A stretch of DNA of 64,000 bases from assembly GCF_012910705.2 (NCBI RefSeq), contig NZ_WTVG02000039.1, positions 372,001 through 436,000 of the forward strand. Direction: 5' to 3'. The stretch is from Aromatoleum anaerobium (GTDB lineage: Bacteria; Pseudomonadota; Gammaproteobacteria; Burkholderiales; Rhodocyclaceae). Position numbers and translations under genes: made by a program. The stretch's first letter is position 1. Each line of letters starts with the position of its first letter. The notes under the pieces were generated by a model that searched no databases, was not told where the DNA came from, and saw only the letters and a list, made by a program, of their open reading frames with translations. Below are positions 1 through 64,000 of this stretch, in pieces.

Positions 1-427
1 GGGCCATGCCATCGGCAGGCATATACCAAAATAGGTATTCCCGGCCGCAAGCGCAGGAATTTCTCGCCGTAAACCTGTAGCGAATGACAGCAGTCGTTCC
101 GTTTCGGAACAGCACGGATATCCGCGAGTCCCGGGCCCGCCGCGTCACCGCCATGGCACAGGCCTTGCTGAAAGCCGGTCATAGCGCGGCGTCCCGCGCC
201 CGGCGGAGGGGGTTTCATGTTGATTGTCAGTTTGGTGCGGACGAATCGTGGCCTTCGAGTCGGTCGCCGTTGTCGGCGCATGCACCGCGCAGGACGCGAC
301 GCGATTGAAATGCCTGCCCTCCCGATGCCGCCGCAGTTCCGCCGCCGGGCCGAGTCCGGGGAGGCGTACCGCCGTCCGGTCGCGCATCGCTTTCCCGCCG
401 CCGAACCGGCAGTCCGGGGCGCTGGCG
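1..427. other. upstream non-coding region of the two-component operon
   Basis: No convincing gene is seen. The frames open here are extensions or shadows of the histidine-kinase gene, which I start at 428. A short imperfect dyad, ATACC-N6-GGTAT, lies at 23-38 (TACCAAAATAGGTA at 24-37). It has the size of a LuxR-type response-regulator site, and a LuxR-type regulator is encoded downstream, but the link is only a guess. Confidence 0.4.
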
Positions 428-1807
428 ATGCATGCTAAGTCGACGACGCTCGGCACCCGTGTGGGCCTTGCGCTGATCGCCACGCTCGCGCTGATCATGC
501 TTGCGGGCGCCGGGTGGTGGGTGCGCGAGACGCGCCGGGCGATCCACGAGGAAGTCCAGGCCGCAAGCCATGTCGCACAGCAGTGGATCGACGTGCTGGT
601 GTCCGAAACCCTGCGCGACCCCACCGACGGGCCGGTGCGGCTGATGGCGCATCTGCGCGCGGTCGGGCGCCTGCGCGCCAACCAGCTCGAAGTGATCGCG
701 GCCGACGGCGTGCGCAGGTACCTGTCGCCCGAACCGACCTACAAGGCCGGCCGCTTCGCGCCCGAGTGGTTTGCCGGCTGGCTCGCGCCGGCCGTGGCCC
801 CGCGCCACTTCGATGCCGGCGATCAGCGCATCGTGCTGCGCCCGGACGCCTCGCGCGCGATCCTCGACGCCTGGGACGACCTCAGCACCGGACTGGGCTC
901 GGCGCTGGCGCTGCTGCTGCTCGTCGCGCTCGCCGCACGGCTGGCGCTGAACCGCGCGCTCGCCCCGCTCGCCCGCATCGATGCGGCCCTTGCACGCGGC
1001 GCCGACGGCCGCTTCGATATCCGCCTGCCGGGCTACCGTGTCATCGAACTCGACCGCCTCGCCGGCAGCTACAACCGTCTTGCCGATACCCTCGACCAGG
1101 CGCGCGCGCAGAACCTGCGGCTGGAACAGGACCAGGCGTTTGCGCGCGCCGTGCAGGCGCGCCTCGCGGAGGAGCGGCGCGTGATCGCGCGCGAGCTGCA
1201 CGACGAGCTCGGCCAGGCGATCACCGCAGTGCGCGCGATCTCCGGCGCGATCCTGCAGCGCTGCGAGGACCAGCCGCAGATTTACGGCAGCGCGCAGGCG
1301 ATCCTCGCGATGACCGGCCAGATGCAGGACGGCGTGCGCGCGATCCTGCAGCGCCTGCGTCCGGCCAGCGCGAATGGCAACGGCCAGCTCGACCGCGCGG
1401 TGGCCGACTACTGCCGCCTGTGGTCCGGCCACCATCCGCATATCCGCGTCGACTGCGTCACCTCGCCGCCGGGAGCAGCGACCGACGAGGCGCTCGGGCT
1501 CACCGTGCTGCGCCTGCTGCAGGAAAGTCTCACCAACGTCGCCCGCCATGCCGGCGCGTCGCGCGTCGAAGTGCGCCTGGAGTTCAAGTCCGATGCGGTC
1601 GCGCTCGAAGTCTGCGACAACGGTCGCGGCCTGGCAGCCGAACCCGGTGCCGGACGCTTCGGCCTCGCCGGCATGAAGGAGCGCGTCGCCGAATGGCGCG
1701 GCGAACTGCGCCTTGACACGCCGCCCGGCGGCGGCCTGCGCGTGAGCGCGCATCTACCGAAAAACCCGCCTTGCGAGGAACTCCCCGATGGCCTGCGCAC
1801 CGCTTGA
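428..1807 (+). CDS. membrane sensor histidine kinase (HisKA_3 / NarX-DegS-type)
   Basis: This 459-residue two-component sensor kinase autophosphorylates on histidine and passes phosphate to the regulator encoded next. An N-terminal membrane segment (about residues 9-28), a periplasmic stretch and a second hydrophobic segment (about 157-175, ALALLLLVALAARLAL) precede a HAMP-like linker. The dimerisation/phosphoacceptor motif ARELHDELGQAITAVRAI is typical of HisKA_3 kinases. The C-terminal ATPase shows an N box (LQESLTNVARHAGA) and a G box (CDNGRGL, GRFGLAGMKERV). The ATG at 428 is chosen because the longer frame from 224 begins with a basic, low-complexity stretch unlike the family. The gene overlaps the next by 20 bp. 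The input signal cannot be read from the sequence. Confidence 0.88.
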   Translation: MHAKSTTLGTRVGLALIATLALIMLAGAGWWVRETRRAIHEEVQAASHVAQQWIDVLVSETLRDPTDGPVRLMAHLRAVGRLRANQLEVIAADGVRRYLSPEPTYKAGRFAPEWFAGWLAPAVAPRHFDAGDQRIVLRPDASRAILDAWDDLSTGLGSALALLLLVALAARLALNRALAPLARIDAALARGADGRFDIRLPGYRVIELDRLAGSYNRLADTLDQARAQNLRLEQDQAFARAVQARLAEERRVIARELHDELGQAITAVRAISGAILQRCEDQPQIYGSAQAILAMTGQMQDGVRAILQRLRPASANGNGQLDRAVADYCRLWSGHHPHIRVDCVTSPPGAATDEALGLTVLRLLQESLTNVARHAGASRVEVRLEFKSDAVALEVCDNGRGLAAEPGAGRFGLAGMKERVAEWRGELRLDTPPGGGLRVSAHLPKNPPCEELPDGLRTA

Positions 1808-2438
1808 AAGCCTCCGCCTCATCCTCGCCGACGACCACGCCGTCGTCCGCATGGGTTTTCGCATGCTGCTCGAAGGCGCCGGCGCGCACGTGGTCGCCGA
1901 AGCCGACAGCGGCGAGGCGGCGCTCGCGGCCTTCGCCGAACACCGCCCCGATGCCTTGCTGATGGACGTATCGATGCCCGGCATCGGCGGGCTCGCCGCG
2001 CTCGAACGCCTGCTCGCGCGCAGCCCCGATGCCCGCGTGCTGATGCTCTCCGCCCACGAGGATGCGCAGATTCCGCTGCGCGCACTGCGCGCCGGCGCCA
2101 CCGGCTACCTGTCCAAGCGCGCCCAGCCGCACGAACTGGTGCGGGCCGTGGCGCGGATCGCACGCGGTCAGCGTTACGTGGACCCGGAACTGGCGCCGCA
2201 ACTGGCGCTGGCCCAGTTCGGCGGCAACGGCGATCCGGCCGATGCCCTCACCGACAAGGAATTCGCCGTCTTCCTGCAACTGGCGCAGGGCAACTCGGTG
2301 AACCAGGTCGCCACCACCCACAAGCTCAGCCCGAGCACCATCGGCACGCATCTCTACCACATCAAGCAGAAGCTCAACGCCACCAATGCCGCCGAACTCG
2401 CGCTGATCGCCGTGCGCAGCGGCCTGATCACGGTGTGA
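1788..2438 (+). CDS. LuxR/NarL-family response regulator
   Basis: A 216-residue DNA-binding response regulator and the presumed partner of the preceding kinase. The receiver domain (about 5-120) has the acidic pair ADDHAVVR, the phosphoacceptor aspartate in LLMDVSMPGIGG, and the conserved lysine in GATGYLSKRA. The C-terminal helix-turn-helix (about 155-210) reads LTDKEFAVFLQLAQGNSVNQ followed by LSPSTIGTHLYHIKQKL, the LuxR/FixJ type. Start and stop overlap both neighbours (20 bp upstream, 4 bp GTGA downstream), so the three genes are very likely one translationally coupled operon. Targets are unknown; the nosR-like gene or lost neighbours are candidates. Confidence 0.9.
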   Translation: MACAPLESLRLILADDHAVVRMGFRMLLEGAGAHVVAEADSGEAALAAFAEHRPDALLMDVSMPGIGGLAALERLLARSPDARVLMLSAHEDAQIPLRALRAGATGYLSKRAQPHELVRAVARIARGQRYVDPELAPQLALAQFGGNGDPADALTDKEFAVFLQLAQGNSVNQVATTHKLSPSTIGTHLYHIKQKLNATNAAELALIAVRSGLITV

Positions 2439-4609
2439 AGCGCGACATCAATGACCGTGCGCCGCGTACCGGAACCGCTTCCCACGCCGTGAGCACGCTC
2501 ATCCGCCGGTTCGCCGCGGTGCTGTGCGTGCTGATCGGCGCCATGGCTGCAACGACGTCCTTCGCCGGCGAGCTGACCCGCGCCGACCTCGAACGGCGCT
2601 TCGCCCCGCCGCTGCGCGTCGGCGACAAGGCCGGCGACGTGCCGGTGTGGCCGATCGGCAGCGAACTCGCGCCCGATGACGGCCCCGTCGGCTGGGCGTT
2701 CGAGTCAATCGATCTCGCGCCCATTCCAGGCTTCGAAGGCACGCCGATCAACCTGCTGATCGCGCTCGATGCGCGCGGCAACTTCATGAGCGTCGAGGTG
2801 CTGCGCCAGCACGAGCCGGTGTTCCTCGGCGGGCTTGGCGAAAGCCCGCTGCACGAGTTCGTGCGCCAGTACGCAAACCGCAACCTGAGCCAGTCGATCA
2901 CCGTATCGACCGTCTACGGCGCCTCCTCCGCAGCGGAGGGTGCCGGCAATCGGGTCGTGCTCGACGGCATCACCAAGGCCACCGCGTCGGTCCGCATCGT
3001 CAATCAGACCGTCCTCACCGCCGCGGTCGCGGTCGCGCGCGCCCGCCTGGGCTTCGCGGCGCCGTCCATCGCCGGCCCGCCCGCACGGGCGCGCGAGGAC
3101 CGGTACGAGCAGCGCAGCTTCAATGATCTGCTCGACACCGGCGCGATCGCCACGCTGCGCCTCGCCAACCGCGACGCCGAGGCGCTGTTCGCCGACAGCG
3201 ACGCCGCGGGACTCGATCCAGCAGCACTCGCCGCGCCCGACGAGACCTTCGTCGAGTTCTACGTCGCCTGGCTCAATCCACCGGGCATCGGCCGCGCGAT
3301 CCTCGGCGACGCGGGCTTCGCCGAACTGCAGCGTGCGCTGGAGCCCGGCCAGCAGGCGTGGTGGGTCGCCACCGCCGGACGCACCTCGTTCCTCGACGAG
3401 CACTTCGTGCGCGGCACCGCGCCGGCCCGCCTGACGCTCAGGCAGGGCGGCGTGCCCTTCGAGCTGCGCGATGCGGATCTCGATCCGCGCACACCGCCCG
3501 GCGCACCACCGCTGAACGCAGCGCTGGTCCTCAAGGCGGCGCCGCTGGCCGGCGTCGACCCCGGCAGCGTGCAGGATTTCGGACTGACGCTGGCCCGTGC
3601 GCGCGGCGCCATCCTGCCCGAGATCACCCACCGCGGCGTGCAGGTGAATTACCGCGCGCCGGAGTCCTACTTCGAGCGCCCCCCGGCACCGCCGCCCGAC
3701 TGGCTGATCGCCTGGCAGGACCGGCGCACCGATCTCACAGTGATCGGCGCGGCGCTCGCACTGCTCGCCGCGGTGCTCGCGCGCCCGCGCTGGATCAGCC
3801 TGTCGCCGCGCCGGCTGAAGCTGTTCCGCTTCGGCTTCCTCGCCTTCACGCTCGGCTACCTCGGCTGGCATGCGCAAGGCCAGCTGTCGATCGTGCAGCT
3901 CACCGGCGCGGTCAAGATGCTCTATGCCGGCCAGAGCCTCGCGAGCTACCTCTACGATCCGGTCTCGCTGCTGCTCATCGCCTTCACGCTGGCGAGTTTT
4001 CTCGCCTGGGGCCGCGGCGCCTTCTGCGGCTGGCTGTGCCCGTTTGGCGCGCTGCAGGAATTCGCGGCGCACCTGGGCCGCCTGTGTCGCCTGCCGCAGC
4101 GACGCCTGCCGCGACGTCTTGCGCAGTGGCTCGACCGCGGCCGCTATGCGCTGCTGCTCGCCCTCGTCGGCGCGGCAGCATTCGCGCCGCGAGTGGCCGG
4201 GAAGCTGGTCGAAGTCGAACCGTTCAAGACTGCGATCACCGTCGGCTTCGACCGCACCTGGCCCTTCGTCGCCTATGCCGGAGTGCTGCTCGCACTCGGC
4301 ACCGTGTATTACAAGTTCTTCTGCCGCTACCTGTGTCCGCTCGGTGCCGCCATGGTGCTCGGCGGCAAACTGCGCCTGCTGCGCTGGCTGCCACGCCGCA
4401 GCGAATGCGGAAAACCCTGCCAGCGCTGCCGCCATCGCTGCGCCTACGACGCGATCGACCGCAATGGCGCCATCCGCTACGACGATTGCTTTCAGTGCCT
4501 CGACTGCGTGGGTATCTATCACGATCCGGAGCGTTGCGCGCCGGTGATGCTGCTGCGCCGCAAGGCACGGCACGCCACAACGACCGTCCTGAGCGGAAGG
4601 CCACGGTGA
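2435..4609 (+). CDS. NosR/NirI-family FMN-binding, polyferredoxin membrane protein
   Basis: At 724 residues this matches the usual size of NosR/NirI proteins, which pass electrons or regulatory signals for nitrous oxide or nitrite reductase maturation. It starts at GTG 2435, overlapping the regulator's stop. An N-terminal signal/anchor (about 22-44) is followed by a periplasmic FMN-binding region with DGITKATASVRI, matching the covalent-FMN threonine motif. About six hydrophobic segments follow from residue 430. The two CxxxCP motifs are CGWLCPFGALQEF and CRYLCPLGAAMVL. A C-terminal ferredoxin-like region carries CGKPCQRCRHRC and CFQCLDC. No nosZ, nosD or nirS is present; mobile-element debris starts about 40 bp after the stop. 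Whether it serves N2O reduction or another system is open. Confidence 0.8.
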   Translation: MKRDINDRAPRTGTASHAVSTLIRRFAAVLCVLIGAMAATTSFAGELTRADLERRFAPPLRVGDKAGDVPVWPIGSELAPDDGPVGWAFESIDLAPIPGFEGTPINLLIALDARGNFMSVEVLRQHEPVFLGGLGESPLHEFVRQYANRNLSQSITVSTVYGASSAAEGAGNRVVLDGITKATASVRIVNQTVLTAAVAVARARLGFAAPSIAGPPARAREDRYEQRSFNDLLDTGAIATLRLANRDAEALFADSDAAGLDPAALAAPDETFVEFYVAWLNPPGIGRAILGDAGFAELQRALEPGQQAWWVATAGRTSFLDEHFVRGTAPARLTLRQGGVPFELRDADLDPRTPPGAPPLNAALVLKAAPLAGVDPGSVQDFGLTLARARGAILPEITHRGVQVNYRAPESYFERPPAPPPDWLIAWQDRRTDLTVIGAALALLAAVLARPRWISLSPRRLKLFRFGFLAFTLGYLGWHAQGQLSIVQLTGAVKMLYAGQSLASYLYDPVSLLLIAFTLASFLAWGRGAFCGWLCPFGALQEFAAHLGRLCRLPQRRLPRRLAQWLDRGRYALLLALVGAAAFAPRVAGKLVEVEPFKTAITVGFDRTWPFVAYAGVLLALGTVYYKFFCRYLCPLGAAMVLGGKLRLLRWLPRRSECGKPCQRCRHRCAYDAIDRNGAIRYDDCFQCLDCVGIYHDPERCAPVMLLRRKARHATTTVLSGRPR

Positions 4610-4654
4610 CTGCGCCAACTTTCCGCACCACGACGGTCATTTGATAAAAGTCCT

Positions 4655-4909
4655 GACTCCGCAATCGGGACAGCTTCATCCATTTCCTCACCAGGTTGGC
4701 ATTCACGCCATTGGCCAGCGCCACCCAAGCCACCGATGCTCCCGGCTCGCCGCACGCCTGAACAACGGCCTGCCTGAATTCCTCGCTGTGCTGCCGCTTC
4801 TGGCGTTGCGGTTTCGCAATCTCCATGATGGTGTCCACGATCGTTGATGGTGGACACCATCCTCCTCAATCGCGGCGCTCCATCGCAGATGACTTCGCCG
4901 GATGCTTAC
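4655..4909 (-). pseudogene. IS66 left end with truncated tnpA (OrfA)
   Basis: Reading the minus strand from 4909, the sequence starts GTAAGCATCC and continues ccggcgaagtca, as expected for an IS66 terminal repeat. An OrfA start follows at 4838 or 4826. The peptide contains EEFRQAVVQACGEPGASVAW and ALANGVNANLVRKWMKL, a clear match to the IS66 accessory protein TnpA with its helix-turn-helix. The match stops near 4665; tnpB and tnpC do not follow, so this is a truncated copy. It interrupts the 3' part of the ISAs1 transposase gene. A 12-bp inverted repeat (4827-4838 / 4850-4861, GATGGTGTCCAC arms) overlaps the start region and may form a hairpin in the mRNA leader. Confidence 0.75.
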
Positions 4910-5000
4910 GCAGCGAGAGATTCTGCGGCGCATTGTCCTTGCACAGCGTGCTGGCGTCCTCGCCAAAGCTGACATCGAGGACCCAGTGAAGCCGGTTTTC
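4910..5000 (-). pseudogene. ISAs1-family transposase, C-terminal fragment
   Basis: The minus-strand translation ENRLHWVLDVSFGEDAS followed by KDNAPQNLSL is the conserved C-terminal block of ISAs1 (H-repeat) transposases. It is the continuation of the N-terminal part at 6888-7780, which ends RAHWGVE. The two parts are split by the serine-recombinase element at 5001-6887. Joining 6888 to 5000 across a TC dinucleotide restores HWGVENRLHW in frame. The fragment itself is cut at 4909 by the IS66 end, so the last C-terminal residues are missing. Confidence 0.8.
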
Positions 5001-6887
5001 GATGGTCTGATCACAAACGACAAATTCTGCGTCACCCGCTTTGTCCGGCTGACACTGACCTCGCCGCGCCATGACTGGCGGCGACAGGGCACGGCTCAGC
5101 ATGCTGCGTGTCCTTCCGCGGAGAGTGTTCTCTGCGGAGGGGGCCATGAAACACCAATGGCAGATTCGCCGGCAGACGAAGCCGTTGCCGGACGGTCAGC
5201 AGCGGTGGGATCGAGCCTACCAGCTGTTGCTGGAATGGAGCCGGTGTCCGGCGGCGCCTCCGCATCCACCGGCAAAGGAGAAGGATGATGCGAGTTGCCG
5301 TGTATGTGAGGGTATCGACCTCGAACCAAGTCCACCAGCAGACCATTGATCAGCAACTCGATCGCCTGCGAGCCCATCTCCAAGCACAGGACCTTACCCT
5401 GACGGATCAGAACATCTACCGTGACGACGGCTTCAGCGGCGCGCGCCTGAACCGTCCCGGGTTGGATCATCTGCGCGATGCCATACGGGAGCGCAGTATC
5501 GATCGGGTGGTGCTGACGGCGCCGGATCGGCTGGCGCGCAATTATGTCCATCAGATGCTGCTGCTGGAAGAATTCGAAGAGCATGGCTGCCAGGTCGAAT
5601 TTCTCGACCGCCCGATGAGCCAGGATCCGCACGACCAGCTGTTGTTGCAGATTCGCGGAGCGGTGGCCGAATACGAACGCACCCTCATCACCGAACGGAT
5701 GCGCCGTGGCCGCCAGGCAAAGCTGCGCGCCGGAGTGTTGTTGCCCTGGACGCGGGCGCCCTACGGCTACCGCCTTCATCCCGATCGGCCGCGCGATCCG
5801 GGCGGGGTGGTGCTGGAACCCGGCGAGGCCGCCGTGGTGGCGGAAATCTTTGCGCTTTACCTGGAGCCCCAGGTGAGCCTGTTGCAACTGGCGCGCACGC
5901 TTGCCGAACGTCATATACCGTCGCCCGGCGGCAAGTCGGTGTGGGCAGTCGCCACCTTGCACGGGATACTGACGAATCCCGCCTATACCGGCCAGGTCTA
6001 TACTGGACGAGTACGTTACCGCCCACCCCGTATCCGGCGTTCGGCGACCCACCCGATTGGCCGGCCGCACGAAAGCCGCATCCCGGTGCCACGCGCCGAA
6101 TGGATTGCGGTGGCGACGGTGCCGGCCATCGTGGCCACCGAACAGTTTGACCTGGTACAAAGCGAGTTGGCGAAGAATCGATGCTTTTCGCAACGCAACA
6201 ACACGGCGCACCCCTACCTGCTGCGGGCGCTGGTCAGCTGCGGCTACTGCCGGTATGCCTGTATCGGTCGCACGGCGGTCCGTTCTCCCTATTCGTATTA
6301 CATGTGTTCGAGCAAGCTCAGATGGGCCATGTTGGGGCGTGAGCCTTGCCATGCGCGTTTTGCTCCGGCCGGCCAACTCGATGATCTGGTGTGGCGCGAC
6401 TTGTGCGAAGTGCTGACCCATCCGGCTGAACTCACGCGGGCGCTGGAGCGGGCGCACGGCGGACAGTGGTTGCCGCAGGAATTGCAGGCACGCCGGGAGA
6501 ACCTGCGCCAAGGCCGGGTCAGCCTGGGCCAGCAGATCGACCGCCTGACGGAAGCCTACCTGCACGACGTCATTGCCCTGCCTGAGTACGAGCGGCGGCG
6601 TCGCGACTTGGAACAGCGCGATCAGGCGTTGGCGGAACAGGAGCGCCAGTTGTCCGCCCAAGCCGACCGGCATGAGGAACTCGCCGGCACCGCCATCGCC
6701 ATCGAGAACTTCTGCGCCCGCGTATGCGCTGGACTGGATAACGCCAGCTTCGAGCAGAAGCGCCAGTTGGTCGAACTGCTGATCGATCGGGTCATCGTCA
6801 CGGACACCGCGGTGGAAATCCACTATGTGATTCCCACCGACCGGAGCAGCGAGCACGTCCGTTTTTGTCATTTGCGTACAGACTATC
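5001..6887 (+). mobile_element. 1,887-bp serine-recombinase element with imperfect 25-bp terminal inverted repeats
   Basis: The ends are read directly. The left end starts GATGGTCTGATCACAAACG at 5001. The right end, read on the minus strand from 6887, starts GATAGTCTGTACGCAAATG. They match at 19 of 25 positions. Both ends abut a TC dinucleotide (4999-5000 and 6888-6889), consistent with a 2-bp target duplication, as expected for serine recombinases with a 2-bp crossover. Deleting the element and one TC restores the ISAs1 transposase reading frame. It carries a small ORF (5146-5349) and a large serine recombinase gene. Confidence 0.75.
5146..5349 (+). CDS. small hypothetical protein of the serine-recombinase element
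   Basis: A 67-residue ORF starting at ATG 5146 behind a purine-rich GCGGAGGGGGCC. A small hairpin lies just upstream (about 5115-5137, ccgcggagag/ctctgcgg). The peptide has a structured-looking first half (QQRWDRAYQLLLEWS) and a proline-rich tail. It overlaps the recombinase start at 5288 in another frame, suggesting coupled translation. I do not recognise a domain. It might be an accessory or regulatory protein of the recombinase, but it could also be a chance ORF. Confidence 0.45.
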   Translation: MKHQWQIRRQTKPLPDGQQRWDRAYQLLLEWSRCPAAPPHPPAKEKDDASCRVCEGIDLEPSPPADH

Positions 6888-7870
6888 TCCACGCCCCAGT
6901 GCGCACGCACCGCTGCAGCCAGCTCCTCGGCGCTGAGCGCGCGGGAGCTGATGTAGTAGCGTCGCTCAAGCTCGGACTCCTTGTCGCCGACGACACGGAT
7001 GGAGTCGATACGCCCGATCGTCATGCATTTGGGCCACTCGGCCGGATCGACGATGCCCTTGGCTGGCAGCACCGAGGCGATCTGACCGACGGTGCGCCCG
7101 TGACCGCGCTCGACCAGGTGTTCGCGGTCGACCGACTCGCCCCCGTGTTGATCGATGAAGGCGGTCTCGATCGCCTCAAGCAGCTTGGGCTGGTTGCCCT
7201 TGACCATCAGCAAGTAGTCGCCCTTCTTCGCAACGATCTGTTTGGCAATGGTTTTCTGGCACCCCATGGCGTCGATGGTGACCAGCAGTCCCTTGAACGA
7301 CAGCGCCTCGAGCAGCTCGGGAATCGCGGTGATCTCGTTGCTCTTGGCCGCCACCTTCTCCTGGCCGAGCACGAGCCCCAGATCGGTGGCGAACGCACTG
7401 ACCATGTGGATTGCACTTTCGCCGCCACTGCCCGAGCCGCGCACCGTCTTGCCGTCGACGGCGATCGTGCCGCTCAGCGCAGCATCGTCGCTGAGCGCCC
7501 CCACGACGCCACCGACCCAGCGCCGGAAGGCCGCTTCGAACTGCTTCGGGTCGAGCGCCCGCAGGATGCGCAGGAAGGTTTCCTCGGACGGGACGCCGTT
7601 CTTGAGCACGAGGAAGCGGCGCAGCCACGCTTCCTTCTTGCGCGCCCAGAAGGCAATGTCCTCGACAGCGTCGGAGTCCGAGAGCACAGCGGCGATCATG
7701 ATCACCAGAATCTCCCGGAAGTCGTGCAAGGTACCGTTGCTCGGTTTGCGCGGATCATCGATTTCGTCCAGACAGCTCATCAAGGATACCCTTTGCGTCG
7801 CACTCACGCTCTTCGTCCAAAAGACGAGAGTAGACGTGATTTTCGAAGGGTTCACAAGATGAATGCATAA
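5288..7870 (+). CDS. large serine recombinase (resolvase/invertase family) with read-through C-terminus
   Basis: The N-terminal resolvase domain (about 1-145) opens RVAVYVRVSTSNQ with the catalytic serine in RVST, and has LTAPDRLARN and AVAEYERTLITERMRRG. A recombinase domain (about 150-260, APYGYRL, LTNPAYTGQVY), a zinc-ribbon-like region (VSCGYCRYAC, later MCSSK and GREPCHARF) and a long coiled coil (about 385-460) follow. AAGGAG at 5275-5280 favours ATG 5288 over 5285. The element ends at 6887 without an in-frame stop. The last element-encoded residues are about RFCHLRTDY; the frame then runs through antisense ISAs1 DNA to 7870. The functional protein is probably about 533 residues plus whatever tail the target supplies. 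Confidence 0.8.
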   Translation: MRVAVYVRVSTSNQVHQQTIDQQLDRLRAHLQAQDLTLTDQNIYRDDGFSGARLNRPGLDHLRDAIRERSIDRVVLTAPDRLARNYVHQMLLLEEFEEHGCQVEFLDRPMSQDPHDQLLLQIRGAVAEYERTLITERMRRGRQAKLRAGVLLPWTRAPYGYRLHPDRPRDPGGVVLEPGEAAVVAEIFALYLEPQVSLLQLARTLAERHIPSPGGKSVWAVATLHGILTNPAYTGQVYTGRVRYRPPRIRRSATHPIGRPHESRIPVPRAEWIAVATVPAIVATEQFDLVQSELAKNRCFSQRNNTAHPYLLRALVSCGYCRYACIGRTAVRSPYSYYMCSSKLRWAMLGREPCHARFAPAGQLDDLVWRDLCEVLTHPAELTRALERAHGGQWLPQELQARRENLRQGRVSLGQQIDRLTEAYLHDVIALPEYERRRRDLEQRDQALAEQERQLSAQADRHEELAGTAIAIENFCARVCAGLDNASFEQKRQLVELLIDRVIVTDTAVEIHYVIPTDRSSEHVRFCHLRTDYLHAPVRTHRCSQLLGAERAGADVVASLKLGLLVADDTDGVDTPDRHAFGPLGRIDDALGWQHRGDLTDGAPVTALDQVFAVDRLAPVLIDEGGLDRLKQLGLVALDHQQVVALLRNDLFGNGFLAPHGVDGDQQSLERQRLEQLGNRGDLVALGRHLLLAEHEPQIGGERTDHVDCTFAATARAAHRLAVDGDRAAQRSIVAERPHDATDPAPEGRFELLRVERPQDAQEGFLGRDAVLEHEEAAQPRFLLARPEGNVLDSVGVREHSGDHDHQNLPEVVQGTVARFARIIDFVQTAHQGYPLRRTHALRPKDESRRDFRRVHKMNA
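6888..7780 (-). pseudogene. ISAs1-family transposase, N-terminal part
   Basis: The minus-strand frame from MSCLDEIDDPRKPSNGTLHD to RAHWGVE is a typical ISAs1/H-repeat transposase. It has an N-terminal DDE_Tnp_1-associated domain (FREILVIMIAAVLSDSD), then the catalytic core with IAVDGKTVRGS, LLVTIDAMGCQKTIA and VKGNQPKL. ATG 7780 is chosen on homology; the frame is open upstream to 7855. The gene is interrupted after HWGVE by the serine-recombinase element, its C-terminus lies at 4910-5000, and the extreme end is removed by IS66. The copy is therefore dead unless the recombinase element excises and the IS66 end is also removed. Confidence 0.85.
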
Positions 7871-7953
7871 GATGTTGAAGGTTAACGACTATTTTGAAAG
7901 TGCTATGCCATCAGTGAAAATGCTTTCCGAGTGCGGAAGCCCTGACTCCGCAT

Positions 7954-8103
7954 TCATCGCGAAAAGGCGTTCAATACCCGTCGCTTCTTACCCAGTGTTA
8001 CTTCGGAGTAACCCGCCTGGCGCAGATGCTCAAGAAACGCGTCAATATGATGTTCGCGCAGCCCGGGGCACGCGCCATCTTCGAATGTGTCGTTCGTGGT
8101 CAT
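7954..8103 (-). pseudogene. tyrosine recombinase N-terminal fragment
   Basis: A 49-residue remnant starts at ATG 8103 and contains HHIDAFLEHLRQAGYSEVTL and KKRRVLNAFSR. This resembles the N-terminal SAM-like, core-binding domain of phage-integrase-type tyrosine recombinases. No catalytic domain follows; the frame stops at 7954, where DNA connected with the ISAs1 copy begins. Next to its start lies a 12-bp inverted repeat (8154-8165 / 8226-8237). It is distinct from the three RIT integrases downstream. Confidence 0.5.
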
Positions 8104-8153
8104 ATGAATGCTCCTCGACCAGCCTGATTGCCAGCCTGAAGAAATCATATGAA

Positions 8154-8237
8154 TAATGCCGACTCTGAAATCGTCGAACGTCAGTCGACACCAGAACCTT
8201 TAACCCATGAATCGGCATAATCCGGGAGTCGGCATTA
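8154..8237. repeat. 12-bp inverted repeat beside the truncated recombinase
   Basis: TAATGCCGACTC (8154-8165) and its exact reverse complement GAGTCGGCATTA (8226-8237) are separated by 60 bp, with a related CGGCATAATCC between them. The right arm lies directly against IS66 tnpC coding sequence (from about 8242), so it probably marks the end of the element that truncated tnpC. The element type is not identified. Confidence 0.5.
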
Positions 8238-8241
8238 CGCG

Positions 8242-8277
8242 GCCGAAAACGCCATCCGTCCCTTCGTCGTCGGCAGG
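8242..8277 (+). pseudogene. IS66 tnpC fragment, left of the RIT insertion
   Basis: The plus-strand codons read AENAIRPFVVGR, the conserved C-terminal block of IS66 TnpC transposases. The next residues (KAWQFCDT) are found only at 11746, beyond the RIT element. This proves that the RIT element sits inside tnpC. Upstream of 8242 the IS66 sequence is replaced by foreign DNA ending GAGTCGGCATTACGC. Confidence 0.75.
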
Positions 8278-8307
8278 AATTATCCTCGGTCAACTATTAG
8301 GCAAGGT
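8278..8307 (+). repeat. RIT terminal inverted repeat, left
   Basis: Thirty bases starting AATTATCCTCGG and ending AGGCAAGGT. It is the exact reverse complement of 11688-11717 and lies about 56 bp beyond the stop of the last recombinase gene. Confidence 0.9.
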
Positions 8308-8363
8308 CTGCCGCCGGGATCGGCCACTTGTGTGGCGGGCCGCGTACTTGAGTTTGCATAATT

Positions 8364-9374
8364 TCAGAGGCTTTCGAGGAATTTGAGGACAGCGTCGCTT
8401 GGGCGGTAGCGTTTGCGCTTGGTCTCCGGCGGCGCGAGCGTATCGAGGGCACGTTCCTTCATTGCCAGGTCGGCCTCGACGTAGCCATGGGTCGTGACCG
8501 GGCTCTCGTGCCCCAGCCACAAGGCGATGACCGTGATGTCGACGCCGGCCTGCAACAGATGCATGGCGGTCGTGTGCCTCCAGGAATGGGGCGATATTCT
8601 GCGCCCCGCCAGCCGCGGACACTGCGTCGTCGCCGCCGTGATCGCGAGGGCAAGTCGCTCGGCGACATTCGTGCGGGTCATCGCTCGCCCGCTGCGGTTG
8701 GGGACGAGGGGCTGGTCGGTGCGCAAATCTGCATACTTCAACCAGTGACGGATTTCGGCCGCCGTTTCTTTCCACAGCGGCACGGTTCGTTGCTTGCGGC
8801 CCTTTCCATGCAGACGCACCGAGGACGTCGCGCCGAGCGTGACATCGGCGACCCGGATGCCGATCATCTCGGAAACCCGCGCGCCGGTGTTGTAGAGCAA
8901 CGCGAACATCATCCGATCACGACGACCACACCAGGTGCTCGTGTCGGGGGCGGCGAGAACGGCTTGAACCTCATCGCGGGAGAGATACTCGAGCAGGGGC
9001 CGCTCGAAGCGTTTCATGGGTATTGCCAGAATCTGCTGCGCGAGTTGCAACGCCGGCGGGCATTGCAAGGCCACGTAATGGGCAAAGGCGCGCACCGCAG
9101 CCAGTCGTGCGTTGCGGCTGCGCACCGTGTTGCGGCGCTCGGTTTCGAGGTGGGCGAGGAAGTCGAGGACCAGTGCCGCATCGAAATCCCCCAGCGTCAG
9201 CTTGGCCGGTGGCTTGCCCCGTTCTCGTTCTGCATAGGTCAGCAGCAGCCGGAAGGTATCGCGATAGGCCACAACCGTTCTCGGACTGGCGTTCTGTTGC
9301 TGGATCAGACGTTCGGCAAAGAAGCGCTGGAGCAAGGTGGCGAAGTCGGCGGGAACTGCGAGCAAGGGGTTCAT
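8364..9374 (-). CDS. tyrosine recombinase, third gene of the RIT trio
   Basis: A 336-residue phage-integrase-family recombinase. The N-terminal SAM-like domain (about 10-110) is followed by the catalytic domain with NTGARVSEM (first Arg), a lysine in HGKGRKQRTVPL, HSWRHTTAMHLL (His-x-x-Arg) and LGHESPVTTHGYVEAD (His and nucleophile Tyr), so all active-site residues are in place. The ATG at 9374 overlaps the stop of the second gene (ATGA), and together the three recombinases form one operon read leftwards. Such trios are thought to act together on the element ends; the role of each member is unknown. Confidence 0.9.
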   Translation of the reverse strand: MNPLLAVPADFATLLQRFFAERLIQQQNASPRTVVAYRDTFRLLLTYAERERGKPPAKLTLGDFDAALVLDFLAHLETERRNTVRSRNARLAAVRAFAHYVALQCPPALQLAQQILAIPMKRFERPLLEYLSRDEVQAVLAAPDTSTWCGRRDRMMFALLYNTGARVSEMIGIRVADVTLGATSSVRLHGKGRKQRTVPLWKETAAEIRHWLKYADLRTDQPLVPNRSGRAMTRTNVAERLALAITAATTQCPRLAGRRISPHSWRHTTAMHLLQAGVDITVIALWLGHESPVTTHGYVEADLAMKERALDTLAPPETKRKRYRPSDAVLKFLESL

Positions 9375-10318
9375 CGCGTCGCTCCCTCGGTGTAACGATG
9401 GAAGCGTTCGGCGGCAATCGCCATCAGTTCTGGAATACCGGTGAAGTACCAGTAGGTGTCGCTCACCTTGGCATGTCCGACGTACGTCGATAGCGCCAGG
9501 ACGGCCCGGTCGACATCGATGCCCTGCTCGTAGAAGCGCAAAGTGCTCCTGACTATGAAGGTGTGCCTCATGTCATGCAGGCGGTGATGCGGGTAGTCGC
9601 CGCGGGGCTGCCAGCCGAGTTGCTGACACAGCGCCTGCAAGGCGTACAGGATGTCGCGCCGATTCGCACAATGGCCGTCATCGCGCAGGAAGAACCGGTC
9701 GCAGGCGGGTCGAGGCACGAGCCGGTCACGCTGAAGAGCATATGCGTCCAGGTACTCAGTTACGGTCAGATGAAGCGGCACCAACCGCTGCCGGTGGAAC
9801 TTGGCTTCCCGGATACGGAGGATTCCGGCCTCGAGGTCGACGTCGGCGCGTGTGAGCCCGAGCGCTTCGGAGATGCGCAGGCCGCTGGCGGCGAGCAAGC
9901 CGAAGATGCACCGGCAAGTCGCCGGCCGCAAACCATGCTCCGGCGCCAGGCCATTGGCTGCATCGAGCAGCGCGATCAACTCCGCCTCGGTGTAGATATG
10001 CGGCACCAGGCGCCGGTGCGCCGGGCCGAAGAGACCTCGTGGTGGCATCTCCGTCGCCGGATCGTCGCGCAGGCAGAAGCGTGCGAAGCCACGCAGAACG
10101 TCGATACGGCGTGCCCACGTGAGCGGATTTGGGCGCTGCGAAGACCGTGCCCATGCGCTGGCCAGCGCCACCGTCAGGTGATCTGCGGTACCACATCGGT
10201 CAGCAAAGCGGGCAAAGGATCGAAGCTGCGTGGCATCGATGCTGAGCTCGAATCCGTGACGGCGGCGATACGCCAGATACGTCTCGACCCGAGTCATCCA
10301 GGAAACCGGGGCGTTCAT
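9371..10318 (-). CDS. tyrosine recombinase, second gene of the RIT trio
   Basis: A 315-residue recombinase starting MNAPVSWMTRVETYLAYRRR at ATG 10318, whose ATGA overlaps the stop of the first gene. The longer start at 10336 is less likely. Catalytic residues visible are ASGLRISEALGL (Arg), the lysine in REAKFHRQRLVPL, HDMRHTFIVRS (His-x-x-Arg), and YVGHAKVSDTYWYFTG (His, Tyr). It is the middle member of the trio and lies in the same operon. Intact, with no frameshift. Confidence 0.9.
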   Translation of the reverse strand: MNAPVSWMTRVETYLAYRRRHGFELSIDATQLRSFARFADRCGTADHLTVALASAWARSSQRPNPLTWARRIDVLRGFARFCLRDDPATEMPPRGLFGPAHRRLVPHIYTEAELIALLDAANGLAPEHGLRPATCRCIFGLLAASGLRISEALGLTRADVDLEAGILRIREAKFHRQRLVPLHLTVTEYLDAYALQRDRLVPRPACDRFFLRDDGHCANRRDILYALQALCQQLGWQPRGDYPHHRLHDMRHTFIVRSTLRFYEQGIDVDRAVLALSTYVGHAKVSDTYWYFTGIPELMAIAAERFHRYTEGATR

Positions 10319-11565
10319 GACCGACTCCCGGGCCACGGCAGGGCCACGGCCCGCAAGCCTTCCAGATCGACGCGCGCGTAGCTGTTGGCCGTGTCGAGGC
10401 TTTGGTGGCGCAGGAAGTCGGCGATTTCTTTGACGGAGGCCCCTGAGCGCTGCAGATGCGTCGCCATGGTCCGCCGAAGTACATGGGTGTTGCAGAACCG
10501 ATCGCTCAGCCCGCAGCGAACAAAGGCGCGATTCATCGAATTACGGATCGCCGGTACGCCCAACGGTTTGTCGAAGGGCGCGCGGTGTCGTACGAACAAT
10601 GCCCGGTTCACGGTCTGCGGTCGTCCCCGCCGTAGGTACTGAGCGATGGCTTCGCCGGTGGACTCCGGCAGGGGCAACTGCTGCACGCGTTTGCTCTTGG
10701 TGCTGCTGATCGTCAGCGTTGCGCTGCGCCAGTCCACCGACTCCAGGGTCAGGTAGGTGACTTCATGGCCGCGCAGACCAAGATCGAGCAGGCAGCGCGC
10801 GATGGCGTAATCGCGCAGTCCGACAGGGTCAGCGCGATCGAATGCCTTCAGGAAGGCATCCAGTTCGGCGTCCGCGAGCACTTTGGGCAGAGTGGTGCGG
10901 CGCCAGTCCGCAATTCTTGGCAGGGAGGCCGCCAAGGCAGCGGTCGACTCACCCAGCAGGGCACGGTAACGAAAGTAGCTGCGCAGACTGTTGCCGACGA
11001 CGCGCAGCGATGACGGCCGCAAATGTGAACTCAACTCGGCAAAGAATGTATCCAAGCGCGCTGCGGACAGCTGCGCGATCACGGGAGTTGAAACTCCAAA
11101 CTCGCGAACAAGGAAGGTGCCGACATGGTGAACTCGGCGGTCACGGGTGACGGGAGCCAACCCACAAATGTTCGAGAGGTACTCGCCAAACCGCTCGAGT
11201 TCAACCGCCACCGGATCCGTCAATGTCGCTGCCGATGGGTCGCCGGGCAGCAGGCGGAGCATATGCCGTAGCGCTGCGCCTGAACTGGCGGCAGAGGGAT
11301 AGCAAGGCGCCGGGCATGTGCAGGCAGGGAGGTGGTCGTGCAAGAAGCGCTTGATGAGCGCAGCATCAAGGCGCGACATCCTGATCTCGTCAGTCTTGAT
11401 CCAGTGGCTGAAATGGGCCAGACCGCCCAGATAAGCGCGGATGGTGTGATCGGGATAGCGCTGGTTGCGCAACGCTTCGATGTAGGGGGCGACGACGTCG
11501 TTGAGCGGGCCGTCAGTCAGCCAGTCGCGACGAGCAAAGTTCGTCAGGCACGCATCCGTAGGCAT
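10315..11565 (-). CDS. tyrosine recombinase, first gene of the RIT trio
   Basis: A 416-residue recombinase, the longest and first-transcribed member. Its N-terminal part (about 25-230) carries an extended core-binding region with a cysteine-rich loop (PACTCPAPCYP). The catalytic domain has LGLRGHEVTYL (Arg), TKSKRVQQLPLP (Lys), HVLRRTMATHLQ (His-x-x-Arg) and LRHQSLDTANSYARVD (His, Tyr). A promoter probably lies in 11566-11717, just inside the right inverted repeat. Confidence 0.9.
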   Translation of the reverse strand: MPTDACLTNFARRDWLTDGPLNDVVAPYIEALRNQRYPDHTIRAYLGGLAHFSHWIKTDEIRMSRLDAALIKRFLHDHLPACTCPAPCYPSAASSGAALRHMLRLLPGDPSAATLTDPVAVELERFGEYLSNICGLAPVTRDRRVHHVGTFLVREFGVSTPVIAQLSAARLDTFFAELSSHLRPSSLRVVGNSLRSYFRYRALLGESTAALAASLPRIADWRRTTLPKVLADAELDAFLKAFDRADPVGLRDYAIARCLLDLGLRGHEVTYLTLESVDWRSATLTISSTKSKRVQQLPLPESTGEAIAQYLRRGRPQTVNRALFVRHRAPFDKPLGVPAIRNSMNRAFVRCGLSDRFCNTHVLRRTMATHLQRSGASVKEIADFLRHQSLDTANSYARVDLEGLRAVALPWPGSRS

Positions 11566-11687
11566 GGTGTGCTCCTGTGGTGAGGGATCGGACTCACAGG
11601 AAACACCAATTCTTATGGCAGGTTCGCCGACAGCAATGAGAGCTGAGACCCCCGATGGCCCTAGGCTTCGCGGACGGTAGCGAGCAA

Positions 11688-11717
11688 ACCTTGCCTAATA
11701 GTTGACCGAGGATAATT
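11688..11717 (-). repeat. RIT terminal inverted repeat, right
   Basis: Exact reverse complement of 8278-8307, starting ACCTTGCCTAATAG and ending GAGGATAATT. It lies upstream of the first recombinase gene. Confidence 0.9.
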
Positions 11718-11721
11718 GCGC

Positions 11722-11741
11722 TTATCGAAATGTTTCGATAA
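11722..11741. promoter_or_regulatory. dyad TTATCGAAA-TG-TTTCGATAA at the right end of the RIT element
   Basis: A perfect 9-bp-arm dyad with a 2-bp centre lies between the right inverted repeat and the tnpC junction. Read as 6-bp arms with an 8-bp spacer it resembles a tyrosine-recombinase core site. No counterpart exists at the left end. The function is inferred only. Confidence 0.45.
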
Positions 11742-11745
11742 CCGG

Positions 11746-11988
11746 AAAGCGTGGCAGTTCTGCGACACGCAAGCCGGCGCCCAGGCCAGCGCGCTGATCT
11801 ACTCGTTGATCGAGACCGTCAAGGCCAACGGGCTCGAGCCCTACACCTGGCTGCGCAAAGTGCTCAGGCAACTGCCGAAGGCACGTTCCGTGGAAGACTT
11901 CGAGGCGCTGCTGCCGTGGAATATGCATGGTACCGATTTGGCCACTGAATCCCTCGCCTGAAAAGGAGGGGGTTCATGGATCACTTAC
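11746..11988 (+). pseudogene. IS66 tnpC C-terminal fragment and right end
   Basis: The frame reads KAWQFCDTQAGAQASALIYS, then IETVKANGLEPYTWLRKV and EDFEALLPWN, the conserved C-terminus of IS66 TnpC, with its stop at 11959-11961. The following sequence ends tcatggatcacttac at 11988, so the reverse complement starts GTAAGTGATCC, comparable with GTAAGCATCC at the IS66 left end at 4909. It continues the fragment at 8242-8277, from which the RIT element separates it. Confidence 0.8.
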
Positions 11989-12065
11989 CGTAGACGAGTG
12001 CGCGACCTCCGCATCATCCGTTTGGGTGATTCGTCCTCAAGCAGGTTCGGATAGCCTTCAAATTG

Positions 12066-12082
12066 CCTGACCGATCAGTCAA
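12066..12082. promoter_or_regulatory. possible operator upstream of bamA
   Basis: TGACCGATCAGTCA is an imperfect palindrome (two mismatches) in an otherwise AT-richer 264-bp region between the IS66 end and bamA, about 175 bp before the start. Its form would suit a TetR-type repressor. No such regulator is encoded nearby. Confidence 0.3.
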
Positions 12083-12252
12083 TCAATTAATCAGTCCCAA
12101 TAACTGCAGATCAGGCACGGTTGAATCAACAAGGAATCGGTCATCGCGATGTTTCGCACGCGCGCAGAGCACTGGCTTGCGGGCTCCGGCACGTCTGACC
12201 TTCTATGAACGGCGCCGCCCGGGCACCGCTTCACACACTCGGAGATGAATAT

Positions 12253-13380
12253 ATGTCGTTAGATTTTCTGCGCAGGGACAACGAGTTGAAAGACCACTCG
12301 CTGATCGGAGACGAATATTTCGGAGAGGAGCAACCGTCGGTGATCTACGAGCGCCGGCCGGTCACCGATCCGGACGGGAAGGCGATCGACGGCCTGTACT
12401 CGGCCTGGATTACGCTGAACAACCCGGCGCAATACAACTCCTACACGACTGAAATGGTGAAGGGCGTGATCGCAGCCTTCCAGCGCGCCTCATCTGACCG
12501 CGACGTGGTCGCAGCCGTATTTACGGCGGTGGGCGACAAGTCCTGGTGCAGCGGGGGCAACACGGCCGAATACGCGTCCTATTATTCGCGTCGCCCGACC
12601 GAGTATGGCGATTACATCGACCTGTTCGTGGGGATGGTGGATTCGATCCTCAACTGCAAGAAACCGGTGATCTGCAGGGTGAACGGCATGCGAGTTGCCG
12701 GCGGGCAGGAAATCGGCATGGCGACCGACCTCACAGTTTCGTCGGACATGGCAGTGTATGGCCAGGCGGGGCCGAAACACGGCAGTGCTCCGGTGGGCGG
12801 GTCAACGGATTTCCTCCCGTGGTTCCTGTCGATGGAGGATGCGATCTACAACTGCGTCTCGTGCGAGCTGTGGAGTGCGTACAAGATGAAGTTCAAGGGC
12901 ATGATCTCAAAGGTGGTCCCGGTGCTCAAGAAGGCTGGCGAATGGGTTCCGAACCCGAAGGTGCGCACCGACACCTGGGCCGAAAATGGTCAGGTGGTGT
13001 ACGGGGAAATGGTCCAGGGTGCGGCACTGAACGAGGCCGAGGCCGTGATCGCCGAGTGCACGGTCGATTTCGAGCTGCTGGACAAGGAGGTCAATGCGCT
13101 GATCTGGCGCTTCACCAACCTCTTCCCCAACTGCCTGATGAATTCGATCGACGCCATCCGCGGCAAGAAGAGGTTCTTCTGGGACCAGCAGAAGGCAGCG
13201 CAGCGCCACTGGCTCGCGGCGAACATGAACAACGAGGCGTGGCTCGGGTTCAACGCGTTCGAGTCACGCAAGCTCACGGGCAAGGACACGATCGACTTCG
13301 TGAAGTATCGCCAGCTCATTGCGAAGGGCGTGCAGATCGACGAACACTTCGCCGAACAGGTTCTTGCAGCGCCGCGTTGA
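12253..13380 (+). CDS. bamA: 6-oxocyclohex-1-ene-1-carbonyl-CoA hydrolase (BamA)
   Basis: The 375-residue product matches the size of BamA/Oah, the crotonase-fold hydrolase that opens the ring of 6-oxocyclohex-1-ene-1-carbonyl-CoA in the anaerobic benzoyl-CoA pathway. Characteristic stretches are LRRDNELKDHSLIGDEYFGE near the N-terminus, NPAQYNSYTTEMVKG, the oxyanion-hole regions DKSWCSGGNTAEYA and RVNGMRVAGGQEIGMATDL, and GQAGPKHGSAPVGGSTDF. The ATG at 12253 with upstream CGGAGATGAAT is preferred over 12205. The other pathway genes (bcr, dch, had) are not in the window, so this is an orphan copy beside a mobile island. It appears intact. Confidence 0.85.
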   Translation: MSLDFLRRDNELKDHSLIGDEYFGEEQPSVIYERRPVTDPDGKAIDGLYSAWITLNNPAQYNSYTTEMVKGVIAAFQRASSDRDVVAAVFTAVGDKSWCSGGNTAEYASYYSRRPTEYGDYIDLFVGMVDSILNCKKPVICRVNGMRVAGGQEIGMATDLTVSSDMAVYGQAGPKHGSAPVGGSTDFLPWFLSMEDAIYNCVSCELWSAYKMKFKGMISKVVPVLKKAGEWVPNPKVRTDTWAENGQVVYGEMVQGAALNEAEAVIAECTVDFELLDKEVNALIWRFTNLFPNCLMNSIDAIRGKKRFFWDQQKAAQRHWLAANMNNEAWLGFNAFESRKLTGKDTIDFVKYRQLIAKGVQIDEHFAEQVLAAPR

Positions 13381-13411
13381 GCCATGACTGACACGGTGCA
13401 TTCGCACCGGA

Positions 13412-13467
13412 GCGCCGGTAACGCTCCACCTCCGTTACCGGCGCCGCTTTAGCAAAAAAAAAAGCGA
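13412..13467. terminator. hairpin region between bamA and the ETF-QO gene (bidirectional terminator candidate)
   Basis: A perfect 12-bp stem (GCGCCGGTAACG 13412-13423 / CGTTACCGGCGC 13433-13444) is followed by a second weak stem, CGCTTT...AAAGCG, containing a run of at least ten A. It lies between the convergent 3' ends of bamA and the ETF-QO gene. Confidence 0.5.
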
Positions 13468-13562
13468 AGGTGTCACGCAGAAGGGCGGAGAGGAAAGCAG
13501 CTTAAAGTCCCAAAGCGTATTTGCGACACCCCCGGGAAACCGGTACTGCGCCATCCCGAGGC

Positions 13563-15212
13563 TCACATCCCCTGGTAGATCGGCCCTTCACCGCCCTGCG
13601 GCACGACCCAGTTGATGTTCTGCGTCGGATCCTTGATGTCGCAGGTCTTGCAGTGCACGCAGTTCTGCGCGTTGATCTGCAGGCGCGGGTGGGTGCCGTC
13701 CGGGTCGCGCACGATCTCGTAGACGCCGGCCGGGCAGTAGCGCTGTTCGGGGGCGTCGTACTTCGCGAGGTTGATCGCGATCGGGATCGACGGATCCTTC
13801 AGCTGCAGGTGGCAGGGCTGGTCTTCCTCGTGGTTCGTGTTCGACAGGAACACGGACGACAGCTTGTCGAACGTCAGCACGCCGTCGGGCTTCGGATAGG
13901 CGATCTTGTAGCACTCGGACGCGGGCTTGAGCGCAGTGTGGTCGGCCGTGTTGTGCAGCGTCCACGGCGCCTTGCCGCGGAACACCTGCTGGTCGATGCC
14001 GAACAGCAAGGACCCCATCCACAGGCCTTTTTTCATGTAGGGCTTGAAGTTGCGCGTCTGGTGCAGTTCCTCGTACAGCCAGCTCGCGCGGAACGCATCG
14101 GGGAACGCGGCCAGTTCGTCGCGGCTGCGCCCTGCGGCCAGCGCGCCGAAGGCCGCCTCGGCGGCGAGCGAGCCGGACTTGATCGCGGCATGGCTGCCCT
14201 TGATGCGCGCGGCGTTGAGGAAACCGGCGTCATCGCCGACGAGCGCGCCGCCCGGGAACACCAGCTTCGGCTGGCTCTGCAGGCCGCCCGCTGCGAGCGC
14301 GCGCGCGCCATAGGCGAGCCGCTTGCCGCCTTCGAGGAACTTGCGGATCTCGGGGTGCGTCTTGTAGCGCTGGAACTCCTCGAACGGCGCCAGATGCGGG
14401 TTCGTGTAGTTGAGCCCCACGACATAGCCGACGGCAACGAGGTTGTCTTCGAGGTGATACGCGAAGCCGCCGCCGTACGTGGCGCTGTCCATCGGCCAGC
14501 CGGCAGTGTGGACGACCAGGCCGGGCACGTGCCGCTCGGCCGGCACTTCCCACAGCTCTTTCAGGCCGATGCCGTAGGTCTGCGGGTCGACGCCGTCGCG
14601 CAGGCGGTACTTTTCCTCGAGCTGCTTGCCCAGATGGCCGCGACAGCCTTCGGCGAACAGCGTGTATTTGGCGTGCAGCTCCATGCCGGGCTGGTAGGCC
14701 GGGCCGGGCTGACCGTCGCGCGTGACGCCCATGTCGCCGGTCGCCACGCCCTTGACCGCGCCGCGCTCGTCGTAAAGGATCTGGGCGCCGGCAAAGCCCG
14801 GATAGACTTCGACGCCCATCGCCTCGGCCTGTTCGCCGAGCCACTTGACGACGTTGCCCAGGCGCACGATGTAATTGCCCTGGTTCAGGAAACAGGCCGG
14901 CAGCAGGCTGTTCGGCACCTTGCGCCCGCCGGTCTCGCTCAGGAAGATCACGCGGTCTTCGGACACCTGGGTATTGACCGGCGCGCCCTGCGCTTTCCAG
15001 TCGGGAATCAGTTCGGTCAGCGCGCGCGGGTCCATGACTGCGCCCGACAGGATGTGGGCGCCGATCTCGGAAGCCTTCTCGATCAGGCATACCGCCAGCT
15101 CCGTGCCTTTCTCGCTGGCGAGCTGCTTGAGCCGGATCGCCGCCGCCAGCCCTGCCGGGCCGCCGCCTACGATCAGGACATCGAATTCCATTGATTCGCG
15201 ATTGTTACTCAT
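13563..15212 (-). CDS. electron transfer flavoprotein-ubiquinone oxidoreductase (ETF-QO)
   Basis: This 549-residue enzyme passes electrons from reduced ETF to ubiquinone at the membrane. The N-terminal FAD-binding motif is DVLIVGGGPAGLAAAIRLKQ. The middle part has LSGAVMDPRALTELIPDW, a quinone-binding region, and a second FAD segment around GDDAGFLNAARIKGSHAA. The C-terminal ferredoxin domain has CPAGVYEI and CVHCKTCDIKDPTQNINWV for one 4Fe-4S cluster. ATG 15212 gives the family length; the longer frame is not supported. It is the last gene of a unit with two SDR genes and probably receives electrons from EtfAB encoded at 19.7-21.4 kb, coupling acyl-CoA dehydrogenations to respiration. Confidence 0.92.
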   Translation of the reverse strand: MSNNRESMEFDVLIVGGGPAGLAAAIRLKQLASEKGTELAVCLIEKASEIGAHILSGAVMDPRALTELIPDWKAQGAPVNTQVSEDRVIFLSETGGRKVPNSLLPACFLNQGNYIVRLGNVVKWLGEQAEAMGVEVYPGFAGAQILYDERGAVKGVATGDMGVTRDGQPGPAYQPGMELHAKYTLFAEGCRGHLGKQLEEKYRLRDGVDPQTYGIGLKELWEVPAERHVPGLVVHTAGWPMDSATYGGGFAYHLEDNLVAVGYVVGLNYTNPHLAPFEEFQRYKTHPEIRKFLEGGKRLAYGARALAAGGLQSQPKLVFPGGALVGDDAGFLNAARIKGSHAAIKSGSLAAEAAFGALAAGRSRDELAAFPDAFRASWLYEELHQTRNFKPYMKKGLWMGSLLFGIDQQVFRGKAPWTLHNTADHTALKPASECYKIAYPKPDGVLTFDKLSSVFLSNTNHEEDQPCHLQLKDPSIPIAINLAKYDAPEQRYCPAGVYEIVRDPDGTHPRLQINAQNCVHCKTCDIKDPTQNINWVVPQGGEGPIYQGM

Positions 15213-15249
15213 GAAAATTCCCCACTCGCAGAACCACCCGCAGCAACGC

Positions 15250-16110
15250 TCACACCTGCCCCCGCGGAGCAGCAGCCTCCCACCACTCGGGCACAATGCC
15301 CTGCTCACGCGCGAAGGGCTGGGCCGCGATAGTGCGACGCTGGAAGCGCTCCGCCTCCGGTGCGGTCGCGAGCCACAGCAGCACCGCGGCCGGAACTTCC
15401 GGCGGTGCGGAACCGTTGCGCAGCGCGATCACCCCCTTGTCGCCGATCGTCGCCTTAAGCGCCTCGGTGGTAACGACGCCGGGATTGACCGTATAGGCGC
15501 GGATGCCGCGCTCGCCCAGTTCCACCGACAGGATGCCGGACAGTCGTGATACTGCGGCCTTGCCCACGCCATATCCATAACCCCAACCGCCGCGCCCGGC
15601 AGCGACCGGAGGGTCGCTCTCGCCGGCACCGGAGCTCACGTTGATAACCACGCCGCCGCCCTGTTCGATCATCCGCGGCAGCAGCGCGCGCGTCAGCAGG
15701 AAGGGGGCCATCACATAGCCTTGGTACACGCGCTGCAGCGTCGCGGGTTCCAGGTCCATGAACGGAAGATTCAGGTCACTGCCTTGGTAGACGGCGTTGT
15801 TCACCAGCACGTCGATGCGACCGAACTCCTTCAGGACCGCCTCTCCAGCGGCCAGTACCGACGCATCGTCGAGCAGGTCCATGCGGATCACAAGCACTTT
15901 GCGGCCGAACGTCCGCAATGCCTTAGCCGTCGACGCGAGGCTGCCGGGCAACGGGCTGCCGTCGGCAGTGCGCAGGGCGTGGGCGTGCGACTCGCCCTCT
16001 TCAAGGGTGCGCGCACTGATCGCGACATCGAAGCCGGCGCGCGCAAACGCGATCGCGGTCTCGCGGCCGATCCCCCGGCTCGCGCCGGTGATGAATGCGA
16101 CTTTGGTCAT
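15250..16110 (-). CDS. SDR-family oxidoreductase
   Basis: A 286-residue short-chain dehydrogenase with the cofactor motif TGASRGIGRETAIA (residues 8-21), the structural NNAVYQG, a serine in INVSSGAGE, and the catalytic YGVGKAA. The inserts after the arginine-containing ISARTLEEGE and the GRGGWGYGYG stretch are longer than in minimal SDRs. It is read in the same direction as the SDR upstream (16297-17076) and ETF-QO downstream, so the three may be co-transcribed. The substrate is unknown; a hydroxyacyl-CoA or cyclic alcohol is plausible from context. Confidence 0.8.
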   Translation of the reverse strand: MTKVAFITGASRGIGRETAIAFARAGFDVAISARTLEEGESHAHALRTADGSPLPGSLASTAKALRTFGRKVLVIRMDLLDDASVLAAGEAVLKEFGRIDVLVNNAVYQGSDLNLPFMDLEPATLQRVYQGYVMAPFLLTRALLPRMIEQGGGVVINVSSGAGESDPPVAAGRGGWGYGYGVGKAAVSRLSGILSVELGERGIRAYTVNPGVVTTEALKATIGDKGVIALRNGSAPPEVPAAVLLWLATAPEAERFQRRTIAAQPFAREQGIVPEWWEAAAPRGQV

Positions 16111-16296
16111 TGCAGTTTTCTCGTTGCCATGTCGATGGTCCGATAGTCCTTCGAAAGGGAGCGCGCTACATCATCAATCTGGACGAGGTCAGCAGGCCGG
16201 CAAGTCGTCGCCGCGGCGTCAACCTCTTCAAGCCTGACTGCCAACCTTGCCGAAGCGCTGCTCGACGGTCTCATCGTTCTCGTCGGACACCCACCG

Positions 16297-17076
16297 TCAG
16301 AAGCGGTCCGGGCGCACCATCGCGTCCATACCGCCATCAACGAACATGACACTGCCGTGGATGAAGGCGGCCTGGTCCGACTGCAGGAAGGCGACCATGG
16401 CCGCGATTTCATCCGGCTGACCGGCGCGGCCCAGCGGCGCAACAAACTTCTTCACAGCCTCGCCGAAGCGCGGATCTTCCTTGGAAGCCTGATGCAGCGG
16501 CGTTTCCACGGCACCGGGGGCGACGACGTTGAGCCGCATTCCGCGCGCCCCCCACACGACCGCTTTCTGACGCGCGTAGCGGGTCACCGCATACTTGGAA
16601 CTGGCATAGGCGACGTGCGGCGCGCCAAGCACATCGGCCTGCGCCCGTGCGTCGGCCTCGTTGCCAGCGAGCATCGCCGCGACCATCGGCTGGCTGTCCG
16701 CACCCGGCTGGGTGGAAGCGACCGAACCGATGATCAGGGCCGCCGGCCGCTTGCCTTTCGCGAGCGCTTCGCTGAGGCCATCGACGAGCGCGGTGACGCC
16801 GAAGTAATTGACGGCGAGGATGAGCCCGGCCGAGGGTGCGGTCACACCGACGCCGGCGCAGCACACGAGGCCGTCAAGCACGCCGCTGCAGCGCTCGATG
16901 ACCGCATCGACGGCCGACTGGCGACCGGCCGGGGTGGACAGATCGGCCACGATATCCACATTCGTGTCCGCAGCGCCGCGATCGATTCCGATGACGCGAT
17001 GGCCGGCAGCGTTGAGAACCTTGCAGACAGCCGCGCCGATACCCGAGGCCGAACCGGTGACAACAGTAACTGGCAT
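16297..17076 (-). CDS. SDR-family oxidoreductase, 3-alpha-hydroxysteroid dehydrogenase/carbonyl reductase-like
   Basis: A 259-residue SDR starting MPVTVVTGSASGIGAAV at ATG 17076. From memory it closely follows the 3-alpha-HSD/carbonyl reductase of Comamonas testosteroni: GIDRGAADTNVDIVADLSTP, VNYFGVTAL, AALIIGSVAST, the active-site YASSKYAVTR, LNVVAPGAVETPL and the C-terminus VDGGMDAMVRP. This subgroup lacks the usual NNAG and has CCAGVG instead, as here. A conserved box at 17257-17276 lies 181-200 bp upstream of the start. It is probably the first gene of the unit with 15250-16110 and ETF-QO. The steroid substrate is inferred, not shown. Confidence 0.8.
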   Translation of the reverse strand: MPVTVVTGSASGIGAAVCKVLNAAGHRVIGIDRGAADTNVDIVADLSTPAGRQSAVDAVIERCSGVLDGLVCCAGVGVTAPSAGLILAVNYFGVTALVDGLSEALAKGKRPAALIIGSVASTQPGADSQPMVAAMLAGNEADARAQADVLGAPHVAYASSKYAVTRYARQKAVVWGARGMRLNVVAPGAVETPLHQASKEDPRFGEAVKKFVAPLGRAGQPDEIAAMVAFLQSDQAAFIHGSVMFVDGGMDAMVRPDRF

Positions 17077-17256
17077 GGAAAAACTCCTGGTTGAATGAAT
17101 TTCGGCTGGCGTCGTTCGGACGGACGAACGAACGCGGCCGGTACGGATTAAGCCCTGCGGCACTTCCTCGGCCTGTACCCGATCGCACGCCCAGCGGTAA
17201 TCGCGTTGCCAGCGGGCGAGCGCTGGTCCGATCATCGGTCACTCGGCACTTGGCGT

Positions 17257-17276
17257 CGTCGTCCAAGAAGACTATG
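17257..17276 (-). promoter_or_regulatory. catabolic-cluster box upstream of the SDR gene at 17076
   Basis: Read towards the gene the site is ATAGTCTTCTTGGACGACG, containing GTCT-N4-GGAC. Six further sites of the same form precede other genes of the cluster. Confidence 0.55.
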
Positions 17277-17540
17277 AACGCAGCCCGAAAATATCCTCAG
17301 TGAATCCACTCGCCGGGTTGCTCATGACGGTCCGGGCCAAGGGTTTAGATACCTAGTTGGGCCAAGATCGCCGCTGCAATCGGCGCGATATCGCCATCCT
17401 GCTCGCTTTGGCGCTGTCATGCCCGGTATAGTCCATTCGGACGACGGAGCGCAGTAGCACCGACGATAGTATCGAATCGCAACATGCCGGCCCCACTACA
17501 GCCAGCGACATTTCCACGAAAATCCTCGGGACAGCCCCAG

Positions 17541-18407
17541 ATGAAGACCATTCAAGCATTGATCGCGGCTGTGTCGCTGCTCGTCGCGCTGTCCTCCCCG
17601 GCTGCGGCCACCCCCGGGGACGCCACGGCAACCGCAACCCACGATGCGGCCCGCACCGCAGCCTTGCTCGACCGTGCCGAAGCCCACTACCGCGCCCAGG
17701 GCGAGAAAGCGCTTGCAGCCTTCAGCCAGGCCGGCGAATTCAAGGATGGCGAACTCTACGTCTACGTGCTCGGCCGCGACGGCGTCATGCTATCGAGTGG
17801 CGGTTCGTCGGCCGCGCTGATCGGGCGCAACTTGCGCGACATGACTGATGCCGACGGCAAGCCCTTCTTCCGCGAAATCCTCGAAGGAGCGAAATCGAAA
17901 GGCAACGGGGTCGTCGAATACCGCTGGTTCAATCCTATGGACGGGCGTACCGAACGCAAGATCGCCAGCTACCGCGCGGTCGGCGACGCGATCCTGATCG
18001 CCGGCTACTACGTCCCGCGCGCCTCGTTCGAACTTGCCAAATCCCTGCTGTGGCGCGCGGTGCACGAATACAAGCAGCACGGCGACCGCGCTTTCGAACA
18101 TTTCAACGATGTAAACGGCAGCTTCGTGCAAGATGAACTCTACGTTTTCGTCATCGGCCTCGACGACCAAGTCGTGTATGCGCACGGCGGCGCCCCGCGC
18201 CAGATCGGCCGCAATGTCGGCGAGCAGCGCGACGCCTCCGGCAAGTTCTTCGTCCGTGAAATGATCGGCATCGCCAAGAAGAAGGGCGAAGGGGAATTGC
18301 AGTACACGTGGCGCAATCCGGCAACGCAGAAAATCGAACCGAAGCGTACCTACGTCGTGCGCGTCGGTGACAAACTCATTGGCTCCGGGGCCTTTACCCT
18401 GCCCTGA
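17541..18407 (+). CDS. secreted double-Cache-domain protein
   Basis: A 288-residue protein with a signal peptide (MKTIQALIAAVSLLVALSSP, cleavage near AAATPG). Two Cache-like sensory modules follow: about 55-155 (GELYVYVLGRDGVMLSSGGS, FFREILEGAKSKGNGVVEYR) and about 160-285 (DELYVFVIGLDDQVVYAHGG, FFVREMIGIAKKKGEGELQY). No membrane helix follows, so it is probably a soluble periplasmic ligand-binding protein. A paralogue with the same layout lies at 37703-38581. The ATG at 17541 is chosen because it opens the signal peptide. The ligand is unknown; it may sense or bind the substrate of the catabolic cluster. Confidence 0.75.
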   Translation: MKTIQALIAAVSLLVALSSPAAATPGDATATATHDAARTAALLDRAEAHYRAQGEKALAAFSQAGEFKDGELYVYVLGRDGVMLSSGGSSAALIGRNLRDMTDADGKPFFREILEGAKSKGNGVVEYRWFNPMDGRTERKIASYRAVGDAILIAGYYVPRASFELAKSLLWRAVHEYKQHGDRAFEHFNDVNGSFVQDELYVFVIGLDDQVVYAHGGAPRQIGRNVGEQRDASGKFFVREMIGIAKKKGEGELQYTWRNPATQKIEPKRTYVVRVGDKLIGSGAFTLP

Positions 18408-18410
18408 GTT

Positions 18411-18440
18411 GGGTGGCGACACGCAGGTCGCACTCACCCA
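18411..18440. terminator. hairpin between convergent Cache and LuxR genes
   Basis: GGGTGGCGAC...GTCGCACTCACCC can fold into an imperfect stem at the convergent 3' ends. There is no T-run, so termination efficiency is uncertain. Confidence 0.35.
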
Positions 18441-19609
18441 TTGCGACTGAGCGCCGCAACGCTGTTCAGCATGATGCGCACGAGCTCGGTCTGGCGGCGC
18501 ACGCCGGTTTTCGAGAAGATCGAACGCAGGTGCGCGCGAGCGGTGTTGCGGCGGATGTTCAGCGCTTCGGCGGCCTCTTCAAGGGACAGTCCGTTGGTCA
18601 GTTCGAGCGCGAGCGCCGTTTCGGCCGGGGTCAGGTTGAACAGCTGCTTCGCGACCGCGCTGCTTGCGAGCGACTTGCCGGCGGCGTCGCGGATATAGAC
18701 GACTGCGGCCGGCTGACCCTTGCCTTCGGCCCATTCGCTCGATGGCACGACCTCGACGACCACGCCGAGGCTCACCAGCCCGGAGGGGCGGGCCACCGAC
18801 ATCGCCTCTGCAACTGTGATGTTTTCAGTGCCGTAGCGCGCGAACGCGTTACGCACAATGCGCTGTAATTCGCGGTTGTCGCTCGGGTAGGAAGCTTCCA
18901 GACGTCCGCCGACCACTTTGAGCCCGTCGCCGCTGGCGAGAATTTCCTTCGCGATCAGGTTCTGGTCCAGCACCTTGCCGCTCTCGTCGAGCACGATGGT
19001 CGCAATCGACAGGCGCCCGATCGCCTGCGAATACAGCGCACCGAGCGATTCACTGCGGTCGAGCAGATTGTGCATGTGCAGCGCACGACGCAGATGCGGC
19101 AGCAGGGCTTCACAGCGCGCGCGGTCCTCGGCCGAGAACTTCGGCGCGGATTCCGGCCGGGTAATGCGGAACCTCAGCTTGCCCGCGCCGGGCGTCGAGA
19201 TATCCACCCCCATCACATGAAACACGCCGCGCGGCGCGCACCAGTGCTGGTAATACGGCGAACGCCGCCACTCGGATTCGTTCATGACGTCGTCGACGGT
19301 GAACACGCGATCGGCCGGCTGATTGAGGAAGGGCGTGGCGCTGTGCGGGTAGGTCAGGTAATTAACCCTGCCACCCCCTTCAACGTCACCGACCGCGATC
19401 ATCAGCCCCATGTCGGTCTGGTCGGGCGAGCGCAGAATCAAGGTGACGTAATTCGCTGCGAACAGCTCCTGGAATAATTCGAGCGCGGCCGCCCAGAGCT
19501 TGGCGTCGAGAGCGGCGTCATACAGCGCGCCGACGATGCGGTCGTATGTCTCCAGTCCCAGGTTGGCATGCGCCAGGGCAAGCGCCGCGGCCTTTTTCGT
19601 TGACTCCAC
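18434..19609 (-). CDS. LuxR-family transcriptional regulator
   Basis: A 391-residue regulator whose C-terminus is a LuxR/GerE helix-turn-helix: LTPAETALALELTNGLSLEE followed by LNIRRNTARAHLRSIFSKTG. The N-terminal about 300 residues have no receiver aspartate motif and look PAS-like (IATIVLDESGKVLDQNLIAK), suggesting direct ligand sensing. Regulators of this build often stand beside DUF1302/DUF1329/RND gene sets for hydrophobic substrates. It is the only dedicated regulator in the 13.5-38.6 kb cluster and is therefore the best candidate to bind the seven shared boxes. Its own upstream region has no such box. Confidence 0.85.
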   Translation of the reverse strand: MESTKKAAALALAHANLGLETYDRIVGALYDAALDAKLWAAALELFQELFAANYVTLILRSPDQTDMGLMIAVGDVEGGGRVNYLTYPHSATPFLNQPADRVFTVDDVMNESEWRRSPYYQHWCAPRGVFHVMGVDISTPGAGKLRFRITRPESAPKFSAEDRARCEALLPHLRRALHMHNLLDRSESLGALYSQAIGRLSIATIVLDESGKVLDQNLIAKEILASGDGLKVVGGRLEASYPSDNRELQRIVRNAFARYGTENITVAEAMSVARPSGLVSLGVVVEVVPSSEWAEGKGQPAAVVYIRDAAGKSLASSAVAKQLFNLTPAETALALELTNGLSLEEAAEALNIRRNTARAHLRSIFSKTGVRRQTELVRIMLNSVAALSRNG

Positions 19610-19740
19610 GAGCTCTCCTCACCGAAGTTATTGGTTTAGGGGTTCAGGGAGTTTTCTCCTCTTCCCGTCTTTCTCGCACGCCCGCTCGGGACATCGCCAG
19701 CCCGGTGGTCGCGGTCCGCGACCGCCGGATCGTTGCAAGC

Positions 19741-20685
19741 TCACTGCACGGCAAGCCCCGCGACCAGTTCGGGCACCATCTCGAACAAGTCGCCAACCAG
19801 GCCATAGTCGGAAACCTGGAAGATCGGCGCGTCCGGGTCTTTGTTGATCGCGACGATAACCTTCGAATCCTTCATGCCGGCCAAGTGCTGGATTGCGCCC
19901 GAAATGCCGACCGCAACGTAGAGGTCCGGTGCGACAATCTTGCCCGTCTGGCCGACCTGATAGTCGTTCGGCACGAAGCCCGCATCCACCGCGGCACGCG
20001 ATGCGCCAAGCGCCGCGCCCAGCCTGTCGGCCAGCGGCTCCATCACTTCGCGATATTTTTCGCCGCTGCTGAGGCCGCGTCCACCAGAGACCACGATCCG
20101 CGCCGCGGTAAGTTCCGGTCGCTCGGACTTGCTGAGCTCGCGCCCGACCAGCCGCGAAACACCCAAATCCTCTCGTGGAGACAGTTCGCGCAGCGTCGCG
20201 TTCCCGCCCGCTGCCGCCGCCTCGAAAGCCGTGGTGCGTACCGTCAGCACCTGCATCGGTTCGTCCGACTCCACCGACACCATCACGTTTCCCGCGTAGA
20301 TCGGCCGCACATATCTACCGGGCGCGGCAATCGACACCACGTCCGACACCGGCGCGACGTCGAGCAGCGCGGCGAGCCGCGGCGCGAGATTCTTGCCGAA
20401 GCTGGACCCGCCCGCAAGTACCGCATTGAAACCTTCATCCCGGACGAGGCCGGCGGCGAGTGCCGCGAGATTTTCCACCAGCTGGTCACGGTAATGCGCG
20501 GCGTTCGCGCTGAGCACTTGTGCCACGCCCTGCACCGCTCCCGCTTCGGAAACCGCGGCCGCGCAATCGCAGCCGGCGACCAACACCTGCACCTCGCCGC
20601 CGAATTGCTGCGCCGCGCTGATCGCATTGAGCGTCGCCGCGGCGAGTTTGTGATTGTCGTGCTCGGCAATAACCAGAACCTTCAT
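19741..20685 (-). CDS. etfA: electron transfer flavoprotein subunit alpha
   Basis: A 314-residue EtfA, the FAD-binding partner of EtfB, shuttling electrons from acyl-CoA dehydrogenases to ETF-QO. The start [15 protein letters not shown] and the C-terminal FAD-binding signature ([66 protein letters not shown]) are unmistakable. It lies 14 bp after etfB in the same direction. ATG 20685 is preferred over the upstream 20703. Confidence 0.95.
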
Positions 20686-20699
20686 TTTTCGCAAACTCC

Positions 20700-21449
20700 T
20701 CAAATGACCTTGGCGTCGTGCCTGAGTTTCTCGATCAGCTCGGCCACGTCGGCGACCTTGACCCCTGCCTTGCGCGCGGGCGGCTCGGCATGCTGCAGAT
20801 GGCGCAGCCGGGGGGCGATATCGACGCCCAGATCGGCCGCCGGAATGACGTCGAGCGGTTTCTTTTTCGCCTTCATGATGTTCGGCAGCGTCGCGTAGCG
20901 CGGCTCGTTCAGGCGCAGGTCGGAGGTCACGACCGCCGGCAGCGGCAGCTCCAGCGTTTCCAGCCCGCCGTCGACTTCGCGCGTGACGCGGATCGTGCCC
21001 TTGTCGACCAACAGTTTCGATGCGAAAGTCGCTTGCCCCCAGCCCATCAGCGCGGCAAGTATCTGGCCGGTCTGGTTCGCGTCGTCATCGATCGCCTGCT
21101 TGCCGCAGATCACCAGTTGCGGCTGCTCGCGCTCGGCCACCGCCTTGAGCAGCTTGCCCACTGCCAGCGGCTGGAGTTCGGCTGAGGTCTCGACCAGAAT
21201 CGCGCGGTCAGCCCCCATCGCCAGTGCGGTGCGCAGGGTTTCCTGGCACACCGCGGCGCCGCAGCTCACCGCGATGACTTCGCTGGCGATGCCGGCTTCC
21301 TTCAGGCGCACTGCCTCTTCCACTGAAATTTCATCGAAGGGGTTGATCGCCATCTTGACGCCGGAAAGCTCCACCCCGCTGTGGTCCGACTTGACCCGGA
21401 CCTTGACGTTGTAATCGACCACCCGTTTCACCGGGACCAGAATTTTCAC
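20700..21449 (-). CDS. etfB: electron transfer flavoprotein subunit beta
   Basis: A 249-residue EtfB that starts at GTG 21449 behind GGGAGGCGCAA. Signature regions are [67 protein letters not shown] and [20 protein letters not shown]. It is followed directly by etfA. A box of the shared catabolic-cluster type lies about 100 bp upstream (21545-21564), so the etfBA pair is probably co-regulated with the oxidoreductases around it. Confidence 0.95.
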
Positions 21450-21544
21450 TTGCGCCTCCCACTTAGAGCATGATTTCGATGCACCGGCGGCCGCCAGCGA
21501 GGCGCCGGCCCTGCCTGCATCATCGGACAAGCGACGCCGCCGGG

Positions 21545-21564
21545 CATCCTCCATCAAGACTAAG
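21545..21564 (-). promoter_or_regulatory. catabolic-cluster box upstream of etfB
   Basis: Read towards etfB: TTAGTCTTGATGGAGGATG. It differs from the consensus in the right half (GGAG for GGAC). Confidence 0.5.
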
Positions 21565-21585
21565 CGGAATGGATGGGGCGCGGCC

Positions 21586-22641
21586 TCACTCCGCGAAACG
21601 GATCCGCAGCCGCTCGCTGGTCGGCACCGCCTGACAGCTGAGCGTCCACGCGCGCGCCAAATCCTTCTGGTCGAGCACCTCGTTGTGTCGCAGATGCACC
21701 GTCCCCTCCTGGACCTGGCACATGCAGGACGCGCACATGCCGGCCTGGCAGGAGTGGGGGGCATCGATCCCGGCACGCAGCATCGCGTCGAGCAGGGTTT
21801 CGCTACCGCCGCAGACGAGCTTGTGCAGTTCGCCGTTGAGCGAGACTTCGAGTTCGGCCTCGGCAACGCCGTCTTCTGGCGCGTTCGCCGCTGCCGCCGC
21901 GGTAACGGCGGCGACGTCTTCCTCATCGGGCAGCGATACGAAACGCTCGACATGCACGTGCTCGCCGTCGACGCCAAGCATTTCAAGCGCTGCGACCGCC
22001 GCATCCATGAACGCCGACGGCCCGCAGATAAAAACTTGCGCCGCCGTCCATGGCCGCGCCAGCTCGGCGAGCTGCGCGACCGCAGGCACCCCCTGCACCG
22101 AATCCAGCCAGTGGACGAGTTGCAGGCGCGACGGATGCGCCGCGGCGAGTTCCTTCAAACGTTCGCGGAAGATCACCGAACGTTCGTCGCGGTTCGCATA
22201 GATCAGCGCGACCCGTCCCTGGCCGTGCGCCAGCACCGCACGCAGGATAGCGAACACTGGCGTGACCCCGCTGCCGCCCGCGAACAGGAGGAAATCCCCT
22301 TGCAGCGTGCGAGGCGTGAACACGCCGGCCGGTGCCATCACCTCCAGCACGTCGCCGGCCTTGAGTCGGTCGCACAGCCAGTTCGACGCACGGCCGTTCG
22401 CGACCCGCTTGACCGTCACGCGCGGTAGCGCATCGAGCGTCGGCGTGCTCGACATCGAGTAGCAGCGCGGCAGATGGCGACCGAGCACCGGCACGCGCAG
22501 GGTCAGGAACTGGCCCGGGCGGTACGCGAACATATCGGTCAGTTCGGCTGGAATTTCCAGCTCGAACGACTTCGTGTCGTGCGTCTCGACGACAACCGAC
22601 CGGACCCGCAGCGCGTGATAGCGGACCGGCGCGATGCTCAT
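21586..22641 (-). CDS. ferredoxin-NAD(P) reductase with C-terminal 2Fe-2S domain (KshB/PaaE-like oxygenase reductase)
   Basis: A 351-residue electron-transfer protein in the order FAD domain, NAD domain, plant-type ferredoxin. The FAD motif is RCYSMSSTP (residues about 59-67), with the NAD region [19 protein letters not shown] and [11 protein letters not shown]. The C-terminal 2Fe-2S motif is [11 protein letters not shown] with a final cysteine in LSCQAV. This layout is that of KshB and PaaE-type reductases. Its ATG overlaps the stop of the upstream SDR gene (ATGA), giving an operon HsaA-like, SDR, reductase. The likely partner is the KshA-like Rieske oxygenase at 36364. Confidence 0.88.
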
Positions 22642-23396
22642 AGCCCGATTCCGAGTATGGCGTTGTCGACGCGGATCTCGGCGCCGCTGACGAAGCGCGA
22701 GTCATCCGAGGCGAGAAACAGTACGACGTTGGCGATCTGGTCCGGCATACATGCCCGCCCGGCCCGGTTTTTCTCGGCATCGAACAGCAGGTATTTCGGA
22801 TCGACGCCCGGGGCACTGGCCTGCATCATCGGCGTGTAGATGCCGTCGGGGTGCACCGAGTTGACGCGCACCGCGTAACCGCGCTTGCGGCAGTGCAGCG
22901 CCGCGGCGCGAGTGAGCGCACCGACCGCGGCCTTCGACGCGCTGTACGCGGCGTAGCCGTCGACCGGCAACCACGAGGACACCGACGCCATGTTGATGAT
23001 CGAACCGCCGTGCGCCTTCAGCGCCAGAACGCCGTACTTGCAGCCGAGGAAGCAGGAATCGCCATTCACCCGCTGGATGCGCTGCCAGTGTTCCAGCGTC
23101 GCCTCCTCCAGCGAGGCCGATTCCAGTATCCCGGCATTATTGACCAGCACGTCGAGGCGACCGAAACGCTCGCCGACTGCCGCCATCACCGTCTGCCAGT
23201 CCGCCTCGCTGCTGACGTCGTGGCGCACGAACATCGCCTGATCGCCGACCTCCCGCGCCAGCGCGTTGCCCGCTTCCTCATTGCGGTCCCCCAGCACCAG
23301 GCGGGCACCTTCGCGCGCCATCAGCAGCACATCCTCGCGCCCGACGCCGCTCGCGCCGCCGGTCACGAGAACTACCTTTCCTTCCAGACGTCCCAT
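22638..23396 (-). CDS. SDR-family oxidoreductase, 3-beta/17-beta-hydroxysteroid dehydrogenase-like
   Basis: A 252-residue classical SDR: TGGASGVG (cofactor), NNAGIL, INMASVSSWLPVDGYAAYSA with catalytic Ser, Tyr and Lys (YSASKAA), and RVNSVHPDGIYTPMMQAS. From memory these stretches, the DVSSEADW segment and the C-terminal [15 protein letters not shown] track the 3-beta/17-beta-HSD of Comamonas testosteroni closely. ATG 23396 is preferred over the longer frame. The gene is coupled to the reductase downstream and lies 103 bp behind the HsaA-like gene. The true substrate may be another cyclic alcohol. Confidence 0.85.
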   Translation of the reverse strand: MGRLEGKVVLVTGGASGVGREDVLLMAREGARLVLGDRNEEAGNALAREVGDQAMFVRHDVSSEADWQTVMAAVGERFGRLDVLVNNAGILESASLEEATLEHWQRIQRVNGDSCFLGCKYGVLALKAHGGSIINMASVSSWLPVDGYAAYSASKAAVGALTRAAALHCRKRGYAVRVNSVHPDGIYTPMMQASAPGVDPKYLLFDAEKNRAGRACMPDQIANVVLFLASDDSRFVSGAEIRVDNAILGIGL

Positions 23397-23499
23397 GACG
23401 TCCTCCTGTCTGTTTCGGTCGCCGTTTACCCGGCAACTGGATAGATAAACCGTCATTCCGGCCGGAAACCAGCAGCCTCAAACCCCTCACCGCCACCAC

Positions 23500-24723
23500 T
23501 CACACGAACGGGTCCGCATTCGGCAAGCCCAACATCACCGCCCCGTGCGAGCGCGCGTAGGCATCACTGTTGTTGGCGATGTGGCCGCGCGACTGGTGGA
23601 TGTCGCGAAACACGCGCTCGATCGGATTCGTCTTGTAAAGCCCTGACCCGGCACACGCCCGCATCAGGTCGTCCGCCATGCGGGCGCACAACTTAGGCAC
23701 CTGCGACGCCTGCGCGCGCTGCATCAGGCGCTCCTCGACCGGCATCCGCTCGCCGCTGCGCGCGCACTCGACGATGCGCGCGTAATTGCGGAACAGCACC
23801 AGCTTTAGCTGGTCGGTCACCATCATTGCCTCGGACACGGCCATCTGCGCATTCGGGTCGTCTGCGGTCTTCGCGCCGTGCTTGCCGACGTGGGCGGCGG
23901 CACGTGCGCGGAAACTGGCGATTGCGCCATCGAGCGCACCGATGCACGCCGACGACACCGCGCGCTGGAACACCTGGGTGAAGGGGATGCGATACACCCA
24001 GCCTGGATTCACCGCACGCCCCGGGCAGCCGGCGTCGCTATGGTCGTTGGTGCGCTGCGTCCGGTGTTCCGGCACGAAGACGTTGTCGACGACGATGTCG
24101 TGGCTGCCGGTCGCACGCAGGCCGAGCACGTCCCAGTTGTGCTCCACGCGGTAATCCGATTTGGGTAGCAGGAAAGTCGTGTGTTCGAGCGCGCCCGAGC
24201 CATCGTTCTTCGGTAGCAGCCCGCCAAGGAAGATCCACTCGCAATGCTCGACGCCGCTCGAAAAACCCCAGCGCCCGGAGAAGCGGTAGCCGCCGTTGAC
24301 CTTTTCGGCTTTGCCGACCGGCATGTAGGTCGAGGCGATACGCGTCGACGAATCGGTACCCCAGACGTCCTGCTGCGCCTGTTCGGTAAACAGCGGCAAC
24401 TGCCAGTTGTGTACGCCGATCACGCCGTAAATCCAGGCCGTCGACATGCAGCCTTCGGCGAGCGCCATCTGCACCCGGTAGAACACACGCGGATCGAGTT
24501 CGTAACCGCCCCAGCGGCGCGGCTGCAGTACGCGAAACAGCCCTGCTGCCTCGATCTCGCGCACCGACTCCACCGGCACCAGCCCGGCACGCTCGGCATC
24601 GGCCGCGCGCGCCGCCAGCCGCGGCGCGAGTTCGCGCGCACGCTGCAGCAGCGCGACCGCCTCCGCGGTCATGTAGTCTTCGGCGAGAACGCCTGCCACC
24701 TGATCATTTGTCAGAACACCCAT
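23500..24723 (-). CDS. acyl-CoA dehydrogenase-fold flavin monooxygenase (HsaA/HpaB-C2-like)
   Basis: A 407-residue protein of the group D flavin monooxygenases, which share the acyl-CoA dehydrogenase fold and use reduced flavin from a separate reductase to hydroxylate or oxygenate. Typical regions are AGLFRVLQPRRWGGYELDP, GCMSTAWIYGVIGVHNWQL, the flavin-contact RFSGRWGFSSGVEHCEWIF, WDVLGLRATGSHDIVVDNVF and the C-terminal FRDIHQSRGHIANNSDAYAR. HsaA acts on 3-hydroxy-secosteroids. The gene has AGGAGG before ATG 24723 and a shared box about 110 bp upstream. No HsaB-type flavin reductase is seen in the window. Confidence 0.78.
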   Translation of the reverse strand: MGVLTNDQVAGVLAEDYMTAEAVALLQRARELAPRLAARAADAERAGLVPVESVREIEAAGLFRVLQPRRWGGYELDPRVFYRVQMALAEGCMSTAWIYGVIGVHNWQLPLFTEQAQQDVWGTDSSTRIASTYMPVGKAEKVNGGYRFSGRWGFSSGVEHCEWIFLGGLLPKNDGSGALEHTTFLLPKSDYRVEHNWDVLGLRATGSHDIVVDNVFVPEHRTQRTNDHSDAGCPGRAVNPGWVYRIPFTQVFQRAVSSACIGALDGAIASFRARAAAHVGKHGAKTADDPNAQMAVSEAMMVTDQLKLVLFRNYARIVECARSGERMPVEERLMQRAQASQVPKLCARMADDLMRACAGSGLYKTNPIERVFRDIHQSRGHIANNSDAYARSHGAVMLGLPNADPFV

Positions 24724-24821
24724 TCCGCGCACCTCCTCGATATCGTGCCCGCCGGCAAGAAAATGTCTCATTGGGCCATATCACCCGTTGGCGCAAGGTT
24801 TTCACACGCCCCATGGCAACT

Positions 24822-24842
24822 CATCGTCTGAACGGACTAACG
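24822..24842 (-). promoter_or_regulatory. catabolic-cluster box upstream of the HsaA-like gene
   Basis: Read towards the gene: TTAGTCCGTTCAGACGATG, with GTCC-N4-AGAC. It shares the divergent intergenic region with a second box at 24911-24931 facing the other way. Confidence 0.55.
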
Positions 24843-24910
24843 AAAATCGAGGCCTGATGCGGCAGCAGACAAAGCGGAAGGGCCGGCGTCCCAATTTCTC
24901 GTCAAATCCT

Positions 24911-24931
24911 CATTAACCCTTTTGGACGATG
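24911..24931 (+). promoter_or_regulatory. catabolic-cluster box upstream of the YCF48-like gene
   Basis: TTAACCCTTTTGGACGATG, about 80-100 bp before the start at 25012. The left half deviates (AACC); the right half GGACGATG is perfect. Confidence 0.5.
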
Positions 24932-25011
24932 CCGCCGGACGACACACGACAATAATGAGCGCCACGCTGCCATCGACTACATTGGCAGAACGATCCATAA
25001 GGAGACAGTCC

Positions 25012-26028
25012 ATGCGAACAGTTGTGGGCATGGCGATGGCATTGATCGTCGCACTCGCCGGCATCTTTGCATTCTCGCCACGCAGCGTACCGCCCTTGGC
25101 AGCGACCCGGATTCCGGTGGACCGGATGCAACTCAACAGCATCCTCCGCACCACTGCGGGCCTTGTCACCGCCGGCGAACTGGGCACCATCCTGGTTTCC
25201 GCCGACAACGGCGACACCTGGAAACCCGCCAGCCTGTCCGCCCAGAGGCAGGCGCTGATCACCCGCCTGGTCTTTGCCGACGACAAAACCGGGATCGCCA
25301 TCGGCCATGAAGGTTGGATCCTCAGAACTGCCGACGGCGGCCTGAACTGGGTGGAAGTCGCGTTCGACGAGAAGAACGGCGAGCCCCTCATGTCCGCCGC
25401 CCGACTGCCTTCGGGCGACTGGATCGCGGTCGGCGCTTTCGGTCGCACGCTGCGCTCGGGCGACGACGGAAACACCTGGCAGGAATTCACGCTCGCAGGT
25501 CAGGAAGACTGGCACCTGAACGACATCGCCGCCTCGGCCGACCGGCAACAATGGCTGATCGTCGGCGAATCGGGATCGGTGCTGCGCTCCGTCGACGGCG
25601 GCAAGGACTGGACGCCGGTTCCCGCCTTCTACAACGGTTCCCTGTACGGCGCGGTGCATCTTGGCGATGCGAACTGGGTCGCCTATGGCATGCGCGGCAA
25701 TGTTTTCCGCAGCGGCGACGGCGGCCTGACCTGGACCGCGTCGACCGTGCCGGCGCCCATCTCGCTGTACGGCCATACCCTGACCGCGGACGGCCGCCTG
25801 CTGCTGCTCGGTCAAGGCGGCATCGTGCTTGCCAGTAGCGACGCTGGCCAGAGCTTCAGCATCGTGCGCAAGAGTGGCCGCGCGAGCCTCACCGATATTT
25901 ATATCCGGGCGGACGGCAGTTGGCTACTTGCCAGCGATGGTGGGCTGCAAGTGCACAACCCCGCCGCCGAGGCGCCGGCAAAGGCCACGAAATCCAGCGC
26001 CCCGCCCCAGACTTCCGGAGTTTCCTGA
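25012..26028 (+). CDS. YCF48/BNR-repeat exported protein
   Basis: A 338-residue protein with an N-terminal membrane/signal segment (TVVGMAMALIVALAGIFAF) and a beta-propeller of YCF48/BNR-like repeats, seen as recurring blocks such as SADNGDTWKPAS, RTADGGLNWVEV, RSGDDGNTWQEF, RSVDGGKDWTPV and RSGDGGLTWTAS. AAGGAG precedes ATG 25012, and the stop overlaps the RND gene start (TGATG). YCF48-like genes are often paired with an RND permease in clusters for hydrophobic substrates, presumably as a periplasmic partner in substrate handling. The exact function is unknown. Confidence 0.8.
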   Translation: MRTVVGMAMALIVALAGIFAFSPRSVPPLAATRIPVDRMQLNSILRTTAGLVTAGELGTILVSADNGDTWKPASLSAQRQALITRLVFADDKTGIAIGHEGWILRTADGGLNWVEVAFDEKNGEPLMSAARLPSGDWIAVGAFGRTLRSGDDGNTWQEFTLAGQEDWHLNDIAASADRQQWLIVGESGSVLRSVDGGKDWTPVPAFYNGSLYGAVHLGDANWVAYGMRGNVFRSGDGGLTWTASTVPAPISLYGHTLTADGRLLLLGQGGIVLASSDAGQSFSIVRKSGRASLTDIYIRADGSWLLASDGGLQVHNPAAEAPAKATKSSAPPQTSGVS

Positions 26029-28490
26029 TGACGACCGCGACTTCCCTTTCCCGCACCGACGCCCTGGTAGCCTTTCTCGCCAGGGTGCTGATCGCGTGGC
26101 GCAAGCCGCTCGGCCTGCTGTTCCTGTTGGTGACCGTAGGCCTCGGCATCTCTGCCCTGAATACCCGCCTCGATCCAGGATTCAACAAACTGATTCCGCT
26201 GAAACACGAATACATGGGGGCATTCCTCGAACACTCCGGCACCTTCTCTGGCGCCAACCGTGTCATGGTCAGTGTGCACTGGAAAGGTGACGGCGACATC
26301 TACAACGCCGAATTCCTGCAGGTGCTGCGCAAGGTCACCGACGAAGTCTTCTTCATTCCCGGCGTCAATCGTGGTGGCGTGCGCTCGCTGTTCACACCGA
26401 ACGTCCGCTATATCGAAGTCACCGAGATCGGTTTCACCGGCGACGTCGTCATCCCATCGCGCTTCGAAGCCGACGCCACCGGCCTCGCGCAGGTACGCGC
26501 AAACGTTGCCAAATCCGGCGAAATCGGCCGGCTCGTCTCCAACGACCTGAAGTCCGCACTGGTCCAGGCCGACCTGCTCGAAATCAACCCGCAGACCGGC
26601 GAGAAGCTCGATTACGCCGACGTCGCGCGCAAGCTGGAACAGATCCGCAGCGAGTTCGCGAACGACCACATCGAGATCCAGATCGTCGGCTTCGCGAAAG
26701 TGATGGGCGACGTCATGGACGGCCTGTTCACCGTCGTCACCTTCTTCGCGATCGCGTTCGTGATCACCGCGCTGCTGCTGTGGTTCTACTCCCGCTCGCT
26801 GAAGCTCACCGCGCTCGCAATCGCGGTCGCGCTGTTGCCGGTGATCTGGCTGCTCGGCTTGCTGCCGCTGATCGGCTACGGCATCGACCCGATGTCGGTA
26901 CTCGTGCCCTTTTTGATCTTTTCGATCGGCGTGTCGCACGCGGTGCAGATGACCAACGCGTGGAAGCAGGACGTGCTGGCTGGATTGACCGCGATGGAAG
27001 CCGCCGAAAGCGCCTTCCGCAAGCTCGCCGTACCGGGCACGATGGCGCTGCTTGCGAACGCGCTCGGCTTTCTCGTCATCATGGTCATCGACATCCCCAT
27101 CGTGCACGAACTGGGGGTCACCGCCTGCCTCGGCGTCGCGCTGATGATCATGACGAACAAGATGTTCATGCCAATCATCCTGTCGCATCTGCGCCTCGAA
27201 CGCATCGCCCTGCACGCGCCGATCGAGACCCACGAGAAGCACGGCCTGTGGTGGGCGGTGTCGAGCCTGTCGAGGCCGCGTCCTGCGCTCGTGAGTTTCG
27301 CGGTGATGCTCGTGCTGCTCGGCAGCGGCACGTGGTTCTCGCGCCAGCTCCAGACCGGCGACGTCGGCACCGGCGTGCCGGAACTGCGCGCCGAATCGCG
27401 CTACAACCGCGACAACGCGCAGATCATTTCCAGCTACTCGATCGGCATGGACGTGCTGTCGGTTTTCGTCGAAACGGCAAACCTCGAAGAAGCCTGCCTG
27501 AACTGGGAGGTGATGAACGCGATCGAGCGCTTCGACCTCCGGATGCGCGGCGTCGACGGCGTGCAGTCGGTGACCACCGTTGCCGGCCGCGCCAAGCTCT
27601 ACGCCGCCGGCAACAACGAGGCAAACCCGCGCTGGGCCGCGCTGCAACGCTCCGAAGCCGCGCTGCGCACCGGCGGACGTGCCGCCAACCCGGAACTGGG
27701 ACTGAACACACACGGCTGCAAGACGATCCAGTTGGTGGTATTCCTCAATGATCACCAGGGGGCGACGCTGAAGCATGTCGTCGACGAAGTCCGCAAATTC
27801 ATCGACGCTGACCAGACACCGAACGTGCGCTTCCGCCTCGCCGGCGGCAACGCCGGCGTCGCTGCCGCGACCAATGAAGCGGTCGAACGCGCGGAAGTAC
27901 AGATGCTCGCGTCGATCTTCGGCGCGATCACGCTGCTGTGCTGGCTGACCTTTCGCTCATGGCGCGCGGTGCTCTGCGTGATCGTGCCGCTGCTGCTGGT
28001 CTGCATCCTGTGCAACGCGCTGATGGCCCTGCTCGGCATCGGCCTGAAGGTCGCGACGCTGCCGGTGATCGCACTCGGCGTTGGCGTCGGCGTCGACTAC
28101 GGCATCTATATCTTCGAACGCCTGCAGCACGAAATGGAGCATAACGGCGCCTCGCTGCGCGAAGCCTTCTACGAGGCGATGCGGCAGCGCGGTACCGCCG
28201 CGGTATTCACCGCAGTGACGATGTCGATCGGCGTTGGCACCTGGGCCTTCTCGGCACTCAAGTTCCAGGCCGACATGGGCGTGCTGCTGGCGTTCATGTT
28301 CCTGGTGAACGTGCTCGGCGCAATCTTCCTGCTGCCGGCGCTCGCCTGCTGGCTGGGCGTCGAAGCGCAACGCAAGAGACACCAGGCGACCGCCGTACCT
28401 CCCGCCGAAGAAGGGGCCACACGAAAAGCTGCCTCCTCCGCTGCAAAACCGACGGTACTCACCCAGGCACGCCCGGTGGCGATCCGGTAA
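26028..28490 (+). CDS. RND-superfamily (MMPL/HpnN-like) transporter
   Basis: An 820-residue membrane protein with two repeated halves. TM1 is near residues 25-45, followed by a periplasmic domain, five helices at about 230-390 (FFAIAFVITALLLWFYSRSL, SVLVPFLIFSIGVSHAVQM), TM7 at about 425-440, a second periplasmic domain, and a final helix bundle at about 625-780 (TLPVIALGVGVGVDYGIYIF). The GVGVDYGIYIFERL stretch is the MMPL-type TM motif. The start overlaps the YCF48-like gene. In similar clusters such proteins are thought to move hydrophobic substrates or lipids across the envelope, but direction and substrate are not known. Confidence 0.85.
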   Translation: MTTATSLSRTDALVAFLARVLIAWRKPLGLLFLLVTVGLGISALNTRLDPGFNKLIPLKHEYMGAFLEHSGTFSGANRVMVSVHWKGDGDIYNAEFLQVLRKVTDEVFFIPGVNRGGVRSLFTPNVRYIEVTEIGFTGDVVIPSRFEADATGLAQVRANVAKSGEIGRLVSNDLKSALVQADLLEINPQTGEKLDYADVARKLEQIRSEFANDHIEIQIVGFAKVMGDVMDGLFTVVTFFAIAFVITALLLWFYSRSLKLTALAIAVALLPVIWLLGLLPLIGYGIDPMSVLVPFLIFSIGVSHAVQMTNAWKQDVLAGLTAMEAAESAFRKLAVPGTMALLANALGFLVIMVIDIPIVHELGVTACLGVALMIMTNKMFMPIILSHLRLERIALHAPIETHEKHGLWWAVSSLSRPRPALVSFAVMLVLLGSGTWFSRQLQTGDVGTGVPELRAESRYNRDNAQIISSYSIGMDVLSVFVETANLEEACLNWEVMNAIERFDLRMRGVDGVQSVTTVAGRAKLYAAGNNEANPRWAALQRSEAALRTGGRAANPELGLNTHGCKTIQLVVFLNDHQGATLKHVVDEVRKFIDADQTPNVRFRLAGGNAGVAAATNEAVERAEVQMLASIFGAITLLCWLTFRSWRAVLCVIVPLLLVCILCNALMALLGIGLKVATLPVIALGVGVGVDYGIYIFERLQHEMEHNGASLREAFYEAMRQRGTAAVFTAVTMSIGVGTWAFSALKFQADMGVLLAFMFLVNVLGAIFLLPALACWLGVEAQRKRHQATAVPPAEEGATRKAASSAAKPTVLTQARPVAIR

Positions 28491-28534
28491 GCAGCAGCCC
28501 AAGCGACACATCGAACGCCACGGGATCGTGGCGC

Positions 28535-28575
28535 AACGGGCGGCAGCGCGAGCGATCGTGCAGCCGCCCGTTTCC
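28535..28575 (+). terminator. rho-independent-like terminator after the RND gene
   Basis: A perfect 10-bp stem, AACGGGCGGC (28535-28544) with GCCGCCCGTT (28563-28572), followed by a short T-rich stretch, 45 bp after the RND stop codon. Confidence 0.6.
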
Positions 28576-28727
28576 ATTTGAACCACGATCAGGGCCTCGC
28601 TACCACCACATCCCGCCGTCTCATTGGCAGACGACGCAAGCGGCTTCTTCCTTGATATGCTCTGCAATGCGTTGCCATTCATCCCGCGAGTCGATACGTA
28701 ACACTACCGCCTAGAGCGGATTGCCGC

Positions 28728-29336
28728 TCACTGTAAGGCATAGCCGCAGTGTGCGAACCAGCCGCGGGCATCGGCGGCGGTCACCGTGTTGAGGACCCGT
28801 TTGAGGGCCTCATCCAGTGCTTCGCGCGTCCGCGCCTTGGCGGCCCGCAAGGCAGTCTTGAGTTTCGACCAGCACGCTTCGATGGGGGACCAATCCGGGG
28901 AATAGGGCGGCAGATAAAGCAAGTGGGCCTGGGCGCCCTCGATCGCTTCGCGAATGCCTTTGACCTTGTGCGCACTCAGGTTGTCCATGACGACGATATC
29001 ACCGGGGGCGAGCGTCGGCAGCAGCACCTGGTCGACATAAGCTCGAAACACTGCAGCGTCGGTCGGGCCCTCGACAGTCATGACAGCGTCGATGCCTCGG
29101 CAGGACACAGCGCCCAGCAGGGTGACATTGCGACCGTGGTTCTTCGGCACCGCATCGGGCACCCGCTCCCCCCGCAGGGCACGGCCGTAATGACGAGTCA
29201 TCGCAATGTTCACGCCCGATTCATCGATGAAGCGCAATCGTGACGGGGGATATTGGGCCATTTCCTCCCGGTAAGCCGCGCGCGCCTCAATTACCGAGTC
29301 GGCGTCACGTTCCGTCGCATGGAGCGTCTTTTTTTT
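28728..29336 (-). CDS. IS630 transposase, OrfB (DDE catalytic part)
   Basis: The frame carries the DDE domain: [35 protein letters not shown] and [20 protein letters not shown]. These are the D, D and E catalytic blocks of IS630 transposases. It has no good start of its own. The coding sequence is reached from orfA by a -1 shift at the eight A's (29329-29336 on the minus strand), giving a fused transposase of roughly 320 residues. Confidence 0.82.
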
Positions 29337-29677
29337 CGTGACAGTTGCATCTGTTTGAGCACCCGACACAGTCGGGGCAAACCGATATGAATGTCCAATT
29401 CGGTCTTCAGGCGCTGCGCCAACTCGTCCAGCGTCAGATCGGACTGCGCGTGCAGCCACTGCGCCAGATGCTGTCGCGCGACTTCATCCACACGCGATCG
29501 CTTTCCGCCAGCGTGCGGCTTTGGCGCCACTGTTCCGGTGCTTCGCAGCCGCATGAAAAGCTTCTCGACAAACGAGATACTGACGCCAAAAAGCTCGGCT
29601 ACTTGGCGCTGTGAACCCACCCCGCGCTCGTACGCATCGACAACTTTCTGGCGCAAATCAACTGAGTAAGGTGCCAT
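29291..29677 (-). CDS. IS630 transposase, OrfA (helix-turn-helix part)
   Basis: A 128-residue frame, [20 protein letters not shown], then [20 protein letters not shown] and the winged-helix part ([19 protein letters not shown]). This is the N-terminal DNA-binding half of IS630 transposases. The end LSRKKRRS covers the A8 slippery run through which ribosomes can shift to orfB. Confidence 0.8.
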
Positions 29678-29768
29678 GGCCAGATGACCACGCTGGCAGT
29701 ACCTTTGTTCCTTCTACGCAAAGCAAAACCGCTCTAGATCGCTTTGTTGCCCTCCAATTGCAGCCGAG

Positions 29769-29932
29769 TTGCCATGCCAAACCCCCGAACAACTTCTATG
29801 CGAAGCGGGGCGCCTTGCCGAAGCGAACCGTGATCGCGGAGTCTACCCGTTTGGCGCCGTGCTCGCCGGCGGCGGGGAAATCGTCGCCACCAGCGTAAAT
29901 GACATCATCCACAGCCACGAGACCCAACGACA
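29769..29932 (+). pseudogene. nucleoside deaminase N-terminal remnant
   Basis: The translation LLCEAGRLAEANRDRGVYPF, GAVLAGGGEIVATSVNDI resembles the start of CMP/dCMP- or guanine-deaminase-type zinc enzymes. The zinc-binding HAE motif should follow within a few residues but is absent; instead the frame degrades (SHETQRHMRRG). It lies between the IS630 copy and the DUF1302 terminator. Probably a decayed fragment. Confidence 0.4.
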
Positions 29933-29982
29933 CATGCGGAGAGGTAAGCCGTGCGCGCCGCCAGCCGGCGCGGCGGTAATTG

Positions 29983-30012
29983 AAAAGCCCGCCGGACTTG
30001 CGTCGGGCGGGC
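29983..30012 (-). terminator. rho-independent terminator of the DUF1329-DUF1302 operon
   Basis: On the minus strand a GC-rich stem (GCCCGCCCGA...TCCGGCGGGC) is followed by TTTT. It lies 36 bp beyond the DUF1302 stop. Confidence 0.7.
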
Positions 30013-30047
30013 ACGGGACGGGGCGGCATCGCGCCGCCGCGAACGGG

Positions 30048-31712
30048 TCAGAAAGAGTACTTCATCACCAGCGAGAGTTGGTCGCGGTCCGTCTGCAGAC
30101 GCTGCTTCTTGAGATTGGCGACCTCGGCATCGCCCGCGTAGCCGAGATAGGTCATACCGATCTGGAAGTTGCGGTTATAGGTGAAGTTCGCACCGATGCT
30201 GTAACGGATGTCGCCCTCGCCGCCAACGCCGCCGAGGATCGTGCGCCCCCGTAGCTGCTGCGAATAGCTGATCGGCACCGCAAGATCCCAGCCCGTGAAC
30301 ACGCCCGGGTAGGTCAGCGACAGCGTGCTTGAGATCGCCAGTCCGCTCTTCCCGAAGCTCAGGTCCTTCGATGCCGGGAAGAACGCCGCGGCCGGGCCGA
30401 GCGCTTCGACGCCGGGGGCCTTGCGGGCCTTCACGTTGGAAATGTCCACATACGCGATCTCGCCCAGCAGCTGGGTCTGGTCGGCGATCGGAGTGCGCCC
30501 GAGATTGGCGAAGGCATTCAGGTTGACCTGCATCACGTCGGCACGGGTCGGGTTCGGGATCGTCGCCCCCGTTGCCGGATTGACCACGGTGTTGACCAGC
30601 GCCGGTGCTCCCTCCTTGTACGAAATCTCGCCCGCCACCGCGGCCACACCGAAGCTCGTGCTGAAAGTCGCTCCGATCAGCTTCACGTCGTCGAAATAGC
30701 GGACGCGGTACGAACCGTTGCCGATCTGTCTGCCGCCCCCCAGGGACACGCCGGGCGTGAAGGCGTTGATTTCGGGCAGCGGCGTGCGGTCATGGTAGTT
30801 GAGGTAGTAGATGCCGAGTTCGGTTTCGTCAGTCACCCGGTAGCGCGTACCCAGGCCCCACTGTCCGATATCGTCGGGCTTGATGTCCTTGCCGCGCTTG
30901 CCGAACGAACAGTCGGAAAAACCAATTGTCGGAATGGTCACATACGGTCCGAGACAAGAACCGCCCTCGCCCACGGCATCACTCGTGTTCAGAAACGAAC
31001 CTGGCGCCGGCGCGAGTGTTTCATGCCAGTCGTACTGCGCGTGCGCCATCAGCGACCACTTCGGGGTCATTTCCACCATCATCGAGACCTGGCTCTCGGG
31101 CAGCAGTTGGTCCTTGGTCTCGGTGCCGGGGATACCGGTTTTCGTGCCGTCCGCTGGCCCTTGGGCGAGCGAAATGCCGGGGAAGAACAGGGCTTCCCCC
31201 CAAGACACGACGTGGTTGCCGGCGCGCACGGTCGCGCGACTGCTCTCGGCGAAATCGAACGACGTGTAGAGATAAGCATCGAGAATCCGGCTGTATCCGC
31301 CGTGGAACCTACGCGCCTTGCTGGTGAATTCGTTGACATCACCCGCCTTGTTCACCGGGCCCTCGTTGTCGTTCGAGTGGTGATAGACGTCGTCGTAGAA
31401 GGTACTGGCCGACAGCACAAAACCGGTATCGCCCTTCGACAGCGTCGCATCCAGCAGCAGTCCGAGACGGTTTGCGGTAAGCGCACCCTTGTCAAAATTG
31501 TTGTCGCCGTCGTTGCCCCCGGCATTGGCGGCCAACACCTTGTCCGGCGATTCCAGCCGGGTCGACAGCGTGTAGGTCGAATTGACACGCCAGTCAAGCT
31601 TCATGCCGCTGTCGAACAAGATCGGCTCGCCGGCTGATACCGGCATTGTGATGCAGAGGCCCATGCCGAGCACCGCGACGGCGATCGGGGTTAGTCGGTT
31701 ATCCTTTCTCAT
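30048..31712 (-). CDS. DUF1302 family outer-membrane protein
   Basis: A 554-residue DUF1302 protein. A signal peptide (about 1-28, AVAVLGMGLCITMPVSAGEP) leads into a beta-rich body with LDWRVNSTYTLSTRLES, RAGNHVVSWGEALFFPGIS and a C-terminal strand ending in aromatic SLVMKYSF, as for an outer-membrane barrel. DUF1302 and DUF1329 genes are regular companions and are linked to uptake or export of hydrophobic substrates such as steroids, terpenes and alkanes. AGAGAGA precedes ATG 31712. It follows DUF1329 by 27 bp, so they form one operon. Confidence 0.88.
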   Translation of the reverse strand: MRKDNRLTPIAVAVLGMGLCITMPVSAGEPILFDSGMKLDWRVNSTYTLSTRLESPDKVLAANAGGNDGDNNFDKGALTANRLGLLLDATLSKGDTGFVLSASTFYDDVYHHSNDNEGPVNKAGDVNEFTSKARRFHGGYSRILDAYLYTSFDFAESSRATVRAGNHVVSWGEALFFPGISLAQGPADGTKTGIPGTETKDQLLPESQVSMMVEMTPKWSLMAHAQYDWHETLAPAPGSFLNTSDAVGEGGSCLGPYVTIPTIGFSDCSFGKRGKDIKPDDIGQWGLGTRYRVTDETELGIYYLNYHDRTPLPEINAFTPGVSLGGGRQIGNGSYRVRYFDDVKLIGATFSTSFGVAAVAGEISYKEGAPALVNTVVNPATGATIPNPTRADVMQVNLNAFANLGRTPIADQTQLLGEIAYVDISNVKARKAPGVEALGPAAAFFPASKDLSFGKSGLAISSTLSLTYPGVFTGWDLAVPISYSQQLRGRTILGGVGGEGDIRYSIGANFTYNRNFQIGMTYLGYAGDAEVANLKKQRLQTDRDQLSLVMKYSF

Positions 31713-31739
31713 AGTCTCTCTCCCCTTTCTTAGCATGAT

Positions 31740-33125
31740 CTAGTTGCCCGCGGCGCGCAGGGCGGCCGGAGTATATTGGTCGGGATTCAGGTCGCCCTTG
31801 TTCAGGACCGGACCGCGCTCGCGTTCCTGCCACAGGTTGTAGCCGACATAGCCGCCCGAGTTGAGATCGTGGTAGAAGGCCGATCCGGCCTGCCACGCAT
31901 TCATGTCGTACGCGTAGTAATGGTTAATGAAGGCGTGCTGCCAGAGCTGGCCGCGGGTGTCGTAGTAGTCGCCGACGGAGGCCTGCCAGTTGTCTTCGTC
32001 GATGAACATCACGCGCTTGCCAAAGAGATGACGGAATCCTTCCTTGAGCTTGCCTTCCAGCACCCATACGCGGCGCAACTCGTAGCGCATGAAATCCGGA
32101 TTGGCATGGCCCGGCTTCAGCAGATCGGCGTATTTCACATCCTTGCTGTGTACCCTGTAGGTATTAGCCGGAATGTACATCTCACGCTTGCCGTGCAATA
32201 TCCATTCATAACGACTCGGATCACCATTCATCAGGCGATCCTGGTCGATCGTCATCTTTCCACTTGTGCCCGCAAGCGGATTGTCAAATCCGTATACCGG
32301 CAGTTGACGCACCCGGCGGGTACCCGGGTCATAGTTCCACGCCAGGCGCTTGCCCTGGGCGAAATTGACGGGTTCCTGCGAGACGGTAATGGTGCCCTTG
32401 TCACGTTCCGGCAGCAGCGCACCAGTACGCGCATAGGCCATCACACCTTGAATCGGTTTGCCGACGTTATCCGGGTGGGTGACAACGTTAAGATTGAAGT
32501 TAAATTGACGCCCCCAGGAAATGTCACCCTTGGGGCTCACGTCCGCGATATCGCGCTGCAGCGTTCCCTCGTTGAATGCTCGGTAGGGAAAGTTCATGTT
32601 CGCCAGAACTTCCATTGCCAACTTCGGAATCGGGAACGGCGACGAGCCCATGAGCCCGGTGAATCCCAAGCCATCGTCGATCAGTTCGGCCTGTACCGCA
32701 TTTTTCTTCGATATCTCGCACACTGCGTCCGGGTAGCGGAAATCGCGACGGCTCGTATACACGGGCATGCGGAAGGTTTCGGGATAGCGCGCGAACATCG
32801 CCTTCTGCCCGTCGGACAAGTGATCGGCATATTTCGCGACATTGGCCGCGGTGATCGTGAACAGCGGCTTGTCGTCCGGATAGGCATCGAGCGGATGCTG
32901 GCCGACTTTCAGCGTGTACTTGATGCCGGGAGGAGTGCCGAGCCATTTGCCGGAAAACGCGGGGATCGTGCCGTCCTTATTGCCGGCGACTTCGGCGCCG
33001 ACGCAGGTCAACTCCTTGCCGAGCTTCGCGGCTTCTGCTTCGGACACCTTTGCACCGGCGGTGCTCGCCGCGAGCGACAACACCAGGGTCGTCACAACAG
33101 GCGCCCAAGGGCAGGTTTTCTTCAT
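31740..33125 (-). CDS. DUF1329 family exported protein
   Basis: A 461-residue protein with a clear signal peptide (VVTTLVLSLAASTAGAK). The mature part has typical DUF1329 features: LGKELTCVGAEVAGNKDGTI near the start, PGTRRVRQLPVYGFDNP, KREMYIPANTYRVH, RYELRRVWVLEGKLKEG and EDNWQASVGDYYDTRGQLW. The fold is related to lipoprotein carriers such as LolB, so it may carry hydrophobic substrate in the periplasm. GGAAGGAG precedes ATG 33125. A shared box lies 130-150 bp upstream. Confidence 0.88.
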   Translation of the reverse strand: MKKTCPWAPVVTTLVLSLAASTAGAKVSEAEAAKLGKELTCVGAEVAGNKDGTIPAFSGKWLGTPPGIKYTLKVGQHPLDAYPDDKPLFTITAANVAKYADHLSDGQKAMFARYPETFRMPVYTSRRDFRYPDAVCEISKKNAVQAELIDDGLGFTGLMGSSPFPIPKLAMEVLANMNFPYRAFNEGTLQRDIADVSPKGDISWGRQFNFNLNVVTHPDNVGKPIQGVMAYARTGALLPERDKGTITVSQEPVNFAQGKRLAWNYDPGTRRVRQLPVYGFDNPLAGTSGKMTIDQDRLMNGDPSRYEWILHGKREMYIPANTYRVHSKDVKYADLLKPGHANPDFMRYELRRVWVLEGKLKEGFRHLFGKRVMFIDEDNWQASVGDYYDTRGQLWQHAFINHYYAYDMNAWQAGSAFYHDLNSGGYVGYNLWQERERGPVLNKGDLNPDQYTPAALRAAGN

Positions 33126-33254
33126 TTGAGTCTCCTTCCGTGTGCGGAAAACGTCATGAATCTGGAAAGTCATGAAAGCGGATGTCCGTGCTAATAAAGC
33201 AATGCACTTTTCTTTTTCATCCGGTTTCATTTTTCGGCGAAGCCGCCACCGTCA

Positions 33255-33275
33255 CATCGTCCGATAAGACTAATT
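33255..33275 (-). promoter_or_regulatory. catabolic-cluster box upstream of the DUF1329 gene
   Basis: Read towards the gene: TTAGTCTTATCGGACGATG, the closest match to the consensus, with dyad GTCT-N4-GGAC. Confidence 0.6.
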
Positions 33276-33286
33276 GCCAAGTGATT

Positions 33287-35011
33287 TCATTCGGCGCCCG
33301 TGGAGGCGGTTGTATCGGCAGATGGGTATTCGCGCTTGAGCGCGGATTTGAGCAATTTGCCTGCTGGATTGCGGGGCAACGGCTCGCTCCGGACATGAAC
33401 GATTGCCGGCACCTTGTAGCCTGCGATGCGGCTCGCGACGTGCGCGCGCAGCGCCTCAGGGGTGACGCCCGCCCCACCGTCGATGACAACCGCGGCGGCG
33501 ACCGCTTCGCCGGTCTGATCATCGTGAACGCCGAACACCGCGGCTTCGAGCACCGCTGGATGCTCGAGCAGGCAGGATTCCACTTCAGCCGCGGCGATTT
33601 TCTCGCCGCTACGGTTGATCACGTCCTTGATGCGATCGACGACGAACAGGAGCCCCTCGTCGTCGACATAGCCGATGTCGCCGGTACGGAACCAGCCATC
33701 GACAAGCGCTTGCCGGCTTGCATCCGGGTTGCGCCAGTACCCCTGCATCACGGTCACGCCGCGCAGCCAGATCTCGCCCTGCTGCCCGACCGGCTGCGGC
33801 GCGCCATCGGCATCCGCAATATGCACGTCGATGATCGGCGACGGCAGGCCTGAACTGCGTGGCTTGTAGCGGAACAGCTCGCCCGAGGCCGCCGCGCCGA
33901 CGCCATTGGTTTCGGTCAGGCCGAAACCAATACCCGACATCGAATCGGGGCGGCGCGCGAAGACCTCGTCGATCAGCGGCTGCGGCAGCCCGGCGCCGCC
34001 GAAGCCAAGGCCGCCTAGGCTGCCCGTGAGCTGCGGGTCGTCGAAGCCCCGCGTCGCGAGCAGTTGCATCACCATCGAGGGCGCACCGCTGAACTGGGTG
34101 ACCTGCTCGTCACAAATCAGCTCAAGCGCCCGCACCGGGTCCCAGCGGTGCATGAATACGAGCCGCCGGCCGTGGCGCAGCGCCAATAGGAGCTGCGCGT
34201 GCAGGCCGCTGACGTGGAACAGCGGCACCGCGGTCAGCGTCGTCGGCGCGAAACCGCGCTGCATGATCGCCGCGACCGCTTGCGGAGAAGTCATCGCCGA
34301 GATCGCACCGATAAAATCGATGTTGAACAACGCTTGGCAGACCGAACGCTGCGACGACAACACGCCTTTCGCCTGGCTCGTCGCGCCCGATGTGAACAGG
34401 ATCAGCGCCGGATCATCGGGGCCGAGGCTGGGCCGCGGCAAAGCCGTTGGCGGCTGCGCGGCGAGCGTGCGGTAGGACAGCACGCCGACGGCGTCCGGCG
34501 GTGGCTCGGCGCCGACGAGCACGATGCGGCAGCCGGGTACCCCCGAATCCCCTTCGATGCGCTCGAAGCGTTCAGCGTCGCAGAACAGTACGGCCGGATC
34601 GACGTCCGCAAACCCGGCCCGCAGTTCGCCGCACAGGCCGAAGCTGTTCAGCGGCGCCGGCACCGCGCCAAGGCTTGCCGCGGCGGCAAAGGCCACCGCC
34701 CACTCCGGCCGGTTGCGCATCGCGATCGCGACGCGATCGCCGGATTTGACGCCGATCGCATGAAGCTGGGTTGCGATAGCATCGACATCGGCAAAGAAAC
34801 GCGTGAAGCTCCAGCGCTCCCCCTGATAAACAAGGAAACCCTTGTCGCCGTGCGCGCGGCCGGCGTCGATCAACTCAGGCAGCGTCGCAAACGCGTTGCG
34901 GTAAATTTTCGTCCGCCGCCCTTCGATCTCGCACTCCGTCAGTTCGAACGGCGCTCCCGGCGCCAGCAATTGCGCGCAAGTCTTCGCCACTGCATCCATG
35001 ATGCTAGTCAT
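33287..35011 (-). CDS. AMP-forming acyl-CoA ligase (ANL superfamily)
   Basis: A 574-residue enzyme that activates a carboxylic acid to its CoA thioester via an acyl-adenylate. Signature motifs are ILFTSGATSQAKGVL (P-loop A3), GIGFGLTETNG (A5), GWFRTGDIGYVD (A7 region), DRIKDVINRSGEKI (A8) and the C-terminal lysine motif PRNPAGKLLK (A10). It follows the MBL-hydrolase gene by 72 bp in the same direction, suggesting co-transcription. It is the only CoA ligase in the cluster and so the likely entry or mid-pathway activation step. The substrate cannot be read. Confidence 0.88.
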   Translation of the reverse strand: MTSIMDAVAKTCAQLLAPGAPFELTECEIEGRRTKIYRNAFATLPELIDAGRAHGDKGFLVYQGERWSFTRFFADVDAIATQLHAIGVKSGDRVAIAMRNRPEWAVAFAAAASLGAVPAPLNSFGLCGELRAGFADVDPAVLFCDAERFERIEGDSGVPGCRIVLVGAEPPPDAVGVLSYRTLAAQPPTALPRPSLGPDDPALILFTSGATSQAKGVLSSQRSVCQALFNIDFIGAISAMTSPQAVAAIMQRGFAPTTLTAVPLFHVSGLHAQLLLALRHGRRLVFMHRWDPVRALELICDEQVTQFSGAPSMVMQLLATRGFDDPQLTGSLGGLGFGGAGLPQPLIDEVFARRPDSMSGIGFGLTETNGVGAAASGELFRYKPRSSGLPSPIIDVHIADADGAPQPVGQQGEIWLRGVTVMQGYWRNPDASRQALVDGWFRTGDIGYVDDEGLLFVVDRIKDVINRSGEKIAAAEVESCLLEHPAVLEAAVFGVHDDQTGEAVAAAVVIDGGAGVTPEALRAHVASRIAGYKVPAIVHVRSEPLPRNPAGKLLKSALKREYPSADTTASTGAE

Positions 35012-35083
35012 TCACCCCTCCACGGCGACGGTGCTTCGCGCATCCTCGCCAATCCTCATTCATCGGCCGGATCACCTGCACAA

Positions 35084-36160
35084 TCAGACCGCCGCGCTGA
35101 AACGGTAAATCCCGTCATCGTCGAGCACCCTGCGCAGTTCACCCTGGTAACGCAGCCACGACAGATGCGCGATCGTCTCGCCGATCGCAAGCATGTCGTC
35201 GGCCGCACCGAGCAGCCGCGGAAACAGTTTCCCCATGGCCTCGAAGGCCGTGCAACTGCCCGAGTCCGCGACGAAATCGCGCAACACGTCGAACTGCTGG
35301 CGATGGTGTTCGCGCAGCTCGCGCACGCGCGCATGCAGCCCGCGAAACACGAGCTGATGCGACGGCAACACCAGTGTTTCGGGCGCCAGCCGGTCCAGCC
35401 GCGTGAGCGAATCGAGCCACAGCTGCAAGGGATTAGCCTCCGGCTCGACGCCCGACACCAGCACGTTCGAAGTGATGCGCGGCAATAGCTGGTCGCCGGC
35501 GATCAGGATGCGCTCGTCCTCGCAGTACAGGCAGGCGTGTTCGGGGGAATGCCCCTCGCCAATGACGATCCGCCAGCTACGCCCGCCGATGCGCATTTCC
35601 TCCCCTTCGCGGATACGGCGAAACGCATGCGGCTGCGGCGGCATGAAGGGGTCGCGGCGCACCGCACCGAACATCTTCTCTATACGCTCGACAGGCATGC
35701 CGGCGCGCAGATAGAACTGACTTAGCGGCGCCGGCAGCGGATCGGGCACCTGCTCGTTGAGCCCGCGCATCGTGAAAAACTCGCCGTGCGTCATGAACAG
35801 CGGCACGTCGAAGCGCTCCGTCAGCCAACTCGCCAAGCCGGCGTGATCGTAATGGAAATGCGTGCAAATGAGCCCTTTTACCGGCAGGCCGTCCAGTTGG
35901 CGGGCGGCGATCGTCTCCCACAGCTTTTTCGTGGTTCCGGTATTCAGGCCGGTATCGACGATTATCCAGCCGTCGCCGTCGCGTAGCAGGTAGACATTGA
36001 TGTGATCGAGCTGCATCGGCATCGGCATGCGTGCCCAAAGGATGCCGGGCGCAAGCTCGACGACCTCCCCGTCAGGCGCCGGTGGCGCAAAGGGATAGTC
36101 GAGCGCGCCCTGCTCTGCTGCTGAAGTCGCGGGGCCCGAATCAAGGCCGTGGTCTGGCAT
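35084..36160 (-). CDS. MBL-fold metallo-hydrolase
   Basis: A 358-residue metallo-beta-lactamase-fold protein. The metal ligands are THFHYDHAGL (HxHxDH, about residues 101-109), GEGHSPEHACLY, GDQLL and a C-terminal histidine in LVLPSHQLVFRG. The C-terminal helical domain (about 280-355) resembles that of thioesterase/glyoxalase-II-like family members in degradation clusters. It could hydrolyse a thioester or lactone. It is divergent from the KshA-like gene across a 203-bp region with two boxes. Confidence 0.82.
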   Translation of the reverse strand: MPDHGLDSGPATSAAEQGALDYPFAPPAPDGEVVELAPGILWARMPMPMQLDHINVYLLRDGDGWIIVDTGLNTGTTKKLWETIAARQLDGLPVKGLICTHFHYDHAGLASWLTERFDVPLFMTHGEFFTMRGLNEQVPDPLPAPLSQFYLRAGMPVERIEKMFGAVRRDPFMPPQPHAFRRIREGEEMRIGGRSWRIVIGEGHSPEHACLYCEDERILIAGDQLLPRITSNVLVSGVEPEANPLQLWLDSLTRLDRLAPETLVLPSHQLVFRGLHARVRELREHHRQQFDVLRDFVADSGSCTAFEAMGKLFPRLLGAADDMLAIGETIAHLSWLRYQGELRRVLDDDGIYRFSAAV

Positions 36161-36230
36161 GCACCCTCCTGTGACGTTCTGTAGACGAACCGCTACCGGT
36201 CACGAATCTAGGGCCAGGGCGGGCATGGGG

Positions 36231-36250
36231 AAACGTCCAAAAGGACGATG
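36231..36250 (+). promoter_or_regulatory. catabolic-cluster box upstream of the KshA-like gene
   Basis: AAACGTCCAAAAGGACGATG contains a perfect dyad GTCC-AAAA-GGAC, showing the symmetry of the site most clearly. It lies 114-133 bp before the start at 36364. Confidence 0.6.
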
Positions 36251-36274
36251 CCCGCAGCTGGAGCGGCGCCGGCA

Positions 36275-36296
36275 CTATCGTCCAAACAGGGTATGC
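36275..36296 (-). promoter_or_regulatory. catabolic-cluster box upstream of the MBL-hydrolase gene
   Basis: Read towards the MBL gene: ATACCCTGTTTGGACGATAG. The right half GGACGAT is conserved; the left half is weak. Confidence 0.4.
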
Positions 36297-36363
36297 AGCG
36301 CTTGTTCGCACGCCGGAAAATCGGGTCAAGTTCCCCACGAACCGACAGAGAGAGGAGAGCCAT

Positions 36364-37470
36364 ATGGCCACCACCAAGGATTACCGAATCGGCGAATTCA
36401 CATTTCCCCGCGGTTGGTTCATGATCGCCGACGCCGAAGAACTCAACACCCACAAGCCGCTCGCCGTGCGCTTCTTCGGCAAGGATTTCGCGCTCTACCG
36501 CGGCCGCGCGACCGGCAAGATCGTGCTGCTCGACGCCTATTGCCCGCACATGAAAACGCACCTCGCGGCCCCCAACAACACCTCGTACGTCGTGCTCGAC
36601 GGCGGCGGCAGCAACGTCGAGGGCGACAGCATCCGCTGCCCCTACCACGCCTGGCGCTTCGGCGCGGACGGCAAGTGCGACGACATCCCGTATCACCAGG
36701 GCCCGATTCCGGCGACCGCCTGCGTGAAGTCCTGGACCGTCGTCGAAAGCCTCGGCGCGATCTGGGTGTGGCACGACCCCGAAGGCGGCGAACCCGAATG
36801 GGAGCATCCGACGCTGCCGCAATGGGATGACCCCTCCTGGGTGCGTTGGAAGTTCGACCACCTCGGCATGCTCAACCAGCATCCGCAGGAAGTCATCGAC
36901 AACATCTGCGACTACGGCCACCTCAGCCCGATCCACGGCTCGACCGTCGAACGCTACGAAAACGAGTTCCGCGCGCACACCGCCACCCAGCGCCAGTGCG
37001 GCCCGCACCGCACCCTGGTCGGCGCGGACGGTGTCAGCCCGGTCCTGCACACCGACACCACCTATCACGGCCCCGGCGTGCTGATCTCGTACCTGACCGG
37101 CATGTGCGAATCGATCCTGATGATCACGCACACGCCGGTCGATGACGGCTCGCTGAAGGTCTGGCATTCGGTGCTGGTGAAGTCGCCGGGCAATAACGCC
37201 GTCGCGACCGTTCCCGATACGATCGCCGCGCGCCAGTTCCAGGAGTCGAGCCGGCTCGCGTTCATGCAGGACTTCGAGGTGTGGACGAACAAGGGCCCGT
37301 GCCTGAACGGCCTGTTCATCCCGAGCGACGGCCCGTTCATGAAGGCGCGCATCTGGTACAAGCAGTTCTACAACCCGCGCGCGAAGAAGCAGGAATTCCT
37401 CGACCAGTGCGAAGGCGTCTACGTGCCGCGTGGCGCGACGCCCTATAGCGAGCCAGCAGCGGTGGCCTGA
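36364..37470 (+). CDS. Rieske non-haem iron oxygenase, KshA-like
   Basis: A 368-residue oxygenase subunit with no small subunit nearby. The Rieske 2Fe-2S ligands are in AYCPHMKTHLA (Cys-x-His) and RCPYHAWRFGADGKC (Cys-x-x-His). The mononuclear iron site is in IDNICDYGHLSPIHG (Asp, His, His). The spacing, the opening FPRGWFMIADAEEL and WVWHDPEG match the KshA (3-ketosteroid 9-alpha-hydroxylase) type. GAGAGGAG precedes the start. Electrons probably come from the KshB-like reductase at 21586. Expected reaction: monooxygenation of an alicyclic or steroid-like substrate. The nearest gene downstream is on the other strand. Confidence 0.83.
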   Translation: MATTKDYRIGEFTFPRGWFMIADAEELNTHKPLAVRFFGKDFALYRGRATGKIVLLDAYCPHMKTHLAAPNNTSYVVLDGGGSNVEGDSIRCPYHAWRFGADGKCDDIPYHQGPIPATACVKSWTVVESLGAIWVWHDPEGGEPEWEHPTLPQWDDPSWVRWKFDHLGMLNQHPQEVIDNICDYGHLSPIHGSTVERYENEFRAHTATQRQCGPHRTLVGADGVSPVLHTDTTYHGPGVLISYLTGMCESILMITHTPVDDGSLKVWHSVLVKSPGNNAVATVPDTIAARQFQESSRLAFMQDFEVWTNKGPCLNGLFIPSDGPFMKARIWYKQFYNPRAKKQEFLDQCEGVYVPRGATPYSEPAAVA

Positions 37471-37499
37471 TTCACTCGTACTGCAAGGTAAGGCGGCGC

Positions 37500-37690
37500 G
37501 GGATGCAGGCATCGCGCCGGCCGGTGGCTGGAAGCCGGCTCGGCCGTTGCCGCCACATTCCAGCCCGATGAGTTCCGGACGTTTGCCGAAGGCATCGAGC
37601 GATTCCTTGCCCGGCGCCTCGCCCTCCGCCAGTGCGACCGGAATGAGGCCTTCGGGCAGGAAGCGGCCGAAGGGCGCGCGGCGGCGTCAG
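37500..37690 (-). pseudogene. possible sulfite-oxidase-family molybdoenzyme remnant
   Basis: The minus-strand frame reads FLPEGLIPVALAEGEAPGKE, SLDAFGKRPELIGLECGGNG, RAGFQPPAG. The last part resembles the ECAGNGR-type molybdopterin-binding block of sulfite oxidase/SorA-like proteins, and EGLIPVAL resembles their N-terminus, so an internal deletion may have fused the two. It has no start or stop fitting a gene. The reading is from memory and weak. Confidence 0.35.
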
Positions 37691-37702
37691 GTCACCCCAT
37701 TC

Positions 37703-38581
37703 TTAGCGCTGGAAGTAACCGACGCCGACCAGTTTTCCATCGACGGCGCGGAAGTAGCTGTGCTTCTTCTCGACCTTGCCGGTCGTCGGATTGCGCCAGC
37801 TGTAATCGAGTTCGCCGTCGCCCTTCTTCGCCGCGACCTTGAGCATCTCGGAGACGATCGGCTTGCCGTTCGGATCGAGCAACTCGTAGCCGTTGCTGCC
37901 GACAAGCGCCGGGGTAGCGCCGTGTGCAAGAAAACGGCCATCAGCCATATCGATCACGAACACATAAAGATCGTCATGAATGAACGGCCCATCGAGCCGA
38001 CGAAACTGCGCCAGGGCACGCGTCGCGTCCGCCTTCATCGCCTTGGCCGCATCTCTGAGCATGGCTCTGGCTTGGACCGGCGTGGCGCGCGGCGGATAGA
38101 AGCCGACCGCGACGATGACTTCACCGACCTTGCGGAAGAGAGTCAGTTTGGGGTCGCCGCGGCTGTCGGCGGGATTGAACCAGCGGTATTCGACCTGCCC
38201 GCCGCCCTTGGCTCTCGCCAGTTCGATCATTTCGCGAAAGAAGGCCTTGCCTTCGATGTCGGTGTAGTCGAGCACATTGTCGCCGATCAGCGCAGCTGAC
38301 GAGCCGCCGCTCGCGAGGAAGCGGCCATCGATGCGCACGGCGTAGGCGTAGAGATCACGATCGACAAAGTTCGCCTGCCGGCTGAAATCGGCGGCACCTT
38401 TTTCGCCGTTCTGTTCGATGTGCCTGACCGCGCGCTCCAGCAGCGCTGTGGCGCGCTTGCCAAGTTCGCTGTCGAACAGACGGACCGATTCAGCATCGGT
38501 GGCATGCGCGGGTGACGGCAGAAAGCCCGTGCCCAGGGCAAGGCCGAGCGTAAGGACCAGCACACGGATGGGAGCAGACAT
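37703..38581 (-). CDS. secreted double-Cache-domain protein (paralogue of 17541-18407)
   Basis: A 292-residue protein with a signal peptide (VLVLTLGLALGTGFLPSPAH, cleavage near AHATDA) and two Cache-like modules: DLYAYAVRIDGRFLASGGSS, FFREMIELARAKGGGQVEYR, then DDLYVFVIDMADGRFLAHGA and MLKVAAKKGDGELDYSWRNP. It aligns along its length with the protein at 17541-18407 (SSAALIG, EYRWFNP and YSWRNP are shared). It follows the TRAP permease gene by 95 bp in the same direction, so it may belong to the transport unit. Like its paralogue it lacks transmembrane output domains. Confidence 0.75.
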   Translation of the reverse strand: MSAPIRVLVLTLGLALGTGFLPSPAHATDAESVRLFDSELGKRATALLERAVRHIEQNGEKGAADFSRQANFVDRDLYAYAVRIDGRFLASGGSSAALIGDNVLDYTDIEGKAFFREMIELARAKGGGQVEYRWFNPADSRGDPKLTLFRKVGEVIVAVGFYPPRATPVQARAMLRDAAKAMKADATRALAQFRRLDGPFIHDDLYVFVIDMADGRFLAHGATPALVGSNGYELLDPNGKPIVSEMLKVAAKKGDGELDYSWRNPTTGKVEKKHSYFRAVDGKLVGVGYFQR

Positions 38582-38676
38582 CGTCGAACCTCTTGAGTAT
38601 CCGGTTTCGGTTGTTGTTTTCCCCCGGCTAGCGGATCGCGCGATGCAATCCCGCGTAGCCGGCGACATGGAATGGC

Positions 38677-40023
38677 TCAGTAGCCGAGCATCTGCGGCAG
38701 CCACAGCGTGAGCTGGGGGAAGAACGCGATGACGAAGATCGCTACCGTCGAGGCGAGGACGAAGGGGTGGATGCGCGCGACGATTTCTTCCACCGTCGAG
38801 CCGCCGATACCGGACGCGACGAACAGGTTCTCGCCCAGCGGCGGAGTCTGGAAACCGACCGACAGCGCGCAGATCACGACGATGCCGACGTGGGTGGGGT
38901 CCGCGCCCATCATGTACATCACCGGCAGCAGCACCGGCACCAGGATCATGATCGCCGCAAGCGTTTCCATGAACATGCCGACGAAGAGCAGGAACACGAT
39001 GATCAGCGTCCAGATCATGTAGACGTTGTCGGTAAGGCTCAGCAGCGATTCGGCGATCGTCGCCGGGATGCGCTGCTCGACGAGGAGGCGCCCGAACACG
39101 ACCGCCGCGAACAGGATCAGCAGCACTCGTCCGGTGATCCACGTCGTGGTCTTCAGCGAGTTGAGGATGGCTGAGAACTTGAGCTCGCGGTGCAGGAAGA
39201 TGCCAACGAAGAGCGTGTAAAAGATTGCGACGATTGCCGATTCGGTCGGCGTGAACAGGCCGGTGTAGATGCCACCGAGGATGATGATCGGGGCGAGCAC
39301 CGACCAGATGCCCTTGCGCAGCGCCTGGCCGATGTCGCCGAACGACCACTTCTCGGTCAGGCCGCGGTAACCGCGCTTGTTCGAGATCGCGTAGTTCATG
39401 ATCAGCAGGCTGGTAGCCATGATCAGGCCCGGGATGACACCGGCGATGAACAGTTTGGGAATCGACAGCGAGGCGAACTCACCATACTTGGCAACGGCCT
39501 CGGACGGCGGCGCCATGCCGAGCGCCGAGATGCCGAAGATCACCATCGGGATCGACGGCGGGATGATGATGCCGAGGCCACCCGAGGCAGCGGTCACCGC
39601 CGAGGCGTAGCTGCGTTCGTACTTGCGGTTGACCATCGCGGGGATCATCAGCATGCCGACGGCGGCGGTGGTCGCCGGCCCGGAGCCCGAGATGGCGCCA
39701 AAGAACAGGCAGGCGAGCACGGTCGCCGCACCAAGGCCGCCGGTGATCGGCCCCGCCATCGTTTCGGCGATGTCCACGAGGCGCTTCGAAATGCCCGCCG
39801 CCTCCATCAGCGCGCCGGCCAGGACGAAGGCCGGCAGGGCCATCAAGGGGAAGCTGCCGACCGAGGTGAAGGCGATCTGCACGAAGGCGATGGGATTCTT
39901 CCCCAGCACCAGGAAGGCGACCATCGCCGCGCCGGCAAGCGAAACGGTGATCGGCGCACCCAGCAACAGCAATGCAAAGAAGCCGCCGAACAGGATTTCT
40001 ACCACATATGCTTCCATTGTCAT
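38677..40023 (-). CDS. TRAP transporter large permease subunit (DctM/TauM type)
   Basis: A 448-residue, highly hydrophobic protein of the DctM family with about 12 membrane segments. Typical stretches are GAPITVSLAGAAMVAFLVLG, SFPLMALPAFVLAGALMEAA, ACLFFGAISGSGPATTAAVG, SGGLGIIIPPSIPMVIFG and GFQTPPLGENLFVASGIGG. ACGGAGAA precedes ATG 40023. It follows the small permease (20-bp gap) and the binding protein, in the order DctP, DctQ, DctM. Linked to TauXY, it most likely imports taurine or a related sulfonate using an ion gradient. Confidence 0.92.
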   Translation of the reverse strand: MTMEAYVVEILFGGFFALLLLGAPITVSLAGAAMVAFLVLGKNPIAFVQIAFTSVGSFPLMALPAFVLAGALMEAAGISKRLVDIAETMAGPITGGLGAATVLACLFFGAISGSGPATTAAVGMLMIPAMVNRKYERSYASAVTAASGGLGIIIPPSIPMVIFGISALGMAPPSEAVAKYGEFASLSIPKLFIAGVIPGLIMATSLLIMNYAISNKRGYRGLTEKWSFGDIGQALRKGIWSVLAPIIILGGIYTGLFTPTESAIVAIFYTLFVGIFLHRELKFSAILNSLKTTTWITGRVLLILFAAVVFGRLLVEQRIPATIAESLLSLTDNVYMIWTLIIVFLLFVGMFMETLAAIMILVPVLLPVMYMMGADPTHVGIVVICALSVGFQTPPLGENLFVASGIGGSTVEEIVARIHPFVLASTVAIFVIAFFPQLTLWLPQMLGY

Positions 40024-40043
40024 TTCTCCGTGGAGGATCCGTC

Positions 40044-40592
40044 TCAGGCGTTCGCCGCGGCGGCGGCGCGTTTCAGGTTCTCGATTTCCTCCGCTTCCGG
40101 ATCGACGATCTCCACGCCCTTGAACAGCGACAAGTAGTTGTTCCACAGGATGCGGATCGACATCAGCGTGAAGGCGATCGGCAGGATCATGTAGAAGTAC
40201 TTCATCGGCAAACCGATGGTCTGCGACTTCCAGAACAGGTTCATGCGGTTGAAGACGAAGTCGTAGCTCAGGAAAGCGAAATAGAGGTTGAAGCCAACCC
40301 ACAGCAGGTCCGCAATCGCTTCACTGACTTTCTTGACGATCGGCGGGAAGAACTTGAAGTGGAAGGCCACACGGTTGTGCGCCGACATCTTGGCGGCGAC
40401 GCAGGCGCCCAGATAGGCGAACCAGACGAAGAGATAGGTCGCAAGTTCTTCGCCCCAGGGCAGCGAGTACTGAAAGAACTGGCGCAGCAGGATCTGGACG
40501 AAAAGCAGCACGACGAAGAATGCGAGTAGCACCTCACACAGATACTCTTCGATGTTGCTGATGAATTTGAGGAAGATGTGCCCTACGGCCAT
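40044..40592 (-). CDS. TRAP transporter small permease subunit (DctQ/TauL type)
   Basis: A 182-residue membrane protein with four hydrophobic segments (VLLAFFVVLLFVQILLRQFF; LATYLFVWFAYLGACVAAKM; LLWVGFNLYFAFLSYDFVF; YFYMILPIAFTLMSIRIL), the usual DctQ build. The motif LPWGEELATYLFVW with two glutamates is conserved in DctQ proteins. It lies between the binding-protein and large-permease genes of the same TRAP system; the 192-bp gap upstream to dctP holds no ORF. Confidence 0.9.
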   Translation of the reverse strand: MAVGHIFLKFISNIEEYLCEVLLAFFVVLLFVQILLRQFFQYSLPWGEELATYLFVWFAYLGACVAAKMSAHNRVAFHFKFFPPIVKKVSEAIADLLWVGFNLYFAFLSYDFVFNRMNLFWKSQTIGLPMKYFYMILPIAFTLMSIRILWNNYLSLFKGVEIVDPEAEEIENLKRAAAAANA

Positions 40593-40784
40593 GACAAACT
40601 CCAGAAAATCCGGTGCGCCCGATCACACGGAGACGGCCCCTGCCGCAGACAGGAGTCATCCGGAATCGTAGCGGCGTGTTGTGCACAAGATCGGCGGCCG
40701 TCGCGTGTCCAGCGTCGGCATGTGGCGCGAGCCGTGGCTCGTGCGCCCCACGCCTTGCCGTCGGAAGCGACTACTGCCCGCCGT

Positions 40785-41783
40785 TCAGCGGCCGAGCACC
40801 TTCTGCGCGCGATCGAGCTTTTCCTTGCCGCCGATGCTTTTGTAGTACTTCGGCCATACTGTGGTAGTCGCCTTGGCGATCCACTCCTTTTCGCCGTCGG
40901 CAGGCTCGGTGATCTGCATGCCGCGCGCGGCAAGATCCTTCTTGATCTTCTCTTCGGTCTCGAGCAGATACTTGAAGCTGTGCTCGGTGGCTTCCTGGCC
41001 CGCTTCGAGGATCGCCTTCTGCACCTCGGGCTTCTGCGACTTGAAGACCGACTCGCTGACCACCAGCGGCTCCAGCGAGAAGATGTAGCGGATGTTGGTG
41101 ATGTACTTCTGCACCTCGTAGAACTTCATCGCTGAAACCGTGATGTAGGGGTTGTCCTGACCATCGACGACGCGCTGCTGCAGCCCGGTGAAGGTTTCGG
41201 ACCAGGACATCGGCGTCGGGTTGATGCCCCATGCCTGATATGAGGAGATCATGATTTCGTTCTTCGGTACGCGGATCACCAGTCCCTTGAGATCTTCCAG
41301 CGTCTTCACCGGCCGCTTGGAATTGGTGAGCACGCGAAAGCCCGAGTAGGCCCAGCCAACGATGCGTACGCCGGCATCGCGAACCGTGTTGTCGGTGAGC
41401 TCCTTGCCGACTTCACCCTGGGTCAGCTTCTTCGCTTCGTCGGCGCTCTGGATCAGGTAGGGCATCGTCAGCAGGCCGACCGTCGGCGAGAACGGCGTGA
41501 TGTTATTGACTGCGAGGATCGAGAAATCGAGCGTGCCCATCGCGGCGTTGTTGATCGTGTCTTCCTCGCTGCCAAGTTGCCCGTTGGGGAACAGGTCTAC
41601 CTTGTGCTTGCCGCCGGTCTTCTGCTGGAATAGTTTGGCGAAAGTCGTCCCGAGTTCCCACTGCGTGCCGCCCGCGGCATCGCCGACGGCCATCTTGAAG
41701 GTCTCGGCCAGTGCGGCGGGGGCAGTTACCAGCAGGCTGGCGGCGGTGACGAGTGGCATCAGTACGTTCTTGCTGAATTTCAT
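40785..41783 (-). CDS. TRAP transporter substrate-binding protein (DctP/TauK type)
   Basis: A 332-residue periplasmic solute-binding protein. A signal peptide (LMPLVTAASLLVTAPAALAE) is followed by the DctP fold: FPNGQLGSEEDTINNAAMGT, PYLIQSADEAKKL, TLEDLKGLVIRVPKN with the ligand-contact arginine, and GLQQRVVDGQDNPYITV. It is 64 bp downstream of the TauY gene in the same direction. From this context taurine is the likely ligand. Confidence 0.9.
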   Translation of the reverse strand: MKFSKNVLMPLVTAASLLVTAPAALAETFKMAVGDAAGGTQWELGTTFAKLFQQKTGGKHKVDLFPNGQLGSEEDTINNAAMGTLDFSILAVNNITPFSPTVGLLTMPYLIQSADEAKKLTQGEVGKELTDNTVRDAGVRIVGWAYSGFRVLTNSKRPVKTLEDLKGLVIRVPKNEIMISSYQAWGINPTPMSWSETFTGLQQRVVDGQDNPYITVSAMKFYEVQKYITNIRYIFSLEPLVVSESVFKSQKPEVQKAILEAGQEATEHSFKYLLETEEKIKKDLAARGMQITEPADGEKEWIAKATTTVWPKYYKSIGGKEKLDRAQKVLGR

Positions 41784-41847
41784 TTTTGTCTCCTCGATCT
41801 CTTTATGGTCTGGCAGTGCGTGCTGCTGGGGGGTATCAAGGTGCTGC

Positions 41848-43284
41848 TTAGAGGACTTCGTCTTTCATGTTGTACCAGCGGTACAACCACCATTGGCCGA
41901 AGCGGCGGAAAGGCGCGAAGTACTCCGACTCGACCATCTCGCGCACGTTGGGGAAAGGCAGTCTGGAGCGGAAGATCGGCAGCTCGGGGGTGCGAACGCC
42001 GGCGATGTTCTCGGCCAGGCGGCGACCGGCCTGCGCCGAATACATCACGCCGTTGCCACCGTAGCCGAGCGCGTAATAAATCGTCTGCTTCGGGTCCGGC
42101 TGAAAGATGCGCGGCATCATGTCGTGGCTGACGTCGACCCAGCCCCACCACGAGTAGTCGATCTGGATGCCTTCGAGCGCCGGGAACTTGCGGTGCAGGT
42201 CACGGATCAGGAACTGCTTGTATTTGTCCTGCGGCGCGTCGCTGCCGGTGATCGCGCTGCGGCTACCGATTTGCACACGACCGTCGGGCAGCAGGCGATA
42301 GTAGTGGCGCAGGATACGGGTGTCGGTGATGACCTGGGTCGTGCGGAAGTTGCACGCGTCGATCTCGGACTTCGTCAGCGGGCGGGTAACGATCGAGTTC
42401 GACAGGATCGGCAGCAGGCGATTTTTCAGTTCCGGATGCAGGCCGTTCGACGTGTAGCCGCCGGTCGCGACGCCGACCGCGCGGGCACGCACGATGCCGC
42501 CCGGCGTCTTGAGGTAATGCACGCCGTCGCGGGTTTCCCAGCCGATCACCGGGCTCGATGGATGGACTTTGGCGCCGAGCGCGCGCGCCTTCTTCAGGTA
42601 GCCGAAGGCGAGCTTGCCGGCATGGATGCCGATGCCTTCCGGCTCGTGCATCGCGCCCGCGGCTTCCTTGTCATCGACGTATTCGCGCTTCACGGTGTCG
42701 GCATCGAGGATGCGCGCGTCGTACTTGAAGACGTCGCGCAGGATCTTGGCTTCCTTCTCCAGCACCGGCATGACCTTGGGCCGGTGCGCGATGTAGAGAT
42801 GGCCACCGGGCTGCGGCTCGCAGTCGATGTCCTTGATCAGATCCTTGAAGGTCTGCATGCCGTCGCAGATTTCCTCGTGCATGCGCAGGGCGGTATCGAG
42901 GCCGTAGCGCTGGATCCACTGCGAGCGCTTCAGGCGCCCCGACGCGCATTGGGCCTGGCCGCCGTTGCGGGTGCTGCAGCCCCAGCTGACGCGGTTGGCT
43001 TCAAGTACGGTCGCCTTGATGCCGTATTTCTCGGCGAGGAAAATCGCGGTCGTCAGGCCGGTGAAGCCGGAGCCGATGATTGCGACATCGACGTCGATGT
43101 CTTGGGTGATCGGGCCATCGTCGGCAGGCGGTTCGCCAGCGGTGCCGATCCAGTAGGTCGGCGCGTACTCGCGGCCTTGTCCGGGCGTCGTCGCGACCAG
43201 CGGGTCATAGGCCGGATCGTAAGCTTGCAACGGCGCGCTGGCCCGGCCGCTGGTGATGATCCGCTTTTCTGCAATGGCTTCCAT
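41848..43284 (-). CDS. tauY: DAO-family FAD oxidoreductase, probable taurine dehydrogenase large subunit (TauY)
   Basis: A 478-residue flavoenzyme. The FAD motif VDVAIIGSGFTGLTTAIFLA (about residues 66-85) follows a 60-residue N-terminal extension. The motif SWGCSTRNGGQAQCASG and the C-terminal YYALGYGGNGVMYSAQAGRR are typical of DAO-type amine oxidoreductases. TauY deaminates taurine to sulfoacetaldehyde, passing electrons to the respiratory chain. The small NTF2-like subunit gene lies 40 bp upstream and the transporter genes follow, the known tauXY arrangement. Without the neighbours it could be taken for a gamma-glutamylputrescine oxidase-like enzyme. Confidence 0.78.
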   Translation of the reverse strand: MEAIAEKRIITSGRASAPLQAYDPAYDPLVATTPGQGREYAPTYWIGTAGEPPADDGPITQDIDVDVAIIGSGFTGLTTAIFLAEKYGIKATVLEANRVSWGCSTRNGGQAQCASGRLKRSQWIQRYGLDTALRMHEEICDGMQTFKDLIKDIDCEPQPGGHLYIAHRPKVMPVLEKEAKILRDVFKYDARILDADTVKREYVDDKEAAGAMHEPEGIGIHAGKLAFGYLKKARALGAKVHPSSPVIGWETRDGVHYLKTPGGIVRARAVGVATGGYTSNGLHPELKNRLLPILSNSIVTRPLTKSEIDACNFRTTQVITDTRILRHYYRLLPDGRVQIGSRSAITGSDAPQDKYKQFLIRDLHRKFPALEGIQIDYSWWGWVDVSHDMMPRIFQPDPKQTIYYALGYGGNGVMYSAQAGRRLAENIAGVRTPELPIFRSRLPFPNVREMVESEYFAPFRRFGQWWLYRWYNMKDEVL

Positions 43285-43324
43285 GTCCCGACTCCTGTCT
43301 GTTATCGCGCGCTTGATTGCCGGC

Positions 43325-43744
43325 TCAGTTGCCAGCGCCGGCGACCGGCGGACGGTCCTTGCGATAGGCGTTTTTGACCGCGATCTTGCCGTCGCGGAAG
43401 GTGAAGACATCGACCATCCGCGCTTCGATGCGGCTGCCGTCGGCCTTGGTGCCGCAGAACGTCGATTCCGACACGCCGCGATCGCCGCAGACGAAGTGTT
43501 CGCCGTTGAGCCACGCAGCGTCGGGGAAGTTCTCCCACGCCAGTTGGAAACCGGCACGCACGGCATCGCGGCCTGCGAAGCTCTTGCCCAGCAGGTCGGG
43601 TCCGCCAACCGCATGGAAAACACAATCGTCCGCCATGAAGCTCATCAGGGCGTCGATGTCGTGACGGTTCCAGGCGTCGCTGAAAGCCTTCAGCATCTCT
43701 GTGCTGGCTTCATTGCGGGTCTGGGTGGCTGCCTGGCTGCTCAT
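43325..43744 (-). CDS. tauX: SnoaL/NTF2-like protein, probable taurine dehydrogenase small subunit (TauX)
   Basis: A 139-residue cone-fold protein of the SnoaL/NTF2 type: FSDAWNRHDIDALMSFMADD, GRDAVRAGFQLAWENFPDAA, and VDVFTFRDGKIAVKNAYRKD. TauX, the partner of TauY, has this size and fold. Its gene is first in the tauX-tauY-TRAP unit, with a GGAGG-containing RBS and a conserved 27-bp box (43783-43809) about 40-65 bp before the start. Confidence 0.75.
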   Translation of the reverse strand: MSSQAATQTRNEASTEMLKAFSDAWNRHDIDALMSFMADDCVFHAVGGPDLLGKSFAGRDAVRAGFQLAWENFPDAAWLNGEHFVCGDRGVSESTFCGTKADGSRIEARMVDVFTFRDGKIAVKNAYRKDRPPVAGAGN

Positions 43745-43782
43745 GAGAATCTGCCTCCTTCACTGTCGATTGTAGTTAATGT

Positions 43783-43809
43783 GGTACGTTTTGTATCGAT
43801 ATTTGAAAC
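43783..43809. promoter_or_regulatory. sulfonate box upstream of tauX
   Basis: GGTAC-GTTTTGTAT-CGATATTTGAAAC. It matches the site before xsc copy 2 (61239-61265) at 23 of 27 positions. A likely operator for an IclR-family regulator of the sulfonate genes. Confidence 0.6.
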
Positions 43810-43852
43810 TTGATTAACATTAGAACTCGGACGTATTGGTGTCAACAACAAA

Positions 43853-43889
43853 TTCCGGAAATCGATACGTTTTTTAATTTTTTCCGGAA
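43853..43889. promoter_or_regulatory. paired TTCCGGAA palindromes between tauX and thiG
   Basis: Two identical 8-bp palindromes, TTCCGGAA at 43853-43860 and 43882-43889, flank AT-rich DNA containing ATCGATACG. Related TTCGGAA repeats lie in the xsc-cobS intergenic region. Possible operator or overlapping promoter elements. Confidence 0.35.
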
Positions 43890-43910
43890 TATCGCATTGC
43901 ACACCAGTGT

Positions 43911-44744
43911 TCAGGCGATACGACCGGCCATCGGCGACGAGGGCGACGCCGCGAAGCGGCGCGGAATGCGACCAGCGAGGTACGCTTCGCGCCCTGCCGC
44001 GACGGCTAGGCGCATCGCACGGGCCATGCGGATTGGTTCGCGGGCGCCGGCGATCGCGGTATTCATCAGCACGCCGTCGCAGCCGAGCTCCATCGCTATC
44101 GCCGCATCCGAGGCAGTGCCCACGCCGGCATCGACGATCACCGGCACCCTCGCCTGCTCGATGATCAGCGACAGGTTCCAGGGATTGAGGATGCCCATGC
44201 CGGAGCCGATCAAGGAGGCGAGCGGCATCACCGCGACGCAGCCGATGTCCTCGAGAATGCGCGCCTGGATCGGGTCGTCGCTGCAATAGACCATCACGTC
44301 GAAACCGTCCTTCACCAGCGCCCCGGCCGCCTTCAGCGTCTCGGGCATGTTCGGGAACAGCGTCTTCTCGTCACCGAGCACTTCGAGCTTGCACAAGGGG
44401 TGGCCGTCGAGCAGTTCGCGCGCGAGTTGCAGGGTGTAGACCGCCTCCTTGGCGTTGTAGCAGCCGCCGGTGTTCGGCAGGATCGTGAATTGCGACGGCG
44501 GCACGGCGTCGAGCAGGCTCGGTTCGTTGGCGTGCTGACCGATATTCACGCGCCGGATCGTCACGGTGACGATCTCGGTGCCGCTCGCGTCGACCGCCGC
44601 GCGGGTTTCGTCGAAGTCGCGGTACTTGCCGGTGCCCACAAGCAGGCGCGACGCGTAGGTCTTGCCGGCGATCGTGAGACCGGCCGATGCCGCGCCGGCG
44701 GCATCAGCATCTGGCCCTTCCGTGGGCGTGTCGTTCAGGTTCAT
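43911..44744 (-). CDS. thiG: thiazole synthase ThiG
   Basis: A 277-residue ThiG, forming the thiazole phosphate of thiamine from deoxyxylulose phosphate, dehydroglycine and ThiS thiocarboxylate. Signatures are [66 protein letters not shown] and [20 protein letters not shown]. It lies 27 bp after thiS. It is unusual here: thiS-thiG sit between a sulfonate exporter gene and tauXY, without thiC, thiE or thiO next to them. Xsc needs thiamine diphosphate, which could explain the linkage. Confidence 0.93.
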
Positions 44745-44771
44745 GGGGCACTCCTCCTCTCAATGCTTTTA

Positions 44772-44981
44772 TTAGCCGCCGCCGATCGCCACGACGATCT
44801 CGACGCGATCGGCCGGGCGCAAGACGCGTTTTTGCCACCTTGGCGACGCGACTACCTCGCGGTTGATTGCGACCGCGACGCGTTTTCCGAGCAGGTCGAG
44901 GCTCGCGATCAGGTCATGCAGCGTCTTGCCCTGCCCTACCGCATGCGAGGCGCCGTTCAGTTCGATCGTAATCGTCGTCAT
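44772..44981 (-). CDS. thiS: sulfur carrier protein ThiS
   Basis: A 69-residue ubiquitin-fold sulfur carrier ending in the required diglycine (VVAIGGG has one extra glycine after the canonical GG). The family pattern NGASHAVGQGKTLHDLIASL and VAVAINREVVASPRW is clear. The C-terminal extra Gly is worth noting but may be tolerated. It lies directly before thiG. The 74 bp upstream show no recognisable TPP riboswitch. Confidence 0.88.
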   Translation of the reverse strand: MTTITIELNGASHAVGQGKTLHDLIASLDLLGKRVAVAINREVVASPRWQKRVLRPADRVEIVVAIGGG

Positions 44982-45055
44982 TTCAGGGCCTCGCGTGGAG
45001 ATCGGCGTCGAATTTCTCGGACGGGTTCATGGGCTCTCTGTTGTAGTTGGGGTGT

Positions 45056-46096
45056 TCAGGCCGCGATCAGCCGGCTCAGATAAACGACCAGCAGCATGTA
45101 GCCGGCAACGAACAGCGCCTCGCTGGACATCAGTACGATCGGCTTCCAGCCGAGTTCGGCGAGCTTCTCGAGTGAGGTCTTGACGCCGAGCGCGGAAATC
45201 GAGATCACCAGACACCAGCGCGACAGCGTCGAGCTCGTCTCGACGACGCCATGCGACAGCAGGCCCAGACTGTTGAGCGTCGCCAACGCCGCGAAAGCGA
45301 CCAGGAACAGCGGCAGGATTGGCGTCTTCTTGCTGCTGCCGCCGTTTGCCTTCTTGCGCTCGCCGTGGAATACCAGCGCCAGCACGACGACCACTGGCAT
45401 CAGCATCGCGACGCGGAACATCTTCGCCAACGTCGCTGCGTCGCCGACTTCAGGCGAGATGATCAACCCGGCGCCGACGACCTGCGCGACATCGTGGATC
45501 GAGCCACCGAGAAAGAGCCCCGCCTCGCTGACCGACAGCCCCGCGCTCTTCACGACGAGTGGATAGAGCACCATCGCCACGGTCGAGAAGATCGCGACGC
45601 CAATCGCAGTCAGCAGCGTGTAGCGTTCGTTCTCACGGGTCGCCGGCAACGTCGAGGAAATCGCCAGCGTCGCCGAAATCCCGCAAATGCCGGTGCCGCC
45701 GCCGGAGAGCAGGCCGAGCATCGACGGCAGTCCGAGAAGGCGCGCTAGCAGCAGGCCGAAGCCGATCGTCAGCACCACCGCGCCGACCAAGGCGCCTACG
45801 CCGATCAGGCCGAGATCACTGACGTCGCTCGCGACGATGCGCGCACCGAGCAATGCGACGCCGAAGCGCACGAGCTTCTTCGCCGAGGCTTCGATGCCGG
45901 GGATGCATTTTTCGGAGTCCGACAGAAAATGGAATGCGATGCCGATCAGCAGCGCGTAGAGAAATTGCGGTCCGCCATAGTGCTCCGACACGAAAGTCGC
46001 CGCGACCGCAATCACGGCGCACAACATGAAGCCCGGCATCAGCACGCGTACCCCGTGGAACATCGCGGGCGGCGCAATAGTTGTTTGAGTGGTCAT
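45056..46096 (-). CDS. YeiH/UPF0324 family membrane protein, TauZ-type putative sulfate/sulfite exporter
   Basis: A 346-residue protein with about ten membrane segments, of the YeiH/PF03601 type: QFLYALLIGIAFHFLSDSEK near the N-terminus, FGVALLGARIVASDVSDLGL, LSGGGTGICGISATLAISST and GGSIHDVAQVVGAG. TauZ of this family is proposed to export sulfate/sulfite during taurine degradation. It is located 95 bp after xsc copy 1 and before thiS-thiG on the same strand. A hairpin lies between it and xsc (about 46142-46173). Confidence 0.82.
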   Translation of the reverse strand: MTTQTTIAPPAMFHGVRVLMPGFMLCAVIAVAATFVSEHYGGPQFLYALLIGIAFHFLSDSEKCIPGIEASAKKLVRFGVALLGARIVASDVSDLGLIGVGALVGAVVLTIGFGLLLARLLGLPSMLGLLSGGGTGICGISATLAISSTLPATRENERYTLLTAIGVAIFSTVAMVLYPLVVKSAGLSVSEAGLFLGGSIHDVAQVVGAGLIISPEVGDAATLAKMFRVAMLMPVVVVLALVFHGERKKANGGSSKKTPILPLFLVAFAALATLNSLGLLSHGVVETSSTLSRWCLVISISALGVKTSLEKLAELGWKPIVLMSSEALFVAGYMLLVVYLSRLIAA

Positions 46097-46191
46097 GGAG
46101 TCGATGTCCGGTCGATAAGGTCGGGCTTGACAGGGGTTTGCGACGGACCGCCCCGCGGATCGGGCGGCCCGTCGTCGTTACGGACGCTGTC

Positions 46192-48003
46192 TCAGACGTA
46201 GTCCTTGTACTTGTCGAGCAGGCGCACGGGCTTGGCGAGCGCATCGCGGCGGAACGGGTCGCCGAGTTCGCGCGTGCACATGATCTCGATGACGCAGGTC
46301 TTGCCCTCGTTCATCTGCAGGTCGATCGCGCGCTTCAGGGCCGGGCCGACGTCTTCGAGCCTGTCCACGGTGATGCCCTCGGCGCCCATCGCCCGCGCGA
46401 TCGCCGCGAAGCTCTGGTTGTCGAGCTCGCCGGCGACGAAGCGGCGGTTGTAGAAGTCGACCTGGTTCTTCTTCTCCGCGCCCCACTGCCGGTTGTGGAA
46501 CACGACCGCGGTCACCGGGATGTTGTGGCGCACGCAGGTCATCGTCTCCATCAGGCTCATGCCCCACGCGCCGTCACCGGCGTAGGACACCGCCGGCCGA
46601 TGCGGCGCGGCGACCTTCGCGCCGATGATCGTCGGAAACGCGTAGCCGCAGTTGCCGAAGCTCATCGCGGCGAAGAAACTCCTCGGCTTCTCGAAGCGCA
46701 GGTAGCTGTTCGCGACCGAGTTGATGTTGCCGATGTCGGTCGACACCATCACGTCTTCCGGCATCGCTTTTTCCAGTTCGCGCAGCACCTGGCGCGGATG
46801 GAGGTACTCGCCGCCCGAGAACGGCTTCTCCTTCGCGTTCTCCTCGATCATGTCGAGGCTGAACGGGTCGCGCTCGTGCGTCCATTCGTCGAGCTCGCGC
46901 TCCCACGCGGCCTTCTCGGCCTGCACCTTGGCGTAGCGCGCTTCACGCGTCGCATCGCATTCGAGCGTGCAACCGGTCAGGCGCCACGTGAGCGCCTTGG
47001 CCGCGGCCTTGGCATCGCCGCAGATGCCCACCGAGATCTTCTTCACGAGACCGAGCATCTTGTTGTCGGCGTCGATCTGGATGATCTTGGCGTTCTTCGG
47101 CCAGTAGTCCATGCCGTGCTGCGGCAGCGTGCCGAAGGGCCCCAGGCGCGAACCGAGCGCGATGACGACGTCGGCCTGCGCCATCAGCTTCATCGCCGCT
47201 TTGGAGCCCTGGTAGCCGAGCGGGCCGCACCACAGCGGGTGGCTCGCGGGGAACGAGTCGTTGTGCAGGTAGCTATTGACGACCGGGGCGCCGAGGCGCT
47301 CGGCGAGCGCCTTGCATTCCTCGACCGCGTCGGCCATCACGACGCCGCCGCCCGAGATGATCACCGGGAACTTGGCGGTGGCGAGCAGTTCGGCCGCTTC
47401 ATTGAGGCTCGCTTCGCCGCCGGCGCCACGGTCGAGCCGCGCGGGCTTGGGGATCTCGCAGGTGATCTCGCCGTAGAAGTAGTCGCGCGGGATGTTGAGC
47501 TGGGTCGGGCCCATCTCGCTCATCGCGCGGTCGAAGCAGCGCCCGGTGTATTCGGCCATGCGCGCGGGGTGGGTGACGTGGCCCTGGTATTTGGTGAATT
47601 CCTGGAACATCGGCAGCTGCTTGCATTCCTGGAAGCCGCCCAGGCCCATCGTCATCGTGCCGGTCTCGGGCGTGACGATCACCACCGGGCTGTGCGCCCA
47701 GTAGGCCGCACCGATGGCGGTGACGCAGTTGCTGATGCCGGGGCCGTTCTGCCCGATCACCACGCCGTGGCGCCCCGACACGCGCGAGAAGCCGTCGGCC
47801 ATGTGGCCCGCGCCCTGCTCGTGCACCACCGGAATCAGACGGATGCCGGCCGGCGCGAAGATGTCCATCGCGTCCATGAACGCCGAGCCCATGATCCCGA
47901 ACATGTCGGTCACCCCGTTGGCCACCATCGTCTCGACGAAGGCTTCCGACGGGGTCATCTTCTGCGGGCCGCTGACGACCGGGCGGTGATCTTGTTCGCT
48001 CAT
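46192..48003 (-). CDS. xsc: sulfoacetaldehyde acetyltransferase (Xsc), copy 1
   Basis: A 603-residue ThDP enzyme of the acetolactate-synthase superfamily that converts sulfoacetaldehyde plus phosphate to acetyl phosphate plus sulfite. The N-terminal ThDP domain is EAFVETMVANGVTDMFGIMG with VHEQGAGHMADGFSRVSGRH. The C-terminal ThDP motif is GDGAWGMSLMETMT ending in VVFHN. The full family length and the context (tauXY, exporter) support Xsc. The ATG at 48003 with AGGAGA upstream is chosen; a TTG at 48030 is open but unlikely. The copy appears identical to 59387-61198. Confidence 0.95.
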   Translation of the reverse strand: MSEQDHRPVVSGPQKMTPSEAFVETMVANGVTDMFGIMGSAFMDAMDIFAPAGIRLIPVVHEQGAGHMADGFSRVSGRHGVVIGQNGPGISNCVTAIGAAYWAHSPVVIVTPETGTMTMGLGGFQECKQLPMFQEFTKYQGHVTHPARMAEYTGRCFDRAMSEMGPTQLNIPRDYFYGEITCEIPKPARLDRGAGGEASLNEAAELLATAKFPVIISGGGVVMADAVEECKALAERLGAPVVNSYLHNDSFPASHPLWCGPLGYQGSKAAMKLMAQADVVIALGSRLGPFGTLPQHGMDYWPKNAKIIQIDADNKMLGLVKKISVGICGDAKAAAKALTWRLTGCTLECDATREARYAKVQAEKAAWERELDEWTHERDPFSLDMIEENAKEKPFSGGEYLHPRQVLRELEKAMPEDVMVSTDIGNINSVANSYLRFEKPRSFFAAMSFGNCGYAFPTIIGAKVAAPHRPAVSYAGDGAWGMSLMETMTCVRHNIPVTAVVFHNRQWGAEKKNQVDFYNRRFVAGELDNQSFAAIARAMGAEGITVDRLEDVGPALKRAIDLQMNEGKTCVIEIMCTRELGDPFRRDALAKPVRLLDKYKDYV

Positions 48004-48033
48004 TGGTGCTGTCTCCTGAGGTGAGGTCAATCA
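46192..48033. repeat. 1,842-bp direct repeat, copy 1 (xsc gene)
   Basis: Compared with 59387-61228 (constant offset 13,195). Sampled blocks and translations in several frames are the same on both copies. Identity begins at the stop codon (46191/59386 differ) and ends 30 bp upstream of the start codon. Confidence 0.85.
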
Positions 48034-48054
48034 GTCGAATAACGAACGCTTTCC

Positions 48055-48083
48055 GATACGAATTGTTCCGCTATACGATACGT
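48055..48083. promoter_or_regulatory. sulfonate box upstream of xsc copy 1
   Basis: GATACGAATTGTTCCGCTAT followed by ACGATACG; it aligns with GGTACAATTTGTTCCGATAT of xsc copy 2. About 50-80 bp before the start codon. Confidence 0.5.
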
Positions 48084-48132
48084 TATCGAACTTTAGGGCG
48101 ACAAAAATAAAACGTCAAGCGTTAATTTCATT

Positions 48133-48163
48133 TTTCGGAACTTATTGAAACTTTATTCGGAAT
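48133..48163. promoter_or_regulatory. TTCGGAA repeats upstream of the cobS-like gene
   Basis: TTTCGGAAC and ATTCGGAAT about 21 bp apart, with TTGAAAC between, in the AT-rich divergent region between xsc copy 1 and the AAA+ gene. They resemble the TTCCGGAA pair beside tauX. Confidence 0.35.
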
Positions 48164-48203
48164 ACAGCTATCATGCGATCGCATTGACCCCGAGGAGACT
48201 GCC

Positions 48204-49184
48204 ATGATGGAAATCGCGATCGACAAGCCGGACCACCTGGTTTCGGTGCGCACGGCCTTCGGAATCGATTCCGACCTGAGGGTGCCGGCCTTCAGCGAAC
48301 GCGACGACCACGTGCCGGAGATCGACGAGGCCTACCGCTTCAACCCCGACGTGACGCTGGCGATCCTCGCCGGCTTCACGCGCGACCGGCGAGTGATGGT
48401 CCAGGGCCTGCACGGCACGGGGAAGTCGACACATATCGAACAGATCGCCGCGCGGCTGAACTGGCCCTGCGTGCGCGTGAACCTCGACGGTCACATCAGC
48501 CGGCTGGATCTGGTCGGCAAGGACGCGATCGTCGTGCGCGACGGCAAGCAAGTCACCGAATTCCAGGAAGGCATCGTGCCGTGGGCGCTGCAGCGGCCGG
48601 TCGCGCTGATTTTCGACGAGTACGACGCCGGGCGGCCCGACGTGATGTTCGTGATCCAGCGCATCCTCGAGCGCGACGGCAAATTCACGCTGCTCGACCA
48701 GAACCGGGTAATCCGCCCGCATCCGTACTTCCGTCTGTTCGCGACGTCGAACACCGTCGGCCTCGGCAACCTGTCGGGGCTCTATCACGGCACGCAGGTG
48801 CTCAACCACGCGCAGATCGACCGCTGGAACATCGTCGCGACGCTGAACTACCTGCCTCCCGACGAGGAAGTCGCGATCGTGCTCGCACGCGTGCCGACGA
48901 AAAACTGTGAGAACGGCCGCAAGCTCATCGCCGCGATGGTCGCGCTCGCCGATCTCACGCGCAAGGGCTTCGCCACCGGCGATCTCTCGACGCTGATGTC
49001 GCCGCGCACGGTGATCACGTGGGCCGAGAACTGCGAGATCTTCCGCAACCCGGCGCTCGCCTTCCGGCTGTCCTTCCTCAACAAGTGCGACGAGGTCGAG
49101 CGCCCGATCGTCGCCGAGTACTACCAGCGCTGCTTCGGCGAGGAGCTCGACGAATCGTGGATGCTCGACCCGGCGGCGCAGTGA
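48204..49184 (+). CDS. AAA+ ATPase, CobS-like (cobaltochelatase small subunit family)
   Basis: A 326-residue AAA+ protein of the same length as CobS and very similar throughout: VRTAFGIDSDLRVPAFSERD, Walker A QGLHGTGKSTHIEQIAARLN, CVRVNLDGHISRLDLVGKDA, Walker B ALIFDEYDAGRPDVMFVIQR, LFATSNTVGLGNLSGLYHGT and sensor region LMSPRTVITWAENCEIF. GAGGAGA precedes the start. CobS works with CobT and CobN to insert cobalt into the corrin ring. Here no cobN or other cobalamin gene is near; the neighbours are xsc and a CobT-like gene overlapping by TGATG. It may remodel or metallate another enzyme. Confidence 0.88.
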   Translation: MMEIAIDKPDHLVSVRTAFGIDSDLRVPAFSERDDHVPEIDEAYRFNPDVTLAILAGFTRDRRVMVQGLHGTGKSTHIEQIAARLNWPCVRVNLDGHISRLDLVGKDAIVVRDGKQVTEFQEGIVPWALQRPVALIFDEYDAGRPDVMFVIQRILERDGKFTLLDQNRVIRPHPYFRLFATSNTVGLGNLSGLYHGTQVLNHAQIDRWNIVATLNYLPPDEEVAIVLARVPTKNCENGRKLIAAMVALADLTRKGFATGDLSTLMSPRTVITWAENCEIFRNPALAFRLSFLNKCDEVERPIVAEYYQRCFGEELDESWMLDPAAQ

Positions 49185-50914
49185 TGCCGACCGCACAGCA
49201 GTCCGCGCGGCGCCAGCAGAAGGTCGAGGAGCTGTGCGCCGCAACGCTCCGCGCGCTGACCGGCGAGCCGGCGCTGCACTACCGCAGCCGGCGCCTGTAC
49301 GCGGGCGAGCGGCGGGTGCCGGTGCACGCGCCGCACCTCGCGGTCGATCCAGGCACGGACGGCTTCGCGGACTGCCGCGCGGCCGTCGACGGCGTTGCGC
49401 TGCGCCTGCTGCATTCGGACACGGCGCTGCACGCGAGCCTGTGCCCTGCCGACCCGGTCGAGCGCCTCGTGTTCGAGCTCCTCGAGCAGTTGCGCGTCGA
49501 GACGCTCGCGCCCGCCTGGATGCCGGGCCTCGCGGCGAACCTGCACGCGCGCTTCGCCAACTGGTCGCGCGCATTCCACCGTTCCGGTCTCACCGAAGGC
49601 AGCGTCGGCATCCTGCTCTACACCGTCGCGCAGATGTGCTGGTCGCGCCTGACCGCACGCCGCGTGCTCGAAGACACCGAGGACTGCATCGAGAGCACGC
49701 GCATGTCGCTCGTCTTCGCGCTCGGCACTTCGCTCGCGGGTATCCGCCGCGAGCGGCGCGAGCAGCGCGCCTACGCGCCGCACGCGCTCGAGATCGCGCG
49801 CGTCGTCGGCGAGCGCGTGCGCGCCGAACGGGCCGCGGCGCAGGACGGCGACGTCGAAGCGCAAGATGAGGACGATGCGAAGCGCGGCTTCGCGCTGCTG
49901 CTCGACTTCGACGACGGCGGCGATGCCGGCGACGGCATCGCCGCCGCCACGACCGGCGCTAGCAAGGTGTTCGAGGACGCCGCGCTCGCATACCGCGTCC
50001 ATACGACGCGCTTCGACACCGAGATCGCCGCCGCCACGCTCGTCCGCCGCGCGTTGCTCGCCGAATATCGCGAGCGGCTCGACCGGCGCGTCGCCGAACA
50101 GGGCGTGAATCTCGCCCGCCTCGCCCGCGGACTCGACGCGGTTCTCGCGCGGCCGGCGCAGGACGGCTGGCGCTTCGGCGAGGAGGAAGGCCACCTCGAC
50201 GGGCGGCGCCTCGCCCAGCTCATCAGCTCGCCGGCGGAGCGCCGCGTGTTCCGCCACGAGCGCCACATGCCGCAGGCCGACTGCGTCGTGAGCTTCCTGC
50301 TCGACTGCTCCGGGTCGATGAAGACGTACATCGAGCCGGTCGCCGTGATGCTCGACGTGCTGATCCGCACGCTCGGGATGATCGACGTCGCGACGGAACT
50401 GCTGGGCTTCACGACCGGCGCCTGGAACGGCGGCCGCGCGTATCGCGACTGGATGAACCGCGGTCGCCCTCGGCATCCGGGGCGCCTCAACGAGGTGTGC
50501 CACCTGGTGTTCAAGGACGCGGACCGCGGCTGGCGCCGCGCACGCGCGGACATCGCCGCGCTGTTCAAGGCCGACCTGTTCCGCGAAGGCATCGACGGCG
50601 AGGCGGTCGACTGGGCGTGCAACCGGCTGCTCGCGCGGAGCGCGTCGCGCCGCATCCTGGTCGTGATCTCCGACGGCTGCCCGTCCGACAGCGCGACCGG
50701 CCTCGCGAACGACCCGTTCTATCTCGACAATCATCTGAAGGACGTCGTCGCGCGGCGCGAGCGCGAAGGCGCGGTCGAGATCGTCGGCGTGGGCGTCGGG
50801 CTCGATCTGAGCCCGTTCTATCGCCGCAGCCTTGCGACCGACCTGACGCAGGGGCTCGATAACGCGCTCTTTCCCGACATCGTGCAACTCATCGGCGGAC
50901 GGCGACGGCGCTGA
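49184..50914 (+). CDS. CobT-like VWA-domain protein (cobaltochelatase family)
   Basis: A 576-residue partner of the AAA+ protein. The N-terminal half is arginine- and alanine-rich, with an acidic central part (about 220-265, QDGDVEAQDEDDAKR) as in CobT. The C-terminal VWA domain (about 360-570) has an intact MIDAS: DCSGSMKTYI (DxSxS), a threonine in LGFTTGAWNGG, and VVISDGCPSDSAT. ATG 49184 overlaps the AAA+ stop. AAA+/VWA pairs of this kind serve as metal chelatases or enzyme activases. The N-terminal half looks divergent from true CobT. Confidence 0.85.
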   Translation: MPTAQQSARRQQKVEELCAATLRALTGEPALHYRSRRLYAGERRVPVHAPHLAVDPGTDGFADCRAAVDGVALRLLHSDTALHASLCPADPVERLVFELLEQLRVETLAPAWMPGLAANLHARFANWSRAFHRSGLTEGSVGILLYTVAQMCWSRLTARRVLEDTEDCIESTRMSLVFALGTSLAGIRRERREQRAYAPHALEIARVVGERVRAERAAAQDGDVEAQDEDDAKRGFALLLDFDDGGDAGDGIAAATTGASKVFEDAALAYRVHTTRFDTEIAAATLVRRALLAEYRERLDRRVAEQGVNLARLARGLDAVLARPAQDGWRFGEEEGHLDGRRLAQLISSPAERRVFRHERHMPQADCVVSFLLDCSGSMKTYIEPVAVMLDVLIRTLGMIDVATELLGFTTGAWNGGRAYRDWMNRGRPRHPGRLNEVCHLVFKDADRGWRRARADIAALFKADLFREGIDGEAVDWACNRLLARSASRRILVVISDGCPSDSATGLANDPFYLDNHLKDVVARREREGAVEIVGVGVGLDLSPFYRRSLATDLTQGLDNALFPDIVQLIGGRRRR

Positions 50915-50999
50915 GCGCCGGCCCGGCCCGAGGAGGCAGATCAAGAATGGCGAAGACCCGGACTGGCGGCTGAGCGCGCGCCCGGACGCCGGCTGAACC

Positions 51000-51380
51000 T
51001 CAGGTGGCGGCGCCGCCGCCGAACGCGCCGCTTCGCGCCCGGCGCCCGCCTTCGTCCTGCCGGCGGTCGGCGCGGCGCGCGAGTGATGCGTCGAGCGCCA
51101 CGCGGTCGTCGGCCGAGAGGGCGAGGCCAAGGACCGCGAGCCGGCGCAGCGTGTCGTCGAGCTCCCACGGCGCCGCGATCGTGCGCTTCTTCCCGTTCCG
51201 CATCTGCGCGTGCAGCCAGTAAGCGTCGGTATCGGCCGCCGCACGAAGGTAGAGCCGCACGACGTTTTCCGGCTGCGCTTCGACCCACGCGAGCCCTTCG
51301 CGCTTGCGCCGCCGGCCGAACGCGGACGAAAGTGTGAGTGCGGCGATGACTGCGACCGTGGCGAGGATCAGTTCGAGCAT
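51000..51380 (-). CDS. hypothetical membrane-anchored protein
   Basis: A 126-residue protein with one N-terminal hydrophobic helix (MLELILATVAVIAALTLSSA) followed by a basic stretch (FGRRRKREG) and a soluble domain with VRLYLRAAADTDAYWLHAQM and TIAAPWELDDTLRRLAVLGL. The tail is rich in R, G and A. AAAGGAG precedes ATG 51380. It faces the cobT-like gene tail to tail. I recognise no family. Confidence 0.55.
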   Translation of the reverse strand: MLELILATVAVIAALTLSSAFGRRRKREGLAWVEAQPENVVRLYLRAAADTDAYWLHAQMRNGKKRTIAAPWELDDTLRRLAVLGLALSADDRVALDASLARRADRRQDEGGRRARSGAFGGGAAT

Positions 51381-51757
51381 CGGGTTCTCCTTTCGCGAAT
51401 GACGTGCCCCGCACCCCGGTAACGGAGCGGGCAACGCAACTACGGAACGAAGAATAAAACCGGATGCGGTTATAAGGTGCGTATATTCTTAGCGCCTCTT
51501 TTCATATGGGGGTCACGACGGAAAACCCTGGCGACGCGCACCCGCAGCAAGCCGTCGCCCAAAGCTGCGCAGTCGCGCCGAATTCCACACGTCTTGCCGA
51601 AGGAATCCGAGCGCGCCGCGATGCCGCGCGGCGTTCCTCGGCACGTCGCGGGCGGCCTATCTATCGCGTCCGAAGACGTGAAAACGCCGGGAGGCGCGAG
51701 CCCCCGGCGTGGACGACAATCCGCCGAAGCCGGCGACGGGGGCGGCCCCGCTGTCCG
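51381..51757. other. 377-bp non-coding region
   Basis: Holds the upstream region of the small membrane-protein gene, an AT-rich stretch around 51450-51500 (aagaataaaacc, gtatattctta) that could be its promoter, and the terminator at 51681-51710. No gene is recognised. Confidence 0.5.
51681..51710 (-). terminator. rho-independent terminator after the MHS transporter gene
   Basis: On the minus strand the stem ACGCCGGGGG...CTCCCGGCGT is followed by TTTT, 47 bp beyond the transporter stop. Confidence 0.7.
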
Positions 51758-53083
51758 TCAGCGCATGCCGAAAGCCGGTTTCATGTGTGCGAGTGCCCGC
51801 TTCCTCCGGCCAATCCACGCCGCCGAGAGCGCGCTCACGAGCCCTGCGAACAGCACGTACGCGCACACCAGCCACGGCTCGCCGCCGCCTTTCTGCAGCA
51901 GGTAGGTCGCGATGATCGGCGTGATTCCGCTCGCGAAGATGCCCGAGAACTGATAGACGAACGAGATGCCGGAATAGCGGACCTTCGCGTCGAAGAGCTC
52001 GGAGAACAATGCGGCTTCCGGGCCGTAGACCGACGCATAGAACACGCCGAACGGGATGATGATCGCGAGCCACACAGTCAGCATGTCGCCGCCGCTGTGC
52101 TTCATGAACCAGAAGCCGGCGAACGCGGACAGGCCGGTCAGCAGCGAGCCCCAGAAGTAGATCCGCGTGCGTCCGATCTTGTCCGACAGCCGCCCGAACA
52201 GCGGAATCGTGAAGATCATCACGAACGCGGCCGCCATCACGCCGGGCAGCGCGTCGGTACGGCTGAGGTTCAGCGTCTGCGTAAGGTACGCGATCGAGAA
52301 CACGCCGAACACGTTGAAGAACACGCCGTCGATGTAGCGGGCGCCCATGCCCGCCAGCACGTTGCCCGGATATTTCGTGATCACCTCTTTGATCGGCAGC
52401 TTGATCTCCTCGCCGCCCTCCTTCACCTTCGCGAACTCCGGCGTCTCCATCACGTTGAGGCGGATGTACATGCCGACCGCAACGAGCAGGAAGGACAGCA
52501 CGAACGCGGCGCGCCAGCCCCACGAGAGGAACTGCTCCTCGCTCATCGCCCACGACAGCCCGGCAACGACGCCCGACGCCAGGCACAGGCCGAGCGCGAG
52601 GCCGATCTGCGGGATGCTGGCGTAGAAGCCGCGCTTTTCCTTCGGCGCGTATTCGAACGCCATCAGCACCGCGCCGCCCCACTCGCCGCCGAGGCCGATG
52701 CCCTGCGCGATGCGCAGCGCGAGCAGGAGCAGCGGCGCCCAGATGCCGATCTGATCGTAAGTCGGAACGAGCCCGATCAGCACCGTCGAGACGCCCATGA
52801 TCATCAGCGTCATCACGAGCATGCTCTTGCGGCCGAGCTTGTCGCCGAAGTGGCCGAAGATCACGCCGCCGAGCGGTCGGCTGAGGAAGCCGACCGCGAA
52901 CGTCCCGTACGCGAGCATCGTCGAGACGAGCGGGTCTGACGACGGGAAATAGAGCTTGTTGAACACGATCCCGGCGACAACGCCGTACAGAAAAAAGTCG
53001 TACCATTCAATCGTCGCACCGATCAGGCTCGCGGTGACGACCCTGCGTACTTCCTTCGAATCCCTGGTTGCAGAACGGCTCAT
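51758..53083 (-). CDS. MFS transporter, metabolite:H+ symporter (MHS) family, probable isethionate uptake (IseU)
   Basis: A 441-residue permease with 12 membrane segments. MHS-family signatures are [60 protein letters not shown] and a second-half [16 protein letters not shown]. It lies 47 bp downstream of the GMC dehydrogenase gene, followed by a strong terminator. An MHS/MFS transporter with a GMC dehydrogenase and IclR regulator is the known iseU-iseJ-iseR isethionate module of Cupriavidus necator, so isethionate uptake is the best inference. Confidence 0.8.
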
Positions 53084-53130
53084 GTTTGTCTCCTCTGTAC
53101 TTCCTTTTTTAGGGGGTGTAGCAGTCGTTT

Positions 53131-54771
53131 TCAGATCAGCGCGGACTCTCCCCGCATGACGATCGACGCGGGTCGTGCCCGCGCGTCGGCGAGGATCATG
53201 TCCGCGGCCTTTTCCGCAATCATGATCGTCGGCGCATTGGTGTTGCCGGACACGATCTCAGGCATGATTGACGCATCGACGACGCGCAGCCCTGCGACCC
53301 CACGCACGCGCAGACGGTCGTCGACCACGGCCATCGCGTCGTCGCCCATCTTGCAGGTGCCCGCCGGGTGGTAGATCGACTGGCTGAAGCGCCGCGCCGC
53401 GTCGAGGAGCTCGTCGTCGCTGCGATAGCCCGTGCCGGGCACGAACTCCGAAATGATGTGCGGGCGCATCGACGGCGATTCGGCGATCCGCCGGGCGACC
53501 TTGATGCCACCGATCACGACCGGATGGTCGCGCTCGTCCGACAGGTAGTTCGGGTGGATCGCCGGGTAGCGCAACGGATCGGCTGAGCGGATCTCGACGC
53601 GTCCGCGGCTGTAGGGACGCAGCTGGCACACGGACGCGGTGAAGGCCGAGAACCGATGCGCGCCCTCGCCCGGCTTGTCGGCGCTCAGCGGCTGCATGTG
53701 GAACTGGATGTCGGGCCGCTCGACGCCGGCCCCCGAGCGCGTGAAGATAGCGACCTGGCTCGCCGCGAGCGTCAGCGGCCCGCTGCGCGACACCATGTAC
53801 TGCAGCCCGATCCAGAGCTTCTGGATCGGGCTGTTGACTTCGTCGTTGAGCGTGCGCTGGCGCGTCTTGAACACGAGCCGAACCTGCAGGTGATCCTGCA
53901 GGTTTTCGCCGACGCCGGGCAGGGGATGCACGACCGGGACGCCGACACCCGCCAGGAGCTTCTGCGGGCCGACGCCCGAGCACTGCAGGATCTGCGGCGA
54001 GCCGATCGCGCCCGCAGCGAGGATCACTTCGCGCTGCGCCCTGACCTGCCGCAACTGCCCGGCCTGGCGGAACTCGACGCCGACCGCGCGCTTGCCTTCG
54101 AACAGCACCCGCGTCGTCTGGGCGTGCGTCTCGACGAGAAGGTTCGCACGCTTGCGCGCCGGGCGCAGGAAAGCCTTCGCGGTGCTGCAGCGAAATCCCT
54201 TGTGCGCGGTCTGCTGGAAATAGCCGACGCCTTCCTGGGTCGCACCGTTGAAATCGGGGTTGAACGGGATGCCGAGGTCGCGCGCGCCAGCGATGAAGAA
54301 GTCGGCGATCGGCCGCCGCAGCCGCAGGTCGGACACCTTCAGCGGCCCGCCGGCGCCGTGGAATTCGGACGCGCCGCGTTCCTGGTCCTCGGATTTGCGG
54401 AAGTACGGCAGGACCTCGTCGTAGCTCCAGCCCTTGTTGCCCAGCGCCGCCCAGCGGTCGTAGTCCTCGCGCTGGCCGCGCACGTACAGCAGGCCGTTCA
54501 GCGAGCTCGATCCGCCGAGCACCTTGCCGCGCGGCCACTGCAGCTTGCGCCCGGCGATGCCCTCGTCGGGCTCGGTGACGAAGCACCAGTCGAACTTCGG
54601 ATCGTGCATCGTCTTGAAATAACCCACCGGAATGTGGATCCATGGATTGCTGTCGGGACCCCCGGCCTCGAGCAGCAGCACGCGTACACCGGGGTCGGCG
54701 GACAGGCGATTCGCGACCACGCAGCCCGCGGAGCCCGCACCCACGACGATGTAGTCGACGGTGTCCTGCAT
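53131..54771 (-). CDS. GMC-family FAD dehydrogenase, probable isethionate dehydrogenase (IseJ)
   Basis: A 546-residue glucose-methanol-choline oxidoreductase. The FAD motif is [20 protein letters not shown] (residues 5-24), with GMC signatures [20 protein letters not shown] and [18 protein letters not shown]. The C-terminal block [14 protein letters not shown] with its active-site histidine and [20 protein letters not shown] is intact. In the isethionate pathway this type oxidises isethionate to sulfoacetaldehyde, which Xsc (copy 2) can cleave. By sequence alone it resembles choline dehydrogenases, so the assignment rests on context. It is divergent from the IclR gene. Confidence 0.82.
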
Positions 54772-54839
54772 CGTTGTTGTCTCCTGGTTGTACCGACCGC
54801 AGAAGATCGCTCGCCTGCGCGTCGGAATTTAGAATTTAT

Positions 54840-54854
54840 GAAACGCCGCGTTTC
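54840..54854. promoter_or_regulatory. palindromic operator between iseJ-like and iclR genes
   Basis: GAAACGCCGCGTTTC is a perfect palindrome around a central C, with a weaker half-site GGACGTTTCAA 10 bp downstream. It is placed in the 154-bp divergent region and is typical of IclR-type sites. Confidence 0.6.
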
Positions 54855-54925
54855 ACTTGCGGACGTTTCAACTATTCCGCACAGTGCAAGCCGGAGACAA
54901 CAGCGAACTGCATTGGGGACCCCAA

Positions 54926-55777
54926 GTGAAACGAACTTCATCCGATCCGTTTCAAAATCGCAGCGCAGCATCGCCGAACGACGGGTTCGACGACGACGAA
55001 TCACCCGACGGTGGCGGCGAGGACGTCCGCGTGCTGCGTGCGCTGAACGTGCTGGAACACCTTTCCGCGTCGGCAGACCCGTTGACTCTCGCGGTGCTCG
55101 CGCAGCGCCTGCGGGTGCCGAAACCCACGCTGATGCGGCTGCTGCGCGCGATGGAAGTCGGCGGCTACGTGCTGCGCGGCCCCGCTGCCGGCTTCGTCCC
55201 CGGGCCGCAGGCGGCCGCGCTCGCGCTGCGCACCCTGCGCGGTCCGGACCTGCGCCGTCATTGCCGCTCGATCCTGCGCCGGCTGGTCAACCGTCTTGGC
55301 GAGACCTGCAACCTGACTGCCCCGCACGGCGCGCGCGTGCTGTACGTCGAGCGCGTCGAGACGAGCGAGCCGCTGCGCCTGCATCTGACCCCCGGAAGCT
55401 GGGTGCCGCTGCATTGCACCGCGAGCGGCAAGCTCTTCCTCGCGTCGCTGTCGCTGCTCGAGCGCCGGCGCACGCTCGCGCATCTGCCACTGACGCGCGC
55501 GGCGCCGCGCACGCTCGTCGATCGCGACGCGCTCGACGCCGAGCTCGACCGCCTCGTTCGACTCGGCATCGGGGTCGACAACGAGGAGTTCGTGCGCGGC
55601 ATGATCGCGGTCGCCGTCCCGGTGTTCGACAAGGACCGCAAGGTCGTCGCGGCGGTCGCGTGTCATGCACCGACCGCGCGGCTGTCGCTCGACGAGCTTC
55701 TGACTTATGTGCCGCAGCTGCGCATCGCCGCGGACGAAATGGGGCCGGTGCTGTCACCGACCGTGACCTCGCCGTGA
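54926..55777 (+). CDS. IclR-family transcriptional regulator, probable IseR
   Basis: A 283-residue regulator with an N-terminal winged helix (VLRALNVLEHLSASADPLTL, AQRLRVPKPTLMRLLRAMEV) and the IclR effector domain (ARVLYVERVETSEPLRLHLT, PLHCTASGKLFLA, GIGVDNEEFVRGMIAVAVPV). GTG 54926 is chosen; an upstream TTG at 54857 would place the start inside the operator region. Divergent transcription from the GMC gene suggests it controls that operon and itself. The effector is probably isethionate or sulfoacetaldehyde. Confidence 0.85.
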   Translation: MKRTSSDPFQNRSAASPNDGFDDDESPDGGGEDVRVLRALNVLEHLSASADPLTLAVLAQRLRVPKPTLMRLLRAMEVGGYVLRGPAAGFVPGPQAAALALRTLRGPDLRRHCRSILRRLVNRLGETCNLTAPHGARVLYVERVETSEPLRLHLTPGSWVPLHCTASGKLFLASLSLLERRRTLAHLPLTRAAPRTLVDRDALDAELDRLVRLGIGVDNEEFVRGMIAVAVPVFDKDRKVVAAVACHAPTARLSLDELLTYVPQLRIAADEMGPVLSPTVTSP

Positions 55778-55787
55778 GGTACGACCG

Positions 55788-56549
55788 TCAGGCCGCGAAG
55801 CTCCTGAGCGCCGAGACGACGAGGCTCGCGCCGATCGCGACGAGCGTCAGCGATGCGACACGGCGTATCGTGCGCGGCGCGAGCGCGGGCGGATAGCGCC
55901 TGCCTACAAGGGTCGCGAGGGCGACCAACGGCAGCGTGAAGGCGGCGAGCGTCAGGATTTCGGCATCGAAGCCGCCCTGCGCGGCAGTCAACAACGAACG
56001 GGTGCCGGCCGTCACGGCGAACAACAACAGGAGCATGTTTCGCACCACGGCCGGCTCCATCGGCTGGCGGTAGAACTGGAAGATCAGCGGCGGTCCGGCG
56101 ATGCCGAAGAGTCCCCCGGTGAGCCCGGACAGGAAGCCGCTGGCGAAGAAGCTGCGCTCGGACGAGCGCGTGGCAAGCATCGCCGGACGCAGCGAGAACG
56201 TGATGCTGCCGTGCAGGATCACGACGCCGAGCAGGAGTTGCAGCAGGTTCGACGCGGTGCCGCTGAGGAAGTCGAGCAGCAGCACGCCGGCAACGATCGC
56301 CGGCAGGATGCCGAGCGAGGCGGCGCCGGCCGCCCGCCAGTCGATATGGTGGAGTCTGCCCGGCAGTGCGCAGGCGCTGTTCGCGACCGAAATCAGGCTG
56401 ACGACCGCGGCGACGGTCGCGATCGACGCGAGGCCGAAGCCGCTCGTCGCGCCCATCACGATCATGCCGAGCCCGAAACCGGTGACGGTCTGAAAATAAG
56501 TCGCGACCGCGATGACCGCAAGCAGCGGCAGCAGGGTTTCGAGGTTCAC
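55788..56549 (-). CDS. TauE/SafE family sulfite exporter
   Basis: A 253-residue membrane protein with about eight segments. It has the TauE/SafE (DUF81) repeat features: TYFQTVTGFGLGMIVMGATS in the first half and FASGFLSGLTGGLFGIAGPP in the second. TauE exports the sulfite or sulfonate released by C2-sulfonate breakdown. It lies in the sulfonate region, convergent with the IclR gene and 82 bp downstream of pta. The other module has a different exporter family (YeiH type) for the same presumed task. Confidence 0.85.
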   Translation of the reverse strand: MNLETLLPLLAVIAVATYFQTVTGFGLGMIVMGATSGFGLASIATVAAVVSLISVANSACALPGRLHHIDWRAAGAASLGILPAIVAGVLLLDFLSGTASNLLQLLLGVVILHGSITFSLRPAMLATRSSERSFFASGFLSGLTGGLFGIAGPPLIFQFYRQPMEPAVVRNMLLLLFAVTAGTRSLLTAAQGGFDAEILTLAAFTLPLVALATLVGRRYPPALAPRTIRRVASLTLVAIGASLVVSALRSFAA

Positions 56550-56631
56550 CGGACGGATCTTTGCACAACCGGACCTGGTCCGGTTGTCCCCGGCCGGTCG
56601 GCGCGGTCCATCTGGCTGTTCTCGTCGGCGC

Positions 56632-57648
56632 TCACAGCCTCGTCCGTTTCTCCGCGACCTGCCCCTGCACGACGGTCACCGCGATGACGTGAAACACGTC
56701 GTCGGCGCTGCAGCCGCGCGACAGGTCGTTCGCCGGCTTCGCGAGCCCCTGCAGCAGCGGGCCGATCGCCACCGCGCCGCCGATGCGCTCGGCGAGCTTG
56801 TAGCCGATGTTGCCGGCTTCGAGGTTGGGGAACACGAGCACATTCGCGCGGCCCTTGACCTGCGAGTCGGGGATCTTGCGGTTTGCGATCTCGGCGACGA
56901 TCGCCGCGTCGAGCTGTACATCGCCGTCAATCGCAAGGCCCGGCCGCTGCCCGCGAACCCGCCGCGCGGCGTCGGCAACCTTGTCGACCGCCGCGTGTTT
57001 CGCGCTGCCACCGGTCGAGAACGACAGCATCGCGACGCGCGGCTCCTCCATCAGCAGCTTGCGCGCGCTGTCGGCAGCGGCCATCGCGATCTCGGCAAGC
57101 TCCTCCGCGTCCGGATCGACGACGAGCCCGCAGTCGGAAAAGATCAGGCCGCCCTTCAGGCTGTGGAACGGCTCGCACATCATCATCAGGAAGAAGCTCG
57201 ACACCAGTTTGAACGACGGGTCGGGGCCGATGATCTGGATCGCGGCGCGGACGACGTCGGCCGTCGTACGCACCGCGCCGGACACCGCCCCGTCGGCATG
57301 ACCAAGCCGCAGCATCAGGTTCGCGAAGCACAGCGGGTCGAGCACCGCACGCTGCGCGTCGTCGAGGCTCATCCCCTTCTTCTGCCGCAGTGCGTGAAGC
57401 TCGTGCGCGAACACCGGCGTCAGCGTTGAATCGGCCGGGTCGACGAGCTCGATGCCGGCGAGATCGATCTGCCCGACGTCGGCGCATTTCGCGATCGCCG
57501 CGCGGTCGCCGACGAGCACGATCCGGGCGATGCCTTCACGCGTCGCGCGCGCCGCAGCCTGCAGGATGCGCGGGTCGTCGCCCTCGCTCAGCACGATGCG
57601 CCCGGGCACTGCGCGGGCCTTGTCGATGATCCGGTTGATCGCTTTCAT
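56632..57648 (-). CDS. pta: phosphate acetyltransferase
   Basis: A 338-residue short-form Pta, converting acetyl phosphate from Xsc to acetyl-CoA. Signatures are [20 protein letters not shown] near the start, [72 protein letters not shown] and the final [22 protein letters not shown] 57648 is preferred over TTG 57660; the RBS is weak. No ackA is near, so acetyl phosphate goes to acetyl-CoA. It serves both sulfonate modules, as no second pta is visible. Confidence 0.93.
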
Positions 57649-57755
57649 TGTTTCATCCAAAAAAGTGCCGAAACCGGCGTTCAGGGAGGCCGGTTCCGGC
57701 CGAACACAACCCCCGGGGTGGAGGGCTGAGGAGGGATGAGGGGATCGGACGCCGG

Positions 57756-59183
57756 TCAGCGTTCGCCGAAGAGGGGCGGAGCGGCGACGAGCGGTATCTC
57801 CTCATCGTCGCCACCACGCCGCTTTCGCAGCGCATGGGCGAGCACGAGGACGACAAGGCTGACGACGCCGAGCGCAAGCGGCGTGCGCTGGCCTGGGATG
57901 AAGGCCATCGCGACAATGATGCCGAGCATGCCGACGATCGCGACCCAAGTCAGATAGGGGAAGGCCCACATCTTCACGCGCAGGCGCGCCGGGTCTTCCT
58001 TCTCGAGTCGACGGCGCAGGCGCAGCTGTGAGAACGCGATCAGCAGATAGACGAAGATCGCGACCGTGCCGTACGAATTGACAAGGAAGGCGAAGACCTT
58101 ATCCGGCGAGAGGTAGGACATCACGATGGCCGCGTAGCCGAACAGCGTGCCGAACAGGATCGCCGGGACCGGCACGCCGTTGCGGCTGACCTTCGCCAGC
58201 ACCTGCGGCGCGTCGCCGCGCCGCGTCAGCGCGAACAGCATCCGGGACGAGGCGTACAGCCCCGAATTCAACGCCGACAGCACCGCAGTCAGGACGACCG
58301 CGTTCATGATGTGCGCCGCCGCCGGGATGCCCATCGCGTTGAGCGCGCTGACGTAGGGCGTCGCGATGCCGGCGGAGTTCCACGGCACGAGGCAGACGAC
58401 CAGCAGGACCGACCCGACGTAGAACACCAGCACGCGCGTGATTACCGAGTTCGTCGCCTTCGCGACCGCCTTCTCGGGCTCCGCCGTCTCGGCGGCGGCG
58501 ATCGTGACGATCTCGGCGCCGAAGTAGAAGCCGGTCGCCGCGACCGCGCCGGTCAGGATCGGCACGATGCCCTTCGGCGCGAAGCCGCCGTGCGCGGTGA
58601 GGTTCGCGACGCTCGCCGTCGCGTCCGGCCACATCCCGAGCACATACAGGCCGCCGAGGAACAGGAACACGACGATCGCCGCGACCTTGATCGACGCGAA
58701 CCAGAACTCGAACTCGCCGAAGGACTTCACCGATACCAGGTTGGTCATCGTCAGCGATACGAGCAGTACGAGGCTGATGAGCCACGCCGGTACGCCCGGT
58801 ATCCAGTAGCGGATCAGGTCGGCGCCGGCGACCGCTTCGAGCGCGACGACGATGACCCAGAAGTACCAATACATCCAACCGGTCAGGAAGCCGGCCAGGT
58901 TGCCGACCGCCGGCCGGTCCTGCCACGCGAGGCGGGCGTACTCGTAGAACGAGCCGACCGCCGGCAGCGCGACGGCCATCTCGCCGAGCATGCGCATCAC
59001 CAGCACGACGAGCAGGCCGGTGATCAGGAAAGACAGGATGGCCGCCGGCCCGACGGACTGGATGACGACCCCGCTGCCGACGAACAACCCTGCGCCGATG
59101 ACGCCGCCGAGCGCGATCATCGTCATGTGCCGCTGCTTGAGGCTGTGCTGCAGCCCGCTTGAATTCTGCAGTTCGCTTTTCAC
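57756..59183 (-). CDS. amino acid permease (APC superfamily, GabP/AAT type)
   Basis: A 475-residue permease with 12 membrane segments starting at GTG 59183 behind GGAGGAGA. Family features are [60 protein letters not shown] and [20 protein letters not shown]. Its place between xsc copy 2 and pta in the same direction suggests import of an amino-sulfonate or of a small amino acid such as taurine, beta-alanine or GABA. Direct sequence evidence for the substrate is lacking. Confidence 0.85.
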
Positions 59184-59341
59184 CTTCGGTCTCCTCCGAG
59201 GTTGGATCGAGTGCGGACGCCATGCTTTGTTGTAGTCCCGGTCCAGCCGTTGGCGAACCGGTTCCCATGGTCCTTCCGCGAGGCCGCCCCGCCCTGATGC
59301 GGCGGCGACCGGAATTCGGGATTGGCGCGATGCGACGCACT

Positions 59342-59377
59342 CGGCTCCGGCGAGGCGACCTGCGCCCGCCGGAGCCG
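59342..59377. terminator. hairpin between xsc copy 2 and the permease gene
   Basis: A perfect 11-bp stem, CGGCTCCGGCG (59342-59352) and CGCCGGAGCCG (59367-59377), starting 10 bp beyond the xsc stop, without a T-run. It may attenuate or protect the xsc transcript. Confidence 0.45.
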
Positions 59378-59386
59378 CCGCGTCCG

Positions 59387-61198
59387 TCAGACGTAGTCCT
59401 TGTACTTGTCGAGCAGGCGCACGGGCTTGGCGAGCGCATCGCGGCGGAACGGGTCGCCGAGTTCGCGCGTGCACATGATCTCGATGACGCAGGTCTTGCC
59501 CTCGTTCATCTGCAGGTCGATCGCGCGCTTCAGGGCCGGGCCGACGTCTTCGAGCCTGTCCACGGTGATGCCCTCGGCGCCCATCGCCCGCGCGATCGCC
59601 GCGAAGCTCTGGTTGTCGAGCTCGCCGGCGACGAAGCGGCGGTTGTAGAAGTCGACCTGGTTCTTCTTCTCCGCGCCCCACTGCCGGTTGTGGAACACGA
59701 CCGCGGTCACCGGGATGTTGTGGCGCACGCAGGTCATCGTCTCCATCAGGCTCATGCCCCACGCGCCGTCACCGGCGTAGGACACCGCCGGCCGATGCGG
59801 CGCGGCGACCTTCGCGCCGATGATCGTCGGAAACGCGTAGCCGCAGTTGCCGAAGCTCATCGCGGCGAAGAAACTCCTCGGCTTCTCGAAGCGCAGGTAG
59901 CTGTTCGCGACCGAGTTGATGTTGCCGATGTCGGTCGACACCATCACGTCTTCCGGCATCGCTTTTTCCAGTTCGCGCAGCACCTGGCGCGGATGGAGGT
60001 ACTCGCCGCCCGAGAACGGCTTCTCCTTCGCGTTCTCCTCGATCATGTCGAGGCTGAACGGGTCGCGCTCGTGCGTCCATTCGTCGAGCTCGCGCTCCCA
60101 CGCGGCCTTCTCGGCCTGCACCTTGGCGTAGCGCGCTTCACGCGTCGCATCGCATTCGAGCGTGCAACCGGTCAGGCGCCACGTGAGCGCCTTGGCCGCG
60201 GCCTTGGCATCGCCGCAGATGCCCACCGAGATCTTCTTCACGAGACCGAGCATCTTGTTGTCGGCGTCGATCTGGATGATCTTGGCGTTCTTCGGCCAGT
60301 AGTCCATGCCGTGCTGCGGCAGCGTGCCGAAGGGCCCCAGGCGCGAACCGAGCGCGATGACGACGTCGGCCTGCGCCATCAGCTTCATCGCCGCTTTGGA
60401 GCCCTGGTAGCCGAGCGGGCCGCACCACAGCGGGTGGCTCGCGGGGAACGAGTCGTTGTGCAGGTAGCTATTGACGACCGGGGCGCCGAGGCGCTCGGCG
60501 AGCGCCTTGCATTCCTCGACCGCGTCGGCCATCACGACGCCGCCGCCCGAGATGATCACCGGGAACTTGGCGGTGGCGAGCAGTTCGGCCGCTTCATTGA
60601 GGCTCGCTTCGCCGCCGGCGCCACGGTCGAGCCGCGCGGGCTTGGGGATCTCGCAGGTGATCTCGCCGTAGAAGTAGTCGCGCGGGATGTTGAGCTGGGT
60701 CGGGCCCATCTCGCTCATCGCGCGGTCGAAGCAGCGCCCGGTGTATTCGGCCATGCGCGCGGGGTGGGTGACGTGGCCCTGGTATTTGGTGAATTCCTGG
60801 AACATCGGCAGCTGCTTGCATTCCTGGAAGCCGCCCAGGCCCATCGTCATCGTGCCGGTCTCGGGCGTGACGATCACCACCGGGCTGTGCGCCCAGTAGG
60901 CCGCACCGATGGCGGTGACGCAGTTGCTGATGCCGGGGCCGTTCTGCCCGATCACCACGCCGTGGCGCCCCGACACGCGCGAGAAGCCGTCGGCCATGTG
61001 GCCCGCGCCCTGCTCGTGCACCACCGGAATCAGACGGATGCCGGCCGGCGCGAAGATGTCCATCGCGTCCATGAACGCCGAGCCCATGATCCCGAACATG
61101 TCGGTCACCCCGTTGGCCACCATCGTCTCGACGAAGGCTTCCGACGGGGTCATCTTCTGCGGGCCGCTGACGACCGGGCGGTGATCTTGTTCGCTCAT
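59387..61198 (-). CDS. xsc: sulfoacetaldehyde acetyltransferase (Xsc), copy 2
   Basis: The 603-residue product has the same sequence as copy 1, including both ThDP-binding regions (VHEQGAGHMADGFSRVSGRH and GDGAWGMSLMETMT). The start ATG 61198 has AGGAGA upstream. The gene is first in a unit with the permease, pta and tauE-type exporter and is divergent from an IclR regulator. It lies with the isethionate genes, so copy 2 may serve isethionate and copy 1 taurine, giving separate control of one enzyme. Confidence 0.95.
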   Translation of the reverse strand: MSEQDHRPVVSGPQKMTPSEAFVETMVANGVTDMFGIMGSAFMDAMDIFAPAGIRLIPVVHEQGAGHMADGFSRVSGRHGVVIGQNGPGISNCVTAIGAAYWAHSPVVIVTPETGTMTMGLGGFQECKQLPMFQEFTKYQGHVTHPARMAEYTGRCFDRAMSEMGPTQLNIPRDYFYGEITCEIPKPARLDRGAGGEASLNEAAELLATAKFPVIISGGGVVMADAVEECKALAERLGAPVVNSYLHNDSFPASHPLWCGPLGYQGSKAAMKLMAQADVVIALGSRLGPFGTLPQHGMDYWPKNAKIIQIDADNKMLGLVKKISVGICGDAKAAAKALTWRLTGCTLECDATREARYAKVQAEKAAWERELDEWTHERDPFSLDMIEENAKEKPFSGGEYLHPRQVLRELEKAMPEDVMVSTDIGNINSVANSYLRFEKPRSFFAAMSFGNCGYAFPTIIGAKVAAPHRPAVSYAGDGAWGMSLMETMTCVRHNIPVTAVVFHNRQWGAEKKNQVDFYNRRFVAGELDNQSFAAIARAMGAEGITVDRLEDVGPALKRAIDLQMNEGKTCVIEIMCTRELGDPFRRDALAKPVRLLDKYKDYV

Positions 61199-61228
61199 TG
61201 GTGCTGTCTCCTGAGGTGAGGTCAATCA
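59387..61228. repeat. 1,842-bp direct repeat, copy 2 (xsc gene)
   Basis: Partner of 46192-48033. The upstream sequence diverges after GGTCAATCA, apart from a related regulatory box, and the downstream sequence diverges at the stop codon. Confidence 0.85.
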
Positions 61229-61238
61229 AATCAAATTC

Positions 61239-61265
61239 GGTACAATTTGTTCCGATATTTGAAAC
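61239..61265. promoter_or_regulatory. sulfonate box upstream of xsc copy 2
   Basis: GGTAC-AATTTGTTC-CGATATTTGAAAC, 41-67 bp before the xsc start. 23 of 27 positions match the tauX site. Confidence 0.6.
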
Positions 61266-61321
61266 ATAATCGAACTCTAGGACGAGCAAAACAAAACGTC
61301 AACACAGAAATCACGAAAACC

Positions 61322-61349
61322 GGTACGATTTGTATATCAAAATTGAAAC
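61322..61349. promoter_or_regulatory. sulfonate box upstream of the IclR gene
   Basis: GGTACGATTTGTATATCA followed by AAATTGAAAC. Same pattern with a 1-bp longer spacing, ending 18 bp before the IclR start, as expected for autoregulation. Confidence 0.5.
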
Positions 61350-61367
61350 TTCTATGAGGAGCCTGTG

Positions 61368-62216
61368 ATGAACGAGCCCTATTCCCTCCGATCCGAACCC
61401 GCGAAGATCGACGGCGACACGCCCACGATGCGGCTCTTCGCTCTCCTCGAAGTAATTGCGGAAAAGGATCAATACTTTTCGCTGCAGAGCTTGGTCGAAG
61501 AAACCGGTCTGCCGAAACCGACGCTGCATCGCATGCTGCAGCAACTGGAAAGCGCCGGCATACTCCAGCGCGATGGCGATGGCCGCCAGTACAGCACTGG
61601 CGTGCGGCTGCGTCGGCTGGCTGAAAACTTGTTGCTCAACAACACCATGCATGGCGCTCGCCATGTCGTACTGCGTCAGCTTGTCGAAGAAGTCGGCGAG
61701 AGCGGCAACATCACCGCATTCAACGGCAGCGAAGTGGTGTACCTCGACCGTGTCGAAACCGCGGCACCGCTGCGCTTCTATCTGCATCCCGGATCAAAGG
61801 TGCCGGCACACTGCTCCGCCACCGGCAAACTGTTCCTCGCGCAGATGACCCCGGCGCAGCGCCGCCGGCTGCTCGCCCATCTGCCGCTGGAACGCTTCAC
61901 CGCGAACACGATCACCGATTTCGAGGCGCTTGAACGCGAAATCGAGACCGTCAAGCGCAACGGCTACGCGCTCGACAACGAGGAATTCCTGCCCGGACTG
62001 CTGTGCGTCGCGGTCTTGGTTCCGGTCAAGCACGGACACTCGAACATAGGCATCGCAATTCAGGCGCCGATCATGCGACTGACGGCGGACAAGGCACTCC
62101 ACTTCCTGCCCGCGTTGCAGCGCGCCGCCCAAGCGCTGGCGAATGTCGAAACGGAAGCCGCTGCCACCGCCAGCCAGGGGGAACCGAACGATGCGCCGCG
62201 CCAAGCACGGCGCTGA
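61368..62216 (+). CDS. IclR-family transcriptional regulator
   Basis: A 282-residue regulator. The N-terminal winged helix reads MRLFALLEVIAEKDQYFSLQ, LVEETGLPKPTLHRMLQQLE. The effector domain has NGSEVVYLDRVETAAPLRFY, VPAHCSATGKLFLAQM and NGYALDNEEFLPGLLCVAV. AGGAG at 61357-61361 fits ATG 61368 best; GTG 61365 is also possible. It is divergent from xsc copy 2, with two copies of the sulfonate box between. The same box lies before tauX and xsc copy 1, making it the best candidate for a common regulator. It is related to but distinct from the IclR protein at 54926. Confidence 0.87.
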   Translation: MNEPYSLRSEPAKIDGDTPTMRLFALLEVIAEKDQYFSLQSLVEETGLPKPTLHRMLQQLESAGILQRDGDGRQYSTGVRLRRLAENLLLNNTMHGARHVVLRQLVEEVGESGNITAFNGSEVVYLDRVETAAPLRFYLHPGSKVPAHCSATGKLFLAQMTPAQRRRLLAHLPLERFTANTITDFEALEREIETVKRNGYALDNEEFLPGLLCVAVLVPVKHGHSNIGIAIQAPIMRLTADKALHFLPALQRAAQALANVETEAAATASQGEPNDAPRQARR

Positions 62217-62224
62217 CCTTGAAC

Positions 62225-62557
62225 TTACGCCGCCATCGCGGCCAGTTCGCTCGCTGCTTCCTCACGGGTATAGAAGCGCCCGTCCAGCACAAAGCCGGAT
62301 ACGACGCTTTCCTTGACGCGCGCTACGCGCCCGTTGGCATGACGGTGTAACACAACGCCATCGGGCAGACCGTCGAGAAGATGAAATGGCGCAGGCCGGC
62401 CATCGGCAAAGCGCGAGGGGTAAATTGCGCGCGTCGCGACGTCCATGAAGGCTGGCCGGAAACCGATGGAGCAGTTTTCCTCGCTGCGTCCGCCGGTGTC
62501 GCGGAATTCGTGGTTCTCGCAGCGCAGCCGCTGCGGGCTCAACACCTCGCCCCTCAT
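62225..62557 (-). CDS. hypothetical protein
   Basis: A 110-residue protein starting at ATG 62557, whose ATGA overlaps the stop of the upstream small gene. The C-terminal half (ATRAIYPSRFADGRPAPFHL, then LPDGVVLHRHANGRVARVKE and FVLDGRFYTREEAASELAAM) looks like a compact folded domain. No family recognised. Coupling to the zinc-ribbon-like gene suggests joint function. Confidence 0.6.
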   Translation of the reverse strand: MRGEVLSPQRLRCENHEFRDTGGRSEENCSIGFRPAFMDVATRAIYPSRFADGRPAPFHLLDGLPDGVVLHRHANGRVARVKESVVSGFVLDGRFYTREEAASELAAMAA

Positions 62558-62844
62558 TGCAGCCCCCATCCCCACCACCATTGCCCGCTTGCCGTCGTTT
62601 GCGGCCGGTCGTCGGGCTGCGTTGCGGGCCCTTGCGTATCGGCATGCACCCCGTTCGCCACGTCCTGTTCGACCCCGCGCAGATTCGCCGCGAGCGTGTT
62701 GCAGCGCGCACAGCACATTCGCCCGGAGGTCGTCATGGTCCAGACGTGCTCCCCGCACACGCCACAGGCCCACAGCTCGCGCTGTGCGTCGGCTGGCCGC
62801 GAATGTTCCTTCCGATACTCGTCCAATCGAATGACCCTGTTCAT
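62554..62844 (-). CDS. hypothetical zinc-ribbon-like protein
   Basis: A 96-residue protein with CGVCGEHVWTMTTSGRMCCA followed by RCNTLAANL. The CxxC...CxxC spacing is that of a zinc ribbon. GGAGG precedes ATG 62844, and the C-terminus ends in a tryptophan-rich stretch (GQWWWGWGLQ). Its role is unknown; it may be a small nucleic-acid or protein-binding factor. Confidence 0.6.
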   Translation of the reverse strand: MNRVIRLDEYRKEHSRPADAQRELWACGVCGEHVWTMTTSGRMCCARCNTLAANLRGVEQDVANGVHADTQGPATQPDDRPQTTASGQWWWGWGLQ

Positions 62845-63108
62845 CGCCGCCTCCGCTACGGTTACGCCGAAATTCACCTGACGCTACCGATTCTGTCCGC
62901 GCGCGAAGCGAGCCGCATCGTCTCTTTCGAATAGTCCGTGTGGATGAAGGGCGCCCGAAATTGAAGGGTCAAACAGAATGAGTTTGTGCGTCGGCAAAGG
63001 GAAGGCGACGGCTGAGCAGCGACGCGTGCGGTTTCGCAACGATACACGGACCGCGCGACGTCCTGTGGGCAAACGGGGAACAGCGGAAGCACCAGCGGCC
63101 AGCGGTCC

Positions 63109-64000
63109 TCAAAGCCGCCAGCGCGAATGGGTCTCCCAGTCGCTGAATTCGCCGGCCTGAATCGGCATGCCGATGAAATAGCCCTGGGCGGTGTCGCAGC
63201 CCAGCGTCGCCAGGCGTTCCCAGATCGCCTCGTTCTCGACGCCCTCGGCGACCACGCGAAGGTCCAGGTTGTGCCCCAGTTCGATCGTCGAGCGCACGAT
63301 GATCGCCGAGTCATCGCTGGCCACCATGCTCATGACAAACGACTGGTCGATCTTGATCGCATCGACCGGCAGCTTCTGCAGGTAGCTCAGACTGGAATAG
63401 CCGGTGCCGTAGTCGTCGATGAACAGTTCGACATCCATCTGCTTGAGCCGCGAGAGCGTCTCCAGCGCTCCGGCCGGATCGTCCATCAGCGCGCTCTCGG
63501 TAAGCTCAAACTGGATCAGCTCCGGCCGGTTGCCCCAGGTGGCGAACAGCCCGCGGATGCGGTCGAGCAGACTCGGGTCGTGCAGATCCTGCGCCGACAG
63601 GTTGATCGACAGCGGCCGATCCAGCCCGGACTCCTGCCACGCGTAAGCCTGGCAGAACCCGGCTTCAAGCACCCAATGGGTCAGCGGCGTGATCAGGCCT
63701 GCACGCTCGGCCAGCTTGATGAACTCCCCCGGCGACACCAGACCCGCCTGCGGATGCTGCCAGCGCACCAGCGCTTCGGCTCCGCAGACGCGCCCCGAGG
63801 CCATATCGACTTTGGGCTGGCAGTACAGCCGCAGCTCATCGTTTGTGATCGCGCGACGCAGTTCGCCCATCAGCGTAAGGCGGCGCGTGCAGTCCTCGTC
63901 CAGACTTCCGGCATAGAGCGCGTAACCCATGGCGGTCCGCCTCGCCTGGTAGGCGGCCATGCTCGCGCGGCGGATCAGCGCGTCGGGGTCGGAACCGTGG
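63109..64000 (-). CDS. GGDEF-EAL domain protein, C-terminal part (truncated by window end)
   Basis: The visible 3' part encodes the tail of a GGDEF domain (DALIRRASMAAYQARRTAMG in the usual place) and a complete EAL domain: LRLYCQPKVDMASGRVCGAE, GAEALVRWQHP (EAL as EAL), LSINLSAQDLHD, FELTESALMDD, IDDYGTGYSSLSYLQKLPVD, IKIDQSFV and VVAEGVEN. The active-site glutamates and the DDYGTGYSS loop are intact, so cyclic-di-GMP phosphodiesterase activity is likely. The N-terminal sensor and GGDEF site lie outside the window. Confidence 0.9.
   Translation of the reverse strand, partial: HGSDPDALIRRASMAAYQARRTAMGYALYAGSLDEDCTRRLTLMGELRRAITNDELRLYCQPKVDMASGRVCGAEALVRWQHPQAGLVSPGEFIKLAERAGLITPLTHWVLEAGFCQAYAWQESGLDRPLSINLSAQDLHDPSLLDRIRGLFATWGNRPELIQFELTESALMDDPAGALETLSRLKQMDVELFIDDYGTGYSSLSYLQKLPVDAIKIDQSFVMSMVASDDSAIIVRSTIELGHNLDLRVVAEGVENEAIWERLATLGCDTAQGYFIGMPIQAGEFSDWETHSRWRL

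Follow-up and report, generated by a model that had tools for sequence, protein, structure and literature searches.

A conserved DNA box upstream of scattered steroid-breakdown genes and its probable recognition by LuxR-type proteins of the TeiR/TesR family

The 64,000-nt stretch of the Aromatoleum anaerobium genome analysed here (the window) carries scattered genes for steroid breakdown that are preceded by a similar dyad sequence, which raises the question of whether a single operator ties them together and which protein would recognise it. The DNA box upstream of these genes is real and is conserved in related bacteria. The region near the LuxR-type gene of the window encodes HsaA-, KshA-, HsaB-, HsaC-, HsaD- and KstD-like genes, the set of 9,10-seco steroid catabolism. 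The best NCBIfam family of the HsaA-like oxygenase is HsaA (NF045629), with 371 bits against an equivalog cut-off of 450, and the protein is 67% identical to the Comamonas testosteroni protein at the tesA2 position. Because the cut-off is missed, the assignment to the 9,10-seco pathway rests on the gene set and on this relative.

The original prediction described sites of the form TTAGTC[T/C]TNNNNGGACGATG in front of seven genes. All seven were found where it had located them, and all share the same orientation to the gene, with a TTAGTCY-N4-RGACGATG-like sequence on the coding strand and the RGACGATG half proximal to the gene. The distance of 80-200 bp that had been claimed holds, by called starts, for six of them (SDR 180, etfB 95, YCF48 80, DUF1329 129, KshA 113 and MBL 115 bp) but not for the HsaA site, which lies at 50 bp. 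The formula itself was one base too long: the literal 20-nt version gave 24 matches in the genome against 20 in the control, that is, no enrichment, and a scan in that register listed none of the window sites, which are recovered in the corrected 19-nt register, TTAGTCY-N4-RGACGATG. Mismatches to this consensus number two for SDR, one for etfB, none for HsaA, two for YCF48, none for DUF1329, three for KshA and four for MBL, and the ranks within the window under a leave-one-out matrix are 6, 7, 7, 7, 2, 33 and 9, respectively. The KshA site does contain the perfect dyad attributed to it, CGTCC-N4-GGACG, yet it is the poorest matrix match of the seven. With up to three mismatches the window holds 12 matches, against 2.6 expected, a number reached in none of 100 shuffles; the MBL site falls outside these 12. 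An eighth site, previously overlooked, precedes a Cache-domain gene (Table 1).

Table 1. Candidate operators and selected genes of the window, numbered from its first nucleotide
Feature	Position	Strand	Remarks
Candidate operator ATAGTCTTCTTGGACGACG	17257..17275	-	Upstream of SDR (16297-17076, -)
Candidate operator ATAGTCCATTCGGACGACG	17428..17446	+	94 bp upstream of Cache-domain gene (17541-18407, +; Pfam sCache_2)
Candidate operator TTAGTCTTGATGGAGGATG	21545..21563	-	Upstream of etfB, etfA, teiR
Candidate operator TTAGTCCGTTCAGACGATG	24822..24840	-	Upstream of HsaA-like oxygenase (23500-24771, -)
Candidate operator TTAACCCTTTTGGACGATG	24913..24931	+	Upstream of YCF48/BNR (25012-26028, +) and MMPL transporter (26028-28490, +)
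Candidate operator TTAGTCTTATCGGACGATG	33255..33273	-	Upstream of DUF1329 (31740-33125, -) and DUF1302 (30048-31712, -)
Candidate operator AACGTCCAAAAGGACGATG	36232..36250	+	Upstream of KshA-like Rieske oxygenase (36364-37470, +)
Candidate operator ATACCCTGTTTGGACGATA	36276..36294	-	Upstream of MBL-fold hydrolase (35084-36160, -)
TeiR/TesR-family LuxR-type protein, proposed binder	18434..19609	-	Predicted GAF-like + PAS-like + GerE HTH
etfA	19741..20685	-	Pfam
etfB	20700..21449	-	Pfam
HsaA-type flavin monooxygenase, oxygenase component	23500..24771	-	Pfam; NCBIfam HsaA 4.2e-111, below model cut-off
KshA-type Rieske oxygenase	36364..37470	+	Pfam KshA_C 1.7e-60

A genome-wide scan addressed whether equally good sites are common in unrelated genes. 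Allowing at most one mismatch, the 4.56-Mb genome holds 12 sites, all confined to 249 kb (C13:351818-600389), and one of them (351818, one mismatch) falls within a called gene; at three mismatches the scan was uninformative (207 matches against 183 in the control). A matrix built from the seven sites was then applied, at a cut-off of 17 bits, to C13:340001-636000 (296 kb) minus the window, which leaves 232 kb of held-out DNA. Seventeen sites exceeded the cut-off, 15 of which stand 20-131 bp upstream of a called gene on the same strand; 13 lie wholly between genes, in DNA of which the gene calls leave 11% intergenic (binomial p 5e-10).

The spacing between the box and a -10-like hexamer is also fixed. 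Of 28 sites, 18 have the pattern nAnnnT at offset 20 and 10 do not (mean 1.06 sites per offset; 7 sites at the next-best offset), with z = 5.8 for 32 sites of this genome and 6.5 for 241 related sites. From this hexamer, at offset 20-25 in the 18 sites, the dyad centre is deduced to lie near -42.5 relative to the predicted start. A centre at this position would set the gene-proximal half at the -35 region and leave the bound protein able to contact RNA polymerase, a placement that suggests an activator touching the polymerase.

The proposal that the box unites the scattered operons in one regulon is supported by its genome specificity, the held-out sites, the fixed -10-like spacing and, further, by orthologous operons in other genera. 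In C. testosteroni ATCC 11996, all six zero-mismatch sites are on one contig, and the two top sites lie upstream of the orthologues of HsaA (which we take to be tesA2) and HsaC (tesB). Among 73 loci around TeiR homologues in Beta- and Gammaproteobacteria, 67 have a site above 18 bits; in the other six, of which four are shorter than 6 kb, no site exceeds 14 bits. Positions above 18 bits number 218 over the 73 loci, where a palindromic site may be counted twice, compared with 0.85 for permuted matrices. A zero-mismatch site was present in seven of 150 genomes of the family, all seven with a TeiR-like protein (E<1e-50; Fisher 4e-10). Such proteins were found in 10 of the 150, and in G022, G129 and G132 they occur with the zero-mismatch site absent. 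The motif does not go with the window protein alone, because in the family four genomes whose sites are perfect (G027, G087, G114 and G131) carry only 40-50% homologues of that protein.

Plasmids offer a similar comparison, with lineage as a confounder: positions above 18 bits occur in all three HsaA-bearing plasmid loci with TeiR (5, 2 and 6) and in none of six without it, these controls being five alphaproteobacterial plasmids and one actinomycete, only one of which (L127) has annotations that clearly indicate a steroid cluster; another control, L132, has a 16.0-bit site. Nine organisms with a homologue were also scanned genome-wide, allowing at most one mismatch: the matches outnumbered those of the reversed-pattern control in eight, barely so in L080 (26 vs 22), but not in L087 (14 vs 25). 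In the sample of the order, TeiR and close HsaA (at least 55%) are both restricted to the same three genomes. Behind the 21545 site, etfB, etfA and teiR are consecutive on the same strand and probably form one operon; the identical gene order, with a site, is found on a Vibrio alfacsensis plasmid, and in G139 no site above 15 bits lies directly upstream of etfB.

The LuxR-type protein of the window belongs, by sequence, to the TeiR/TesR family of C. testosteroni, being 49% identical to the homologue of ATCC 11996 over residues 20-387, with a C-terminal helix-turn-helix of the GerE type (PF00196, 2.4e-06; 27.5 bits, gathering score 23.5). Pfam at 1e-3 gives only GerE and HTH_30, with neither the autoinducer-binding domain of quorum-sensing LuxR proteins (AHL receptors) nor a kinase domain, and the TeiR profile has no sequence relative in the PDB at E 0.01. 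Since the model of the structure reached moderate confidence (pLDDT 73, pTM 0.46), fold matches were taken for domain type only; the 50 matches listed are chiefly phytochrome and other GAF/PAS proteins, with EL222 among them. Identity across 23 homologues is 86-98% in the HTH and 94-100% in its recognition helix, but drops to as little as 39% in the N-terminal part. Family identity, co-occurrence and this conserved helix support the predicted role of the protein as binder. They do not make it the only one, because a second TeiR-like protein is present in the regulon and the four perfect-site genomes carry only 40-50% homologues. This paralogue, TeiR2 (C13:577652-578815), is 40% identical to the window protein (TeiR1), and its gene stands behind a chemoreceptor gene and an aldehyde dehydrogenase-like gene, with a box of its own upstream of the group. 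By sequence, TeiR1, TeiR2 or both may bind.

That TeiR2 is the main binder, with TeiR1 serving a subset of sites or variant ones, is rather unlikely. The box upstream of its own gene group agrees with such a role, as do G027, G087 and G114, which combine perfect sites with homologues 40-43% identical to TeiR1 and 44-48% to TeiR2. However, the helix region of TeiR2 differs from that of TeiR1, whereas in Pseudomonas, Marinobacterium and Comamonas the box occurs together with TeiR1-like proteins whose recognition helix is near-identical, in Vibrio it occurs with a 60% homologue, and the proteins of G240 and G388 are nearer to TeiR1 (49%) than to TeiR2 (35-37%). An unrelated regulator, inside or outside the cluster, that binds the box while TeiR merely travels with it is much less probable. 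Three TetR-like genes (by eye) and an AraC gene (by Pfam), the latter with a site upstream, are present in the region, but a comparison that covered two of the TetR proteins found matches to them in only three and seven of 12 genomes and TeiR-like proteins in all 12, in a set whose choice, by motif or TeiR, favours TeiR. These two TetR proteins, not being consistently present, were set aside as binders.

Slightly more doubtful still is an upstream role of TeiR as a kinase, with the box bound by a different protein. A kinase-dependent mechanism appears in passages of reviews, and the report for C. testosteroni is cited in passages of PMC6678751, PMC8399759 and PMC8700777. Against it, the Pfam domains of the window protein are HTH only, its predicted fold is, with moderate confidence, GAF/PAS-like plus HTH, and the HTH is by far its most conserved part; the fold search adds little here because some matches are full-length kinases. 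Chance matching, or a dispersed repeat, can practically be discounted as the source of the sites: two window sites do have three or four mismatches, but the shuffles, the genome localisation, the held-out sites, the fixed -10 spacing and the presence in other genera speak against it.

The box is therefore best read as very probably the operator at which LuxR-type activators of the TeiR/TesR family govern a 9,10-seco steroid catabolic regulon. Starting from the computed sites, specificity, -10-like spacing, co-occurrence and HTH conservation, we infer a scheme for binding, ligand, activation, operon structure and the division of work between paralogues. A dimer of the C-terminal HTH would bind the dyad (TTA)GTCY-N4-RGAC(GATG), and, with the gene-proximal half meeting the -35 region, would contact RNA polymerase as a class II activator. 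A steroid or a breakdown product would be sensed by the N-terminal part, for which a GAF-like fold followed by a PAS-like one is predicted. Since teiR, behind etfB-etfA, and its paralogue, behind the chemoreceptor gene, each follow a box, positive feedback would result. The regulon would take in the HsaA-, HsaB-, HsaC-, HsaD-, KshA- and KstD-like genes of ring cleavage together with electron transfer, transport, a chemoreceptor and the synthesis of coenzyme F420.

Other known regulators differ from this arrangement. KstR and KstR2 of Actinobacteria act through dispersed operators. They too regulate steroid catabolic genes but, as far as the literature passages go, are TetR-type repressors freed by pathway intermediates, whereas the box here is placed as for an activator. 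EL222 is a light-sensing (LOV) protein, and activators of its type, like TeiR, join a PAS-like domain to a LuxR HTH; they are without the additional predicted GAF-like domain of TeiR, whose signal is presumably steroid-derived. EdcR of Caenibius tardaugens likewise governs a proteobacterial steroid (estrogen) cluster through a palindromic operator, but passages of PMC8700777 describe it as a repressor whose operator, TnnCnnTACnAnTnGTAnnGnnA, overlaps the -10 and is unlike the box. The nearest relative, TeiR/TesR of C. testosteroni, shares the C-terminal LuxR HTH, the location inside the steroid region and the box upstream of the tesB/tesA2 orthologues. A passage of PMC6895838 reports that TesR is necessary for inducing the tesB-tesR, tesA1-tesG and tesA2-ORF18 clusters and cites tesR-like genes as limited to C. 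testosteroni strains, whereas homologues were found here in many other genera. The literature passages and the section consulted contain no description of a TeiR/TesR operator, although one may be in print. A concrete candidate operator would help show whether TeiR activates by binding DNA or acts as a kinase, and box-bearing promoters are possible parts of steroid biosensors.

In each genome the box can be used to predict regulon members, also those at a distance from the classic clusters, and here it is present upstream of F420 synthesis and chemoreceptor genes. A little short of an even chance attaches to the broader reading that one TeiR operator extends across Beta- and Gammaproteobacteria, plasmids included, and here also brings F420 synthesis (two cof sets) and an adjacent luciferase-like monooxygenase group into the steroid regulon. 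If true, this would imply that steroid breakdown in these bacteria includes an F420-dependent step and that the cofactor is produced as needed.

On the coding strand, the seven sites named in the original prediction, all of which are present in the window, align without gaps as a 19-nt box, TTAGTCY-N4-RGACGATG. Their common orientation also held, with the RGACGATG half lying proximal to the gene in 7/7 sites. The formula as first written had to be corrected, as it carried one surplus base and a genome scan with it returned 24 matches against 20 in the control, which is no excess. In the 19-nt register, 12 matches with at most three mismatches were found in the window against 2.6 expected, a number that none of 100 shuffles reached. 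The predicted sites of the window precede genes for an SDR, a Cache protein, etfB-etfA-teiR, HsaA, YCF48-MMPL, DUF1329-DUF1302, an MBL hydrolase and KshA.

Frequent, equally good sites inside unrelated genes of the genome had been named as a finding that would count against a shared regulatory box. In the whole genome (4.56 Mb, 40 contigs), all 12 sites with at most one mismatch fell within 351818-600389 of C13, the contig that carries the window, and a single one of them (351818) is inside a called gene. A matrix built from the seven sites alone was then applied to C13:340001-636000, and sites above 17 bits outside the window, with both readings of one dyad merged, were taken as held out. Thirteen of these 17 sites are fully intergenic, compared with 11% of the region, and 15 are followed on their own strand by a called gene at a distance of 20-131 bp. 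The two exceptions are the intragenic 351818 and 489193, which precedes an F420 reductase frame whose start was missed by the gene caller.

Predicted operator sites and the genes that follow them (first row, window position; other rows, C13 coordinates)
Position	Strand	Located before	Remark
17428-17446	+	Cache-domain gene	eighth site of the window, missed by the original prediction
441940		SDR	
455924		HsaC-like extradiol dioxygenase	
458286		thiolase	weaker site, 13.8 bits
462071		60-aa frame	kind not assigned
464086		AMP ligase	
464148		GTP cyclohydrolase FolE2	
466539		SDR	Cache gene on opposite side
484182		MFS transporter, then HsaD-like gene	
489193		F420 reductase-cofE-cofD-cofC-cofGH	
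513542/3		SDR and enoyl-CoA hydratase	
517851		KstD-like dehydrogenase	
539789		inositol-monophosphatase family gene	
574241		HsaB-like flavin reductase	
574323		chemoreceptor	second TeiR-like gene two genes further on
591893		acyl-CoA dehydrogenase	luciferase-like monooxygenase two genes further on
591976		second F420 set	weaker site, 15.9 bits
599197		AraC regulator	
600371		SDR	

In NCBIfam, HsaA, HsaD and 3-oxosteroid 1-dehydrogenase were the best families for the respective proteins, while HsaC ranked second and HsaB third for theirs, every score being below the family cut-off. The least expected members of the regulon are the coenzyme F420 genes, two sets of which stand behind boxes in this betaproteobacterium (locus L043, 13.2-19.1 kb; locus L048, from 16.1 kb). 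Family searches identified cofE, cofD, cofC and cofGH in the first set and fno, cofE, cofD and cofC in the second, where cofGH was outside the search; the fno of the first set, the F420 reductase frame, is split over two frames as judged by eye. The box before the first set is kept before the same genes in Aromatoleum toluolicum, the sole other genome examined. Near site 462071, which faces the opposite way, two adjacent frames (locus L042, 4755-5716) each match a part of the sulfatase family. Two CysN-like sets with CysQ-like genes were also recognised by eye (locus L043, 19.2 kb, to L044; and L046), and one CysQ-like gene, of the inositol-monophosphatase family in Pfam, is the one behind the 539789 site.

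A −10-like hexamer, nAnnnT, occurs 3′ of the sites at one fixed position (A at offset 21, T at offset 25). It was found there in 18 of 28 sites and was absent in the other 10, against a mean of 1.06 over 110 offsets and 7 at the next best. Three of the 28 are weaker sites, dyad 513542/3 is counted in both readings, and the offset was first noticed on this same set. The same peak appeared with 32 own sites (z 5.8) and, at z 6.5, with 241 sites from related loci, which share descent. With the hexamer placed at −12 to −7, the box would span −51 to −33 and its dyad centre would lie at −42.5, where class II activators usually bind.

The LuxR-type protein of the window shares 86% identity with its A. 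toluolicum homologue and 49% (residues 20-387) with that of Comamonas testosteroni ATCC 11996, TeiR. In ATCC 11996, a single contig holds all zero-mismatch sites (6/6), between 59 and 159 kb. The highest-scoring pair (29.5 and 29.1 bits) lies upstream of the orthologues of HsaA, which we take to be tesA2, and of HsaC, which is tesB, and the third site (26.8 bits) is upstream of a gene at the position of steA, a label assigned by gene order. Induction of tesB-tesR, tesA1-tesG and tesA2-ORF18 is reported to need the TesR of strain TA441, a protein almost identical to ATCC 11996 TeiR (PMC6895838). Sites at equivalent places precede many, not all, orthologous operons in Vibrio, Comamonas (G240), Aromatoleum and two family genomes; in genome G139, no site above 15 bits lies directly upstream of etfB. 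Around 73 homologues from named genomes, 218 positions exceeded 18 bits, a palindromic site possibly counting double, whereas column-permuted matrices gave 0.85; at least one such position was present in 67/73 loci. Base frequencies of the matrix-picked sites were similar across Rhodocyclales, Pseudomonas and marine gammaproteobacteria, those of Burkholderiales being more palindromic. In nine homologue-bearing whole genomes, matches with at most one mismatch and reversed-pattern controls numbered 40/18, 50/23, 36/20, 26/22, 52/13, 14/25, 12/7, 43/9 and 51/14; the Shewanella genome (14/25) showed no excess genome-wide, though its locus L087 has sites.

Among 150 family genomes, a TeiR-like protein (E<1e-50) was found in 7/7 with a zero-mismatch site and in 10/150 overall (Fisher p 4e-10). 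Among 280 order genomes, the three with TeiR (E<1e-80) gave 13, 6 and 4 matches to a stricter pattern; 55 of the remaining 277 had a match, with at most 4 each, and G322, one of the 277 and the carrier of a distant TeiR match (1.5e-32), had 0. Because HsaA of at least 55% identity is confined to the same three genomes, the order sample cannot separate the regulator from the pathway. Plasmids allowed a further comparison, made on 9 of 31 HsaA-bearing records. Three TeiR-bearing loci contained 5 (Vibrio alfacsensis), 2 (Burkholderia arboris) and 6 (Caballeronia) positions above 18 bits, and six loci without TeiR (four Novosphingobium, Sphingobium herbicidovorans and Streptomyces) contained 0, with one position at 16.0 overall, the two sets differing in lineage. 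Absence of TeiR here means no match at 1e-20 in the plasmid record, chromosomes being outside the search, and a clear steroid cluster is annotated in one of the six alone, Novosphingobium sp. P6W (L127). For the Novosphingobium aromaticivorans plasmid, a LuxR-like gene of a different kind has been reported (PMC12239570). The V. alfacsensis plasmid (L124) carries a steroid-type cluster in the order etfB-etfA-teiR with predicted operator sites. A TetR protein of the region could instead bind the box, but two such proteins that were compared had matches in 3/12 and 7/12 genomes. The shared box is real, and the proposal of one regulon with the LuxR-type protein as likely binder is supported with refinements, binding being predicted. 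The box and its regulon are not a new kind of system: the regulator family is known, and the operator and regulon are newly described as far as the literature examined shows.

Reviews cite a kinase reading for TeiR. Pfam found no kinase domain in the window protein, and its AlphaFold2 model (pLDDT 73) has GAF-like, PAS-like and HTH parts, with EL222 and GAF/PAS modules of phytochromes among its fold matches. A comparison of the window protein with 23 of the 73 homologues gave 86-98% identity for the HTH (321-384) and 94-100% for the recognition helix, the N-terminal part falling to 39%. HTH conservation, the predicted fold and the lack of a Pfam kinase domain favour a TeiR that binds DNA directly rather than acting as a kinase. 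A second TeiR-like protein within the regulon (C13:577652-578815, locus L133), encoded behind the chemoreceptor and an aldehyde dehydrogenase-like gene (the latter by eye), shares 40% identity with the window protein, diverges from it in the helix region and has an 82% homologue in A. toluolicum (L162). The box is also present in four genomes (G027, G087, G114 and G131) whose TeiR homologues reach just 40-50%, that of G131 being fragmented. Either paralogue, or both, may bind the box.

Elsewhere in the window, a gene resembling sulfoacetaldehyde acetyltransferase by eye is duplicated about 13 kb apart (46192-48030 and 59387-61225; 1839/1839 bases identical), and three consecutive same-strand genes resembling tyrosine recombinases by eye (8364-11565) adjoin the catabolic region.
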